Assembly (NCBI GenBank): GCA_949130485.1
Contig: OX422183.1
Span: forward strand, 21,941,202-22,005,201
Direction: 5' to 3'
Length of the DNA: 64,000 bases
Origin: Agelas oroides
Taxonomy: Eukaryota; Porifera; Demospongiae; Agelasida; Agelasidae
Shown piece after piece: positions 1-64,000 of this stretch. Every line of letters begins with the position of its first letter. Position 1 is the stretch's first letter. The notes under the pieces are model-generated. The model was not told where the DNA came from, did no database searches, and saw only the letters and a list, made by a program, of their open reading frames with translations. Made by a program: the position numbers and the translations under genes.

Positions 1-364
1 CCAAGGTAAACCTGCAGCACTAACCTCTTATGAGCATCTTGGGGTGTGGTTACTTTGCTCGATACAAAATAAAGGGTAATTCATATATCACTAAAAAGCT
101 AAAACTGAGTCCATGAACACGTCCATGAAAGTTCTGGATCAATGGCTGGTTGAACACTTGCAGTTTTAGGAGAAACAAAGAGGGCAGATGGCACCACAGA
201 AGTAGCATGAAATGAACTGGATGCTTGCAGTGGGCTGCAATGGTCCCACTGAGGGCTGAGTTGCACTACTACAAACACATCTCCCGACAAGGACATTGCA
301 CTGAATGGGGGACATCCTGGCTGCAAACATAGCAAACCAGTGTCTTCGGTGGTTAAAGACTTAC

Positions 365-700
365 CGTTCATTTTCCAGGTTTCCATCAGAAACAAACGCA
401 GAACCAAGCAGCAAAGTTCAGTACACTCCTTGTTCACTGGCTTCAGACTTATACTATCGACAGTATGCACTATGCTGATTTCACACGACACAATCCATTG
501 TTTAAACGTTGAAACTGCCCACTTTGTGTTCTCGGTATTTTCCGAATGTACCGCCCCTTCGAAATAGTCTTCCAACGATAGCTCTTCAGCGAAGTGCCCT
601 GCTTTCCTTTAGGAGCAGATGGCTTCGTGCGCCGCTTCTTTGTAGGTTGAAGATCATCCTCCTTCTCTTTCTCACTCTCGAAACCACTCCTGTCATTCAT
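365..700 (-). CDS. ZMYM/QRICH1-type (DUF3504-like) protein, N-terminal exons
   Basis: Minus-strand coding sequence starts at an ATG at 700. The recognisable part (about 598 to 365) reads SLEDYFEGAVHSENT..NTKWAVSTFKQW, then LCCLVLRLFLMETWKMNG. This matches the N-terminal block of ZMYM2/QRICH1/DUF3504-like metazoan proteins, whose C-terminal domain derives from a Crypton tyrosine recombinase (family knowledge). The exon ends at 365 with a good GTAAGT donor. Two readings of the 5' part are possible. In one, a 25-bp first exon (700-676) joins 598 through a 77-bp GT..AG intron and keeps frame. In the other, the lysine/arginine-rich stretch (KKRRTK, NLS-like) is coding and there is a frameshift near 580. 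Later exons should lie left of 363 or outside the window; none was identified with confidence. The catalytic-domain part is not seen, so function is unknown; a nuclear, DNA-associated role is only inferred. Confidence 0.5.
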
Positions 701-1567
701 CGCATACTTACGTCTTTCTTATTGACACTAACGATTGCCAATGTAGGAGAAAACACAAATGCTTTCTTCTATGCTGCTGCAGTCAATAATCCACATTCAA
801 ACTCTGGGATAATTTAATTACGCCAGCGTTCAACCAGTAAAATTGCAGAACGGTTTTGCTCAAGCAGTTTCTATGCAACTGTTGCTAAGCGCTAGCCTTT
901 GATTTGTATGGCTGCCCAGCTACAAGCCAGGTAAATCACCCGCTAGGCTTGTTTACCTAGTAATACACTCGACAGTTCCGGGTATTACTGGTAAACATGC
1001 CTAGGGGTGGTTTATGTATAGCTTATACCGCCTGTGATTTAACTTTTACCGCCTGTAACTGAAATTGCAGTTTAATACCATCAAGCGCTACAAATATAGC
1101 AACAAGTTATCATACGGTTTGCATGTGCAAAGCACTTATATAGCTCTTTAGTGGCTGTATGACGATGGCTGCAGTCTGAAAACATAGGTAGCGGTGAAGA
1201 AAGCGAATTTGAACTGTAGCATTGCTAGGCAGTTTTGTTGCTAAGTAGAAAAATGGCTAATATCTTATACGATGAAACCCTTGGGCCTACGGGATTTAGA
1301 TCCCCTTGGAAACCATAAACACCCTTTCACTTCACATGCGGGTGTTTATATAGGTTTTCACACGTATCTAAATCCTGTAGACCCCTTGGTTTCATCGTAT
1401 AACCTATATTTGTCTTCATGAGAAAATGTCAACACTTGTTCTCTCCCCAACATCAACCTGATAAGTAAGCTATGTCCATATGTAGCTTGACGCATTCATA
1501 AGCACGTAATACATGCACTTGAACAGTAGCTTATTATGAGTCTGTCTCACTGTATATACACTACCAG
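701..1567. other. Intergenic region between divergent genes
   Basis: This separates the minus-strand ZMYM-like gene from the plus-strand NLR gene and so may hold promoters for both. No start exon for the NLR gene was found here; short ATG-led stretches close quickly. Apart from the hairpin element at 1266-1402 nothing was recognised. Confidence 0.4.
1266..1402. mobile_element. Foldback MITE with ~36-bp inverted ends
   Basis: The left arm starts TTATACGATGAAACC and runs to GGATTTAGAT. The right arm is its reverse complement with a few mismatches, ending GGTTTCATCGTATAA. No coding capacity and no clear target duplication, so the superfamily is undetermined. Confidence 0.6.
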
Positions 1568-1858
1568 CTGACAAGGACATTCATGATGTGTATGGTGAGG
1601 TGGTTGATCTTGCTGGGAGATGGTCAAGCATGTGCCTGGCTTTGAGACTACTACCTGCAGATCAGAGTGCAATTGCAGCTGCTCACCCTGGAAACCCTCA
1701 TGATTGTCTTCAAACAGTCCTTGTTAAGTGGCTGCAAAAATGTTATGACTACCAGCGATTTGGGTCTCCGACCTGGAGGATGCTGGTCAAAGCAGTGAGT
1801 GATCCAGCTGGAGGAAATAATAGTGCCTTAGCAGAAAGAATAGCGAAAAACCATGCAG
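1568..1858 (+). CDS. NLR exon: N-terminal Death domain
   Basis: Acceptor CAG ends at 1567; donor CAG|GTAGGT follows 1858. The 97-residue translation has the Death-fold pattern common in early-animal immune proteins: DVYGEVVDLAGRW, LALRLLPADQSAI, CLQTVLVKWLQKCYD, FGSPTWRMLVKAVSDPAGG, ALAERIAKNH. It leaves one base of a split codon. Joining to the acceptor at 8844 gives GAT and stays in frame into the next exon, which supports linkage across the 7-kb intron. It could instead belong to a separate small gene ending at the read-through stop near 1867. Confidence 0.7.
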
Positions 1859-4800
1859 GTAGGTGATTTGAATGTATATCATGTAAATTGTGTGTATTCT
1901 GTGGTGTGTGTGTGTAACATTTTAACAACCAAAAACAAGGTTCTTCAACCCTTGGCTGGGCTATTTCCAGTTTTACAAAATGAATTGTTTTCTCTCAGTG
2001 TTCCTAGACTGCTGCTGTGAATTATGTGCTACGTATATTAGGGTGGAGGAGTAGACTCATACCCATGATGTTCATTAAATAAAAAACAAACCCTGGTAAC
2101 TTGTGTGAGTTCAAACTGTTTACTTCTGCTGCCCTTGAGTTGGCCAAATTTCAGAATGTTGTCACATGACAGTTGTAGAATTTCAGTTGCACCATAAAAG
2201 TATAATGAATATATCGCTAGTGCTTCGAACTTGCTTTCTGAATGATGGTTTTGTTCAAACTCCTTCTGTTGACCTGTGTGCAGCAACTACAATACCTGTG
2301 GACAAAATGGTTGTTTTACAAGAGTTAGTGGTTGACAGTGTGCGAAGTGGTCATTTCGACATGAGATCAAAGCATACTTTCACTTCTGGTAAGTCTGCGG
2401 AATGAGTCCATTCCACAGTCCGTTCTGTGTTTTACAGTAGGCCGTGCAGCATAATGTCTGTGATGTTGCATCTGGATATAGTTTGAACTCATGGAAGTTG
2501 CCAGGCTGTTTCTACTATTACTTAGTTTTAGTCCCAGTGTAAACACAGTAACTGTTACCGTATATGTCTATTTCACCTATTATTTTTGTAATAGGCATCT
2601 AGCTGATACAACCAATAAGATTGCTCACATGGCTGTCTACTGAGCAAAAGTTGTAATAGACATTTGATTGGTCAATGTGCACAGAAGTACACTGATATTG
2701 ATTACTTGTAAATTATAGCATAGTTAACCCTCGGCGCACATGCGCGAGGGTTACAGTAGTTGTTCTGTGTGTCTGTGTGTGTCTGCGTGTCAGTTTTCTC
2801 TATTCTGCCTTCTCGCGCTTTTAGGGGTCCAACGAGAGGTATCAGCGGCTACAGCGCAGAAAATACAGTAAAATTAAAAAGCCGTTTTCTCTAAAACTGC
2901 TTAGTTCGAAAGTTAGAAGCGTTATAAACTTACCGTGACTAAGTCAGCCATTTTCTTCACGTGCAATGTTTCCATATACCTCTCCGTAACACGTACGTAA
3001 CGGTAATGTGTGATCATGTTGTCGTAATTATCAGTGACTAATTGAACAATTTACCCTTATCATTGTTGTGCTATTATATGCCAGACAATTGCAGCAGACA
3101 TTCTAGAACTTTCTCTTGTATCCCATGACTATATAAACCAGTTGTACTATTCTTCAAGTGAATCAGAATTGAATGGCAACAGTTATGACAAATTGGCGAC
3201 AAGGATGGCTCTCTTTAGACAGCTCGGAGAATTTGTTGAGGGCCAAAAGGAATGGCAGCAATACGCAGAACGTATGGGACATTTCCTCGCTGCGAATGGA
3301 GTGACCGCAGAAGAGCGCAAACGTTCTATCTTTCTCTCGGTCATTGGACCCAAAACCTATTGCTTTGCAGCTTGGTGTCACCAAACAAACCAGGAGACAA
3401 GTCCTTTGCAGAACTGGTACAAGCGCTGAAAAGTCACTACAACCCCGAGCCGTCAGAGATCGTGGAGTGCTACAAATTTCACACTCGATTCAGAAAGCCA
3501 GGGGAGTCGGTGGCGACGTTTGTCTCTGAGCTACGGACTCTAGCACAGACATGCAACTTTGGAGATTCCTTGGGAGATATGCTCAGAGACCGACTGGTTT
3601 GTGGGATAAATGACGACTATATTCAGCGCCGCCTGCTATCTAAGCCGAGACTCGACTTCAAGAAAGCCATGGAGCTTGCACTGGGATTGGAAACAGCGGT
3701 AAAGAACACTCGAGAGTTGCAATCGTCGGGGAGGGAGTTTGCCTCAACGGAGGGAGTCAACAAACTGGCTGACTCTGGGGACAGCGAGGCAGCAAAGCCC
3801 TGTTACCGTTGTGGCAAAACGTCACACTTGCCGTGGAAGTGTCCATTTAGGGACGCGAAGTGTTTCAACTGTGCTAAAAAGGGGCATGTGCGGAATGTCT
3901 GCCGCAGTGGATCTGTTGCGACGGGAAAGGGGCGCAAGAGACAGCAAGCAGTACAGCAGTTGGAAGCAGAAATGGCTCAAGTCCAGGCAGAAAAGTACGA
4001 GGAGTACGAGCTGTGCCAATTGCAGGGTGAGAAAATTAGACCATTAGAAGTACCATTGCAAATTGAAAGTCAACCTTTAGCAATGGAGCTGGACACAGGT
4101 GCAGTTGTTTCACTTGTTTCTGAGTACACATACAGACGTCTTTGCCCCAACAAGCATCTGCAAGAGACCACTACTCGTCTACGCACATATTCCGGGGAAC
4201 AGTTGATGGTACTAGGACAACTGGATGTGGAGGTGCAATACGGAGCGCAGCGAGCTGTGTGTAGTACAAGGAGAGGGATCCAGTTTGTTGGGCCGAGATT
4301 GGCTGCGACACCTTTGTCTTGATTGGCCAAGCATCTGTCAAGTGCAAAGTGTAGAACAATCAGCTGTGACCAGCATTCTTGACCGACACAAGAATGTGTT
4401 TCGTGAGGAGCTGGGCACCCTACAGGGATTTGAGGCAAAGATCTATGTTGACCCAACAGCCAGGCCTGTATTTTGCAAGGCTTGCTCAGTGCCCTATGCT
4501 ATGAAGGTCAAAGTGGAGGAGGAATTGGAACGGTTGGTGAAGCAAGGCATCCTGGAGCCTGTGGAGTTTGCAGAGTGGGCTGCTCCCATTGTGCCAGTGG
4601 TGAAATCTGATAAATCCTCAGTTCGCATTATTTTGTGGAGACTTCAAGCTCACTGTCAACAAAGCCTCTAAGCTGGATCAGTATCCAATTCCAAGAATAG
4701 AGGATCTTTTTGCCACACTGAATGGTGGAAAAGCCTTCACCAAGCTGGATATGCGACAAGCTTACCAGCAGTTGCCACTGGCTGAAGAATCAAAGGCCTA

Positions 4801-7800
4801 CCTAGTCATCAATACACATCGTGGTTTATATCGATACAACCGCCTGCCATTTGGGGTGTCGTCGGCACCAGGAATTTTTCAGCGTGTTATGGAAAGTCTT
4901 CTCAATGGCATTCCAGGGGTAGTCGTATATATAGATGACATCCTAGTGACCGGCAAGACGACAGAAGAGCACTTGAAGGCATTGGACGAAGTCCTTAGTC
5001 GACTTGAAAAAACAGGACTGTGCTTGCAGAAACAGAAGTGCTCTTTTATGCAAACATCTGTCACCTACCTGGGTCACTGCATTGAGGCAGAGGAATCCGG
5101 CCAGTCCCTGAGAAAGTGGAAGCAGTTCGGCAGGCCCCCCAGCCAAAGAATGCAGTCGAGCTAAGGTCATACCTTGGCCTCCTCACATACTACTCTAAAT
5201 TCCTTCCTAACATGTCCACTGTTCTTGCTGCTCTATACAGGCTACTACGCCGCTCTACATCATGGAGATGGGGGTGTGTTGAACATCAAGCATTTGAAGC
5301 ATCCAAGCAACTTCTCACTTCTGCACAGCTTCTAGTTCACTATGATCCTGAGCTGGAACTGATCCTTGCTTGTGATGCGTCTGCACATGGAATTGGAGCA
5401 GTTTTATCGCATAGAATGCCAGACAGCAGTGAGAAGCCCATTGGTTTCGTGTCTTGCACTCTCTCCAAGACTGAGATAAAGTATTCACAGATTGAGAAAG
5501 AAGGCCTATCCTGTGTGTTTGGAGTGAAGAAATTTCACTCCTATCTGTATGGACGTCATTTCACTCTAATAACTGACCACAAGCCACTGCTTACTCTTTT
5601 CATTGAGAACAGAGCTGTCCCTCCACAGGCATCAGGAAGGATACAACGTTGGGCCTTGACCTTGGCAGCATATGAGTACACCGGCATCCGACCAAAAGCC
5701 CCTGGAGACTCCACTACCAGCAGAGCTTGTTCTGCTGATGGAGCATTTGGAAGAATCTCCAGTCACAGCAACACAGATCAGAATGTGGACCAGAAGAGAT
5801 CCATTGTTGTCTCGGGTATCTCGATACCTCCACGAGGGATGGCCAGATCAATGTGATGACCAACTGAAACCTTACTGGTGCCGCAAAACGGAGCTCTCTC
5901 TCCATGATGACTGTGTACTTTGGGGAAGCCGCGTCATCATTCCACCTCCAGGCCGAGAGGTGGTGCTAGGAGAGCTGCATGCCGGACATCCTGGCATTTC
6001 TCGAATGAAGACTTTGGCAAGAGTGTTTGTGTGGTGGCCCGGTATGGATGGAGACATAGTGAAGACAGTTCAATCATGCCACATTTGCCAACAGTACAGG
6101 CCAGCACCTCCTCCAGCTCCTCTCCAACCGTGGAAGTGGCCCTCCCATCCGTGGTCACGCTTGCACTTGGACTATACTGGACTGTTCCTCGGGCACATGT
6201 TTCTAGTGGTGGTCGATGCACATTCGAAGTGGTTAGAAGTATTCCAGATGCCTGCAGCCACCTCTCGAGCAACTATCCAACAACTACGAGCCTTATTTGC
6301 CCAGTTTGGCCTACCACAGACGATCGTAACAGATAATGGTCCCTGTTTTTCTAGTGAAGAGTTTACACTCTTCCTCAAGAATAATGGCATTCTCCACTTG
6401 AAGTCGGCCCCTTATCATCCCTCCAGCAATGGCCTTGCTGAACGGGCTGTACAGACATTCAAGCAAGGAATGAAGAAGTTCACTGACGGAGATTTGAGAG
6501 ATCGGATATCACGTTTCTTGGCTCATTATCGAACAACTCCACACACCACTACTGGAGTTTGCCCAGCAGAACTTCTTCTTGGTCGAAGACCCCGCACTAG
6601 ACTAGACCTATTACGGCCTAGTGTGAGCACCAGAGTCAACCACAAGCAGTTGCAGCAGAAGCAAGCTCATGATGACAAAGCTCGAGTGCGAAACTTTTCA
6701 GTGGGTGAAGGAATTTACACTTGGCAATATGGTAGGGGCGCAAAAAACTGGGTGCCTGGACAGATTGTGGAACAAATGGGTTCAGTATCATTCCGGGTGG
6801 AATTGAACGATGGAATAGAACGATGGAATAGTGTGTCAAAGACACCAGGATCATATCCGCAGACGGTATGATCCAGTAGATACAACACCCATGCCAACAA
6901 TCGTAGAACCACCAGATCGGGACACTTCAGTGCCTCCTGCCACTGCAGCACTTCCAGAGCTGCCAAGTTTGGATGAATTACCAAGTCTCAGCCCACAGAG
7001 GCCTGACTCCACAGAACATTCTCATCCCCAAGCTCCTGTGGTTGAAGAGGCTCCGACAACCAGGCGTTACCCAGCAAGAGACAGATGGCCACCTGATCGT
7101 CTAACTTATGACTCATAAGGGAGAAGGAGATGTCGTAATTATCAGTGACTAATTGAACAATTTACCCTTATCATTGTTGTGCTATTATATGCCAGACAAT
7201 TGCAGCAGACATTCTAGAACTTTCTCTTGTACTCCATGACTATATAAACCAGTTGTACTATTCTTCAAGTGAATCAGAATTGAATGGCAACAGCTATGAC
7301 ACATGTGAGTTGGAGCACGCGGTTTTTCTGTCTAACTTAAACGTTCGTGACTGTCTTTTACGAGAGGTTCAGAAAGGTATGCCCACAGTGTAATACCGTA
7401 GATTAGGTCTATGCGTCTGAGAAAGGTATGCCCACAGTGTAATACCGTAGTGCACGTGAAGAGGTCAGTTTGTGACTGTGGCCATGCCTTCGCATCGCTG
7501 AAGAAAAGCCAAAAGGAAAGCACGGTGTACTACTGTTTGGGAGCCTGAGAACGCAATGAAACGTAGAAAAGCCTTACTGTCTGAGGAAGAGTTATTAGTG
7601 ACGAAAGAGAGAGACAAAGTCCGCATAGCGAGTAAGACAGCTTCTGAAACACATGAGCAGACTTTGCACAGGCAAGAACAGAACCAAACACATCTAGCTT
7701 GTACCGAGGGTTCTGCACTTCAGTGCTGTTCATTTATAGCTAAACTGATATTGTTTCCTGTAAATATTTTATAGTATACAAACATAGCTTATACTATACA

Positions 7801-10800
7801 CAAATATAGTTTATTATCATGTAATAACACAATTTACTGTGGAATTTGGGATTAATAGCACTTGTAATGTCCAAAATAGCATTCGGCTTCACCTCATGCT
7901 ATTTAGGGCATTACTCGTGTGATTAATAGCACTTAAAATGCCCAAAATTGCATTCGGCTTCGCCTCAATAATAGTTAGACACTGAGACCAAGGGATCTAC
8001 GCAATTTAGAAACCTGAGGGCCCCGTGCTGTGTCATCCCGAGCGCAGTGAGGGTGCTGCTAGGGGGCCCGAGGGTTTATAAATCATGTAGATCCCGTTGG
8101 TCTCAGTGTCTCACTTTTTTAGATCATGGCTAGCACTGTCGTAAACTCGAGCATATTTTCGAAACAAATACCGCCATCACAAGCGATGAAAGCTGTGAAC
8201 ACGAAGAGCCGTTGGACTAGCTACCCTGTAGAGTGAACCAAGTGAACCGAGCGAACGGAACATACCTCGAAAACCGAACTATAACTCACCTGTGTTCTGA
8301 AAGTACGGGTGCAGGTTACGATATACCTCAGTGAAGAAAGGTCACACTGTGAACAACGAATGGCTGCTCAAAGCGTTGTCTTCACTCGAAGAACACAGCC
8401 AGTTTCAAAGACAGAGTTGTCTCATAGAACACATTGCTCAGAGCATGAGGCCATTGTTTTGGCCTTACATTGTCAGTAGTATGTACATGGATTATGTATA
8501 AACAAATATTTTGATGTGTGTATATTTTGTGTAAATAAGCGAATTTTTGTTTTCTATAAATCAAAAATTTGTTTTTCTATTTGGGGAATGCAGAAGGTGG
8601 TGATTACCTATACAAACAAGGCTAGATTTAGGGATGGTTGTTCATGTAATATCAGGTGGGCCAATACTTAACAGTTGAACTTTTGAACAGATTACGGATT
8701 ACAGTTTATTTAGACCTCCTTGTAACATGGAAATGTGGTGCATTGCTCATGTATACACGTTTTCTACTTTATACATCCACGTTAATTTTTCTCATATACT
8801 CATACACTCCACAGTTAAATCTCCCACGAAACCTCCTCTCGCAGATCCAAGAGAGTCCCATCATCTGTGCAGAATGTTTTCCACCACATTTACTAAATTA
8901 GCTAAAATTCTGAACAGTTCTGTAGAGATTTCCGAATTGAAAGAATTTTTGGAGAGCTACTGCCATCCCCTGTATCCTGAACAACCTTACGTTGCTCCAC
9001 AGATCTATGGAAATGCAAGAACAACCAAGGAAGTACTCAAATCTCTATTTCCTCAGTACATCAATTACATGCACTACTACCTGCTTGAAGATATAGTTGA
9101 AGCATTTGATTGTGACAAAGCGAAAGAACTTCTACAACAATACACTGATCAGAAGTACAATCGAAAGAGAAAGCTCAAAGATCTGCCAGGTCCCATTACT
9201 GATGGGGAAATTGAACAATTTTATGGTACAAAGAAGTTGAAGGTACAGGTAGAGGGGGATACAAGTGAGGCAACTGTGGAAATCATTGGTGAAATTCAGA
9301 AAGCACTGGAAAGGGCCAGTGGGATAAAGAAAGCAGTTATCACGTATGCTTTTTATGACCCTGGCTCTGTCCTCCTTACCTTTCTCATTCCTGATACCAT
9401 TTTCCATATCTTCCATGAACTAAATACCGAGGACCTTGGACTCCTGGCAGACAGTGGTGTGATGAAGTTGGAAGTTGATGAAGTCGTCATTGATAACATA
9501 CAGCAGTACTGTACTGTGAAAAGCCATGCAGTTGAAGTAGCTGTTGAAGGTGGTGAGCGCACCAAACGAACTGGACTGGAGTACTACCTGAAGGAAAGGG
9601 CCACAGAAATTACCTCAGAGAGATACTTACACCTCCTGAAGATGCTGGGTACTGCTGAAACTGCGATGCTCAATGATATCTGTTCTGAACAATTTCTTGA
9701 AGCGTTTTCAAAAGACCTTCAAGACTGGAAGAAAATTGCCCCTTACTTCAGCATTCATGAATGGAACATTAAGGAGCTTGTATTCAACTACCCAAATGAG
9801 AATGATCAGAAATACCAGGCTCTTTTATGCTGGAAGAAAGCAGAAGGATCTACTGCCACCTACTACAACCTACTGGAGAGTCTGATACTCCATGGGAACA
9901 TTGGGGAGGTGGAAGCATTGCTGCAGAAGCTGGGACAAGGTAACTGGCCCAATTACAATAGTTAACAAATGTGTATGTCATTGTGCTATTTCATTGCCTC
10001 TTATAGGACCTGTGGTCCTCCATGCCAGCAGATGGCTGAAGCAGCAGTACCTGACTCACGACAGTTGGCAGCAATGGAGAGAAGTTCCTAATTTAATACA
10101 GTTTGACCAGAGACTGGGAGAGCTGACTACACAAGCCAGCGAACAACTAAAGAACGTGGACTACTCCAACTGCTATTATGATATACAAGATGAGTTCCCT
10201 TCCAGTCTTATCCCAGTTTCAGTGAAATCCCTGGTGAATGCATGCACAAGTAGTGACCATCCACGGTCTTCAGAATTGTGCATTCTAATTAAAGGAGCAC
10301 CAGGCCAGGGAAAGTCATTTCTGTTGTCCAAACTCTGCCAGTACTGGGCTTTAGGGCATGGAATGAGAAGCATCACCCTCATGTTTTGGGTAGACTGTTC
10401 TCAATTCCAGAACAGAACAATAATAACACTCAATAAGTTGTTATCACAGGTACTCCCTATTGAAACACAGGATATTTCCAAGTGGATTGAGAACAAACAA
10501 GGGAAAGATGTTGTTTTTGTATTGGATGGATATCACCAACAACGGGATGGTGATGTTTTACATGACTTGGCTTCTCGAATGTTTCTTCCAAAGTCTGTTG
10601 TGTTGATAGCATCCACTTACACACCAAATATAAGAAGAGTCAAGCAACTTCAGCTTCTTAATCTTACTGACAATCAAATATCCAAGCAAGTTGTTCGATT
10701 CTTTATCAGACCATCAAAAGTGGAAGGCTTCTTTCTTTATCTAAACGACAATCTTGATATGAGGCTATTGGCATCTACCCCAGTACACCTGTATACTCTT

Positions 10801-13800
10801 CTGTTTGTCTGCAACAAACTTTTGGACACTCCGTCTCATGAGCTTCCGGTTACATGGACTGAACTCTTCACAAACATGACATTGTTTCTTTTACAATCAA
10901 CATTTCAGAAACTGCCACAAATCAAAACACCACCAGGCTCTGTAAGTGAACTACCTAGCACTGTGCAGTCATTTCTTCGTGACTTATCAACTGTAGCTTT
11001 TGAGAATCTCACCGCTGAGTCTTTTCATTTGACCTTGCCAGCAGCAAGATGTCTTGGCCATGGGAGTGGTTTTGCACTGGTACATCCTTATAGCAAACCA
11101 TTGTGCCGCAGTGAGAAACAGTGTTTTCAGTTTTCCTCTCCACTGCTTCAGCAATTCTTAGCTGCACTACATGTACATAGCCTACCACTATCAAAACAAA
11201 CAGAGCTTATGGTGCACAAGTCAGAGCTGAATTTTCTTTGGCAATTCTTTGCTGGGCTGCTTGTCTCTGAATCATATGACAGGTTTCGAAATCTGAGAAA
11301 TGCGTTTCACAAGAAGAAAATGAAAATGCTAGCCAATTGCGCATATGAAGCTGACTGGTTATGTGACATGCCATCTGTTTTCAGAGACCATATTCTAACA
11401 CCTGCTGATATGCATCATGTCACAACTGGTTTTAAGTTTCCACCAGGTTTGTTGAATTTTAAACAATGCTACTTTGGGAGAGCAACTCTATTTCAGCTGA
11501 AAAGACAGGTGCATGCACTTGCTCAAAGTGGACAGCAAGGCTTCAGAGTGAGGTAAGTCATGACTCTGTGTCCTGGTTAACTGGGGTTGATGCTGTATCC
11601 CTAAGATAATCTATCAGGTTTTCAGTGTTTAGGAAAGTAATATCAGCTTATCACAAGGACAGAATTTATGAACTTATTACTGTGGTTCAGTCAGACTCCC
11701 ACATTTGGTTGCAAGAGCCAATAACAGTTTGCATTCTTTGCACTGAAATTAAGTACAAATAGCAATCTTGATGTTGCAAGCTATGTGAAAGGCTGTACCA
11801 GGTATAAAGATAGGACAAACTCTAGCAGAAAATCACATATTGTCTGAGTTATTGCTAAGCGGTGTGCAAGGCATCCACTGCTTAATTTTCAGCAGTTTCT
11901 TTCCTACAGTTTTGAGGATTGCATTTTTTCATCTGAAGGTCTTTGGTCACTTGCAGCAGCACCATTTCAAGAGCTGAGGTATCTCTAGGAATCTGTAGTA
12001 TTTGTTCCCTTCAAAGAAGGTTCCTCACCTACTGTAGTAACTACTGCCACTTTCCTCTCAGTACAGACACCATACCACCAATTAATTGAAGCCATACCTG
12101 CACTGCTGGAGGTTAATTGTTGCCATAGCAGCAGAACATGATTTTAAATATACATATTGAAATGCCATGTTATATGTACGGACATTTGGCTTGCCGCCTT
12201 TCTGAGATGCTTTATATGAAAATCTGCTATACAAAAGTTTCATTTACGGTATGTAATTTCCAATTGAAGATCTCTGGCACCTCTGGTGTATGTTGAAGAC
12301 TTATCATTACCATAGCAACAAAACATTGTTAATGTGGATGTACCTCAAGTGTGTTTGTGTCTGATTATACCCACTACAGCCTCAGAGACAATGGTCTAGC
12401 TGACACTGGAGCCATAGCTCTGGCCAGAGCATTGCAACATAAGTCACTGGAAGAACTGTAGTAAGTTGTAAACTGAGTGTCTTACTATCATATGGTTGGT
12501 AATTTTCACAGCACATACTTTCACAAAACAGGCCCTAATCCGGGTTTCAGAAATTTTCGTGACTTTAATTTTCGTGGTCTGCTGTATCTGGAACCCACAC
12601 GTTAGCTAGCTGTGCGGATAAAAGCTGAGCACATGTCTAGAATTGTCTACGGAGAGAGATGGCAATCTTGGCTCTTTGTTACTATATGAGAAGAAAAGAT
12701 ACGCAGGCACAACCAGACTAGGTATAAAGTAACCTCATAGCTAGGCTGTTCATGAAGGCGATTGTTTACGCTCTCAGCCCTGCGCCGCCATCCAGTTTGT
12801 TGGTCTGCGCTTACGTAGCGCTTTGATTTCCCAATTGGCCTGAGCAATAGCCGTCAAAAGCACACTTGCTGACAGGCTTCTACTAAAGCAGTTAGGCTAG
12901 ATAGTGAAGTAGTGCCATATTGAAACGCGATTCGCTCGCTGTGTACATGATCAGCGAAAATTTTGCAGTTTTAATTTTCACAAATGGCTCTTGACTCGTG
13001 AAAAACACAAGTACTCTCTTCTACAGTCTTGGACGGAATAGAATTAGAGATTCTGGAGCCACTGTCCTGGCTGATGCTCTGAGAATGAACAAGAGCTTGA
13101 CAACACTAAAGTAAGTAACTATCCTGGCCCCATACTGACCTATAAGCAAAGTGTTATGAGCATGATATGGTTGTCCTAGGTGACAGTGGTCCCTGTGTGG
13201 TCTCCTTGTACTGTGACGACTGGTGCTAGTAACTACTGTCACTTTCCTCACAGTACTTCTAGTTGAAGCCATATCAACATCACTGAGTTGTCAGTACACT
13301 AGTAACAGAAACATGGAATTTGTACACACATTATGTTGCTATGACAACAGCAATACATATTAGCTAACCACCATACTGAGACATTTTGTATGTGTAAGAA
13401 TCTGATGTGCTACGTTTTAGTCAAATGTGTTAATTGAAGCCCAAACGAGTATAATTTGCCCCTTCTGGAGTTATCATTGCCATAGCAACAGAAACATTCT
13501 CCTATTCTACTGACTCTCAGTGATGACATAAGCCTATGTTAAACTGACTGACTGTCCCATTAATTGATTTTCACTACTTGCACTAATTCTGGAGTACTCT
13601 CTTCCACAGTCTTGAATGGAATGGAATTGGAGATTCTGGAGCCACTGTCCTGGCTGATGCTCTGAGAGTGAACCAGAGCTTGACAACACTGCAGTAAGTA
13701 ACTATCCTGGCCCCATACTGACATATAAGCAAAGTGTTATGAGCATGATATGGTTGTCCTGGGTGACAGTGGTCCCTGTGTGGTCTCCTTGTACTGTGAC

Positions 13801-16800
13801 GACTGGTGCTAGTAACTACTGTCACTTCCCTCACAGTACTTCTAGTTGAAGCCATACCAGCATCACTGAGTTGTCAGTACACTAGCAACAGATACATGGA
13901 ATTAGTATACACATTATGTTGCTATGATAACAGCAAATCAAATTAGCTAACTGCCATACAGAGGCATTTGCATGTGTAAGAGTCTGATGTACAAAGTTTT
14001 AGTCAAATGTATTGATGCCCAAACCAAGGGCGTAGGAATAGAGGGGGCTAGGGGGGCCACTACTGGGGAGGCTTAGCCCTCCATCCTCACTGTATTTATA
14101 TAGGTACTCGGGTAAGTACTTAGTTGTGCAAGTCCACGGGTAATTAATACAGGAGCATCTGTAGCTTGTACAGCAACAGGTTGCAAATGAAGCGACTATC
14201 GTCTTTTGAATATTGCCTGTATCCAATTCCATGTAGGAGAAGAGAGCGCATCCAAAGGCGAGTTTTCACTAATTAGTGGGTGTGGTTTAAAAAATGTTCG
14301 CCGCACGCTTTGCACGCGGTATCTTTTACCAATACTACTAAAGCTTTGCCCCCCCCCCCCCCCCTACTAAATAGTCTTTCCTACGCCACTGGCCCAAACG
14401 AGTATCATTCGGACCTTCTGGAGTATCATTGCCATAGCAACGGAAACATTGTCTCTTTTATTCTACTGACTCTTAGTGATGGCATAAGCCTATGTTAAAC
14501 TGACTGACTGTCCCATTAATTGATTTTCACTTCTTGCATTAATTCTGTAGTATTCTCTTCCACAGTCTTGGAAGGAATGAAATTGGAGATTCTGGAGCCA
14601 CTGCCCTGGCTGATGCTCTGAGAGTGAACAAGAGCTTGACAACACTGCAGTAAGTAACTATCCTGGCCCCATACTGACCTATAAGCAAAGTGTTATGAGC
14701 ATGATATGATTGTTCTGGGTGACAGTGGTCCCTGTGTGGTCTCCTTGTACTGTGACGACTGGTGCTAGTAACTACTGTCACTTTCCTCACAGTACTTCTA
14801 GTTGAAGCCATACCAGCATCACTGAGTTGTCAGTACACTAGCAACAGAAACATGGAATTTGTACACAGGTTATGTTGCTATGACAATAGCACTACAAATT
14901 AGCTAACCACCATACAGAGGCATTTTGCATGTGTAAGAATCTGCTAACCTCTACAGAGGCACTTTGCATGACTTGTGTAAGAAGTTTAGGTTATAGTACA
15001 AGGTGGAAGCGGTTTAGCAATTTATTGGCTGACACATAGTGGGATAACCTACTTCTACCACAGCAATGTAGCATAGCAACATAATTGACCACAGTGAAGC
15101 CAATAATTCGGCAGACCGGCCCTACTCAGGTGGGTTAAGGCGAGCTCCGAATGTATTGTTCGTGATACGGAAGTATGCGAAAGTATCACTATAATTCGTG
15201 GACGTTTCGTTACAATTTACGGAGTCTGAATGGCTGCCGTGTGAAGGCTTCTTAGCTTTACTAGCTGTGTTATGGCCGTTAGTCTGTACTGTATAGGTTT
15301 TTGCTATCGATGATTGTTAACTAGATAGGTCTAACTCGCAGCAGTGCTACGGCTGGACGAAGAGTTTTGTGTTTCTGGAAGCAAGAAACGGGAAAAAGGC
15401 TCGAGCCCGTTCGTTTAGTAGCCGACCTCAGCAGCCAGACCCCCCGACGCGGTGCCGAATTTGAGAGAACTCGGTGTGTAACTCCGGTAAATAGGAACAG
15501 CTATCATGCATCCTTCATAATCCGACTGGAGAGACGGTCCCTATTGCTTCTTAAGAGTAGGAGAGTTAGTAAAATTTATAATTAGCTGCTATTTTGGCGT
15601 ATTTCAAGGCATTTTTGTCGATTTACTCGTGACGTGAACTTACCATACTCAATTTCCAGTTAGTTCCGAATTCTGCGCGTGAAGAGCATTCCAATGGTAC
15701 CAACTTTGCCTAGTTATAAGGAATATACGGCACCGCGTAGGCTGAAATAGTGTTAAGGCAGCCTTAATTAGTGGACGTTGTTTACCAGAGGGTGTGGCGT
15801 TTCCATGGAAACCAATTTGTTTGTTTACATCATCAACCACAATACAATAACAGGATACAAAACAAAAACCAATAGTGGACTTCTTGTCTGCGAAATACAC
15901 CATAAACTTTCTGTGGCAAGTAGTCAGAACAGTGCTTCTCCACAACAAAAGCCTGCCTTAACCCACCTGAGTAGACAAGGCCAATAAATTTCCTAACAGT
16001 TTGCATGAGGACTTTACGAGGGCTAGAGCACTGTCGGTGCCTCTGATTTATATCGATGCTGTGGTAGAATCTGATGTACAAAGTTTGAAATGTATTGAAG
16101 CTCATAGAGTATCATTTGCCACTTCTGAAGTTGTCATTGCCATAGCAACAGAAACATTCTATTCTACTGACTCTTAGTGATGGCATAAGTCTATGTTAAA
16201 CCCGACTGACTGTCCCATTAATTGATTTTCACTACTTGCGCTAATTCTGGAGTACTCTTTTCCACAGTCTTTGGGGGAATAAAATAGAAGATTCTGGAGC
16301 CACTGTCCTGGCTGATGCTCTGAGAGTGAACAAGAGCTTGACAACACTTGAGTAAGTAACTATCCTGGTCCCATACTGACCTACAAGCAAAGTGTTATGA
16401 GCATGATATGGTTGTCCTAGGTGACAGTGGTCCCTGTGTGGTCTCCTTGTACTGTGACGACTGGTGCTAGTAACTACTGTCACTTTCCTCACAGTACTTC
16501 CAGTTGAAGTCATACCGGCATCACTGAGTTGTCAGTACACTAGCAACAGAAACATGGAATTTGTACACACATCATGTTGCTATGACAGCAGCTATGCTAT
16601 TTACCTAACCACTTTACTGAGGCATTTTGCACGTGTAAGAATCTGATGTACAAAGTTTTAGGATAGATAATATACCCTCCCCGGGATTGGAAACAGCTCA
16701 CGTGATGCTATGTATATAGTGGTTAAGCTCGTGGACAGAGTGCGTTGGAGTTTTCGTCACTTTCGAGGTGTTGATTACATTGATCTTGACCTGCAGTAAA

Positions 16801-19800
16801 AGTGCCCTTTCACTGAGAAAGAAGCAGAAAGCTACAGATAACTTGCACAGGTAAGCGATTTTAAGCTTTTTAACAAGCTGTCATGGGTGTGCATTAATAG
16901 TAGCATTAACCTACAGGAGTTCATAAGCCAGCTGTGCTCTGTTGGGTGTTACTTATGGTGTTAGTATTAAAGCGGCTAGATAAGGAAACTTTTATTGGGT
17001 CTCAGTCCAACTAAACTACCAGCTATACTGATATTTGCAAAGTAGTGGATGGTATAGTGACTGAACTTTTGCATAGATGCACATTTATACCCAGCATGCC
17101 CTTTCTTTGGAGATGGTCCGAGCTTTTGTCTAAAATTGGTGAAGTTAATGTCTTCATGCTTTGTGGGGGATCTACATTCACATTATACATCTGCTGATAC
17201 TACCACAGTATGCCTAGAACCATCTATGTTTGCATGGTTTTTTAAAGTAGGTCTATGTTTCAAGCACAGTACAAGTTACACCATCTTTTATCCGACCCGT
17301 TTAGCACTGACCGTGGACTATGCCTGGGAGACTATTTTGACTCAGAGTCCACAGGAAAAATGAGGAATGCAAGAAGGTGGTGGAGCACATGACAACTCCG
17401 GCATGCAAGAGTTCCAGAAGCACATGCAAGCTCTGAGGGTAACAAACTCATTTGCCAGGGGGCCAGCAAAGGGGAATTGCAGAGGCTTTGATTGCGATTA
17501 CACAGAAGTTAACATACAGAAAAGAACAAACTCTTAGGACAATTCGATCTAAATTGTAATATCTTATCATAAATTCTTATCTTGTGACCGTACAATAAAA
17601 TGCACAATCATAGACCTATCTATGACACAATGCAACATGAAAGACATCATCCCCCAATCATCGCTTGCACAACGGTTTCGAGGTAGCTGGACACTAAACA
17701 AATAGCACAACAGTGTTATATATACACCAAAAAAGCTTTTATCAGTATTGAATGATAAAATATGGATGTTCGTACGTTGAATGGACTGGTCGTGAAGAGC
17801 CATCACTTTCGCTTGAACTATGTATTCCAAATAACGCCAACCAGATAACAGAACTTGCAACGCTTCCGGTGCAACACGGATGGGACGTGTGACTACATGA
17901 TAAATGTCTCAAATCTCAGGGAGGGTATATTATCTATGGTTTTAGTCATATGAAATGTGTTGAAGGCTATACGAGTATCATTTGCCCCTTCTGGAGTTAT
18001 CATTCCCATAGCAACAGAAACATTCTCCTATTCTACTGACTCTTAGTGATGGCATAAGCCTGAATGTCCCATTAATTGATTTTCACTACTTGCACTAATT
18101 CTGGAGTACTATCTTCCACAGTCTTGGATGGAACAGAATTGGAGATTCTGTAGCCACTGTCCTGGCTGATGCTCTGAGAGTGAACAAGAGCTTGACAATA
18201 CTGGAGTTAGTAACTATACTGACATATAAGCAAAGTGTTATGAGCATGATATGGTTGTCCTGGGTGACAGTGGTCCCTGTGTGGTCTCCTTGTACTGTGA
18301 CGACTGGTGCTAGTAACTACTGTCACATTCCTCACAGTGCTTCTAGTTGAAGCCATACCAGCATCACTCAGTTGTCAGTACACTAGGAACAGAAACATGG
18401 AATTTGTACACAAATATTTTGTTGCTATGACAACAGTAAATCAAATTAGCTAACTGCCATACAGAGGCACTTTGCATGTGTAAGAATCAGATGTACCAAG
18501 TTTTAGTCATATGTATTGAAGCCCAAATGAGTATCAATTTCCCTTCTGGAGTTATCATTGCCATAGCAACAGAAACATTCCCTCTCCTATTCTACTGACT
18601 CTTAGTGATGGCATAAGCCTATGTTAAACCTGACTGACTGTTCCATTAATTGATTTTCACTACTTGCACTATCCTGGAGTACTGTCTTCCACAGTCTTGA
18701 ATGGAATGGAATTGAAGATTCTGGAGCCGCTGCCCTGGCTGATGCTCTGAGAGTGAACCAGAGCTTGACAGCACTGCAGTAAGTAACTATCCTGTCCCCA
18801 TACTGACATATAAGCAAAGTGTTATGAGCATGATATGGTTGTCCTGGGTGACAGTGGTCCCTGTGTGGTCTCCTTGTACTGTGACGACTGGTGCTAGTAA
18901 CTACTGTCACTTCCCTCACAGTACTTCTAGTTGAAGCCATACCAGCATCACTGAGTTGTCAGTACACTAGCAACAGATACATGGAATTAGTATACACATT
19001 ATGTTGCTATGATAACAGCAAATCAAATTAGCTAACTGCCATACAGAGGCATTTGCATGTGTAAGAGTCTGATGTACAAAGTTTTAGTCAAATGTATTGA
19101 TGCCCAAACCAAGGGCGTAGGAATAGAGGGGGCTAGGGGGGCCACTACTGGGGAGGCTTAGCCCTCCATCCTCACTGTATTTATATAGGTACTCGGGTAA
19201 GTACTTAGTTGTGCAAGTCCACGGGTAATTAATACAGGAGCATCTGTAGCTTGTACAGCAACAGGTTGCAAATGAAGCGACTATCGTCTTTTGAATATTG
19301 CCTGTATCCAATTCCATGTAGGAGAAGAGAGCGCATCCAAAGGCGAGTTTTCACTAATTAGTGGGTGTGGTTTAAAAAATGTTCGCCGCACGCTTTGCAC
19401 GCGGTATCTTTTACTAATACTACTAAAGCTTTGCCCCCCCCCCCCTACTAAATAGTCTTTCCTACGCCACTGGCCCAAACGAGTATCATTCGGACCTTCT
19501 GGAGTATCATTGCCATAGCAACGGAAACATTGTCTCTTTTATTCTACTCACTCTTAGTGATGGCATAGGCCTATGTTAAGCCCAACTGACTGTCCCATTA
19601 ATTGATTTTCACTACTTGCATTAAGTTAATTCTGTAGTATTCTCTTCCACAGTCTTGGAAGGAATGAAATTGGAGATTCTGGAGCCATTGTCCTGGCTGA
19701 TGCTCTGAGAGTGAACAAGAGCTTGACAATACTGGAGTTAGTAACTATACTGACCTATAAGCACGGTGTTATGAGCATGATATGGTTGTCCTGGGTGACA

Positions 19801-22800
19801 GTGGTCCCTGTGTGGTCTCCTTGTACTGTGACGACTGGTGCTAGTAACTACTGTCACTTTCCTCACAGTACTTCTAGTTGAAGCCATATCAGCATCACTC
19901 AGTTGTCAGTACACTAGGAACAGAAACATGGAATTTGTACACAAATATTTTGTTGCTATGACAACAGTAAATCAAATTAGCTAACTGCCATACAGAGGCA
20001 CTTTACATGTGTAAGAATCAGATGTACCAAGTTTTAGTCATATGTATTGAAGCCCAAATGAGTATCAATTTCCCTTCTGGAGTTATCATTGCCATAGCAA
20101 CAGAAACATTCCCTCTCCTATTCTACTGACTCTTAGTGATGGCATAAGCCTATGTTAAACCCGACTGACTGTCCCATTAATTGATTTTCACTACTTGCAC
20201 TAATTCTGGAGTACTCTCTTCCACAGTCTTGAATGGAATGGAATTGGAGATTCTGGAGCCACTGCACTGGCTGATGCTCTGAGAGTGAACCAGAGCTTGA
20301 CAACACTGCAGTAAGTAACTATCCTGGTCCCATACTGACTTATAAGCACAGTGTTATGAGCATGATATGGTTGTTCTGGGTGACAGTGGTCCCTGTGTGG
20401 TCTCCTTGTACTGTGACAACTGGTGCTAGTAACTACTGTCACTTTCCTCCCAGTACTTCTAGTTGAAGCCATACCAGCATCACTGAGTTGTCAGTACACT
20501 AGCAACAGAAACATGGAATTTGTACACAGATTATGTTGCTATGACAACAGCAATACAAATTAGCTAACCACCATACTGATGCACTTTGCATGTGTAAGAA
20601 TCTGATGTACAAAGTTTTAGTCAATTGTATTGATGTCCAAACCAAGGGCGTAGGAATGGGGGCGCTAGGGGGGCTGTAGCCCCCTTTCACAACTACTGGG
20701 GAGGCTTAGCCCCCCCTCCTTCACTGTATTTATATAGGTACTTGGATAAGTACTTACTTAGGTGTGCAAGTCCACGGGTGACTAATACAGGAGCATCTGT
20801 AGCTTGTACAGCAACAGGTTGCAAATGAAGCGATTATTGTCTTTTGAATCATGCCTGTGAGATGAGAGCGCATCCAAAGGCGAGTTTTCACTAATTAGTG
20901 GGCGTGGTTTAAAAAAATGTTTGCCGAGCACTTTTCACACGGTATCTTTTACCAATACTACTAAAGCTTAGCCTCCCCCCCCCCCCCCTACTAAATACCC
21001 TTTCCTATGCCACTGGCCCAAACGAGTATCATTCGGCCCTTCTGGAGTATCATTGCCATAGCAGCGGAAACATTGTCTCTCTTATTCTACTGACTCTTAG
21101 TGATGACATAAGCCAATGTTAAACCCGACTGACTGTCCCATTAATTGATTTTCACTACTTGCACTAATTCTGGAGCATTCTCTTCCACAGTCTTTGGGGG
21201 AATAGTATTGGAGATTCTGGAGCCACTGTCCTGGCTGATACTCTTAGAGTGAACAAGACCTTGACAACACTGCAGTAAGTAACTATCCTGGCCCCATACT
21301 GACCTATAAGGAAAGTGTTATGAGCATGATATGGTTGTCCTGGGTGACAGTGGTCCCTGTGTGGTCTCCTTGTACTGTGACGACTGGTGCTAGTAACTAC
21401 TGTCACTTTCCTCACAGTACTTCTAGTTGAAGCCATACCAGCATCACTGAGTTGTCAGTACACTAGCAACAGAAACATGGAATTTGTACACACATTATGT
21501 TGCTATGACAACAGCTATGCTAACCTCTACGGAGGCATTTTCCATCTGTAAGAATCTGCTAACCTCTACAGAGGCACTTTGCATGTGTGGTTATAGTATG
21601 AGGTGGAAGTGGTTTAGCGATTTATTGGCTGACACAAAGTGCAATAACCTAGCTACTTCTACCACAGCAATGTAGCATAGCAATGAAGTTTAACAATAGT
21701 TAAACTAAGTTAAAAGTCGAGGTGAGCTAGAAAAGGAGGAGGGGAGCCAGTGCGCATGCGTGGGAGAGGTCTCCAGGATCACATGGTTCATCAGCAGCAC
21801 TCTTATCAAAGCACCAGACGGTGAATAGCCCCAGCGTGAATCCAGCGAGTCTTTGACATGGGCTGCACCCGACGAGAAGCATGGCGGAGGGCAAACGCGC
21901 GGCTGAACGGGAAGGAGGCGTACACGGCGAAGTGTCGGCCGAAATTGCCATGCCAAGGGACATATCGGTGGACGCCATTGTGGAGCGGGTCTTGGAGCGC
22001 CTCGGCAGAGAGGGAGTCCAGCCGGTAACCCCGACGGGTACAGGCGAGGGTAGTTCATCTAGTGGGGGATCATCAGGAGGTGAGTAGAGTGCCATCATTC
22101 TGGGACAGTTCCATGGTGAAGCCGATGAGCGGAGCCTCGGGAATGCAAAGTATACGGGCGTGGATGGCGTACATCCCGTTCTCCCCCCTTGCCGATTAAT
22201 GGCAAAGGCAGAACGGAAGATCTTTTTAACTAACCATGGCCAGGGAGAAATTGGGGACATAGCAGCATGGCAATGTCCATCATTGGAGGTGGGACATGTG
22301 GCAAGGCTACAGTCAGCATAGGTCGAAACATGGCCGTGGTGCCATATCGCAGGCATAGAGCATTGCAAAGGTGCAGTGCCTCAGTCGAGGGAAGAGGTGT
22401 ATAGTAGTGGGACGAAACCACCTACAATGGAGGGTGGGGAATGCACGGTGTAATGCCTTAGTCAAGAAGGTTAAGGCATTGCCAGGGTGCAATCCTGTGG
22501 TCAGGATAGACCAGGAAGTGGCAGCAGTGTGATATCACAGGTCGCGGCATAGCCAAGGTGCGATGCCAGAGATGGTGAAGGTGGGAGGCAGGGCCAGGGT
22601 ACAATGCCACAGACAGTGGAGGTCAGAGGAATGAGGACCCCAAATAAATTGAGGTTGGGGTGCCACCACATCGCGGGGGTGTGTAGAAGTGGTCCGAAAG
22701 CTAAAAAAATGGGGGACACCTCCATGAGGGAGGTCAAGGTAGCAGGTGGTGGCGGGGTGGAAGTTTGATATCAGAGATGACATCAGGGTAAAACATGATT

Positions 22801-25800
22801 GCAATGGGGGCAGGGCGTACAAATTGAGTAGCCTCTCCCCTTTGGCCCTGTGTTTGCTCCTCCTTCTCTTTCTGTCCTTATATCCGTCCTGCTCTCTTTT
22901 CCCACCTTATTTTCCCCGTTCTGCTCTCCCTCATGTTCCCCACTGGCCGTTTGCCATTCTTTTGTCTCTCTCTTTCTGTCCCGGCTAACTGCTCACACAG
23001 TGGTGCTGGGTGAAATCCCACAAGTGGTACCCTTGCTCCCCACAGCGGATATGACAAATAGTTCGGGTCAGACGGCAGAGGGATTGGCAGGTGGTCCAGA
23101 CCTAACCAACTGGATGAGCTTGCTGTTGCCAAGACAAGAGATGGTCAAGCAACCAAGGGTGTTTGTTGGGGAGGGTTTCCCAACAATTCCCAAGTGGCTC
23201 TATGATAAGATTTTACGCTGGGAATTTGTGGACTTTGCTGACTTGCGTGCTCCAGTGTCAGCAGAGACGCTGAATGCAGACATGGATCCCCAGAAACTGA
23301 TTGTCCTCCCAGGGCTTGAGGTATCAAAAGCCAAGAAGAAGGCAGTCCAGGACATTCGGGTTTGATCACAATGCTTTGCATTGTATGTGGCCGTTCTGGC
23401 CAGAAAGTTTCCAGACACAGTACCAGACCTGATGGCATATCAATTGCTGATCATCCAGACACATTGGGACTATGAAGACCCGGCCTGGCAAAGGTATGAC
23501 GAAGCATTTAGAGATAAGGCGGCAGCCACAGGAAACTGCAAGTGGTCAAGCCTAGACCCGCACTTATTCAACAAGATTTGTGCAGGACGGGCCAGGAAGG
23601 TGGGCCTCGATGCCAGTGCACTGCCCATGGCGAGGGGAGCAGGGGACTCCCCTCAGGGTCCGCCACCCAAGAAACCAGCCTGTGAGATGGGGAGACCCTG
23701 GGGAGGAAAATTTTTTCAGCCTCGAAACTTCAGGTCCAACACATGCTGGGACTGGAACCAGGGAGCATGCAAATACAATCCTTGCAAGTACCGCCATATC
23801 TGTAGTGACTGTGGTGGGCGGCACCCTCAGATCCAATGCAGCCCAAATGAGGAGGTGGCAGCAGGGGCAAAGAGGCAGCCGGTTACAAAAGTAGGAAAAG
23901 GGGAGGCAGAAAAGTAACTTTGGACCAGTAGGGTTAACTTTGCAAGACCTGGAAATATGTTGTCTTGATGAACTTGAGTGTAAAATCCATAAAGAGTCCA
24001 ACCTCCTACTACCGTATAGCTCCAAATTTTTTTGGCACAATATTTTCGTGAATTTCGTGATTAACCTCGAGATCACGAAAATTTTGTTCACGAAATAATT
24101 TGAACGTGTGTCACGAGGTGGCTTATATAGCGCGCTCGCTGAAAAATGGGTGGGGCAACATTGAATCACGAAAATTTACTTCCAACGCTAATTTGGAGAG
24201 ATTCACGACCTTTTTGACCCACAAAAATTTGGAGCTATACAGTAACCCCCTAGGATAGGAATGTGTACCCATATATGGATTGACATTAATACGATTAGCA
24301 GGGGTCAAGGGGATGTTGTCTCTCCACTCATAGGATTGAGTGTGATAATGCAACATCAATTGCAGGCATCACCCCCAAGACCCTTGGTACGTAGGCCAGT
24401 TAAAATACTCTCCAAAGGAGGGTTAGTGGGAAAAATCAGTGGCAAGGGTCATGAAATGCAAATGTATCAACAGGAACCATGGAAGGACACCTACCTTTGG
24501 CGTGCCTGGTGGAGGAGGAAAAGTGGATGGTACCAGAGGTGCAGTGTAGCACTGGGGCACTGGGGTCAGAAAGGCAAGAGAACCCATACACTCACGAGCT
24601 CCTCCAGCTTCAGCAGTGCACCCCAGTGGGGGATATCAGGCTGAATCCCCCTCTAGCAGAGGTCAACACACCGCTGCAACTCCCAGTTTGGAGAAAGTAT
24701 TTAGCAGATCATCCAGATGTGGCCTTTAGGGACTACATCCTAGAGGGAATCCAGCAAGGGTTCAGGGTGGGGTATGACTATCAGTCACATAAGTGCTATT
24801 CAGCAGCAGGGAACTTGAAGTCTGCACGAGAGAATGCCGAGGTGGTGGAGGCATACATTGCAAAGGAGGTTGCAGCTCGCCGAGGGGTAGGGCCATTGAC
24901 ACCAAATGAGATACCATCTCTCCAGACTAGCCCCTTTGGAGGAGTCATTCCAAAGCGCCAGCCAGGGAAGTGGCGCTTGATAGTAAACTTGTCAGCACCC
25001 GAGGGAGGAAGTGTGAATGACGGCATCAGTCATAGCTTATGCTCGTTACAGTATGTGTCCATTCACGACATAGTCAATAAGATAGAGAAGATGGGCAGGG
25101 GAGCACTGCTGGCCAAGGTTGACCAGAAAGAAGCCTATCACATGGTGCCAGTGCACCCTCAGGATCGTCCACTATTAGGAATGGAATGGGAGGGCTGAGT
25201 GTATGTTGATACAGCCCTCCCCTTTGGCCTGCGGTCAGCTCCAAAAAATTTTAACCCACTGGCAGATGCATTGGAGTGGATTGTGAGGCACAGAGGAGCA
25301 GGGGAAATAGACCACTACCTGGATGACTTTATTATTATAGGCCCCCCACAGAGCAGGGGCTGTGCTAGTAGTTTGATGGTGCTAGAGGAGACATGCCAGC
25401 AGCTGGGGGTGCCAATAGCAGCTGAGAAGTGTCAAGGACCATCAACATGCCTGTAATTCCTAGGTATTGAAATGGACACGGTGGCGATGGAGCTCCGCCT
25501 TCCCCAGGGCAAGCTGAATAGGTTGAGAACATTGTTACAGGGGTGGCGGCCCAGGAAGGCCTGTCAGAAAAGAGACCTTCAGTGCTTACTTAGTAGGGCA
25601 TTTGTGCCATGCCTGTAGGGTGGCTCGGCCTGGTCCCCGCTTTCTGAGGGGGATGTTCTCTCTGCTGTCGGGAAGCAGAAGGGGACACCACTATATCTGC
25701 CTCAACAGGCAGTTCAAAGATTTAGAGTGGTGGAACGTTTTCTCTCCCAGTGGAATGGGACGTCAATGCTCTTTAAAGTCGACATGCGAGAACCGCAAGT

Positions 25801-28800
25801 GCATGTTTTGAGTGATGCGTCAGGATCATGGGGGTGTGGGGCTTATTGGAAGGGAGAGTGGTTCCAGGTGACATGGAGTTTGAACAAGCTCCTATAGCAG
25901 CAAAAGAGATGGTGCCGATTCTTGTGGCTGCAGCAGTATGGGGAAGGAGGTGGAGGGGACTCACAGTTTGTTGCCATTGTTACAATGAAGCAGTTGTGGC
26001 TTCCATACAGGCAACTATTGCAGGCAGTTCAACATGGCTCATATGCTGTGTTGTTTGTTTTTTCTGGAAGCTAAGTTTGGATTCATTTGCTCAGCAATCC
26101 ATATCCCAGGAGTAAACAATGGCATAGCAGATGCACTATCAAGAAAACGCTTAGATGTGTTTCGTACTCTTGCTCCACAGGCCAGGTCAGAGCCAACCTT
26201 AGTTCCGCGAGGACTGTTGGAGGGTCTGATGGGAGACAAGCCATGGACATCAGCAACATGGGAGAGATGGTTCATTACTATTTAAAACATTCATTAGCAG
26301 ACTCAACTCTGAGAACATATGAATCAGGAAAATGACGTTATATAAGGTTTTGTGCAAGTATTGACCAGGCCCCGCTACCAGTATCAGAGAAGCAATTGTG
26401 TGAGTTTGTTGCAAGCACAGCAAAAGAAGGTCTCAAACACCAAACAATTAAATCCTACTTGGCTGCGGTCAGACATATGCAGATACTAGCTGGGTGGGGT
26501 GATCCACTCATACACAGTATGCCATTGCTGGAGTATGTGCTAAGAGGGGTAAAGTCAGAACAGGCAAAGAACCCAACATCCTCGCAGCGGACACGTCTTC
26601 CCATCACTCCAGCAATCTTGAGGAAGGTACGCCATGCCCTGGAGAAGGACAAGACAAGCTATGACCATGTAATGCTTTGGGCAGTGTATTGTACTGCCTT
26701 TTTTGGGTTCCTGAGGTCAGGGGAGGTAACCGTCCCGTCGTTGGCGGCATATGACCCTGGAGCAGATTTGAGCTATGGGGACATAATATTCAACAGCCAA
26801 ACTCACCCAACACTTGCCAAGGTAAATATAAAAGCATCTAAAACAGACCCCTTTCGTATAGGGGTGTTGATCTACTTGGGAAAAACAAATTGTGACCTAT
26901 GTCCAGTGGCAGCACTGGTTGCCTGCCATGCAGTACGGGGATCAGGGGTAGGTCCATTTTTTTGATTCAGGGAGGGCACTCCCTTGTCCAGGGAGAAGTT
27001 GGTGCAGAAGTTAAGGGAGCACTTAGCAGAAGTAGGGGTGGACTCGGCCAAATTTTCGGGACATAGTTTTCGAATTGGTGCAGCGACAACTGCCAGTGAA
27101 CGAGGAATTCAGGACTCAATGATCCAAACATTGGGCCGGTGGAAGAGTGCGGCCTATTTACGGTATGTGCGCATCCCTCGACAGGAACTGGCAAGCATAT
27201 CCAAGACTCTTGTGTCATGATGGCCCCAAGTGGGGTCCTTTGAATCTGTACCTCTGCATGTGTGTGATGTAGGACATGTCATATGTGCAGTTGTTGTGAG
27301 GATGAGAGAATTCTAGGAATGGCATGTGCTTGGGAGCAGGGTCTTCATGTCCAGTCCGTGGGCCATAATACGGGAGCATAAGGTTATAGCTCCGACATTA
27401 ATCCCCCAATCACATGGGGTTAGGGTGGGGGAGATCTCAGTAAGGAAAAGAAGGGGGAGACATCACAGGAGTTATGTGCTAACTCCAGTCTCCATCGGGC
27501 ATGCAGGCCTGGCTCACCTACCAAACCCTTACCTCTTGTGAGAGCCCAAGCCGGGAGGTGTTGTTGACGGGTTGTGTTAGTATACGAACCGTAGATTGTG
27601 AAATGAAGTTTAACAATAGTTAAACTAAGTTAACAGTCGAGGTGAGCTAGAAAAGGGGGAGGGGAACCAGTGCGCATGCGTGGGAGAGGTCTCCAGGATC
27701 ACATGGTTCATCAGCAGCACTCTTATCAAAGCACCACAAGGTGAATAGCCCCAACCAACCACCCACCCAAATCACAGGGTATAGCTTGCTCATTCACACA
27801 GGTAGGGTGTGGATCCTTTCATCTCCACCAATGGTGGCCAGTAGCTACTGCTGGTGTGACTAGAGCTGGGCCAGTTGTCTCGATGTAGGCTTTGTTGTTC
27901 AGGTTGTTGTTTTGACCTAGGCGGGCCATAATGCGGCAGCATAAGCTTATAGCTCCGACATTAATCCCCCAATCACATGGGGTTAAGGTTGGGGAGATCT
28001 CAGTAAGGAAAAGAAGGGGGAGACATCACAGGAGTTATGTGCTAACTCCCAGTCTCCATCGGGCATGCAGGCCTGGCTTACTTACCAAACCCTTACCTCT
28101 TGTGAGAGCCCAAGCCGGGAGGTGTTGTTGACGTGTTGTGTTAGTATACGAACTGTAGATTGTTAAAGAAAATTGACCACAGTGAAGCCAATAAGTTGGC
28201 AGACCACTGTTGGTGCCTTTGATTTATATGGCTGCTGTGGTAGAATCCGATGTAGTTTGAAATGTATTGAAGCCCATAGAGTATCATTTGCCCCTTCTGG
28301 AGATCTTGTTGCCATAGCAAAAGAAACATTCTCTCCTATTCTACTGACTCTTAGTGATGGCATAAGGTGACACAAACCTATGTTAAATCTGACTGACTGT
28401 CCCATTAATTGATTTTCACTACTTGCACTAATTCTGGAGTACTCTCTTCCACAGTCTTGAAGGGAATGGAATTGGAGATTCTGGAGCCACTGCCCTGGCT
28501 GATGCTCTGAGAGTGAACCAGAGCTTGACAACACTGCAGTAAGTAACTATCCTGGCTCCATACTGACCTATAAGCAAAGTGTTATGAGCATGATATAGTT
28601 GTCCTGGGTGACAGTGGTCCCTATGTGGTCTCCTTGTACTGTGCATGTAGGATGTTTTAGTCACATAAAATCTATTGAAGCACATACGAGTATCATTCGC
28701 CCCTTCTGGAGTTATCATTGCCATACCAACAGAAACATTCTCCTATTCTATTGACTCTTAGTGATGACATAAGCCTATGTTAAGCCTGACTGACTGTCCC

Positions 28801-31800
28801 ATTAATTGATTTTCACTACTTGCACTAATTCTTGAGTACTCTCTTCCGCAGTCTTGAAGGGAATGGAATTGGAGATTCTGGAGCCACTGCCCTGGCTGAT
28901 GTTCTGAGAGCGAACAAGAGCTTGACAACACTGCAGTAAGTAGCTATCCTGGCCCCATACTGACCTATAAGTGAAGTGTTATGGGCATGATATGGTTGTC
29001 CTGGGTAACAGCGGTCCCTGTATGGTCTCCTTGTACTGTGACAACTGGTGCTAGTAACTACTGTCACTTTCCTCACAGTACTTCTAGTTGAGCCATACCA
29101 GCATCACTGAGTTGTCAGTACACTAGCAACAGAAACATGGAATTTGTACACACATTATGTTGCTATAATAAGAGCAGTGAAAATTAACTAGCCACTATAC
29201 TAAAACACTTTGCATGCGTAAGAATCTGATGTACCAAGTTTTAGTAAAATGTGTTGAAACCCATACGAGTATCATTTGCCCCTTCTGGAGTTATCGTTGC
29301 CATAGCAAGAGAAACATTCTCTCTCCTATTCTACTGACTCTTAGTGATGGCATAAGCCTATGTTAAACCTGACTGACTGTCCCATAATTGATTTTCACTA
29401 CTTGCACAAATTCTGGAGTACTCTCTTGCACAGATTTAGATGGAATGCAATTGGAGATTCTGGAGCCACTGCCCTGGCTGATACCCTGAGAGTGAACAAG
29501 AGCTTGACAACACTGCAGTAAGTAACTATCCTGGCTCCATACTGACCTATAAGCAAAGTGTTATGAGCATGATATGGTTGTCCTGGGTGACAGTGGTCCC
29601 TGTGTGGTCTCCTTGTACTGTGACGACTGGTGCTAGTAACTACTGTCACCTTCCTCACAGTACTTCTAGTTGAAGTCATACCAGCATCACTGAGTTGTCA
29701 GTACACTAGCAACAGAAACATGGAATTTGTACACAGGTTATGTTGCTATGACAACAGCTATGCTATTTACCTAACCAGCATACTGAGGCATTTTGCATGT
29801 GTAAGAATCTGATGTACAAAGTTTTAGTCATATGAAATGTGTTGAAGCCCATACGAGTATCATTTACCCCTTCTGAAGTTACCGATGCCATAGCAATGGA
29901 AACGTTCTCTCTCCTATTCTACAAACTCTTAGTGATGGCATAAGCCTATGTTAAACTGACTGTCCCATTAATTGATTTTCACTACTTGCACTAATTCTGG
30001 AGTACTCTCTTCCACAGTCTTGATGCGAATGAAATTGGAGACTCTGGAGCCACTGCCCTGGCTGATGCTCTGAGAGTGAACCAGAGCTTGACAACACTGG
30101 AGTAAGTAACTGTCCTGGCACCATACTGACCTATAAGCAAAGTGTTATGGGCATGATATGGTTGTCCTAGGTGACAGTGGTGCCTGTGTGGTCTCCTTGT
30201 ACTGTGATGACTGGTGCTAGTAACTACTGTCACTTTCCTCACAGTACTTCTAGTTGGAGCCATACCAGCATCACTGAGTTGTCAGTACACTAGCAACAGA
30301 AACATGGAATTTGTACACACATTATGTTGCTATGACAACAGCAATGGAATTTACCTAACCACCATACTGAGGCATTTTGGATGTGTAAGAATCTGATGTA
30401 CAAAGTTTTTACAACAGATTGCAAAAGTCTAAAGTTGTTCAACAAACCCACAATTCAATAATGAATATGATTATGCATTAAGGAATGGTCATGGTGTCTC
30501 GAAGCTCTGCAGGGCCTTACCACACGTAAACGTATTCCAGTGACCTGCGATGGCGTATGGTGCACCAGAAGGTACTCTTAGGTTTGACATGCAGGCAAGT
30601 AGGTGTAAATCTGAATGTAGATGCCTCTACAGTCAGCAGGGTAGTATAAGCAGGTTCTAGCAAACGCACGGGAGATGTAGATGAGCATCCTAAAAGTGGG
30701 AGACCTACAGCATTGACAGCATATGATGAATTTGTGATAGTGGAAAATATATTAACCCTTTTACCCCGACGCACATGCGCAGAAATCGATCGCATGGTTA
30801 CGAGAGAAGCTAATAAAAAATGGCGATTTTGTGTAGTGTTGATTCATTGCGTTAAAATAGCTGAGTTCAGGCAATGATAGTTAGGCTTGGCTTAGTTGAA
30901 AACAAACCTGCTTTACTCAGAATGTAGTCAGAAGACCTGCTAGTGAAATCTACAACGGTGGAAACGTAGGTACCCGCTGTGTACCTGAAAATGACCGATA
31001 ATACATGGCGAAAGTTGGCAGACAGTTTCAGCAAAGGTACGTTTCAACTGTTGTTGACACGATTAGATAGTATATAAACGATAGAACATGTAGCGTGTGG
31101 ATATAAGCTGTACTGTGGCCAACTACGATCAGCAGGCAAACTTCAAACACGATTTTGAGGGGAAGTCCCTATAGGACACACCAGCTAATTATGCTTCAAT
31201 TGGCTTCCTGTTGCACGTAATAACTAACTCCAAGTCCAAAAGGGCGCAGCGATCACAATAAATAGCGGAACCAAAGTGTGGGCGCATTTGGCTGCTATTG
31301 GGTGTAATGGGTTAACAAGGCCTTCCATACTTATCTGCGAGAGATAGTGCATGACATGAAGCAGGTCACTAGTACTGAGGTAGATGAAGCTACTGTATGC
31401 AGGTTTTTCAATTCTCAAGAAAAAAACTGCAACAAGTAGCACAACAGCGAAGTGCAGATTTGCGATCCGAGTTTGTATCAGATTGCTCTGTTTATAGCCC
31501 AGAAATGTTAGTGTTCCTTGATGAAACCGGATGTGATAAACATTACGTAAATTTGGCTATAGTTTAGTTGGAAAGCGGGCACCCTCTACCTCTCTGCTTG
31601 TGTCAGGTATTCAGCGATTGGGGTTCTCACTGTTGAAGGAATTCCAGACAGCTACATAACATCACAAAGTATAGATGCTGAAAAGTTTGAAGATTTTGTA
31701 GACAAGTGCCTAGTTCGACACCTTATGCCCTTTAATGGAACAAATCCAATCAGTGTTGTTATACTAGATAATGCATCTATGCATCATGTCGATCACATAG

Positions 31801-33476
31801 TACAGATTATTCAAAGTGTTGGAGCCCTAGTTCACTTTTTACCACCCTACTCACCTGATCTTAATCCGATGGAGGACTAGGGATTTTCAAAAATCAAGGG
31901 ATGCTTGAAAGCTAATGAAGCTGCCATCCAGGCTGTACCTGAGCATGAATTGGAAGATTTTATATTAGCTGGATTTGCATCTATAACAAAAGATGATTGT
32001 GTTGGATGGATAAAAAGTGCTGGATATATGTGATAAATAGTAGCTGATATACTGCACGATGTAATTTGTATTCCATAGTTTGTTTAGTTTTGTAAACATA
32101 CTAAGATGCATTGAGTCCTCTCAGATCACACAAAAGGAGGTGCTTTTGCTCTGAAAACTCTAAGCACAGAGTTTTCTCTTAGTTGTTGTAGTGTGCTAAG
32201 CTGCTGTACATATTGTCCACTCAAATTAGCTTTACTTGCAACTGCCTTTTTGGGGTGTGAACCTACATTGCAGGTGGGAGATGCATTTGTACCAGCCATG
32301 AAGTTGTGGAGTACTGTATTCATCACTCTCCTGTAAAATCTTGAAGGCTTCCTCAATATCCTGTTCCTTCTTTGCCCGCTTGCTAACAGATCGGTCTTCA
32401 TCCACACTGTTTGTGCGCTTAGTCTGAGACTTTGCAGCACCACATGTATTAGCATTAGCATCCTTACCATCACACCACAGTATAATAGTGTTATCATGTG
32501 GGTATACAGTGTACATAGCTTCCAAGTCATCAGAGGATTCTATCCAACGCGCTTTGCATTTCCTGGTTTTTCATAATAACCCACACTGAAACCACTACTG
32601 GTATCGGGGACCTGGTCTGCAAAAGTTTCCATCAGTTTCATCTTGAGAACATCAGGTGATGAAAACTTTTCATTGACATGATGCCAATTCCGAACAGAAA
32701 ATAGACTCTTCCGAGTAGGGTTTATTATTCGTACTACATAGTTGTACTTTCTTGTCTCACCAACTGTCCCTAAAAAAGGAAGATGAGCATCATGACCGGC
32801 TCTAAATGGAATAACCAAAAGTCCTAATTAATGCTCACTGTAGAGTGAATACATGTATACACGTATATGCCATGCTTATTACCATACCTCCTCACTGCAG
32901 GAATGAAACAGAGCTTTTTGTATGAGAGAAGTAACCACAACTAGTTAGAGTACTGTATTAAATACCTGAAGTGCTTGGATGGTCCAATTCAAGGGGGGGA
33001 CTTGAAGTTGCTGGCCCAAAATAGTACATTGAGCCATAGTAAGCCGCTGGAGGAGCTGGTCTAGGGTATAAGTGCCATTGTTGCATCGTTTGTTACGGCA
33101 CGGTAAAAATAATTAGATTCATGGATGGTAAATTATTGTGGTTTTTCCAATGTCAGCTTGCTTGTTGTAAGACCCTTTTGCAATCTGCTGTAGTCATGTG
33201 AAATGTGTTGATCGAAACCCATATGAGTATCATTTGCCCCTTCTGGAGTTATCATTGCCATAGCTACAGAAACCTTCTCTCTCCTATTCTACTGACTCTT
33301 AGTGATGGCATAAGCCTATGTTAAGCCCGACTGACTGTCCCACTAATTGATTTTCACTACTTGCACTAATTCTGGAGTACTCTCTGCCACAGTGTTGGAG
33401 GGAATAGAATTGGAGATTCTGGAGCTGCTGCCCTGGCTGATGCTCTGAGAGTGAACAAGAGCTTGACAACACTGGA
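1568..33476 (+). CDS. NLR-type receptor: Death, helical domain, Death, NACHT, LRR array
   Basis: Exons read from the sequence: 1568-1858, 8845-9939, 10007-11552, 11910-11978, 12380-12460, then 84-bp LRR exons starting at 13027, 13610, 14566, 16268, 18122, 18695, 19653, 20227, 21191, 28455, 28852, 29434, 30018 and 33393. All junctions are GT..AG and phases agree: 1 at 1858/8845, 1 at 9939/10007, 2 from 11552 onward. The product would be a cytosolic NOD-like receptor: Death domains for adaptor recruitment, a NACHT ATPase for oligomerisation and LRRs for ligand sensing (family knowledge). The first exon with a start codon and the terminal exon with a proper stop were not found. No frame break was seen in about 4.4 kb of exon sequence, although five distinct kinds of transposable element sit in the introns. 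Whether all LRR exons enter one transcript is unknown. Confidence 0.75.
2726..3014. other. Flank of the gypsy insertion; possible older element end
   Basis: Starts after a TTAA with a strong palindrome (CCCTCGGCGCACATGCGCGAGGG), then a GT-rich stretch of TGTGTCTG repeats. It is interrupted at 3019 by the LTR element and resumes at 7302. Together with 7302-7975 it may be one older element, possibly Helitron-like, but matching termini were not proven. Confidence 0.3.
3020..3190 (+). repeat. 5' LTR of the gypsy element
   Basis: 171 bp, begins TGTCGTAATT and ends TATGACA. A TATATAA box-like stretch lies near 3130. Matches 7131-7301 except about three positions. Confidence 0.95.
7131..7301 (+). 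repeat. 3' LTR of the gypsy element
   Basis: 171 bp with the same termini as the 5' LTR, preceded by a purine tract and followed by the second copy of the CATGT target duplication. Confidence 0.95.
7371..7450. repeat. Short direct duplication
   Basis: About 31 bp (AGAAAGGTATGCCCACAGTG followed by TAATACCGTAG) occurs twice, about 50 bp apart. Function not evident. Confidence 0.8.
7556..7774 (+). pseudogene. Helitron-like N-terminal fragment
   Basis: A 72-residue open frame contains KERDKVRIASKTASETHEQT followed by LHRQEQNQTHLA. The ETxEQxLxRQEQNxxH style is typical of the repeated N-terminal region of Helitron Rep-helicase proteins (recognised by eye). No Rep or helicase domain is present, so this is at most a truncated remnant inside the NLR intron, just right of the gypsy insertion. 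A simple charged hypothetical peptide is the alternative. Confidence 0.35.
7849..7966. repeat. Tandem hairpin repeat, 72-bp period
   Basis: Two copies of GATTAATAGCACTT..ATTCGGCTTC..CCTCA. The first forms a 16-bp stem (AATGTCCAAAATAGCA with TGCTATTTAGGGCATT). This resembles a hairpin near a Helitron 3' end, but no clean CTRR terminus was identified. Confidence 0.5.
7978..8110. mobile_element. Foldback MITE with 23-bp inverted ends
   Basis: GACACTGAGACCAAGGGATC at the left is mirrored by GATCCCGTTGGTCTCAGTGTC at the right. The interior is GC-rich. Same size class as 1266-1402 but with different termini. Confidence 0.65.
8845..9939 (+). CDS. NLR exon: helical N-terminal domain and second Death domain
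   Basis: 365 codons. An in-frame ATG at 8874 offers an alternative start if the upstream Death exon is skipped. Residues about 10-130 form a helical domain (LKEFLESY, YINYMHYYLLEDIVEAF, AKELLQQY) of a kind seen in uncharacterised Death-domain proteins of early animals; its partner is unknown. Residues about 150-250 look like a mixed alpha/beta linker. The last 90 residues are a Death domain (LNDICSEQFLEAFSKDLQDW, IAPYFSIHEWNIKEL, QALLCWKKAEGSTATYYNLL, GEVEALLQKLG). Donor AAG|GTAACT follows 9939 and the intron is only 67 bp. Confidence 0.85.
10007..11552 (+). CDS. NLR exon: NACHT ATPase and winged-helix region
   Basis: About 515 codons. Walker A is GAPGQGKSFL near 10293-10322; Walker B VVFVLDGYHQQ follows near 10510-10542. 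Downstream come sensor-like STYTPNIRR, the helical region LASTPVHLYTLLFVC and FQFSSPLLQQFLAALHV, which fits the end of NACHT-associated winged-helix domains. These are the motifs of a STAND-class nucleotide switch (family knowledge). The Walker B aspartates are fewer than the usual DD/DE doublet: LDG then polar residues. Donor GAG|GTAAGT follows 11552 in phase 2. Confidence 0.9.
11910..11978 (+). CDS. NLR exon: diverged LRR (69 bp)
   Basis: Acceptor CTACAG, donor GAG|GTATCT, phase 2 on both sides. Encodes SFEDCIFSSEGLWSLAAAPF then QELR, a degenerate ribonuclease-inhibitor-type repeat linking NACHT to the LRR array. Confidence 0.6.
12380..12460 (+). CDS. NLR exon: LRR (81 bp), outside the amplified family
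   Basis: Reads SLRDNGLADTGAIALARAL, then QHKSLEEL: a standard RI-type repeat, diverged from the later cassettes and one codon shorter. Donor TA|GTAAGT, phase 2. Confidence 0.8.
13027..13110 (+). CDS. LRR cassette exon 1
   Basis: 84 bp, CTACAG|..|GTAAGT. Variable residues: L-G-R-N-R-I, followed by R-D instead of the usual G-D. Last two bases AA. Confidence 0.88.
13610..13693 (+). CDS. LRR cassette exon 2
   Basis: 84 bp. Variable residues L-E-W-N-G-I. Last two bases CA. The following intron holds a hAT-like MITE, as after exons 6 and 8. Confidence 0.9.
14025..14391. mobile_element. hAT-like MITE, CAGTGGCGTAGG termini (copy 1)
   Basis: Ends CAAGGGCGTAGGAA and TTCCTACGCCACTG, flanked by the 8-bp duplication GCCCAAAC (14017-14024, 14392-14399), the hallmark size for hAT. 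Carries a long C-run near its right end. Also present at 19110 and 20643. Confidence 0.8.
14566..14649 (+). CDS. LRR cassette exon 3
   Basis: 84 bp. Variable residues L-G-R-N-E-I. Last two bases CA. Confidence 0.9.
15122..15974. mobile_element. Non-autonomous TIR transposon in LRR intron
   Basis: Inverted ends CTACTCAGGTGGGTTAAGGC and GCCTTAACCCACCTGAGTAG match over 20 bp. About 850 bp, no transposase recognised. A GGCC sits near both sides but a clean target duplication was not resolved. A similar end motif (CTCAGGTGxGTTAAGG) occurs at 39.33 and 43.77 kb. Confidence 0.75.
16268..16351 (+). CDS. LRR cassette exon 4
   Basis: 84 bp. Variable residues L-W-G-N-K-I, followed by E-D. Last two bases GA. 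Confidence 0.9.
16662..17938. mobile_element. 1.28-kb TIR element in LRR intron, family unassigned
   Basis: Ends GATAGATAATATACCCTCCC and GGGAGGGTATATTATCTATG match at 19 of 20 positions. The 7-bp duplication GTTTTAG (16655-16661 and 17939-17945) agrees with the empty site in sibling introns (AAGTTTTAGTCA). Short open frames on both strands (17136-17363 plus, 17567-17860 minus) match no family I recognise. Confidence 0.8.
18122..18205 (+). CDS. LRR cassette exon 5
   Basis: 84 bp. Variable residues L-G-W-N-R-I; the usually fixed DSGA is DSVA here. The donor is GTTAGT rather than GTAAGT, as in exon 7. Last two bases GA. Confidence 0.85.
18695..18778 (+). CDS. LRR cassette exon 6
   Basis: 84 bp. 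Variable residues L-E-W-N-G-I, followed by E-D. Last two bases CA. Exon and next intron nearly duplicate exon 2 and its intron, 5,085 bp upstream. Confidence 0.9.
19110..19472. mobile_element. hAT-like MITE, CAGTGGCGTAGG termini (copy 2)
   Basis: Same termini, same GCCCAAAC duplication and same intron position as copy 1, differing mainly in the length of the C-run. It was carried here by segmental duplication, not by a new insertion. Confidence 0.8.
19653..19736 (+). CDS. LRR cassette exon 7
   Basis: 84 bp. Variable residues L-G-R-N-E-I. GTTAGT donor. Last two bases GA. Confidence 0.87.
20227..20310 (+). CDS. LRR cassette exon 8
   Basis: 84 bp. Variable residues L-E-W-N-G-I. Last two bases CA. 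Confidence 0.9.
20643..21015. mobile_element. hAT-like MITE, CAGTGGCGTAGG termini (copy 3)
   Basis: Same intron position as copies 1 and 2, with more interior differences. Flanks GTCCAAAC and GCCCAAAC, one mismatch. The shared position marks exons 2, 6 and 8 as one lineage. Confidence 0.78.
21191..21274 (+). CDS. LRR cassette exon 9
   Basis: 84 bp. Variable residues L-W-G-N-S-I. Last two bases CA. The next intron contains the Ngaro fossil. Confidence 0.9.
21684..21832 (+). repeat. Ngaro A1 repeat
   Basis: About 149 bp, starting TGAAGTTTAACAATAG and ending GTGAATAGCCCC. Matches A2 at 27604 with about five or six differences. Confidence 0.88.
24012..24242. mobile_element. Tc1/mariner-type MITE nested in the Ngaro element
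   Basis: TA duplications at 24010-24011 and 24243-24244 flank inverted ends CCGTATAGCTCCAAATTTTT and AAAAATTTGGAGCTATACAG. The interior is rich in AATTTTCGTG motifs; similar motifs occur at 12.54-12.98 kb. Confidence 0.75.
27360..27603 (+). repeat. Ngaro B1 repeat
   Basis: 244 bp starting GGGCCATAAT. Directly abuts A2, as expected for the split-repeat structure. Confidence 0.88.
27604..27752 (+). repeat. Ngaro A2 repeat
   Basis: Direct copy of A1. A spacer of about 170 bp separates it from B2. Confidence 0.88.
27923..28167 (+). repeat. Ngaro B2 repeat
   Basis: Direct copy of B1 with about ten differences. Intron sequence (AATTGACCACAGTGAAGCC) resumes immediately after it. Confidence 0.88.
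28455..28538 (+). CDS. LRR cassette exon 10
   Basis: 84 bp. Variable residues L-E-G-N-G-I. Last two bases CA. The following intron is shortened to about 313 bp by an internal deletion. Confidence 0.9.
28852..28935 (+). CDS. LRR cassette exon 11
   Basis: 84 bp. Variable residues L-E-G-N-G-I, identical to exon 10 there. Conserved ADAL is ADVL and LRVN is LRAN. Last two bases CA. Confidence 0.9.
29434..29517 (+). CDS. LRR cassette exon 12
   Basis: 84 bp. Acceptor TGCACAG|A, so the split codon ends in A, not T. Variable residues F-R-W-N-A-I, the most divergent start. Last two bases CA. Confidence 0.88.
30018..30101 (+). CDS. LRR cassette exon 13
   Basis: 84 bp. Variable residues L-D-A-N-E-I. 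Last two bases GA. Confidence 0.9.
30480..32034 (+). pseudogene. Tc1/IS630-like DDE transposase, decayed
   Basis: An N-terminal helix-turn-helix part is visible around 30.57-30.75 kb (GVNLNVDASTVSRVV, then GRPTALTAYDEFVI). It continues after the nested insert (YLREIVHDMKQVTSTEVDEA). The catalytic core follows: FLDETGCDKHYVN near 31.52 kb, VVILDNASMHHVDHIV near 31.76 kb, then LPPYSPDLNPMED. A TAG follows that glutamate-aspartate, and at least one frame change lies between 31.4 and 31.6 kb. The tail WIKSAGYM ends at 32034. The order D, DN, E fits the DDE_3/IS630 clan. Inactive as it stands. Confidence 0.8.
30756..31311. mobile_element. piggyBac-type non-autonomous element nested in the transposase
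   Basis: TTAA at 30752-30755 and 31312-31315 flanks ends CCCTTTTACC and GGTGTAATGGG. The transposase reading (VENIL..) resumes beyond the second TTAA, as expected for a clean TTAA insertion. Confidence 0.7.
32100..32818 (-). pseudogene. Transposon-borne companion protein, PB1-like region
   Basis: Reads leftwards from an ATG at 32818. First block: MVIPFRAGHDAHLPFLGTVG, then VVRIINPTRKSLFSVRNWHH, then FSSPDVLKMKLMETFADQVP and FSVGYYEK. Next block: RWIESSDDLEAMYTVYPHDN, then IILWCDG. A charged region with SKRAKK (NLS-like) ends it. The pattern KMKLxExF..FxVGYYE..WI.S.DDL..MY..I.LWCDG resembles a PB1/ubiquitin-like fold (inference by eye). The frame changes by one base near 32535. It lies tail to tail with the transposase inside the same inverted repeats, so it is probably an accessory gene of the element. 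Confidence 0.6.
33393..33476 (+). CDS. LRR cassette exon 14
   Basis: 84 bp. Acceptor GCCACAG. Variable residues V-G-G-N-R-I. Last two bases GA. This is the last exon found; the intron-like sequence after it fades out by about 33.93 kb. Unspliced, the donor gives an immediate TAA. Confidence 0.87.
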
Positions 33477-33929
33477 GTAAGTAACTATCCTGGCCTCATA
33501 CTGACCTACAAGCAGAGTGTTATGAGCATGATTTGGTCCCTGTGTGGTCTCCTTGTACTGTGACGACTGGTGCTAGTAACTACTGTCACTTTCCTCACAG
33601 TACTTCTAGTTGAAGCCATACCAGCATGTCAGTACACTAGCAACAGAAACATGGAATTTGTACACACATTATGTTGCTATGACAACAGCAGTACAAATTA
33701 GCTAAACTCCATAATTGGGCATTTAATTACTTTGCATGTGTAAGAATCTGATGTACAATGTTTTACTCATATAAAATGTGTTGAAGCCCATATGAGTATC
33801 ATTGGCTCGTCAGGAAGTAACATTGCCATAGCAACAGAAGCATACTCTCTCCTACTCCATAGTCTATTGCAACCCAGACTGACTATACCATTACCCTACT
33901 AACTAAGCCATAATTATGAAACTGGCCAG

Positions 33930-35797
33930 CCATGCCCTAGGCCTACTGTTACTATGACAAAGCCCACATCATATCTAGCATACCGTATTGCCTTGAATAC
34001 ATGCCTGGGCGTTTATTTCCTTCAGGGCTCTGTAGACCTGGGATCAAATCGGGTTTGCCATTTGTAATACTTGTAAATGCACCAAGTTTATTAATGGTAG
34101 TGTATTATGTAGCAAGAGCCCCTTTCATTTCATAAAGAAGCTAACCTTGACAAGCTTTAACACTTTGCATGCGGAAATTATATACACGTCACCGTTTATT
34201 AATGCAGAAATTAAAATTTATCTGTCTGAGGTCAAAGTGTTGCTTAGCAAGTCCTAGGCCTTGCCAGTGGCCTGATTTGCATAGGTAGCATGTAACAAGG
34301 TGATCACCGCAAGGTAAGCAATTTGTACCTGTTCGAAGCATTATCTGTAGGTGTATATTGTAGCTTACCAGCAATTTGAAATTGCGCCAATTTTCTCATT
34401 TGTTATGTACAGCTCTGATGGACTAAGCACTTTCCAAGTTATTTGAAGCTAGTACTCCAGCCTTATGTAAAATCCGGAAGCCACTTGCTCCCTATGTTGA
34501 AGAAAAAGCTTCGCTTTTACGGCCCTTCTCATAATTCACGAACGACCACAAACTAGCACCGCCCCTTCCACCTTCCCTGCAGGTGATGTAAGTGGAAAGG
34601 TGTGGTCTACACTTATTACTACTCAACAGGAAGGGATTTACCCCAAAGCTCGCTTGGCTTCGCTACTTATCGCGAGAACTCTCCCGTGCCAATATATTGG
34701 TGCATCACACTACGCTTGTACAGCCTGTGCACCAATATATTGGCGCTTCGCGTCGTAAGTGTTAAAATCATTGGCGTTTGCTAGTTCCGTAGCTAGTCTC
34801 GCTATTCCCAATCCTGCAATTGTAGAATCTTACAAGAAGTTGTTAGCTATACAGGCAAACTTTACACCCGGCGTACAAATGAAGCAGGTATTTATTCGAG
34901 GGAGGCTTCTATTTGAGGAAATATGGTAAGTACACCATTACTAGGACAGGCACACTGTTACTAACAGCATGCTCCCATTTACTATACTGTTTGCCCATCC
35001 CCCAAGTTTATTTTAAAACTAGACGAATGCAGGGCATTGTGGGGCGAGCCTGAGCAAGCAGTATGCCAAGGACTACAATTGCACATGCACAGTTCGTGTC
35101 CTTTCACACTTCTTGTCGAGGTGTTGAAGTTGGCGTGGCGTTTAGTAAGAAGTAAAGTTGCTGTTTGTTTACTGTGCCTCATCCGAGTGTATAAATGACA
35201 AAGGCAGTGTTGTACATTATTCACACATCTAAATTGAAAGTCTTCAATTCTTGGCCAACCCACATCTAGTTTTCTGCTTAGGGATGAGAAACAATGAATT
35301 GATTCGGAAGAGGCTAACATGCAATTTTTTGTGTACACAATCACCGTTATGGTTTATCAATTTTTGTTGTAAACAACATGACATTACACTAATACTGATA
35401 TAAAAGTGATGACATAGTATTTCCTGTTTACACATGAGAGCTTACATTGGAGTTTCTATCAACCAAATGAGCTTCAAATGGTGTGTGGTGGTAGTTTTTT
35501 ACACATTGCCAGTGAGTCAGTGGATGTTGGTTGGTTCAGTTTTTCCATTAGGGCTGTGTCATTACTATCTCAACACCATTGTTGGTAGCCACAAAAGTTT
35601 TCCATTTTTTCTATGACATCATGGGTTGAAGTTGCAAGGCCTATTAAAGATCACATGAATCATTCCATTTTCTCTGAGAGTTTCTACTCCAGTTTGCTGA
35701 ACGTCGTGCTGTCTAGAAAAGTCTATATTTGCATCATCATTGCCTCTGGCAGATTGTGTAGTGGAGACAACTGTGGCAAATGCTTCCCATTCTTGCT
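33930..35797. other. Gene-poor stretch after the LRR array
   Basis: No convincing exon. Contains an inverted pair GCCAATATATTGGTGC..GCACCAATATATTGGCGC at 34689-34744 and AT-rich sequence; nothing else recognised. Confidence 0.4.
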
Positions 35798-35805
35798 TAC
35801 CTGGG

Positions 35806-35906
35806 TAGCCTCGTTCCCAGGCTCTCCCTGCTGAGAAGGGCTCTGGCTCTCCCCGCTGAGAAGGGCTCTCCCCCTTCTTAGTGGGGAGAGGCTGGGAGCG
35901 AGGCTA
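35806..35906. mobile_element. Foldback hAT MITE, TAGCCTCGTTCCCAGGC ends (copy 1)
   Basis: Ends TAGCCTCGTTCCCAGGC and GCTGGGAGCGAGGCTA. Flanking TACCTGGG and CACCTGGG match at 7 of 8. Internal CTGAGAAGGGCTCT repeats. Confidence 0.8.
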
Positions 35907-35999
35907 CACCTGGGTACAGTTCACTGAAATCACACAGCTATCGCTTGAATTCTTTGTTGTTAAATTTCACTAGTCACCATACTCTTCAGCAAGCAATCA

Positions 36000-36310
36000 T
36001 TTGGAGGTGGGGAATGAAGCTATTGCTATATGTGACACGGAAGTGTTTATGGAAAGGGTATACAGTGTGCGGAAAACATCACGACTTTGTTGTTGCTACT
36101 ATAGATGCATGTTCTGAAAAGTATGAGTGCCTTGTTCAAAATACTCTGGATAGCCTACCAGATGCTTTGGTGTTGGAGTCAGTGCTACAATGTACTGAAG
36201 CAGAGGCTGGACTTGTAGCAAAATTAAGTTGTTTGTGTACATGCACACAAGAACCAAAAACAATTTCAAATGGAGGTTACCCCACAAAAATAGTTAGATG
36301 CTCCTCTCAG
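36000..36310 (+). pseudogene. Possible decayed coding fragment
   Basis: The frame starting LEVGNEAIAICDTEVFMERV near 36001 looks coding, but breaks soon after; a second frame stays open to 36313. No family recognised. Could be a remnant of a mobile-element protein. Confidence 0.2.
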
Positions 36311-36419
36311 TAATTACCCCTAACAGTCAGCTAGAGTGAGTTAGCTAGCATCGGCTAGAGTCAGTTGGCTTGTTCTGGCTACTTGCCTTGTTCTCATACC
36401 ATACTTGGGTGAAGGCATG

Positions 36420-36665
36420 ATGACCATTTTCTGTATAGTATATGTGTCAAGTTAGCATTACCAACTGGGGACCCGGTTCATGTTTTCACTCTCTCAATAT
36501 GTAATAATGTGTTTGTTTTTCTCCTTTACCTTCCTTTGTTGTTGTATTAATTTTGTTTATACCTCCTTGTTACCCTGTAGCGCTTATGTCTTTTTGTTTA
36601 TGTATTAGGATAATGCAGGGCCTTCCTGAAAATCAGCTTTGGAGCTGAGGAAAACACCCTGTAAA
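36420..36665 (+). mobile_element. Possible LINE 3' tail
   Basis: T-rich 3'-UTR-like sequence followed by GCAGGGCCTTCCTGAAAATC and AGCTTTGGAGCTGAGG. This style of terminal hairpin resembles tails of invertebrate non-LTR retrotransposons. No reverse transcriptase is present here. Confidence 0.25.
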
Positions 36666-37419
36666 AATTATGTATCTATCGATGTGTGGATTATTGTGTG
36701 GTTAACACAGATTTTTGTCTGCATTTTAGACTTGGATATCTGGGAACCATCTCAAAGAGCACAAGGAAGCTACTTAGGGACAATAAAAGAATTGAATGAA
36801 ATTATCTTGAATTATTTGATGATTTGTCTGATGATTATTTTGATGATGGTTATTATTAATATTATGATGACATGGATTTATATTGCCACACACATTAATC
36901 TTTATATACTGTGTTAGCTGCATGCAGTTAGTACTGACAAACTCAATGTTTACAACATACAGTCGTTTATTGTACATGTCTGGTTTTGTAAACACATTGA
37001 TTCAGTCATTCTCTCGAGGAAAGCATCTTCTCATGTTCGTTTTGCACCCTGCATGAGAGGGAAGAAGGAGTGAAGTATAAGACTATAGATTAAAATGTCT
37101 ATCTCACATACCCTCTTTTATATGTTTATCTTGAATAGCATCTGCAACACAATGGTAGCCTCTGGATGCAAATATAACTGGAAGTCTTCAGTGAAGACAT
37201 ACCCAGCGCTGTTTTATGATATAAACTGAGGTTATTATTTTAACAGTTTTCAGTATAGGGATGTCATGAATGGTTTCACATATATTCTGCTTAGTGTATG
37301 GTTTGCATGGTGTGAGGTGTTTGTTTCAGGGAAGCTGATACATGCATGTTATATCTGCTGATGTTCGATTGTAGAGGTGGTGGTTGGTATGTTATGTGTG
37401 CCAAGTCTGTGGCTGTTCG

Positions 37420-38640
37420 CTGTGTAGCTGCCTGGGCCTTGGAAACTCTCTCCTTGCGTCTGCTTCCTGGGTTGACTCAGCTTGGCATTTAGCTGCCTGA
37501 GCTTTAGCTTCTCTCTTTCTCCTTGCCTCTGTATCACCAGTTGTATCACTCTGTATCACCAGTTAGTTCAGATTGACGTTTCCTATAAGGTTTGGACAGG
37601 GAGGTCGTGACCAACGCTTTTTCAAAAACTATACAGATCGGGGTAGCATTACGGAACAAGTACAGATACAGTCAGGCCCTTCACAGCTGAAGTAAAAATC
37701 TGGGAGATTTCCCCGATGCTTTGTATAGCAGAATGCTGCTTCATCCTTTGTTCCTTTGCTGTACTCTCTTGTTGCCTCCGCTTTGCCTTTACTTGTTCAG
37801 TCTCTAAGTCACGTTTCCTGGATTTGAAAATTATCACCAATGGTATTAGGTAAATGCACAAATGGGCTATGTACCTCTTCTTAGCCTGGGTTTCTCGCCG
37901 TCTCCTCTTCTCTGCATCCTGGGTTGACTCAGATTGTCACTTAGCTGCCTGAGCCTCGGCTTCTCTCTTTCTCCTTGCCTCTGCTTCCTGGGTTGACTCA
38001 GCTTGGTGCTTAGCTGCATGGGCCTCAGCATCTTTCTCCTCACCTCTGCATCCTGGGTTGACTCAGGTTGTCACTTAGCTGCCTGAGCCTCAGCTTCTCT
38101 CTTTCTCCTTGCCTCTGCTTCCTGGGTTGACTCAGCTTGGTGCTTAGCTGCATGGGCCTCAGCATCTTTCTTTCTCCTCACCTCTGCATCCTGGGTTGAC
38201 TCAGATTGTCGCTTAGCTGCCTGAGCCTCGGCTTCTCTCTTTCTCCTTGCCTCTGCTTCCTGGGTTGACTCAGCTTGGTGCTTAGCTGCATGGGCCTCAG
38301 CATCTTTCTCCTCACCTCTGCATCCTGTGTTGACTCAGGTTGTCACTTAGCTGCCTGAGCCTCGGCTTCTCTCTTTCTCCTTGCCTCTGCTTCCTGGGTT
38401 GACTCAGCTTGGTGCTTAGCTGCATGGGCCTCAGCATCTTTCTTTCTCCTTGCCTCTGCTTCCTGGGTTGACTCAGCTTGGTGCTTAGCTGCATGGGCCT
38501 CAGCATCTTTCTTTCTCCTCACCTCTGCATCCTGGGTTGACTCAGTTTGGCACTTAGCTGCATGGACCTCAGCATCTTTCTTTCTCCTCACCTCTGCATC
38601 ATCGGTTGGCCTCTTCCTATAAGGTTTGGACAGGAACATT
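37420..38640 (-). pseudogene. Decayed K/R/E-rich tandem-repeat gene
   Basis: On the minus strand about eleven units of 69 bp (some 65 bp) encode DAEAHAAKHQAESTQ EAEARRKK-type repeats, predicted charged coiled coil. The best frame starts near 38648 and contains PYRKRPTDDAEVRRKKDAEV. The motif TATAAGGTTTGGACAGG recurs near 37586 and 38618, so the block itself may be partly duplicated. Several units lack 4 bp and others give an in-frame TGA (AAG TGA), which breaks the frame repeatedly. An exon-like segment at 38842-38700 (KRQKAFQEMLETQEYAQ) may belong upstream, and one at 37861-37649 (ETEQVKAKRRQQESTAKEQR) downstream. Function unknown. Confidence 0.55.
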
Positions 38641-38917
38641 GTCACCAATAACGAATGCTGCTAATCAAACTTCTTACGTTAATAACACACATCTTAATAT
38701 ATACCTTCTCTTTGACTGGGCTTCTGTTTGTCTCCTCTCCTGCATCCTGAGCTTGTGCGTATTCTTGAGTTTCCAGCATTTCCTGGAAAGCTTTCTGTCT
38801 CTTCTGAGGTCCATGCTGGTATAAGCGCTTTTCGGAAATCACTTTGCTGGTATAAACGCTTCAGAAACGCTTCTAGATAATCGCCTTGCTGTAAACAGCT
38901 TCGCTTTCCTAACAGGA

Positions 38918-39022
38918 CACGTGTCGAGTCTGCGTACGCCTGGACTCCACCGTATCCGAGGTATTGATAGACACGTGTCGGATCCGCGTATACCCAGACT
39001 CTACCGTATCCGAGGTATTGAC
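38918..39022. repeat. Two-copy tandem repeat of ~52 bp
   Basis: ACACGTGTCG..TCCGAGGTATTGA occurs twice with scattered differences. No function evident. Confidence 0.75.
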
Positions 39023-39739
39023 CGTATTAAAATGGTGGACTATTCCGATGTTAAATAGAAAAGAGCTGGAAAAGCGGAGGATAGAACCACTTCGTTGCCT
39101 ATGAGGTACACATACGTCACTTTTTTTTACAAATTCAATGCTACTGTGAGTTTTAGAAATCATTTAACCATGTCTATATATTCAGATTTCAAAATTTTTC
39201 ACTGGACAGACAGACAGACTGACAGACTGATAAAAACCGATTGCTTATAACTACACAGCACAGTCATGCTTGAGGGCAGATGCATGGGTCACAGTATGTG
39301 TGCACATAGGGTAGTCATGCAGAACATGAGATAGAGCCATCTCAGGTGAGTTAAGGACTGGGACCAGGGTTAACAGAGAAGTTAGCAGTATTTGGAGTGA
39401 GTGTCCAAAGTTGCTGCAACAGTGGAAAATGTTTTGGCGTATCACCACACGTCTTCTGTATTATGTGGTAAAACTTTCACCACGCCCACCGCTTATTGCT
39501 GGAATATGGCTTCCTCACCGATCCACGTCGGTAACAGTAAAAATATATATGTGGTTATTTAAACCGCAATTGTTTCCAACTGTACTACGTTTTTCCAAAA
39601 CTAGGTAAGCCTAGGTAACATGTATTAACTGTGGAAGTCATTTGTTACCACCGCTTCCGAGCTATGAGCAAAAATGCTGGGGTTTTTTCGTGGTGTGCAT
39701 TAATTAGAATTACGCGTTTTTCTCAGAGGCGGTAGTCAG

Positions 39740-40209
39740 GTAGCCTCGTCCCCAGGCCCCACCCAAAAATCTGGAAAGGGGCCTGGTGTTACTTGCAAAA
39801 ATTCCCGTATGTGCTGTGTCAGCAGTCTTCGTTTGGAGTAGAGGAATCACGTTCGTCCATTACCAATTACTAAATTCTTGACACGTGAAAGTAGTAGACT
39901 CGTTCCAAGACCATTTGAAAATTGGAACGGGGCAAGCAGACTTTTTATAAACCTCTGATTTCAGAAACTTGGAGCGTAGTTACGCTTGCTAGGCTACTGC
40001 TCTTGCCTCACAGGATTTTTCTGTAGTCGCTCCGTAGCAAGATCTGTTCATCTACTCTGTAATGCCATCGTCAACAGTAGCTGGCTACCATGTGATCAAG
40101 TAAGGCACGTAATCGTTACATAATATGCTGACTCAGCACATACGGGAAAGTTTGCAAGTGATGCCAGGCCCCTTTCCCGATTTTTGGGTGGGGCCTGGGG
40201 ACGAGGCTA
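39740..40209. mobile_element. hAT MITE of the TAGCCTCG family, long copy (2)
   Basis: Ends GTAGCCTCGTCCCCAGGCCC and GGGCCTGGGGACGAGGCTA, extending to a shared CCACCCAAAAAT / ATTTTTGGGTGG. Perfect 8-bp duplication GTAGTCAG (39732-39739, 40210-40217). Confidence 0.85.
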
Positions 40210-40421
40210 GTAGTCAGGGGGATTCACTTTGTTCACCGATTCTGAGGTCAGGCACGTGCGCTGTGATTACGTATGCATTACTCGAGTGTATGTAAGAGAG
40301 GGAAAGTTGGCGTGTCCGAAACACAGAAAAGCAAGGTGAGGGCGAAATTTATGTAAAGCTAGTCTAAAATGCCCCTGCAAAGTGATAGTCTGACAGTTGA
40401 GGTAGAAACATGGGATCTGTG

Positions 40422-40484
40422 CCTGCCAGTGGCACACATGTATGTACAATGATTTATATAAGTAACATGTGTGCCACTGGCAGG
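40422..40484. other. Perfect 20-bp hairpin
   Basis: CCTGCCAGTGGCACACATGT (40422-40441) pairs fully with 40465-40484 across a 23-base loop. It could be a tiny foldback element or a small-RNA precursor. Confidence 0.5.
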
Positions 40485-40677
40485 CTACATACTCTTGATG
40501 ACACCCCAGCTTGAAGTGCTCAAGCATCTTGGCCATGCAAACTCTGATGACAACAGATCAGCAGAATTGAAGCGATTTTGTCATTTATCGCTGTTTGGGA
40601 TGATGTTTGAATGAAGTATGGCCTTAGTTTAGATCAGAAGAAGCTACATGAAAGCTACCAAATGGTTTTATCAACAG

Positions 40678-40727
40678 AAAATGGCAACCCCAACAAACTC
40701 TGCAGAGTTTGTTGGGATTGCCATTTT
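40678..40727. other. Palindrome with ~24-bp arms
   Basis: AAAATGGCAA-C-CCCAACAAACTCTG mirrors across a CTGCAG centre with one mismatch and no loop. It probably extrudes as a hairpin. Confidence 0.5.
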
Positions 40728-40973
40728 CTCCCCAAGGAGCTGGAATAACTCCATGGTGGGTGTCATTAACTTTATGCCTTGGCTGATGATCACGTAAGCC
40801 AGACCAAAACAACCACAGCACAGATTGTGTTCAGTGTCATGCACAGGGAAGGGTCAGGTGGCTTCTCAGAGGGTTTGTGTGTTTGTGGAATGCACTCAGA
40901 GGAAAAGCTGATTGCTAGCTTTTGAAAGAGAATTCAAGTTTAAAATTAGTACCTGCGCTCTCTTTAGTTAAAC

Positions 40974-41098
40974 CTAGCCTCGTTCCCAGGCTTCCACCCA
41001 TTTTTTGTTCTTCGGTTGCGTTCAGTACAATACACGGAAGCGAATGAGCGATACTGAATGCAAACCGAAGAACAAAATACGGCCTGGGAACGAGGCTA
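40974..41098. mobile_element. Foldback hAT MITE of the TAGCCTCG family (copy 3)
   Basis: Ends CTAGCCTCGTTCCCAGGC and GCCTGGGAACGAGGCTA. Perfect 8-bp duplication AGTTAAAC (40966-40973, 41099-41106). Confidence 0.88.
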
Positions 41099-41191
41099 AG
41101 TTAAACCCACCCTTTCACCAAAAAGTGTCTGCTGACACAAGCCAAATACCTAATTGGGCTTACTCCAGATTTTGAATCAGTAATGTAATGG

Positions 41192-41588
41192 AGTCTCACA
41201 GGCCCGACCCACTTCCGCAAAAGAAGGGAAGGGTCTGGTGAACTGCGTATACAAGTCATGTCCCACTGGAATGCAATTAGCTGGATGACGTAACCAGATA
41301 TCAAATAATGCACTCTTGAATTTACCTGTTGCGGAGTAAGCACGCTCCTCAAGAAGTATAGTTGAAGTGTTTTGTACAGCTTCTGCAGTAGCGGAAAAGA
41401 TGCCCTAGCTCTCTTTCACCATTTTCAATACTGCTATATATTGCTACTCAAACAGTCATGTAATGCATCATTTGACAAAATACTGCAATGTGATTGTACC
41501 GCACTGTACAGTGCAGTGGGACACAGCTTGTATACGCATTTCACCAGACCCTTCCCTTTTTGCGGAAGTAGGTCTGGGTTGTGAGACT
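41192..41588. mobile_element. MITE with ~75-bp inverted ends
   Basis: AGTCTCACAGGCCCGACCCA.. at the left and ..GGTCTGGGTTGTGAGACT at the right pair over about 75 bp, including GAAGGGTCTGGTGAA and GTATACAAG. No obvious target duplication and no coding sequence. Confidence 0.75.
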
Positions 41589-42700
41589 AAATAAATGCAG
41601 GAGCAAGTAAAAGTACTTCAATTGTGCTGCTAAAAACTTGCAATTCTTCAACACAAAGTATTTATTTATCCTTCATCTAAAATTACAAAGCTTCAGGACA
41701 AGGATTCTGGCTTTTGTCACAATACCCTTTCTTTGTTGGTTGGGTTTGGGCACGAGACTGGTAGACAACAAAATTAAGTAGCTGAGTGATTTACTGCCAT
41801 CTGTCTGATTGGCCGCACTCAACACACGAATGCTCATCAAGTCACCAGACCTTTATCTGTGAACAGGAGGGAGACATGACGTCACATCATAGTGGCAATT
41901 GATATGCTGTGATGATATTCCAAGGGCAAGAATTGTGAATTAGTACTACAAACAAGAGTGGTTCTATGAATGAAGTCAGGATGAGTGCATTCAGTTTTCA
42001 ACTGTGCTGAAGCCATCTGACAGGCTAGACCTGTACATTGCTAGTTTAATGGTCAGTTGTTCATGAGAAGCAGTTTTGACTAGCCAGGCTGCTTCAGTTT
42101 TGTTGAAAAAATCCATGTGCCACATCGGCTTCGTCCATAGAGCACTAGTTGTAGCTTGTATTCGTGGTTGTTGCCCTTGGAATATCGTACAGCACATTGT
42201 CAATGCCACATGATCACCATGGGCCAGTGTGGCGGTGCGTATTATGTTGTTGCTGAATGCTAGGAATTTCCATTAATGTGATGTTTACTATTCCCATTCT
42301 CTTTAGATGCAAAACACAAAGATCCAAGTTTTCAAGACAGTCACAGATCTCTACCAAATTTGCAGACACAGTAGCACATTGCCGCTTGTGTCACTGTTCT
42401 CATCTTCATCTAGATAATATGCATCTAAAATTTTGCACGATTTCATTTCAGTGAACCTTGTGTATATTTTACTTTATCAGAGAGATTAGTACTTTTCTTC
42501 TACATTGGCTGTGATTTCCATTTGTTTTAGCTTGCATGAAGACTTCATTCTGCAAAGCCAAACCCTACATATTGGCATGCGTAGCCTGTACACTGCCGGT
42601 GCCAGCACGTACGTTCAGTTCGGCGCGCGAATGCGCGCATCGGCATATGTCACGTGGTAATCACGTGCCTTCTGTCCTCAGAGTCGGTGAACAAAGTGAA
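41589..42700. other. No gene recognised
   Basis: Mixed sequence with no convincing exon, ending in the inverted partner (42650-42705) of 40215-40268. Confidence 0.35.
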
Positions 42701-42709
42701 TCCCGTAGT

Positions 42710-43472
42710 CAGGGGGGGTCGGACAAGGTTCGAATTGCACGTGATTTAATTTTACATTCTTGAAATTCCAATTGATCGCGAATACGTGTACTTAGTAGTA
42801 CACGAACGACATGGGGTTGGCAGCTGCTGCGTATTTTACCCCCAAGTCTTCGCGCCCGCTGTATGGCTCGTATTCAGACTAGACGATGAACGAGATGATG
42901 GTGTGTTGCCTTCCAGGCTTTTGCCAGTAACCCCTTCTTTGGGTATGGCCTAGACTTGGGTGTGGCAGTAAGCATGAGACCACCTACAGTAGCCTCAAAC
43001 CCAGGCTTTCCATCTCGATTTTTGTCTCGCAGCTCTGAATCCAAGCTACAAGACAAAATCCGAGACGGAAAGCCTGGGTTCGAGGCTACACGTACAGCTG
43101 AAGACAAGTTGTCAAAATCGGTACACGAGACAAGTTCTGGAGGGGTCGATGGGATTCCTTCAGTAGCTTCAACGCTGCTACTATCACCGAGTCGCTTGAC
43201 GCTGCTGCTTACACTTCCAGAAGAGCTGGTTGTTGATCCCCCAGTCTCTTCCTCGCACCAGTCCCACTAGCCATGATAACGCCCGGGCGCAGCAGGGCGC
43301 AGTAAAATTTCTACCAGTATATAGCTTGTACTTCGCACACAACTTTGAAACAGTTCGAAATACACAACTATTTGATGCGACTACGTGTTTCTTTTCTCTA
43401 TGCAAACGCCATAGTGAAATAAATGCAACATCAGCAATAATTCCTGCACGTGATCTTGTCCGACCCCCCCTG
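42710..43472. mobile_element. TIR element with CAGGGGGGGTCGGACAAG ends, carrying a nested MITE
   Basis: CAGGGGGGGTCGGACAAG at the left is mirrored by CTTGTCCGACCCCCCCTG at the right. GCACGTGA lies further inside on the left, with its complement on the right. It contains a hAT foldback at 42989-43088, so it is older than that insertion. Confidence 0.65.
42989..43088. mobile_element. Foldback hAT MITE of the TAGCCTCG family (copy 4)
   Basis: Ends GTAGCCTCAAACCCAGGCTT and AAGCCTGGGTTCGAGGCTA. Flanks CACCTACA and CACGTACA match at 7 of 8. Confidence 0.78.
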
Positions 43473-45150
43473 GGCGGTACTATGAAATCACTTCCACAGC
43501 TATGGCAGATTAGGTCACCACGAGATCTCTTCTGCGTGCAAGTGCGAAAGCCATTGCTAGTCTGTACAATAACTGCCTTTTAGCAAACACATCTAGTGAC
43601 CCAATTCCAAAAGACAATAGATCACATGATCCCAAAAGTGGGTGGGGCCATATTAGAACCAAATAATATGGAGATCAAGTAACCCATCTGGGGTATTGAA
43701 GTGGAGTTATTCACAAAACAATATCTTCACATATCTTAATGAGGGCCCTTTTCAGACCCAGTCCTTAACACACCTGAGATGCATGAGATGAGTAGCTGTA
43801 ATAATAGCAACATGTATGTTTCGGCAACAGTGCTTAGCATGGTGTCATAGTTATGGTTCAAACAAAGTGTAACCCACTTCTTAGGGGTCTCAGTGAAAAT
43901 CAAATAAGACAATGTCATGCTAGCAGAAATGGTTTGCAAAACAGTGAGTAGCAAACATATCAGATAATCTGAATACCCAACCTTCACATTCCACTCCACT
44001 TTCTATGGACAGACTAGATGAATATGGGGTGAACAGCATGCATGAATAGAAAGTTGGTGAAAGGCAGGCCTGCTGCATTAACAGCTAGACACAAGCCCAT
44101 CTGTTCTCAGACTGTGAGGACAGCCATGCTAGAGCTTCACATGGCTCACTCTATATAGCCATAGTATATAGGTAGGAGAGAAATGTCGTCTTTGGATTGT
44201 TCACCCCATATTCTTCACATGTCTTACTGATTGAGGCAAGGTAACATGGCCTCGGCCTGCATGCCAGGAATGCAGATATTCAATTTAACACTCATCTACT
44301 GTCACCTTTGACATATTACCAGTATACTCATTTTCTCATTTTCTGAAATAACTGTATATAAATGGGAGCATGTATGTTAAATTATGTTCACTGTTCACAG
44401 TGTTGTGCGGGGCTCACTCGACCCAAAGAACACCATACACAAAACAAGTCACATTCTGTTGTCCTGCTAATAAACAGCCATTCTGAAAATGTTAGTCTGA
44501 AAGTTCCTGAAAGTAGGGAACAAGAAGGAAGTTGAACAATCATGTGACTGGGCTTGTCTAGAATGTCTACCAACTAAACCTCTCCTCTCACTCCCTCCCT
44601 CCCAGCTCTCTGGGTCAACTGCATGCGCATGATTTACACTCTAGTAAATATGCTTACTCTGAACTGACAGGAAATACATATTATACTCCCAGTTGTGAAC
44701 CATGAAAACTGTCATTGACATGACCAAAAATTAGTGTCCTCAACAATTCAGCTAGTATGATTTAGTATACCCACAGCACTGTAGCTGTGGCTGCTGTGTG
44801 ACCTGGGTCATTATTTGGTGATACTTTGTACTGTGCACGTGACTACTTTAGGTGGAGAAGTAATTGCTCTCCATTATGTAACATGGTACTACCTACACCA
44901 TAGCCAAGGCATTATCTCATGTGTTGATGTCTGGCTATAGTGTATACTCAATAATTTATTGCTTTATTTTAGTGATACCTGGTAACATGTGGGACTAGCT
45001 ACATGCATGTGTCTACCTTTCTTGCAAAGCGTGGCAGTATGACTGATGCCTTGTGTACATCACTGTCATAGTACCTCAGTCCCATCTCCTCTTGCTCCTC
45101 CTGTAATAATCTTGTCACTGCATTCTCAAACACTGTGTCCTGAGCAAAGA
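43473..45150. other. No gene recognised
   Basis: Includes an inverted pair GAATATGGGGTGAAC (about 44018) and GTTCACCCCATATTC (about 44200) and a CTCAGGTGTGTTAAGG motif (reverse orientation) near 43.77 kb. Confidence 0.35.
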
Positions 45151-45154
45151 AAAG

Positions 45155-45181
45155 GGGGGAGGGGGGGGGGGGGGGGGGGGC
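45155..45181. repeat. Poly-G tract
   Basis: A run of Gs with one interruption, potentially quadruplex-forming. Confidence 0.9.
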
Positions 45182-45360
45182 TCAGAGGGATGGATGAAGG
45201 GAAAGGAGTAGGGAGATTAATTGTTCCCCGGTCTTCCCACCATCCAGTTTTGCCAGTTTTGACTGCTTACAGTACACAAAAGTGGAGTGGGAAAGCCTGG
45301 AGAACAAGACTAAATACCTGGTTGAAATTCCTTCTTCAATAAATGTATACCTTGAGAACG

Positions 45361-45598
<238 letters not shown>

Positions 45599-46024
45599 CA
45601 CAAAGCCTCACTGTATTCATACTGGCCAGCACTATTCCAATTTGCCCATTGGGATACGTGGGGATGGTGGTGAAGGCATACCTCACGATGGGGAAAAGAG
45701 ACCGACACCCTGTCATCATTTTTTCAACAAGAGGGAGGTCACTCCACTGGCACTCCCCTGCAACCATGGTGATGATGGATAGTGTTCCATAAGCACAAAC
45801 ACAGGTAGGTACCCCCCTGCCCTGCTACACCATGTACCAGGTGACATTCTGACCACGCCCACCCCTTTGGTCTCACCCTATATAGGAGCAAATGATTCCT
45901 CCTGGTTGTGGGAGCAGCCTTCAACTTCTCAAAATATGGCCTCTCAAACAGACTCTTGGCTGGACCTGTGAGAGAATACCACCGTTGCACTACTATTGCA
46001 GGTATGTAAAAATACCTGCAATGG

Positions 46025-46171
46025 TGAACTATATTGCTCATAATTCCCCTCCCCCCCCTCCCTCACTCCCTCCTTCCTCCCTCGCTCCCTCCCTACCTCC
46101 CTTTCCTTCTTCCTTTCCCTCCTTGCCTGCCTACCCTCCTTCCTGCCTTCTCTCCCTTCCTTTCTTCTAGT
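46025..46171. repeat. Pyrimidine (CT)-rich low-complexity tract
   Basis: Runs of CCCTCCCTC and CTTCCTT. Its open frames are composition artefacts. Confidence 0.9.
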
Positions 46172-48080
46172 GTTGTTTTAGTTTACCAATACTAATACTA
46201 AAATGCACTAGTGAATAGATCTTGATTTTCCTCATTAGTTATTACTTAATAAAACTAGCTTTAGTAGGACAACCTTGAATCACAAATCTCTGAGTCATGT
46301 GGACGGATGGATGGGTAATGTCTAAGTGTACACAAGATTCACAGAACGTTTGTACCAAACTGCTTTCTCTACCTGATAATGCCAAAAAAACTCACTTTTT
46401 AGTCCCTCAGCTAAAATAAAATTTGCGCCCTCTCCAAGGCTCTACCCCTAATCTGACCACATCATCAACACACACACAAAACAAGTAAAAACTTTACGTG
46501 TGGATTTGTCCTGGGACCACTTCTACAGGCCAAAACACACATTTGACCTCAAAAACAGCAATTTTGGCTATGCTGGCTTTCAAGAAATATTCGATACACC
46601 TCCACTCAAACCAACCAAAACTCAGCCCAGTTTCAGAAAGCTCAACTCACCCCCACAAAACCATGTATGCTTTTTCCCACTCACCTACAGGCCAGGGAGT
46701 TATGCCCACAAACCTACTCCCTGTCATTACCCCTAGAATGGAGCCAAGTTTTTTTTTTTTGTTTTAAGTGTTGGAGGATTTCTTCAAAGATCCGCCCAGC
46801 CACATGAAAGTGCCGCCAGACCACTACAAAGGGCCGCAGGCCACATCAAAGGGACATGCCCCCCTTGTTGATTCTGAGGCCATTTTGGGACAGAAGCAGA
46901 GCCGTAGTAGCTACATGGCTCGCGGAGTATTTTATCCAATTTTTGGCTGTCCATGTATGCATTTGCTAAGCCAGCTGACCTCGAATTTCCACGAGAGAAG
47001 GTACTAAGTTTGGCGGAACAGCAGGTGGGGTGAAATCACTAGAAGGACAACTCTCGAGCACCTGAACTAGCGATTTATTTACCCACGTATTTACGCGTGT
47101 CCTTTAATCGCAGTGGCATAAACAGCTTACGCGCGCGTTGTGCACTGGCCCTCCATGAACAAACTCGCATAGCTACAACCAGAATTGTTTGGACAGTGGT
47201 GATTCTCAAAAGCAGCGAGACTAGTGGACCACTTTCAAACGATAGGACACTTAAAATGTACAGTTAAGCGGTATATACAAAATCTTTTGGAAGTCAAAAA
47301 GGGGGGTTCGAGTGAACCCTCTCGAACCCCCCCTGCCTACGGGCCTGAGTACTGACACTAAGACAAGCAACTGAGCTTGCCTTTTCTACAACAGAGTTGA
47401 AGGGGTGCTTTTTCAACTTGGCTCAAGCCCTAAATTGGAGAATATCCACACTTTGGACACTAAGGCAAGCATCCAACACACCTTGGTTTCAAATAGCTTA
47501 TCGAGAAGACACTTCATTTATACGCCAGACAGTTGCAATAGCGTTTGTGCCTCTTCAATTTGCACAGCTGGCTTGAAGAAACTTGGTTGGTGGGCAATAT
47601 CAGTTGTTAGAAAGCTCATCCCAATGTATCTAAAGTCAAGTAAATGACACCTTACTCCCACTAGACACACTGCAATTTAATACTGTGAAGCAACATAAAC
47701 TCTGTAGTGTGTAAACTCAGTGCTGCGCACCTACTTATTGCCCACCCCACCTGCAGTTGGTGTCAGAACAAGTCTTAGCTATATGGGCAGTGTGCCAGAC
47801 TCTCTCTTTCTGGCAAGAGTCTGGCTACACAAGACTACAGCACTAGTGGGTGTGGTACCTGTACATAACCACTCATGTGACTGGCACAGCATAGCTTGTG
47901 TACATGAAGTGTGAATCATGCTTGCTTGCTCGTGCCGGGTACTACGCTCGCTGTAGTCCTAAATCTCAAGATCTGGCACTCACATCGCAGGGGTAGAGTC
48001 ACCCTTTGGTTACAAGGCCTCAACACACACAGTCGTGAGTCAATAAGGCACTAAACACCGATAGGCAGCTTTCTCCTCAC
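46172..48080. other. No gene recognised
   Basis: Holds a short hairpin GCCAGACTCT..AGAGTCTGGC near 47.79-47.83 kb and a palindromic GGGGGGTTCGAG..CTCGAACCCCCC near 47.30 kb; otherwise featureless. Confidence 0.35.
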
Positions 48081-48089
48081 TTCTGTACT

Positions 48090-48838
48090 TCAGTAAAAGT
48101 TGCTGCTTCCAGTGAAAATGTAAATTGCACCACCATAACCTGCCAAGTTATGATCAGAGTTATTATTTCCATTCAAACTCAATACAACCTCACTTCTTGC
48201 ATACACTGCACCACCCAGCAGGCCAGCAGAATTGTTGCCAAAGTCATTGGATGCATTGAAGTTAAACAAAACATTGTCTGAGGTATAGATTGCACCACCA
48301 AAAGATGCATGGTTATAATAAAAAAAACTATTAATTCCAGTAAAACTCAAACGTCGTGTGAATTGTTGTGTAGATTGCACCGCCAAATAATGCTACATTA
48401 TGTTTGAAATTATTGCTTCCAGCAAAATACAATGATGTGTTGTTTGTGTTGTAGATTGCACCACCACTACCACCATCAATATCAATGTCTGCTGAGTTGC
48501 CTGTGAAGTTGCTGGTTCCAGTGAAGTGTAGTGTGCTTGCTGATGCCCAGATTTCTCCAGCACCTGGACCAGCATTTGAGTTGTTGATAAAGTGGATATC
48601 TCCTGTGGAATTCAGATAACAGTTGATTGAGTAGATTCCTGCTGCCCTGTTTGTTGCACTATTCTCCAGGAAGGTTGTGTTCCCAATGAATGTTAGGTTG
48701 CTATTGTGAGCAGCAATGCCGCCTCCTCCTACACAGGAGTTAGACTCACAGTGGTTATGTGTAAACTCATTGTGCTCTGCTAAAGTAATGTTGATGTTGT
48801 ACACTGCAAGTGCAATACCAAAATTGTCATGGAAGGAA
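48090..48838 (-). pseudogene. PMP-like beta-helix repeat fragment, inverted
   Basis: Minus-strand reading begins CSFHDNFGIALAVYNINITL and continues with repeats such as LHFTGTSNFTGNSAD, GGSGGAIYNTNN, LYFAGSNNFKHNVALFGGAI, LSFTGINSFFYYNHASFGGA and GGAVYARSEVVLSLNGNNN. These FTGNSNFxxNxA / GGAIY repeats match the Chlamydia-PMP-type repeat, a right-handed beta-helix found in large secreted or membrane proteins of sponges. One frame change falls near 48.35-48.39 kb, and the frame ends at 48093 with no membrane domain. It lies head to head with the plus-strand member at 49.2-51.9 kb and looks like the N-terminal repeat block of such a gene, probably separated by a local inversion. Confidence 0.7.
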
Positions 48839-49224
48839 CACCTAAGCAGTTCAACACATGTACATTCTATTTACTCTACTAGAAAGAGGGTTGCAACAGT
48901 TACACCACTTATGTTTAATATAACCTCTCCTACAGTGGGTAAGAGCTAAGGAATGGCCATGGGTGCTGAACTCCACCATACTTGTGAAACTGAGACTAAC
49001 AGATCCATTACAAGCAACAGTAGCTACATTGCCAGATGAAGACTTTCCATGCACTCATGGTCATTCTGGATGTATTTGCTACTGTGGTATTTGTATCAAG
49101 GAAATGGTTACCTGGCAAGAATACAATCAATGTGACTGTGTTGGAGAATTTAGCATTTTGTGAGTACCCAGAGAATCTAGTGCAGTTTGTTGAATTGTAT
49201 AAGGGGCAAGTGGAAAATGCCTAA

Positions 49225-51884
49225 GTGTGGAAACCGAAGTACGGAAACAACTCAGCAAACAGTGGTACTGGTGGTGTGATTTTTAGTTACACAATGACAT
49301 TCATGACATTGAACTTTTCCGGAATCACTAATTTTAATTATAACTCAGCACATAAGAGCGGGGCCGTAATCAGTACATCTGCAAATGCTGTACTTAGCTT
49401 CAGTGGAACCAGCAACTTCATTGGCAACTCAGGAGCCTATGGTGGTGTGATTTACAGTGACACAAATACTTACATGTCATTGAGTTTCACTGGAATTAGT
49501 CGTTTTATTAACTTGGCACATTATTATGGTGGTGTGGTGTACACGTCAGACAACGCTAATACATTACTGAACTTCACTGGTAACAGCAACTTTGATAACA
49601 ACTTTGCAATGAAGCAAGGTGGAGCCATCTCTACAAATGGAACCATGAGCTTTACCAACGATGGACATGTTATAGATAAAAATGCAGATACATGTATGAT
49701 GGGAGGTGGAGTATATCTGGGTGTTAATTCAACCTTTTCCATTTTGCCCAACACAACTGTGGTTTGGGAAAACAATCATGCACGTTTTGGAGGAGCCATC
49801 TATGTTGATGAGCATAACCCCTTCATTTACTGTCCTACATTCGACATAGTGAAAGCAGAATGCTTTTTTCAACTTCCTGGTCAGGATAGTATATGCTAAA
49901 CTTATTTTCAAGAGTAATTCTGCAGATGCTGCAGGCAGTGCATTGTATGGTGGTGCAGTAGATCACTGCTTACTTACTGGTATGAACTCTTATAGCTCGG
50001 GTGAAGTGTTTGACAAGTTGGTCAACATTGAAGATGACAACAACACTTCAACCATCTCCTCTGATGCATTTCGTGTATGCCCATGTGTAAAACATCCAGA
50101 CTGCAGTAAGTCAGATATTTCCCATTCAGTATATCCTGGCGAAACATTTCAAGTTTATGTTGTTGCAGTTGGACAGAGAAATAGAACAGTTCCTACAGCA
50201 GTCAGAAGTCGTATAGGCAGTGGCATACAAAGCAACAGCATTAAACTTCTAGGTTATCAATACTTACAGCAAGTAAGTAATGCCTGCAGTATACTCAGCT
50301 TCACTGTGTTTTCACAGCCTGGCCAAGTGTCTCTTGAGTTGTTTGCAGATGGTCCATGTTCAACCTTTGGTGATAAACTGGTTATCAGTTTGTCTGTAAA
50401 TCACACATGCCTACCTGGATTTAGGTTTTCTAAGTCAGAAGGTTCATGTGTCTGTGAGCAACAACTTGAGATATATACACACCACTGCAATATAACAAAT
50501 GGATTAGGAACCATAACACGTGAGTCACACCAACACTTTTGGGTTGGATTTGATGACTCTCTTGGAATAATTCTCCATCCCCACTGCCCCTTTGACTACG
50601 TATTTCTAAAAAAGTGGGCATTTCTCTCAACAATACCGATATTCAATGTGCATACAATACAACAGGTCAGGTCTCTTATGTGGAGAATGAAAAGGTCATA
50701 GTCTGTTACTATACATGCACTTCTGCATGCAAGCAGTGCACTAATTACTATCTTGTGCTGCTCATCCCTTTCACAATCATGGGAGTAGCATTGGCTTCTT
50801 GTCTGTAAACTGACCGTGGCAGCAGGAACACTCAGTGGCCTAGTCTTCTATGCCAATATTTTTGTACCACATTTTATACCAGTAGAATCTACTACACCTT
50901 TATCAGCCTTCGTTGTGTGGATAAACCTTGATTTTGGTTTTGAGACATGTTTCTACGATGGAATGAATATATATGGCAATACATGGCTGCAGTTTGTGTT
51001 CCTTTGGGTGCTAATAGGACTCACGATTTATGTTAGTCATTTCTCACGCCGATTTGCAAGCATGCTAGGCAACAACCCAGTTTCTGTGTTGGCAACACTC
51101 ATCCTCCTTTCTTATACAAAAACCCTCCAGACATTGATTGCTGTAATTAATATCACCTACCTGGAATATCCAGAGTACAGCAGATGGGTATGGCTGTACA
51201 ATGCAACCATCGACCATTTCAGTGGAAAACGCATTCCACTCTTTCTAGTGGCTGTGCTTGTCTTTTTCTTCCTCTTTCTTCCTTACACACTCTTGCTTCT
51301 CTTTGGTCACTGGCTGCAGGCTATGTCACATCTAAGGCTCTTCTCATGGGTCAACAGTGCCAGGTTAATACCTTTCATGGATTCATACCATGCTCCATAC
51401 AAAGCAAAACATGGCCTGGACTTCTGCTTGTGCTTCGCTTTGTTCTTCTTCTAGTATTTGCCTTCAATCCTCAACAAGACCCCAGTATTACCCTGCTAGG
51501 AATTCAAGTGGGAACTGGACTGCTTTATCTGTGGGCCTGTGATGGGGTCTATAGGAACTGGTGTCTAGATGCCCTGGAGGGTTCATTCATTCTGAACTTG
51601 ATCATACTATGTGCTGCCACCTACCATGTCAATCTCTCAGGAGGAAATCAGCTAGCAGTTGGTTATGCCTCTGTCACTGTAGCATTCACAACATTCATTG
51701 GAATCCTTGCTTACCACATTTGCCAGCAGTTGAGGCACACCAAGCTGGGGGAAATGGTATCATGAAGTTCAACAAACCTAAACTAAAGCAAGTGCACATT
51801 CATGCCACACATGCTGCAAGCTCCGATCAAGTTCGTGAACCTCTGCTTGAGGATCAACTGCAACCTAAATATGGTGCTTTCTGA
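49225..51884 (+). pseudogene. PMP-repeat multi-pass membrane protein, frameshifted
   Basis: N-terminal repeats (LNFSGITNFNYNSAHKSGAV, LSFSGTSNFIGNSGAYGGVI, LNFTGNSNFDNNFAMKQGGA) run from 49.23 to 49.90 kb. A cysteine-rich ectodomain follows (DAFRVCPCVKHPDC, CLPGFRFSKSEGSCVCEQQL) to 50.6 kb. A membrane region then has about nine hydrophobic segments (YYLVLLIPFTIMGVALASC, TLSGLVFYANIF, WLQFVFLWVLIGLTIYVSHF, VSVLATLILLSYTKTL, FLVAVLVFFFLFLPYTLLLL). Family-typical motifs include NLDFGFETCFYDG, YHAPYKAK, NWCLDALEGSFILNL and SGGNQLAVGYASV, and the tail REPLLED ends at 51884. The frame must change about five times (near 49.89, 50.60, 50.79, 51.41 and 51.76 kb) with no splice signals to explain it, so this is a pseudogene or a poor assembly. 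Function of intact members is unknown; cell-surface adhesion or sensing is inferred. Confidence 0.75.
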
Positions 51885-53700
51885 ACAATTTGTATGTTAC
51901 ATTTTATACATGCATGTGTGCTGTGCTGGTGTGTGTTTTTATCACTACACTATACACTGTTGAGATTAAATAGTGTAATGTAACGCATAAAGCTAGCTGT
52001 TTTGTTACTTTTGTATACAAATGCAGTTGTCACTAAGAGCTAGGTGTATTTATTTTAATGTGATTTTTGTAGTCAAGGACTGAGTATACGTATAGCTGTT
52101 ATTATTTTAGTTGTGCAAACACTTGTTAACATTTCTAACTTTGTCAGTGGACCTCCTGCAGTTATACTCCAGTACTGATGAGGCACTAGCCTCATTACTC
52201 TGCATGCATATGCAAGGTAAAGTGATCAGTTGTGTCAGTCTGTCGTCGTTGTTGTTTGTCTGTTGGCATAAACATGCCAGTTCTTTAGATCCAGGCCATT
52301 CTAAATACCTTCAAACTGTGTGAAACTTTAAACAACTGCCTTGTCTGTGCTGCTTCTTGCTAGAAACCCTGTGTATTGAGTTAGCATCCATAGGCACGCC
52401 TACTTTCACACCCAGATACCTAGCCACGTTAATGTACAATGTGCATCTGTGAGACAATGGTTTGTTCCTATCCCATGGAAGCACATGCTTAGCTACAAGG
52501 CACATGTGATATATGCTCTAGTTTTCAGTTGTATTCATCACATGTTGTCGATGCATATGTATATAAATGTGTCTGAAGCCTTTTAGAATCCAGTGTAGAC
52601 TACAACAACTACTTTGCATGGTGGGGATTGATAACTTTCCAAATTCACAATACAATACCAATAGAATTATTACTTCATGCAATAATTATTTTCATGAGGC
52701 TCCTGAGCAGGGTTACACTCAGTGCAGGGTCACACTCAGTGCAGAGTCACATTCAGTGCAAGGTTACACGAATAGTCTGCTGGCATCTTCAAAACTTCTG
52801 CTCCTAGGTTTTGCCCTTCACACCTAACATTGTCTAGTTGATTTTTCTACTCATTTCACAGCATCTGCATGATGTTGGGAGTGCAATGAAAGATGTCTAG
52901 CTTGTTTATATCGCATTGCTTCAAATAATGTGAAACTATAGAAATAAATGAAAGTGAGAACGGTAGAAGGATGCATGTCATACTTTCGCTGTTTTGTTCT
53001 CCACTTGCAGACACATGCTGCTGAGGGACAACCATTATCAGACGGAGGCAATCTGACGATTTTACAAAATTGGGAGCTGGCAGGACTTCTTCCCTCAAAC
53101 AGGGTAAACTAAACTCAAGTTGTTACGCACAGGTGCATTGCTCCCAGTTTTGTTAAGAGCAGAAAACATTTTCATGCTGAAGGATTCAAAGTGGGAAGTC
53201 CAGTGGACTATCTTCAGGAATAATGTCTGTGCAAATCCATGTCAGATAATTGTTACTAACAAAAATCAGTGGATAAAAGATCTTCGTGGAGGTACAGCAA
53301 ATTTTGGGATAAAATCTGTGATAAAATTAATTCACACGAATTTTGGTGAAATTTCCAACCAATATCGCTGGTAAAGTAGGATGCCATTATTTATGGCCGA
53401 AGGCTTAATTTTCTACAGCTGTCCAATCAGTAATGCATAACCAAATTTCTGATGCCTTCCTACACTTGCAACTACTTACTCAAAGAATCATGAGGGTTGC
53501 CCAGCTCTCTCTGTTCTGACTTACCAAGGGAATTTCACGTAACTGTGCACATACAATAGATACCAGGCCACTTTTCCTCTCCTACTTGGCTAAGCCACTG
53601 GGTAGATGGGCTTGCTCAGGCTCGGTTGTTTAAGTAACCTCCCATCTACAAACATTCTACCGACTTTATTCCAGGATACTATGGAAGGAATATTAGATCT
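51885..53700. other. Intergenic; one possible exon
   Basis: The stretch 53011-53101 has a good acceptor (CCACTTGCAG) and an open frame THAAEGQPLSDGGNLTILQN then WELAGLLPSNR, but no family is recognised. Guanine deaminase 5' exons were looked for and not found. A 17-bp tandem repeat lies at 52710-52769. Confidence 0.3.
52710..52769. repeat. 17-bp tandem repeat, ~3.5 copies
   Basis: Unit GGGTTACACTCAGTGCA with small variations. Confidence 0.85.
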
Positions 53701-53701
53701 A

Positions 53702-54160
53702 CAGTGGAACCCCTCTATAGCAGACACCATTTAGAGCCAACACAGTTCTCCCTTATAGTGAGGGGTCCCTAACTCAGGGACTTCCAGTACATTTGTGGTA
53801 GGTGTGGTGCTGCATAATCGGGCAATGTGGCTACGTTTTTAGAGCTTTCCCTTGCTGTACACTAGCGAGGAAGACTAACCAGAGCCTAGTACTATGAGCA
53901 GCAGCACTAATACTCTATTGTCAAGTTGTTAACTCCAGCAGTGACAGTGGACAATCTTGTGGAAAGGTTGACAAGTGTCCGCTAAATCGGGGTTGTTAAT
54001 TATATGATTAGGAGTGCAAAAAGTGTCCGTTACATTAAGTAGTGGGGTGTCCGCTATTTAGGGATTGCTTAATTGTTGAAGTGAATGGAATGACTTGAGG
54101 GATTTTTGTAAGTGTCCGTTATATATTAGATGTCCGTGTTTGTTAAGATAGATTCCACTG
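53702..54160. mobile_element. pogo/Tigger-like MITE
   Basis: TA duplications (53700-53701, 54161-54162) flank short inverted ends CAGTGGAACC and GATTCCACTG, resembling the CAGTxGAACCTC ends of pogo/Tigger elements. The interior has several GTGTCCGCTA/GTGTCCGTTA subrepeats. Confidence 0.65.
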
Positions 54161-54514
54161 TATCACTATTATGGAGACAAGTTACAATAGTGATTTGCTA
54201 GTACAACTTGACTTTCACAGCAGAGTGTATTAAGCAAAAACATGCAAAACAATGAGCATGACCTTGTTGATACCTTCACTGTGGAACATCATGTGTGCAT
54301 GCATCTGAACGTGGACTTTAGTCACGCCTCTCGCTCTATAGTTTCATAAGAAACTATTGTACATAAATGTATATTTGATGCCAACATGATTGGTGATCAA
54401 GCCAGTTATGGCTTTTGCTTATATTTGTTACCTTACATGTCCAGCTAAATAGAGGGTCTATCCACTCTCAGGTAAAATACACTATATACTGTCATGTTAG
54501 TTTGTTGTTTACAG

Positions 54515-56798
54515 ATGCTTGGAGCTCATGGAATGGACCTTCGAGACAATGAGCTGGAGTTTTTCAGCCAAAGAAATCTATCCATTGGACACTGTCCCAG
54601 TTCAAACCTGAAGTAGGCACCTCTATTTGTAGTTGATAATTGAGTTGAAGCCAGCACTGACTTTGTATGTATAGTGTATGAATTTACAATGATAGCTACA
54701 TGCTTGCCCACAGCTTGAGGACTGGCATCCTGGATGTGAGAAAAGTTCTAAACTTGGGAGTCACGATTGGCTTGGGGACAGGTAAGGATACTTTTCATTT
54801 CACATTGTCAACATACTAATTTTTGTATAAATAAGTTCCATCTTGTGTGCCAGTGATCACAAAAGAAGGAGCATACAAGGCCAATTTGAACAAGATTTAA
54901 AAGTGGCGTGACTTCTCTACAATTATGTCGTCAACTAGAGACTTAGCCTTTTGTCATTTGTACATGAAAGCCATATCAAAGCCAGAAAGATAAAAGAGCT
55001 GGCACCATAAAGAAAACTCTGTTTTCATGTGCAGTCATTTCCGATTGAAAAATGCAACCTCACTTTAATGACTTCTTTCTTTATAGAGGACAAACAGACT
55101 GGTCCATGTAGTTCTCAAGTTGGTTTTTAACTACATGATAGTTGCCATTCCTCTTCTTATGCACTTGGTAGTGTAGTCACTAGAAGAACTATATATTTGC
55201 ATCGCAGGGTAAACATCGCATACAAAATTGTGGAATCCTGATGAGTGTTCACTCGTCTAATTCAGTGCATACTGGTCTGGCTGTTAATTAATAGGGAAGC
55301 ATGGAATGACCCAACCTGATTTTCTCCAAAGCAGTGGAATTATTGGTGTGGATGTAGCCATCAGTGAACTAACACTTAGTATATAGCCAGTATCTAGATT
55401 TCGTTCTGTGCTGACCTGCATTCAATCCTATGCAGATATAAACTTGAAAGAGACAAATATTGTATACATACCTGCATCGTCTCTTTGCACATGCTTTGTT
55501 TTTTGTATTCAGTCAAACGAGGCTAGCCCAGTGATGGAGAAAGCTGTATCGTGCTACAAAACAGACTGACCCATAGCTTTGTTGCCAAGCCTCTGCAACC
55601 TTCATCACTTGCAGTACATGAAATTTGAGCTGTAAACAAAAAATGCTGTGGACAAGTCTATGAACCCGTATGTGAACCTTTGTCGTGGCGCCTGAAGCAC
55701 ATCAGAATGATTGCAGCTATGTACATTAGCTTAATGATAATACATACAAACTGTGAAATGGATCTACACTCACTGCACAAAAATTTCACACGGTGGGTGG
55801 TTACACAGAACTATCAAAATTAGTCTGTGGGCATTTGCATGGAAATGGGCGCTTGCTTGGAAATGGGCGCTTGCTTGGAACAACATGGTGTAAATCTATA
55901 CTGCTTAATTTTGCCACACACTGTTACTGGAACTGGAACTTCTGTTCTGTCATCCTTCTGCTTACATTCTACCTTCCCTACTGTCCTCTCAGATATATCT
56001 GCTGGGTATTCTCCTTCTGTATTCAATGCAATGCGAGTTGCCATCCACACTTCAAAGTCACTCAATCTCACTGTCAATCAAACCAACTACCAACCACTAA
56101 CCCACCATGAGGCTTTCTATATGGCCACTCTCGGAGGAGCCCAAGGTTGGCCAGCTTGCAATAGACTTTGAAGAATTGATGTGCGCTAGACACCAAGCTG
56201 TAATATTATTAACATTGTACCACATCCTCACTAGCTAAAGTGTGTGAAAATACTGAACAGACCACTTACGTAACCACCTGATTGTTGTGCTTTTCTGCAT
56301 GCATGCCAGTAGAACTGTTACAGGCCTTCTGGCTCTCTTGCTGCTCATACTGCTCTTTTTATTATCCTCTAGCACTGGGAATGGGTGATACAATCGGTAA
56401 TTTTGAGGTTGGTAACTGCATGCATTCACTATGCTGGCACCAGGAAACTAAGATAGCACACCTTCTTCATGCAGATTGGAAAGCAGTTTGATGCTCTCCT
56501 GATTGATACCCAGGCTCCTGATGCATCAAACCCAGTCTTTTACACTTTCCAACAGGACTCCATGGCTGTAAGTCTCTATTGCTCACGCTTAATTGCATGT
56601 ATAGACCCTTCATTCAAAGGAATGTTATTATAAACTTGGGACATTGTTGAATGTTTCAAATTATCTGTGTGTTGTTAATGCAGGGCATCGTTTAATAGTT
56701 CTACATCAGACTACATGTATCTGTTATTCTCAGTGATGCTGAAATTGTGTTTAACTTTCATTATGTACAGGACATCATTGAGAAGTTGATTTACCTTG
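54515..56798 (+). CDS. GDA: Guanine deaminase, C-terminal half (6 exons)
   Basis: Exons: 54515-54612, 54714-54781, 55993-56145, 56373-56407, 56475-56567, 56771-56798, all GT..AG and frame-consistent. The product reads GAHGMDLRDNELEFFSQRNL, IGHCPSSNLN, LRTGILDVRKVLNLGVTIGL, then GTDISAGYSPSVFNAMRVAI, LTHHEAFYMATLGGAQ, ALGMGDTIGNFEIGKQFDAL, LIDTQAPDASNP and DIIEKLIYLG. This is the amidohydrolase-fold guanine deaminase (guanine + water to xanthine + ammonia, purine catabolism, cytosolic). The second half of the metal/substrate site is present: AHG, IGHCPSSN, and GTD with the conserved aspartate formed across the 54781/55993 splice. The N-terminal half (HxH metal motif) and the end after LGDD were not found. 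A minimal last exon at 57914-57936 (AG acceptor, then D-D-W-L-E-K-M-stop) keeps phase but lacks the usual RNI..VYV. Either a gene with unrecognised exons or a truncated copy. Confidence 0.85.
55844..55880. repeat. 18-bp tandem duplication in GDA intron
   Basis: GGAAATGGGCGCTTGCTT repeated twice. Confidence 0.8.
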
Positions 56799-56856
56799 GT
56801 AAGTTTGACTTTTAACCTTTGCATGTTCCTGTATTGCATGCTCACTTTATTCATGT

Positions 56857-57025
56857 AACCTCATGTTCATGCATATATTTTGGCAAACCCTCTTATACTG
56901 CATTGCACTCTACATGCCGTATTTATGTTGGAGAGTCTGAGTGTAAAACATGGTACATGTATATTCTGCTAACAACAAAACCTTGAGATAGGTCTAAGGG
57001 TCCACATAAATGATACAGGTAGACC
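56857..57025. repeat. ~167-bp direct duplication, left copy
   Basis: AACCTCATGTTCATGCATAT through ATGATACAGGTAG is repeated almost unchanged at 57396-57564. Confidence 0.9.
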
Positions 57026-57065
57026 AGTATTTTTTTGAGCATATCTCCCAAAAACAGTAACTAAC

Positions 57066-57190
57066 CGCCCCATCCATTTGAGCCATAAATGCCCCACCCA
57101 TTTAAGTCATAAATGCCACACCCATTTAAGCCATAAATGCCCCACCCATTTAAGCCATAAAATGCCCCATCCATCTAAGCCATAAATGCC
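57066..57190. repeat. ~26-bp tandem repeat, 5 copies
   Basis: Unit GCCCCACCCATTTAAGCCAT followed by AAAT. Confidence 0.9.
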
Positions 57191-57278
57191 CCATCCCCAT
57201 CTCCCTTTATGTTTTAACTTCACACTTGATGTATGTGTGAAATTTTGAACATCGATGTGCCAGCGGTGTTGGTGCTCC

Positions 57279-57366
57279 TAGCCTCGTTCCCAGGCCTTCC
57301 CCAGCTCCAGTTTTTGATCGCTTGCAGTATGCAAAAACGGAGGGAGAAGGCCTGGGAACGAGGCTA
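57279..57366. mobile_element. Foldback hAT MITE of the TAGCCTCG family (copy 5)
   Basis: 88 bp. Ends TAGCCTCGTTCCCAGGCCTT and AAGGCCTGGGAACGAGGCTA. Perfect 8-bp duplication GGTGCTCC (57271-57278, 57367-57374). Confidence 0.92.
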
Positions 57367-57395
57367 GGTGCTCCCCCACTCGACACACAACTTCA

Positions 57396-57564
57396 TGTAA
57401 CCTCATGTTCATGCATATATTTTGGCAAACCCTCTTATACTGCATTGCACTCTACATGCCGTATTTATGTTGGAGAGTCTGAGTGTAAAACATCGTACAT
57501 GTATATTCTGCTAACAACAAAACCTTGAGATAGATCTAAGGGTCCACATAAATGATACAGGTAG
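57396..57564. repeat. ~167-bp direct duplication, right copy
   Basis: Second copy of 56857-57025. The pair brackets the tandem repeat and MITE copy 5. Confidence 0.9.
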
Positions 57565-58265
57565 TAGCAAGCATATATTGCTGAATTCCTTTGTGTGAGC
57601 ATGTGGGCGTGGCAGCCGCTGGTGAGGTCTTATTCTGAGGTTTCTGTGAAAACAGTAAAAAGGTTTTTTACTATAGAGTGTTCACATAGCTAATGTACAC
57701 AAGCATCTAGAATGGGTTCATGTTAAATACTTCCTAAGCATAGTAACTGCTGATTGCCTATGTCATACTGTCCAGATGGTGGGTGTAGAAACCATAATTA
57801 TGGGAGTTGCACCTCTTACTTTACAAATAAGTATAGTAACCAATGTGCAAGTGTACACTATCTATGAAATATTATATAAACATGATGTACTACTTCTTGA
57901 TCTAAACTCACAGATGATTGGCTTGAGAAAATGTAAATGTATAGTACCATTGTGTTTTGTACTATGATAATATCTTCATGTGACTGTCTAGTATTAAATA
58001 ATATAGGCTTAATTCTTCTTGCTATAGTTGACATTTTCTGGGAGTTGAGTTGTTTGGGTTTGAGATTTGGTATGTGAGTATTTCAAGTTACTATTTTGTA
58101 AGTTAGTATCTAAGTTAGTATTTTGAAAATTGTGGAAGTTAACATTCTAGAACATGGCATATAAATCTGAAAGTTGCTATCCGCAAGACCAAGAGTTTGC
58201 GATACATACTGTGATACTGATAGCTATAATCTGTTTACTGCTATTGTATTCTTCATATTCCACAA

Positions 58266-58380
58266 CAGGTTCATCAACGTCTTTTAGTTTTACAAATTTG
58301 GCTCCAGATGATAACACACCTTACGTGACGCGTGTGGTTGTCCACCGTGACACTGTCACCAGTGTGAGAACCACAATTAG
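58266..58380 (+). CDS. Possible extracellular-domain exon (FN3-like)
   Basis: After an acceptor CAACAG, the frame reads GSSTSFSFTNLAPDDNTPYV then TRVVVHRDTVTSVRT. The TSFSFTNLAPxxxYxTRVVV pattern resembles the end of a fibronectin-III-like repeat. The open frame continues into a MITE at 58537, so its true end is uncertain. No clear partner exons. Confidence 0.3.
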
Positions 58381-58536
58381 GAGGCAGATCTGGATACCTG
58401 ATACCTGGCAGATCTGGATACCTGGTATAAAGCTAATGATAGTCCAAGCACTGTTGCATGTATGTATGTCACTAGATAGAAAGGAGAACCGTGTAAAACT
58501 TGGGCATTACATAGTGTGCGTATACATGTGGATGTA

Positions 58537-59006
58537 CCGTAGTGTCCTGCAAGTACGCCCCCCCTTTTGCAACCTTAGCCTTAGTATAAAGCACAGGGGG
58601 GGCTTATACGCGGGATGCGACATTTTATCTCGCGATTACGCCCTCCCTTCCGGTGCCCCGCCCACAACTTCGTATCCAGATAGAAGAAGACAACGCATTT
58701 GACGACTTTGCAGTTGCCATCTGGAAGGATGTTATCGAAGGTTATTCCGTCGTACATTTCGATCGCATTGCTGTGTTTGAAGTGCCATATCGCTGAACTT
58801 CTGTTAAGGGCGGGGCTCATAACCTTCAGTTGCTACACGGGACTGCAACACATAGCTCTCAGTAAATTTTAGTAACAGCCATATATTGTTTGAGGTGGGG
58901 GGGGGGGGGGCTTATGCGCGGGATAAAAATACCTCTGCAAGACTTTGCGCTAAAAATGCAGGGGGGGCTTATGCGCGAGGGGGGGCGTATTTGCGGGACA
59001 CTACGG
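58537..59006. mobile_element. TIR element with CCGTAGTGTCC ends
   Basis: CCGTAGTGTCCTGCAAGTAC plus a C-run at the left; a G-run plus GTATTTGCGGGACACTACGG at the right. Internal copies of GGGGGGGCTTATGCGCG, and a long G-run near 58.9 kb. Confidence 0.75.
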
Positions 59007-59349
59007 GGTATATACAACGCCAACACAGTGGGCGACTGTGTATAACATCTATATAACTAGACCTTCAGAGAGATGTATGTAATTCATCCATTATTTATTT
59101 GTGCATGAACAATCAACGAACCACATCTCCCTTAAAAATAGGCCTAGATGTTATGCAAAATCACCTACTGCGCAGGACGCATTTTGGCCAATACCAGGCC
59201 TCATCAGCATGCATATTGAAACGGAGAACCTGTCAAGCTAGTGGGATGAACTAATGACACATTTTCCCCCCCTCACATTCTGGGTACAAAGCTACCTACA
59301 ATTAGCATAGAAAACAACAACTCTACATATGATATGATTTTCCTACACA

Positions 59350-59500
59350 GCAAACTCTGCTATATGCACTGTACATCTAATCAATGATGGAGTGACTGTG
59401 AAGGCGAACACTGCTACAGTGGAGTTTGCCAGTGCAGGCCCTGGTACTTCCTTTCAGTGCAATCTTGATCGCCAGGGCTTCTCCCCATGTGAGCATGTGC
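59350..59500 (+). CDS. Possible extracellular-domain exon
   Basis: Acceptor CTACACAG at 59349. The frame reads ICTVHLINDGVTVKANTATV, then EFASAGPGTSFQCNLDRQGF and SPCEHV. The FxCxLDxxxFSPC pattern resembles Ig-like/adhesin-type modules. The donor is unclear, and the frame closes by about 59518. May belong with 58266-58380. Confidence 0.35.
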
Positions 59501-59744
59501 AAGTTACATGGCTGATATAACTGTATAAACAGAACCGGTTTTGAATGAAATCATTTCAGCCACCAAACAAACACACATGCAGAGCTCTGCAAGACAAAGC
59601 ATAATGAATTACTTACCAATACAAATTTTAAAAATGTGTAATTTAATGGGCGTACTGATAACTCCTTGACCTGTGTGTGAGGTATCTCATAGCAACTGTG
59701 GGAAGTAGGGTGGGGCCAAGGGCTCTAATAGCTAGCCATTTATG

Positions 59745-59902
59745 TAAGCCTTGTTCCCAGGCATTCCCTGCTTTTTCGTTCTTCGGTGTGCATTCAGTAT
59801 AACACACGGAAGCAGAAGAGTGGCACTTCCGTGTATTATACTGAACGCAAACCGAAGAACATAAACTGAACATAAAACGGAGGAGGCCTGGGAACAAGGC
59901 TA
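59745..59902. mobile_element. Foldback MITE of the TAGCCTCG family (copy 6)
   Basis: Ends TAAGCCTTGTTCCCAGGC and GCCTGGGAACAAGGCTA. The interior shares the GTTCTTCGGT..ACCGAAGAAC arms with copy 3. No intact target duplication, so probably older. Confidence 0.7.
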
Positions 59903-61695
59903 CTATTATATTTAACGTTACCTATGGGTTATAAACACTTGCTGGTGATCACTTTGATGGATCATTTAGCTCTCAGCTGTGGATGTGGCCGTCTTCGGAA
60001 GTAGGTTATCATAATTCTGGATGTGCACGCTGAGGTGTGTATCTGCACTTTAAGATGTAGTATGATCTTGAACTTCACTGTCCTTACAGAATTATTTGCT
60101 GTGATTGCATGGTAGTCCTACATGTAGAACCACAGCCAACAGCCCATGCAACAAAACACATGCATAGCCAACAGCCCTTTGTTATGTATACCTCACATTA
60201 CTCTAGGATGTTCTCTCAATGCAGGCAGCAGCCCTCACATTTTCAGGGGGTTCTCATGCACCAGGAAGTCATTCTGTGAAGATAAGACCAAGTGGCTGTG
60301 GAAGGAATCGACGACCAGTTTCCGCATCCTTTGTGGTGTAAAACTAATTATGTTTGTTTAGGACCATATCCATGTAGGTAGGCAGACAATGAAGTTAATT
60401 ATTTGCTTTAGGCTAGTGAAGTGTTGCTCCTCTGAGTATGCATTCCTATGGTAGATATGGTAGAGTGCAAAATTTTGATTGTAAAAAATTATGCATAGTA
60501 ACTTGAACTGACAATTTGCTATGGGTCCACTTTTTTTTTGACATCAGATTCCACCAAAAAGCCTCCCATCTTGTTTTCAGGCATAACACATCACCTTATG
60601 GATCTTAGTAGTAACCTAGTCTTCATCCACGGCTCTAGGTAGTCATCCATGGCTCTAGGTAGTCTGTTGTCATTGCAAAGCTTTGTTTGCGACTTCCTGC
60701 AAGCGAACAGATGCCAAACTAGGGACGGGGTGTTGGTAGAGGCTGAGATACCTGCAGCCTATGCAGGAGGAATGAGACTTTTTGCTGGCACTTCTTGGCC
60801 ACCTTCATCACTACTTCCATGGACTTCAGTAGTTTAGGGAGCTCCGCTGTGCTCAATTGGGTTTGGCACTGGAGTTGCAAGCACATTGATATTCAGGCAG
60901 AGCTTCCTCAGATGATTTTAACATTGCCTTCCTTTTTGCATTGAAGCATCATGTAACCCCCCTCCCGATTTTTTTTTTACTCTATGGCCTTGGACTGACA
61001 CTATCTGGACCACAGCTGCTACACATCCTGGACCTCAAATGTTGGTGCATGCTTTGTATACTTTATATCAAAGACTCATGCATGTACTTGCATACAGTGT
61101 ACTAAGCTAAGTGGAGCTAAGTGCTGTACCTAGAAGCTGGATTGTCTACATGGATTCAATTCATTATGCACTGCCTTGCACACTGGTGAAGCACACTTTC
61201 TCATCAAGACATACCTGTTTGTGTGATCTGACCACTCAAATACTGCTTGCTCCAGCTCTGCAGTTGTAAGGAGGCATATCCCTCAAAATTAATTTTTGGT
61301 TGGACCACTCTGGTTTTGATCCCTTTGTGTGGACTCAGAGTGACAACTTCAAACAGCATATTCCCACCCCCCCCCCCAACCTGAGTCTGACATCACCTGT
61401 GATATTGATATTAATGCAGAATTAAGTAATTTTGATCCCTTCATGTGGACTCAAGTGAAAACTTCAAACAACATACTGACATCCACCATGAGCTCTCTCT
61501 TGGGATACAGGTCCAAACTGGGTGGGTGAAGATAAAGTGTGTAGCTAAGTCCAGCTAGGTTGTACCTGTAAGCTGTACTTCCACTGCTAATAGATCATTA
61601 GCAGTGGAATTTCCCTCCAAAACATGAATTTCCACCCCAAAAATTCAATGATGTTTCTACTTTGGACAATGCATAATGTATAGTTGCAGTTGGGT
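59903..61695. other. No gene recognised
   Basis: Contains a 20-bp tandem duplication (CATCCACGGCTCTAGGTAGT, about 60618-60660) and two related segments at 61313-61366 and 61430-61483 (TTTTGATCCCTT..GTGGACTCA). Confidence 0.4.
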
Positions 61696-61703
61696 CTCAG
61701 AAG

Positions 61704-61870
61704 CAGTTGGCATAGCGAAGGCTGGGCCTGGCCGGGCACGTGCCCAGCAAAACACCATGTTCGTCCCAGTCATGTTACGCAATCTCGCGCAAGCGCTAGT
61801 GTTGTTAGACTCCCTAGAGCTAGCATACAGGAGGTGTCCGACCAATACCCATGACCTGGCTACGCCACTG
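61704..61870. mobile_element. hAT MITE with CAGTGGCGTAGC ends
   Basis: Ends CAGTTGGCATAGCGAAGGCT and GACCTGGCTACGCCACTG, with a perfect 8-bp duplication CTCAGAAG (61696-61703, 61871-61878). The termini relate it to the MITEs in the LRR introns. Confidence 0.82.
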
Positions 61871-61896
61871 CTCAGAAGTCACTAAGTATGTAGTTT

Positions 61897-62035
61897 TGAT
61901 TATCAATACACATACTTTGTAGAAATATTGTACATAGTTAGCTACATTATCGCTTATGAAAATCAATACACACACATTGTAGATTTGGTAAAAAAACATT
62001 GTACATAGCTACATTTATCGGTTATGAAAATGTAC
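61897..62035. repeat. Two-copy ~67-bp AT-rich tandem repeat
   Basis: ATCAATACACA..TTGTACATAG..TACATTATCG..TTATGAAAA twice. Confidence 0.7.
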
Positions 62036-63759
62036 AATGTACACATATAAGCTCCAGTAATTATGGATGAAACACCATGTAGTCTAATGAGTACCAACTT
62101 AGGATATATGGAGATGATTAGATACGTGATTATACATGGTGGTATGGAACCGCATGCCCATTATAGAATGGTGCTAATAAAGGATGCAAGGTTGACAATC
62201 ATACCCATTCACTGCATACCCCCATAGGAGGTCTTTTGTTGCTGTTGCATGCCTGAGATAGCTGTCAGGCTCTGTCGGCTTATCATGTTAAACTATCCCC
62301 AATTTGGGCTTACTCTAACAGTAGTGTTGCTACTGTCAATTGATCACAGTGGGGCGGGGTCTGGAAATGAGGTTACATGTGATCAATTATAGTTTGATTT
62401 TTCATTTGTGCATGGGGAAAGCCTGGGAACAAGGTTAAGAATACCAGTATATGTGGTGGAGCTATATCACTGTTATGAAACTATTCAACCTTTCAAAGCC
62501 GTAGGAACCAGGGGGCTACGTAGCATCCCCCTCCCCCCCTCCCATGCCATCATTTTCCCCAAATTGGTAATAGCTAGTAAGTTATTTCAACAAGCATTTT
62601 TTGTCAGGTAGGTGTTAAATAATAATTGGTGCAAAAAAGTGCAAGTTTCGAGAAATCACCCTAATCCTATTAAATGGCCCATATACTACTGCCATTCCAT
62701 CATAGGAACATAGCTATCTTGAAATCAAAGTCAGGGCATATAACGAAATACATTTTACAGGCATAAATGACTGCAAAATATTGCCAAAGAAAACTAGCTC
62801 ACTGAGTGTTCCTTGTTGCCACTATCAGTTTACAGACAGTTCAAGTATCTCACTGCATGGAAAAGCAGTGGCATAGAAAGATATTGGTGGAGCTGAGTAA
62901 TGAGTGTATGCTTACGTATGCAGCAGCTATGGGATCTGGGGCCATGCCCCCCAAGAACATTTATGCTCTGAAATTGCTTCTGAGGCATTTTGATTCAAAA
63001 CACCCACCTGAACATGTCTTTCAGGACAAGCTTGAACGTCACATTTCTCCGCCCAAAGTTTTTGAGTCTACACTCATCTAGCTACCCTAGAATTTGAATG
63101 ATGCCAGCCAATGGCTAGGTCTGTGCTGCAAGTTGAAAGGTAGCCACGCGGATATATTATAGCTCTAGCTCAGTCATTTGCTACATCTCATCCTCAGCAA
63201 ATTGACTATAACAATTGTCAACCACATCCACTTTCTAGCTATTTGTGCAAGCCAGGACCTTTTTATTGCCTGAATTAGGCATACGAACATTTGGCTTGTG
63301 ATCCCAGCTCTAGCAATCATGGTGCCAAGATCTGATTAATCTTCACTCCCAATCTTCTGCCATGACCATAAGTGTTCCTAGGTCCTTCAAAGCAAACCCA
63401 TAAAATTAATCATCCTGTTCAGTGAATGCAGCTAAGAGGGCTTCATCATAACATGCTAGAATGACACAGAGATATGTCATCACTAGAAGTAGTTATAGCT
63501 CATAGCATCTTTGTAAAGTGGTGATACTCCTAAATGTTCTACAGTAATAGCTAGGCAACGTATACAGAAATACAGCTACATTCCACATGCCATGTGGATA
63601 ATTCCCACTTAATTAATGAGCACTTTCTGACATGGGAGTATGCATCAGTTTAACCTTAGGATTGTGGCAACTCAAAATAATCCCCCATATTTCACATAAT
63701 AATAGCTACTGAATTTCACCTTTTCCTATAAAATGGCCCATATAGCTGCAGTTTGTGCT
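62036..63759. other. No gene recognised
   Basis: A 91-codon open frame at 62806-63081 shows no family motif. A degraded half of the TAGCCTCG foldback (GCCTGGGAACAAGGTTA) lies at 62420-62436. Confidence 0.35.
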
Positions 63760-64000
63760 CATGCACTGTAACTATGTTTATGTGCTAGTAGGCCTCAGAT
63801 TCTCCTTGGCCATTAATATTTCTCACGCCAGTTTGTAAGTGTGTTAGGCATGCAACAGCCAAATTTGTGTTTTGGCAACATCCATCTTCATTCTGACATA
63901 CAAAAATTATCTGGGCATTTGATTGTTGCAATACTGTCACTTATCAGAAACGAAGTTGGGTACTGTACTGCTCTAAAATGCCAACATTCCGTGTAAAACA
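63760..64000 (+). pseudogene. Relic of the PMP-type membrane protein (membrane region)
   Basis: Nucleotide-level similarity to about 51.0-51.15 kb: CATTAATATTTCTCACGCCA, GTGTTTTGGCAACATCCATC and TACAAAAATTATCTGGGCAT correspond to the segment encoding SHFSRRFASMLGNNP..VLATLILLSYTKTLQ. Frames are broken throughout. Continues past the window edge. Confidence 0.6.

Follow-up and report, generated by a model that had tools for sequence, protein, structure and literature searches.

In the fungal NWD family (Podospora het-d/het-e), the repeats are of the WD40 type and the function is heterokaryon incompatibility (PMC1805685, PMC4986451; here and below, as far as the available text of both papers goes). 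The exon array described here resembles this NLR-like family in that near-identical repeats are exchanged within and between genes and that few surface codons are under diversifying selection; distinct combinations were counted in 55 of 69 fungal repeats at 4 codons, versus 76 of our 95 cassettes at 6 codons (PMC1805685, PMC4986451). Unlike here, the repeats of fungal NLRs are WD40, ANK or TPR, LRRs were not found there, and the available text does not describe the NWD repeats as separate exons, whereas each cassette here is one (PMC1805685, PMC4986451). No WD40 family appeared among our Pfam matches, in which the repeats are LRR_6.

The LRR-ROCO genes of brown algae share with the present array one LRR per exon, phase 2 and a fixed exon length; the available part of the source reports four positively selected concave-face sites and alternative splicing of LRR exons (PMC11378527). 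The algal exons are 72 bp long and go with a ROC-COR GTPase, whereas ours are 84 bp and go with Death-NACHT (PMC11378527, available part). ROC-COR was absent among the Pfam matches of our Death and NACHT exons.

Lamprey VLRs consist of LRR modules with variable concave residues; they are secreted or anchored and are assembled somatically from a germline bank. The likeness, which the earlier note had drawn, is limited to LRR modules with variable residues, the cassettes here being known from one assembly. We know of no family of near-identical cassettes in human NOD/NLRC genes comparable to this one. Similar to our gene, these carry one 28-aa LRR per frame-preserving exon behind the NACHT (PMC6642158, available part). 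In zebrafish NLR-B30.2 genes, LRRs also lie on single exons and vary in number, but in the available text the authors call them not particularly variable and place the variation in B30.2 (PMC4852459). Dysidea avara, with a genome of 575 Mb, has many NACHT-LRR genes, some clustered, 25 of them with a Death domain (NLRD), and NLR groups with up to 30 LRRs; the main text of that paper, as available, is without the terms "exon", "tandem", "hypervariable" and "positive selection" (PMC12909245). Among titles and abstract beginnings in the open literature, we recognised no description of a cassette design in animal NLRs; Yuen 2014 was outside this scope. The locus described below is thus a case of a known logic (fungal WD repeats, brown-algal LRR exons), here with each 28-aa LRR on its own exon and in NLRs of the animal type.

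A predicted NLR gene with single-exon LRR cassettes

We analyzed a stretch of 64,000 nucleotides from Agelas oroides (Porifera), referred to as the window. Fourteen exons had been pointed out in it by the earlier note, and we found all 14 of them to be 84 bp long, stop-free and bordered by AG/GT on the plus strand between 13027 and 33476. The gene model around them is as follows, cassettes being labelled by residues 3-4/6; exons 3 and 4 are bounded by AG/GT and in frame.

8679..9939, plus strand: exon 1 of the NLR gene model, open from 8679, first ATG at 8727, start uncertain, donor after 9939
About 9720-9902, plus strand: Death domain in exon 1 (Pfam PF00531, E 4.2e-06, 27.3 bits versus a cutoff of 22.6)
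10007..11552, plus strand: exon 2, NACHT ATPase exon by Pfam match, ends in phase 2
About 10282-10677, plus strand: NACHT match in exon 2 (Pfam PF05729, E 1.2e-14, 55 bits versus a cutoff of 26.7)
11910..11978, plus strand: exon 3, 69 bp, phase 2-2, linker or first divergent repeat
12380..12460, plus strand: exon 4, divergent 81-bp leader LRR exon (LRDNGLADTGAIALARALQHKSLEEL)
13027..13110, plus strand: cassette exon 1, GR/R
13610..13693, plus strand: cassette exon 2, EW/G
14566..14649, plus strand: cassette exon 3, GR/E
16268..16351, plus strand: cassette exon 4, WG/K
18122..18205, plus strand: cassette exon 5, GW/R, donor gttagt
18695..18778, plus strand: cassette exon 6, EW/G
19653..19736, plus strand: cassette exon 7, GR/E, donor gttagt
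20227..20310, plus strand: cassette exon 8, EW/G
21191..21274, plus strand: cassette exon 9, WG/S
28455..28538, plus strand: cassette exon 10, EG/G
28852..28935, plus strand: cassette exon 11, EG/G
29434..29517, plus strand: cassette exon 12, RW/A, starts A-F, not T-L
30018..30101, plus strand: cassette exon 13, DA/E
33393..33476, plus strand: cassette exon 14, GG/R, starts T-V
36730..36799, plus strand: proposed last exon (ELGYLGTISKSTRKLLRDNKRIE, stop), phase-compatible, in-frame splice

The combinations at residues 3, 4 and 6 agreed exactly with those listed before: ten kinds in fourteen exons, with EW/G three times, GR/E and EG/G twice each and seven singletons. All 14 window cassettes are in phase 2-2, with the split codon at the same place in each, so that any one could be gained, lost or skipped with the frame kept. 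The predicted splice of the 19 exons modelled from genomic DNA stays in frame to the stop and yields 1384 aa. An 85-aa spliced, C-terminal stretch in the same frame as NACHT matched LRR_6 in Pfam (E 3.3e-18). When the PDB was searched by sequence with the repeats, ribonuclease inhibitor 1dfj was matched (E 1e-30 with 168 aa, 1.3e-39 with 443 aa), as were NLRP structures and 5irm, an NLR listed as uncharacterised that we take to be NOD2. The Death, NACHT and LRR_6 matches and the in-frame splice model bear out the assignment to the NLRs and support a predicted Death-NACHT-LRR (NLRD) receptor. Searches with Rfam (at gathering score) and ARAGORN (tRNA genes) gave nothing within the window, and no relatives of the NACHT protein were confirmed in bacterial/archaeal and viral contigs.

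The window also contains other elements. Upstream of the NLR gene lies an LTR retroelement (3020-7304) with two 174-nt copies that are 98% alike; fragments of its reverse transcriptase (E 1.2e-30) and integrase (E 2e-15) are spread over several frames. A second element (21682-27753) lies in the intron between cassette exons 9 and 10; its bounding copies of 152 nt are 97% alike, its reverse-transcriptase match is weak (E 0.0042, below the curated cutoff), and by eye one of its ORFs resembles a tyrosine recombinase, DIRS-like, with no Pfam match. Farther downstream we noted a tandem array with steps of mostly 65 and 69 bp (37425-38630) and, at 49225-51765, ORFs with a match to Chlamydia PMP-type repeats (E 1.8e-07) followed by a stretch that is hydrophobic by eye.

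The cassettes are not limited to this gene. In the assembly (259 Mb, 141 contigs), a 34-nt cassette core (at most 2 mismatches) occurred 284 times, 186 times forward and 98 times in reverse, versus 0 for the reversed control and thus far above chance, and leader-type exons resembling exon 4 were also found near other arrays. The NACHT exon was detected at 18 places genome-wide at 66-100% identity, self included (2 on contig C1, 11 on C8 and 5 on C7), the next matches having at most 35%; the 17 besides the window's own showed 66-88%. Six of the 18 had one or two stops in the aligned stretch, the first 40 residues of which are intron in the gene model. From these three contigs, 107 AG-84-GT/GC LRR exons were collected. 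Twelve were dropped beforehand (7 leader-type on C1 and C8, 5 on C7), and the remaining 95, the selection set, were assigned to ten genes by the nearest upstream NACHT. In a motif-free scan of the C1, C8 and C7 DNA examined (60-nt core, ungapped, at most 15 mismatches), all 95 copies kept AG, 84 bp, an open frame and GT. In a genome-wide protein search, 149 of 1128 candidate matches were scored, six of them with a stop codon; two of the six belong to the 95 cassettes, where the split codon TA was read into the intron's G, and four lie outside the C1, C8 and C7 DNA surveyed for cassettes.

Probable selection at residues 3, 4 and 6

The earlier note had described changes confined to four surface positions. 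Among the 91 exon pairs of the window, 272 of 643 nonsynonymous differences fell on residues 3, 4 and 6 (0.42 per site) and 281 on the 22 background codons (0.065 per site), the rest being distributed over the split codon (53) and residues 8-9 (37). Change is therefore concentrated as claimed, but "confined" is too strong. As to the number of positions, only three (3, 4 and 6) were named behind the announced four, and two more are fast in the 95 cassettes, namely residue 8 and residue 1 (H/N/D/Y), whose codon is interrupted by the intron.

For the main test, a maximum-likelihood (ML) codon model was applied on the intron tree of the 95 cassettes, with the flanking introns as neutral control (158 columns upstream, 300 downstream). 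Residues 3/4/6 showed an omega of 8.05 (LRT versus omega 1, 62.6; p=2.5e-15), this and the other p-values being indicative only, because the exons recombine. The dS at these residues was 1.15 times the intron rate, and replacement ran at about nine-fold the intron clock. Since the positions came from the window, the 81 cassettes outside it provide the fair test, and they gave an omega of 8.20 (p=4e-13, signed LRT 52.6); 60 random triples from the other 25 codons reached a median signed LRT of 1.0 in the same test, the largest being 26.5. The window's 14 exons alone, for which the positions were chosen post hoc, gave 9.06 (p=0.0014). The check suggested at the outset, dN/dS at the three residues, thus came out far above 1 in every set.

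The signal was robust. Omega was 7.41 with the 84 distinct exons, 10.8 with a core-flank tree and 8.96 with kappa 5, and two shuffles of the tips gave 6.7 and 7.7, showing that the tree contributes nothing to it. Parsimony counting yielded a dN/dS of 2.70 (p 1.6e-5). Residue 3 alone was not significant by parsimony (p 0.43; ML p 0.006). The reason is Trp, whose codon TGG requires a change at the third base that such counts may score as synonymous; without the 11 exons bearing Trp there, its signal was strong, and that at 3/4/6 held. Furthermore, in 47 disjoint nearest pairs, pN at 3/4/6 was 7.1 times the intron divergence (bootstrap 5.3-9.9), and replacement divergence in the other 22 codons was 0.48 times. 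By ML on the 95 cassettes, these 22 background codons had a replacement rate of 0.32 of the intron clock; their dN/dS, 0.87 (1.27 in the window), was not below 1.

Neighbouring residues were also fast in the ML analysis. Residues 8 and 9 together had an omega of 21.5, with very few synonymous changes, and residue 8 alone gave an LRT of 25.0. Residue 9 (p7) was faster than the introns, its omega not being above 1 (p 0.52). For the split codon, the LRT was 14.9 with the third base set to T, the first base of 90 of the 95 exons. In summary, these results support diversifying selection on residues 3, 4 and 6 of the cassettes.

Origin of the variants and alternative explanations

The exons had been taken for a fresh duplication with near-identical introns. 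Identical exons at 575-578 bp steps, at two places on C8, show that tandem duplication is recent in places. Some cassettes follow one another about every 580 bp as near-identical tandem copies, and the scaffold is kept similar from gene to gene. However, intron distances in the window average 0.113, so not all copies are fresh. Likewise, the introns are near-identical close to the exon only: pi was 0.03-0.11 in the first 200 downstream columns; of the 158 upstream columns, 101-140 had 0.06-0.07 (the pi table stops 18 columns before the end), and further out the values were 0.12-0.29. Within the columns tabulated, the low-divergence block extends over 200 columns downstream of each exon and about 60 upstream of it, and it may be a conversion tract or functional intron. 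A conserved RNA structure was considered and rejected, the folding energies of the downstream (-75.9 kcal/mol versus -70.8, sd 5.4, in 50 shuffles) and upstream intron consensus (-23.0 kcal/mol versus -21.2, sd 3.5, shuffled) being unremarkable. Three cassette introns (window 14112, 19197 and 20750) share a 109-nt repeat, its copies 92-100% alike, with a poly-C tract behind it, an arrangement suggestive of duplication in larger units.

Judged by introns, 56 of the 95 cassettes had their nearest neighbour within their own gene (a mean of 13 on shuffling) and the other 39 in a different one, with median distances of 0.083 within and 0.092 between genes. The mutual distances of four NACHT exons, one of them partial, were 0.068-0.135, similar in size to these medians. 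This is the pattern expected of partial homogenisation accompanied by some exchange, and it does not amount to complete concerted evolution.

Short gene conversion from an older cassette pool could make the mosaic, with selection mainly picking the variants that persist. We regard this as a serious possibility short of the probable; it is compatible with our preferred explanation and differs from it in the origin of new combinations. In line with conversion, most of the six-codon combinations are distinct, and the variable codons are loosely associated with one another (p <=0.02 in 4 of 15 codon pairs; 84 distinct exons). Among 20 near pairs, eight differed at 0-1 and eight at 4-5 of five variable codons, where a binomial expects 4.0 and 3.5, although differing pair ages would also widen this spread. 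In the closest pair, the introns differ at 0/157 and 2/300 positions, and the five exon changes all fall within 16 bp. No exact second copy of its 30-nt or 25-nt block, that is, no donor for either block tested, was detected in this one assembly, which speaks against conversion; the block may stem from conversion from an unseen allele or from rapid selected point change.

Next, the surface positions could simply be free to vary, without selection for change. By the LRR motif, they are solvent-exposed, and variability is usual at such positions. Moreover, the excess at residues 3, 4 and 6 shrinks when measured against distal intron: the mean pi of 0.44 at their first and second bases is about 1.5-3.6 fold over it, a factor that depends on the stretch chosen, because intron divergence climbs with distance from the exon. 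The low divergence of the flanking introns may itself result from conversion or constraint. Relaxed sites should, however, approach a ratio of 1, and replacement here is about eight-fold the synonymous rate and nine-fold the intron clock; we therefore consider relaxed constraint unlikely.

A targeted or hotspot mutation process in the first third of the exon, acting without selection at the protein level, is similarly improbable. It could account for the closest pair, with its changes clustered in an otherwise unchanged exon and no visible donor for its two blocks. It could also account for the CTA/CTG alternation in the final Leu codon, adjacent to the split codon: this synonymous third base varies as much as the selected sites (pi 0.51, 95 cassettes), so that local hitchhiking or a hotspot may act there. 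A lone variable site is nothing exceptional in itself, as 41 of 458 intron columns exceed a pi of 0.3. However, a base-blind mutator should also strike third bases, and these are nearly fixed at residues 4 (G in 92/95), 6 (A in 92/95) and 8 (A in 95/95). Residue 3 is less uniform (A 81, G 12, T 2 of 95), its departures occurring mostly with Trp; Gly at this residue was encoded by GGA 43 times and by GGG once. The synonymous rate at 3/4/6, near that of the introns, already makes a plain hotspot unlikely, and without the 11 Trp-at-3 exons it drops to 0.06 of the intron rate.

Finally, an assembly artefact or decaying repeat DNA instead of a coding array is very improbable. The difficulty of assembling repeats, the retroelements upstream and in one cassette intron, and the six genome-wide protein matches with a stop could be cited for it, but all 95 examined copies are intact, their spacing is irregular, the frame is continuous through the gene model, and other contigs carry arrays as well.

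Position of the variable residues and proposed function

Mapped onto the motif L-x-x-L-x-L-x-x-N-x-I, the fast codons correspond to x5 (the split codon), x7, x8, x10 and x12. The motif places residues 1, 3 and 4 at canonical positions of the strand and residues 6 and 8 just beyond it, in the loop. The strand positions x2 and x3 (Thr-Thr in the cassettes) are nearly fixed in the 95 cassettes, unlike in plant receptors, in which variation usually affects the whole strand. According to our own mapping, x3 is selected in the brown-algal exons, whereas the matching Thr is near-fixed here (PMC11378527, available part). Judging from the LxxLxLxxN motif, the homology to ribonuclease inhibitor and family knowledge, the variable side chains would be located on the concave strand and the adjoining loop.

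We conclude that the gene probably encodes a Death-NACHT-LRR receptor with a solenoid of tandem one-exon LRR cassettes, the putative contact codons of which appear to be under diversifying selection: at codons 3, 4 and 6, the split codon and residue 8, amino-acid replacement outpaces synonymous change several-fold and also exceeds the rate of the introns. In the mechanism we propose, the cassettes would build a ligand-binding solenoid, duplication and exchange among at least 284 cassettes would supply variants, and positive selection would retain novel side chains on the concave strand of every turn and in the loop next to it. The LRR face might then recognise a varied target, microbial or non-self, and recognition could lead to NACHT oligomerisation and Death-domain signalling. 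Thus, the gene may have an immune role. That cells of one animal splice, or even recombine, different cassette subsets, so that each NLR gene would give many receptors and the whole would be an anticipatory system, seems to us rather doubtful.

The locus brings the receptor design of fungi and brown algae, a conserved repeat scaffold with few selected contact residues, to animal-type NLRs, with a pool of at least 284 cassettes. Changes in specificity thereby become readable from sequence, and the direct question arises whether invertebrate cytosolic receptors are diversified by repeat exchange or by splicing. If the combinatorial reading were true, this would be an anticipatory receptor repertoire in an animal without lymphocytes.
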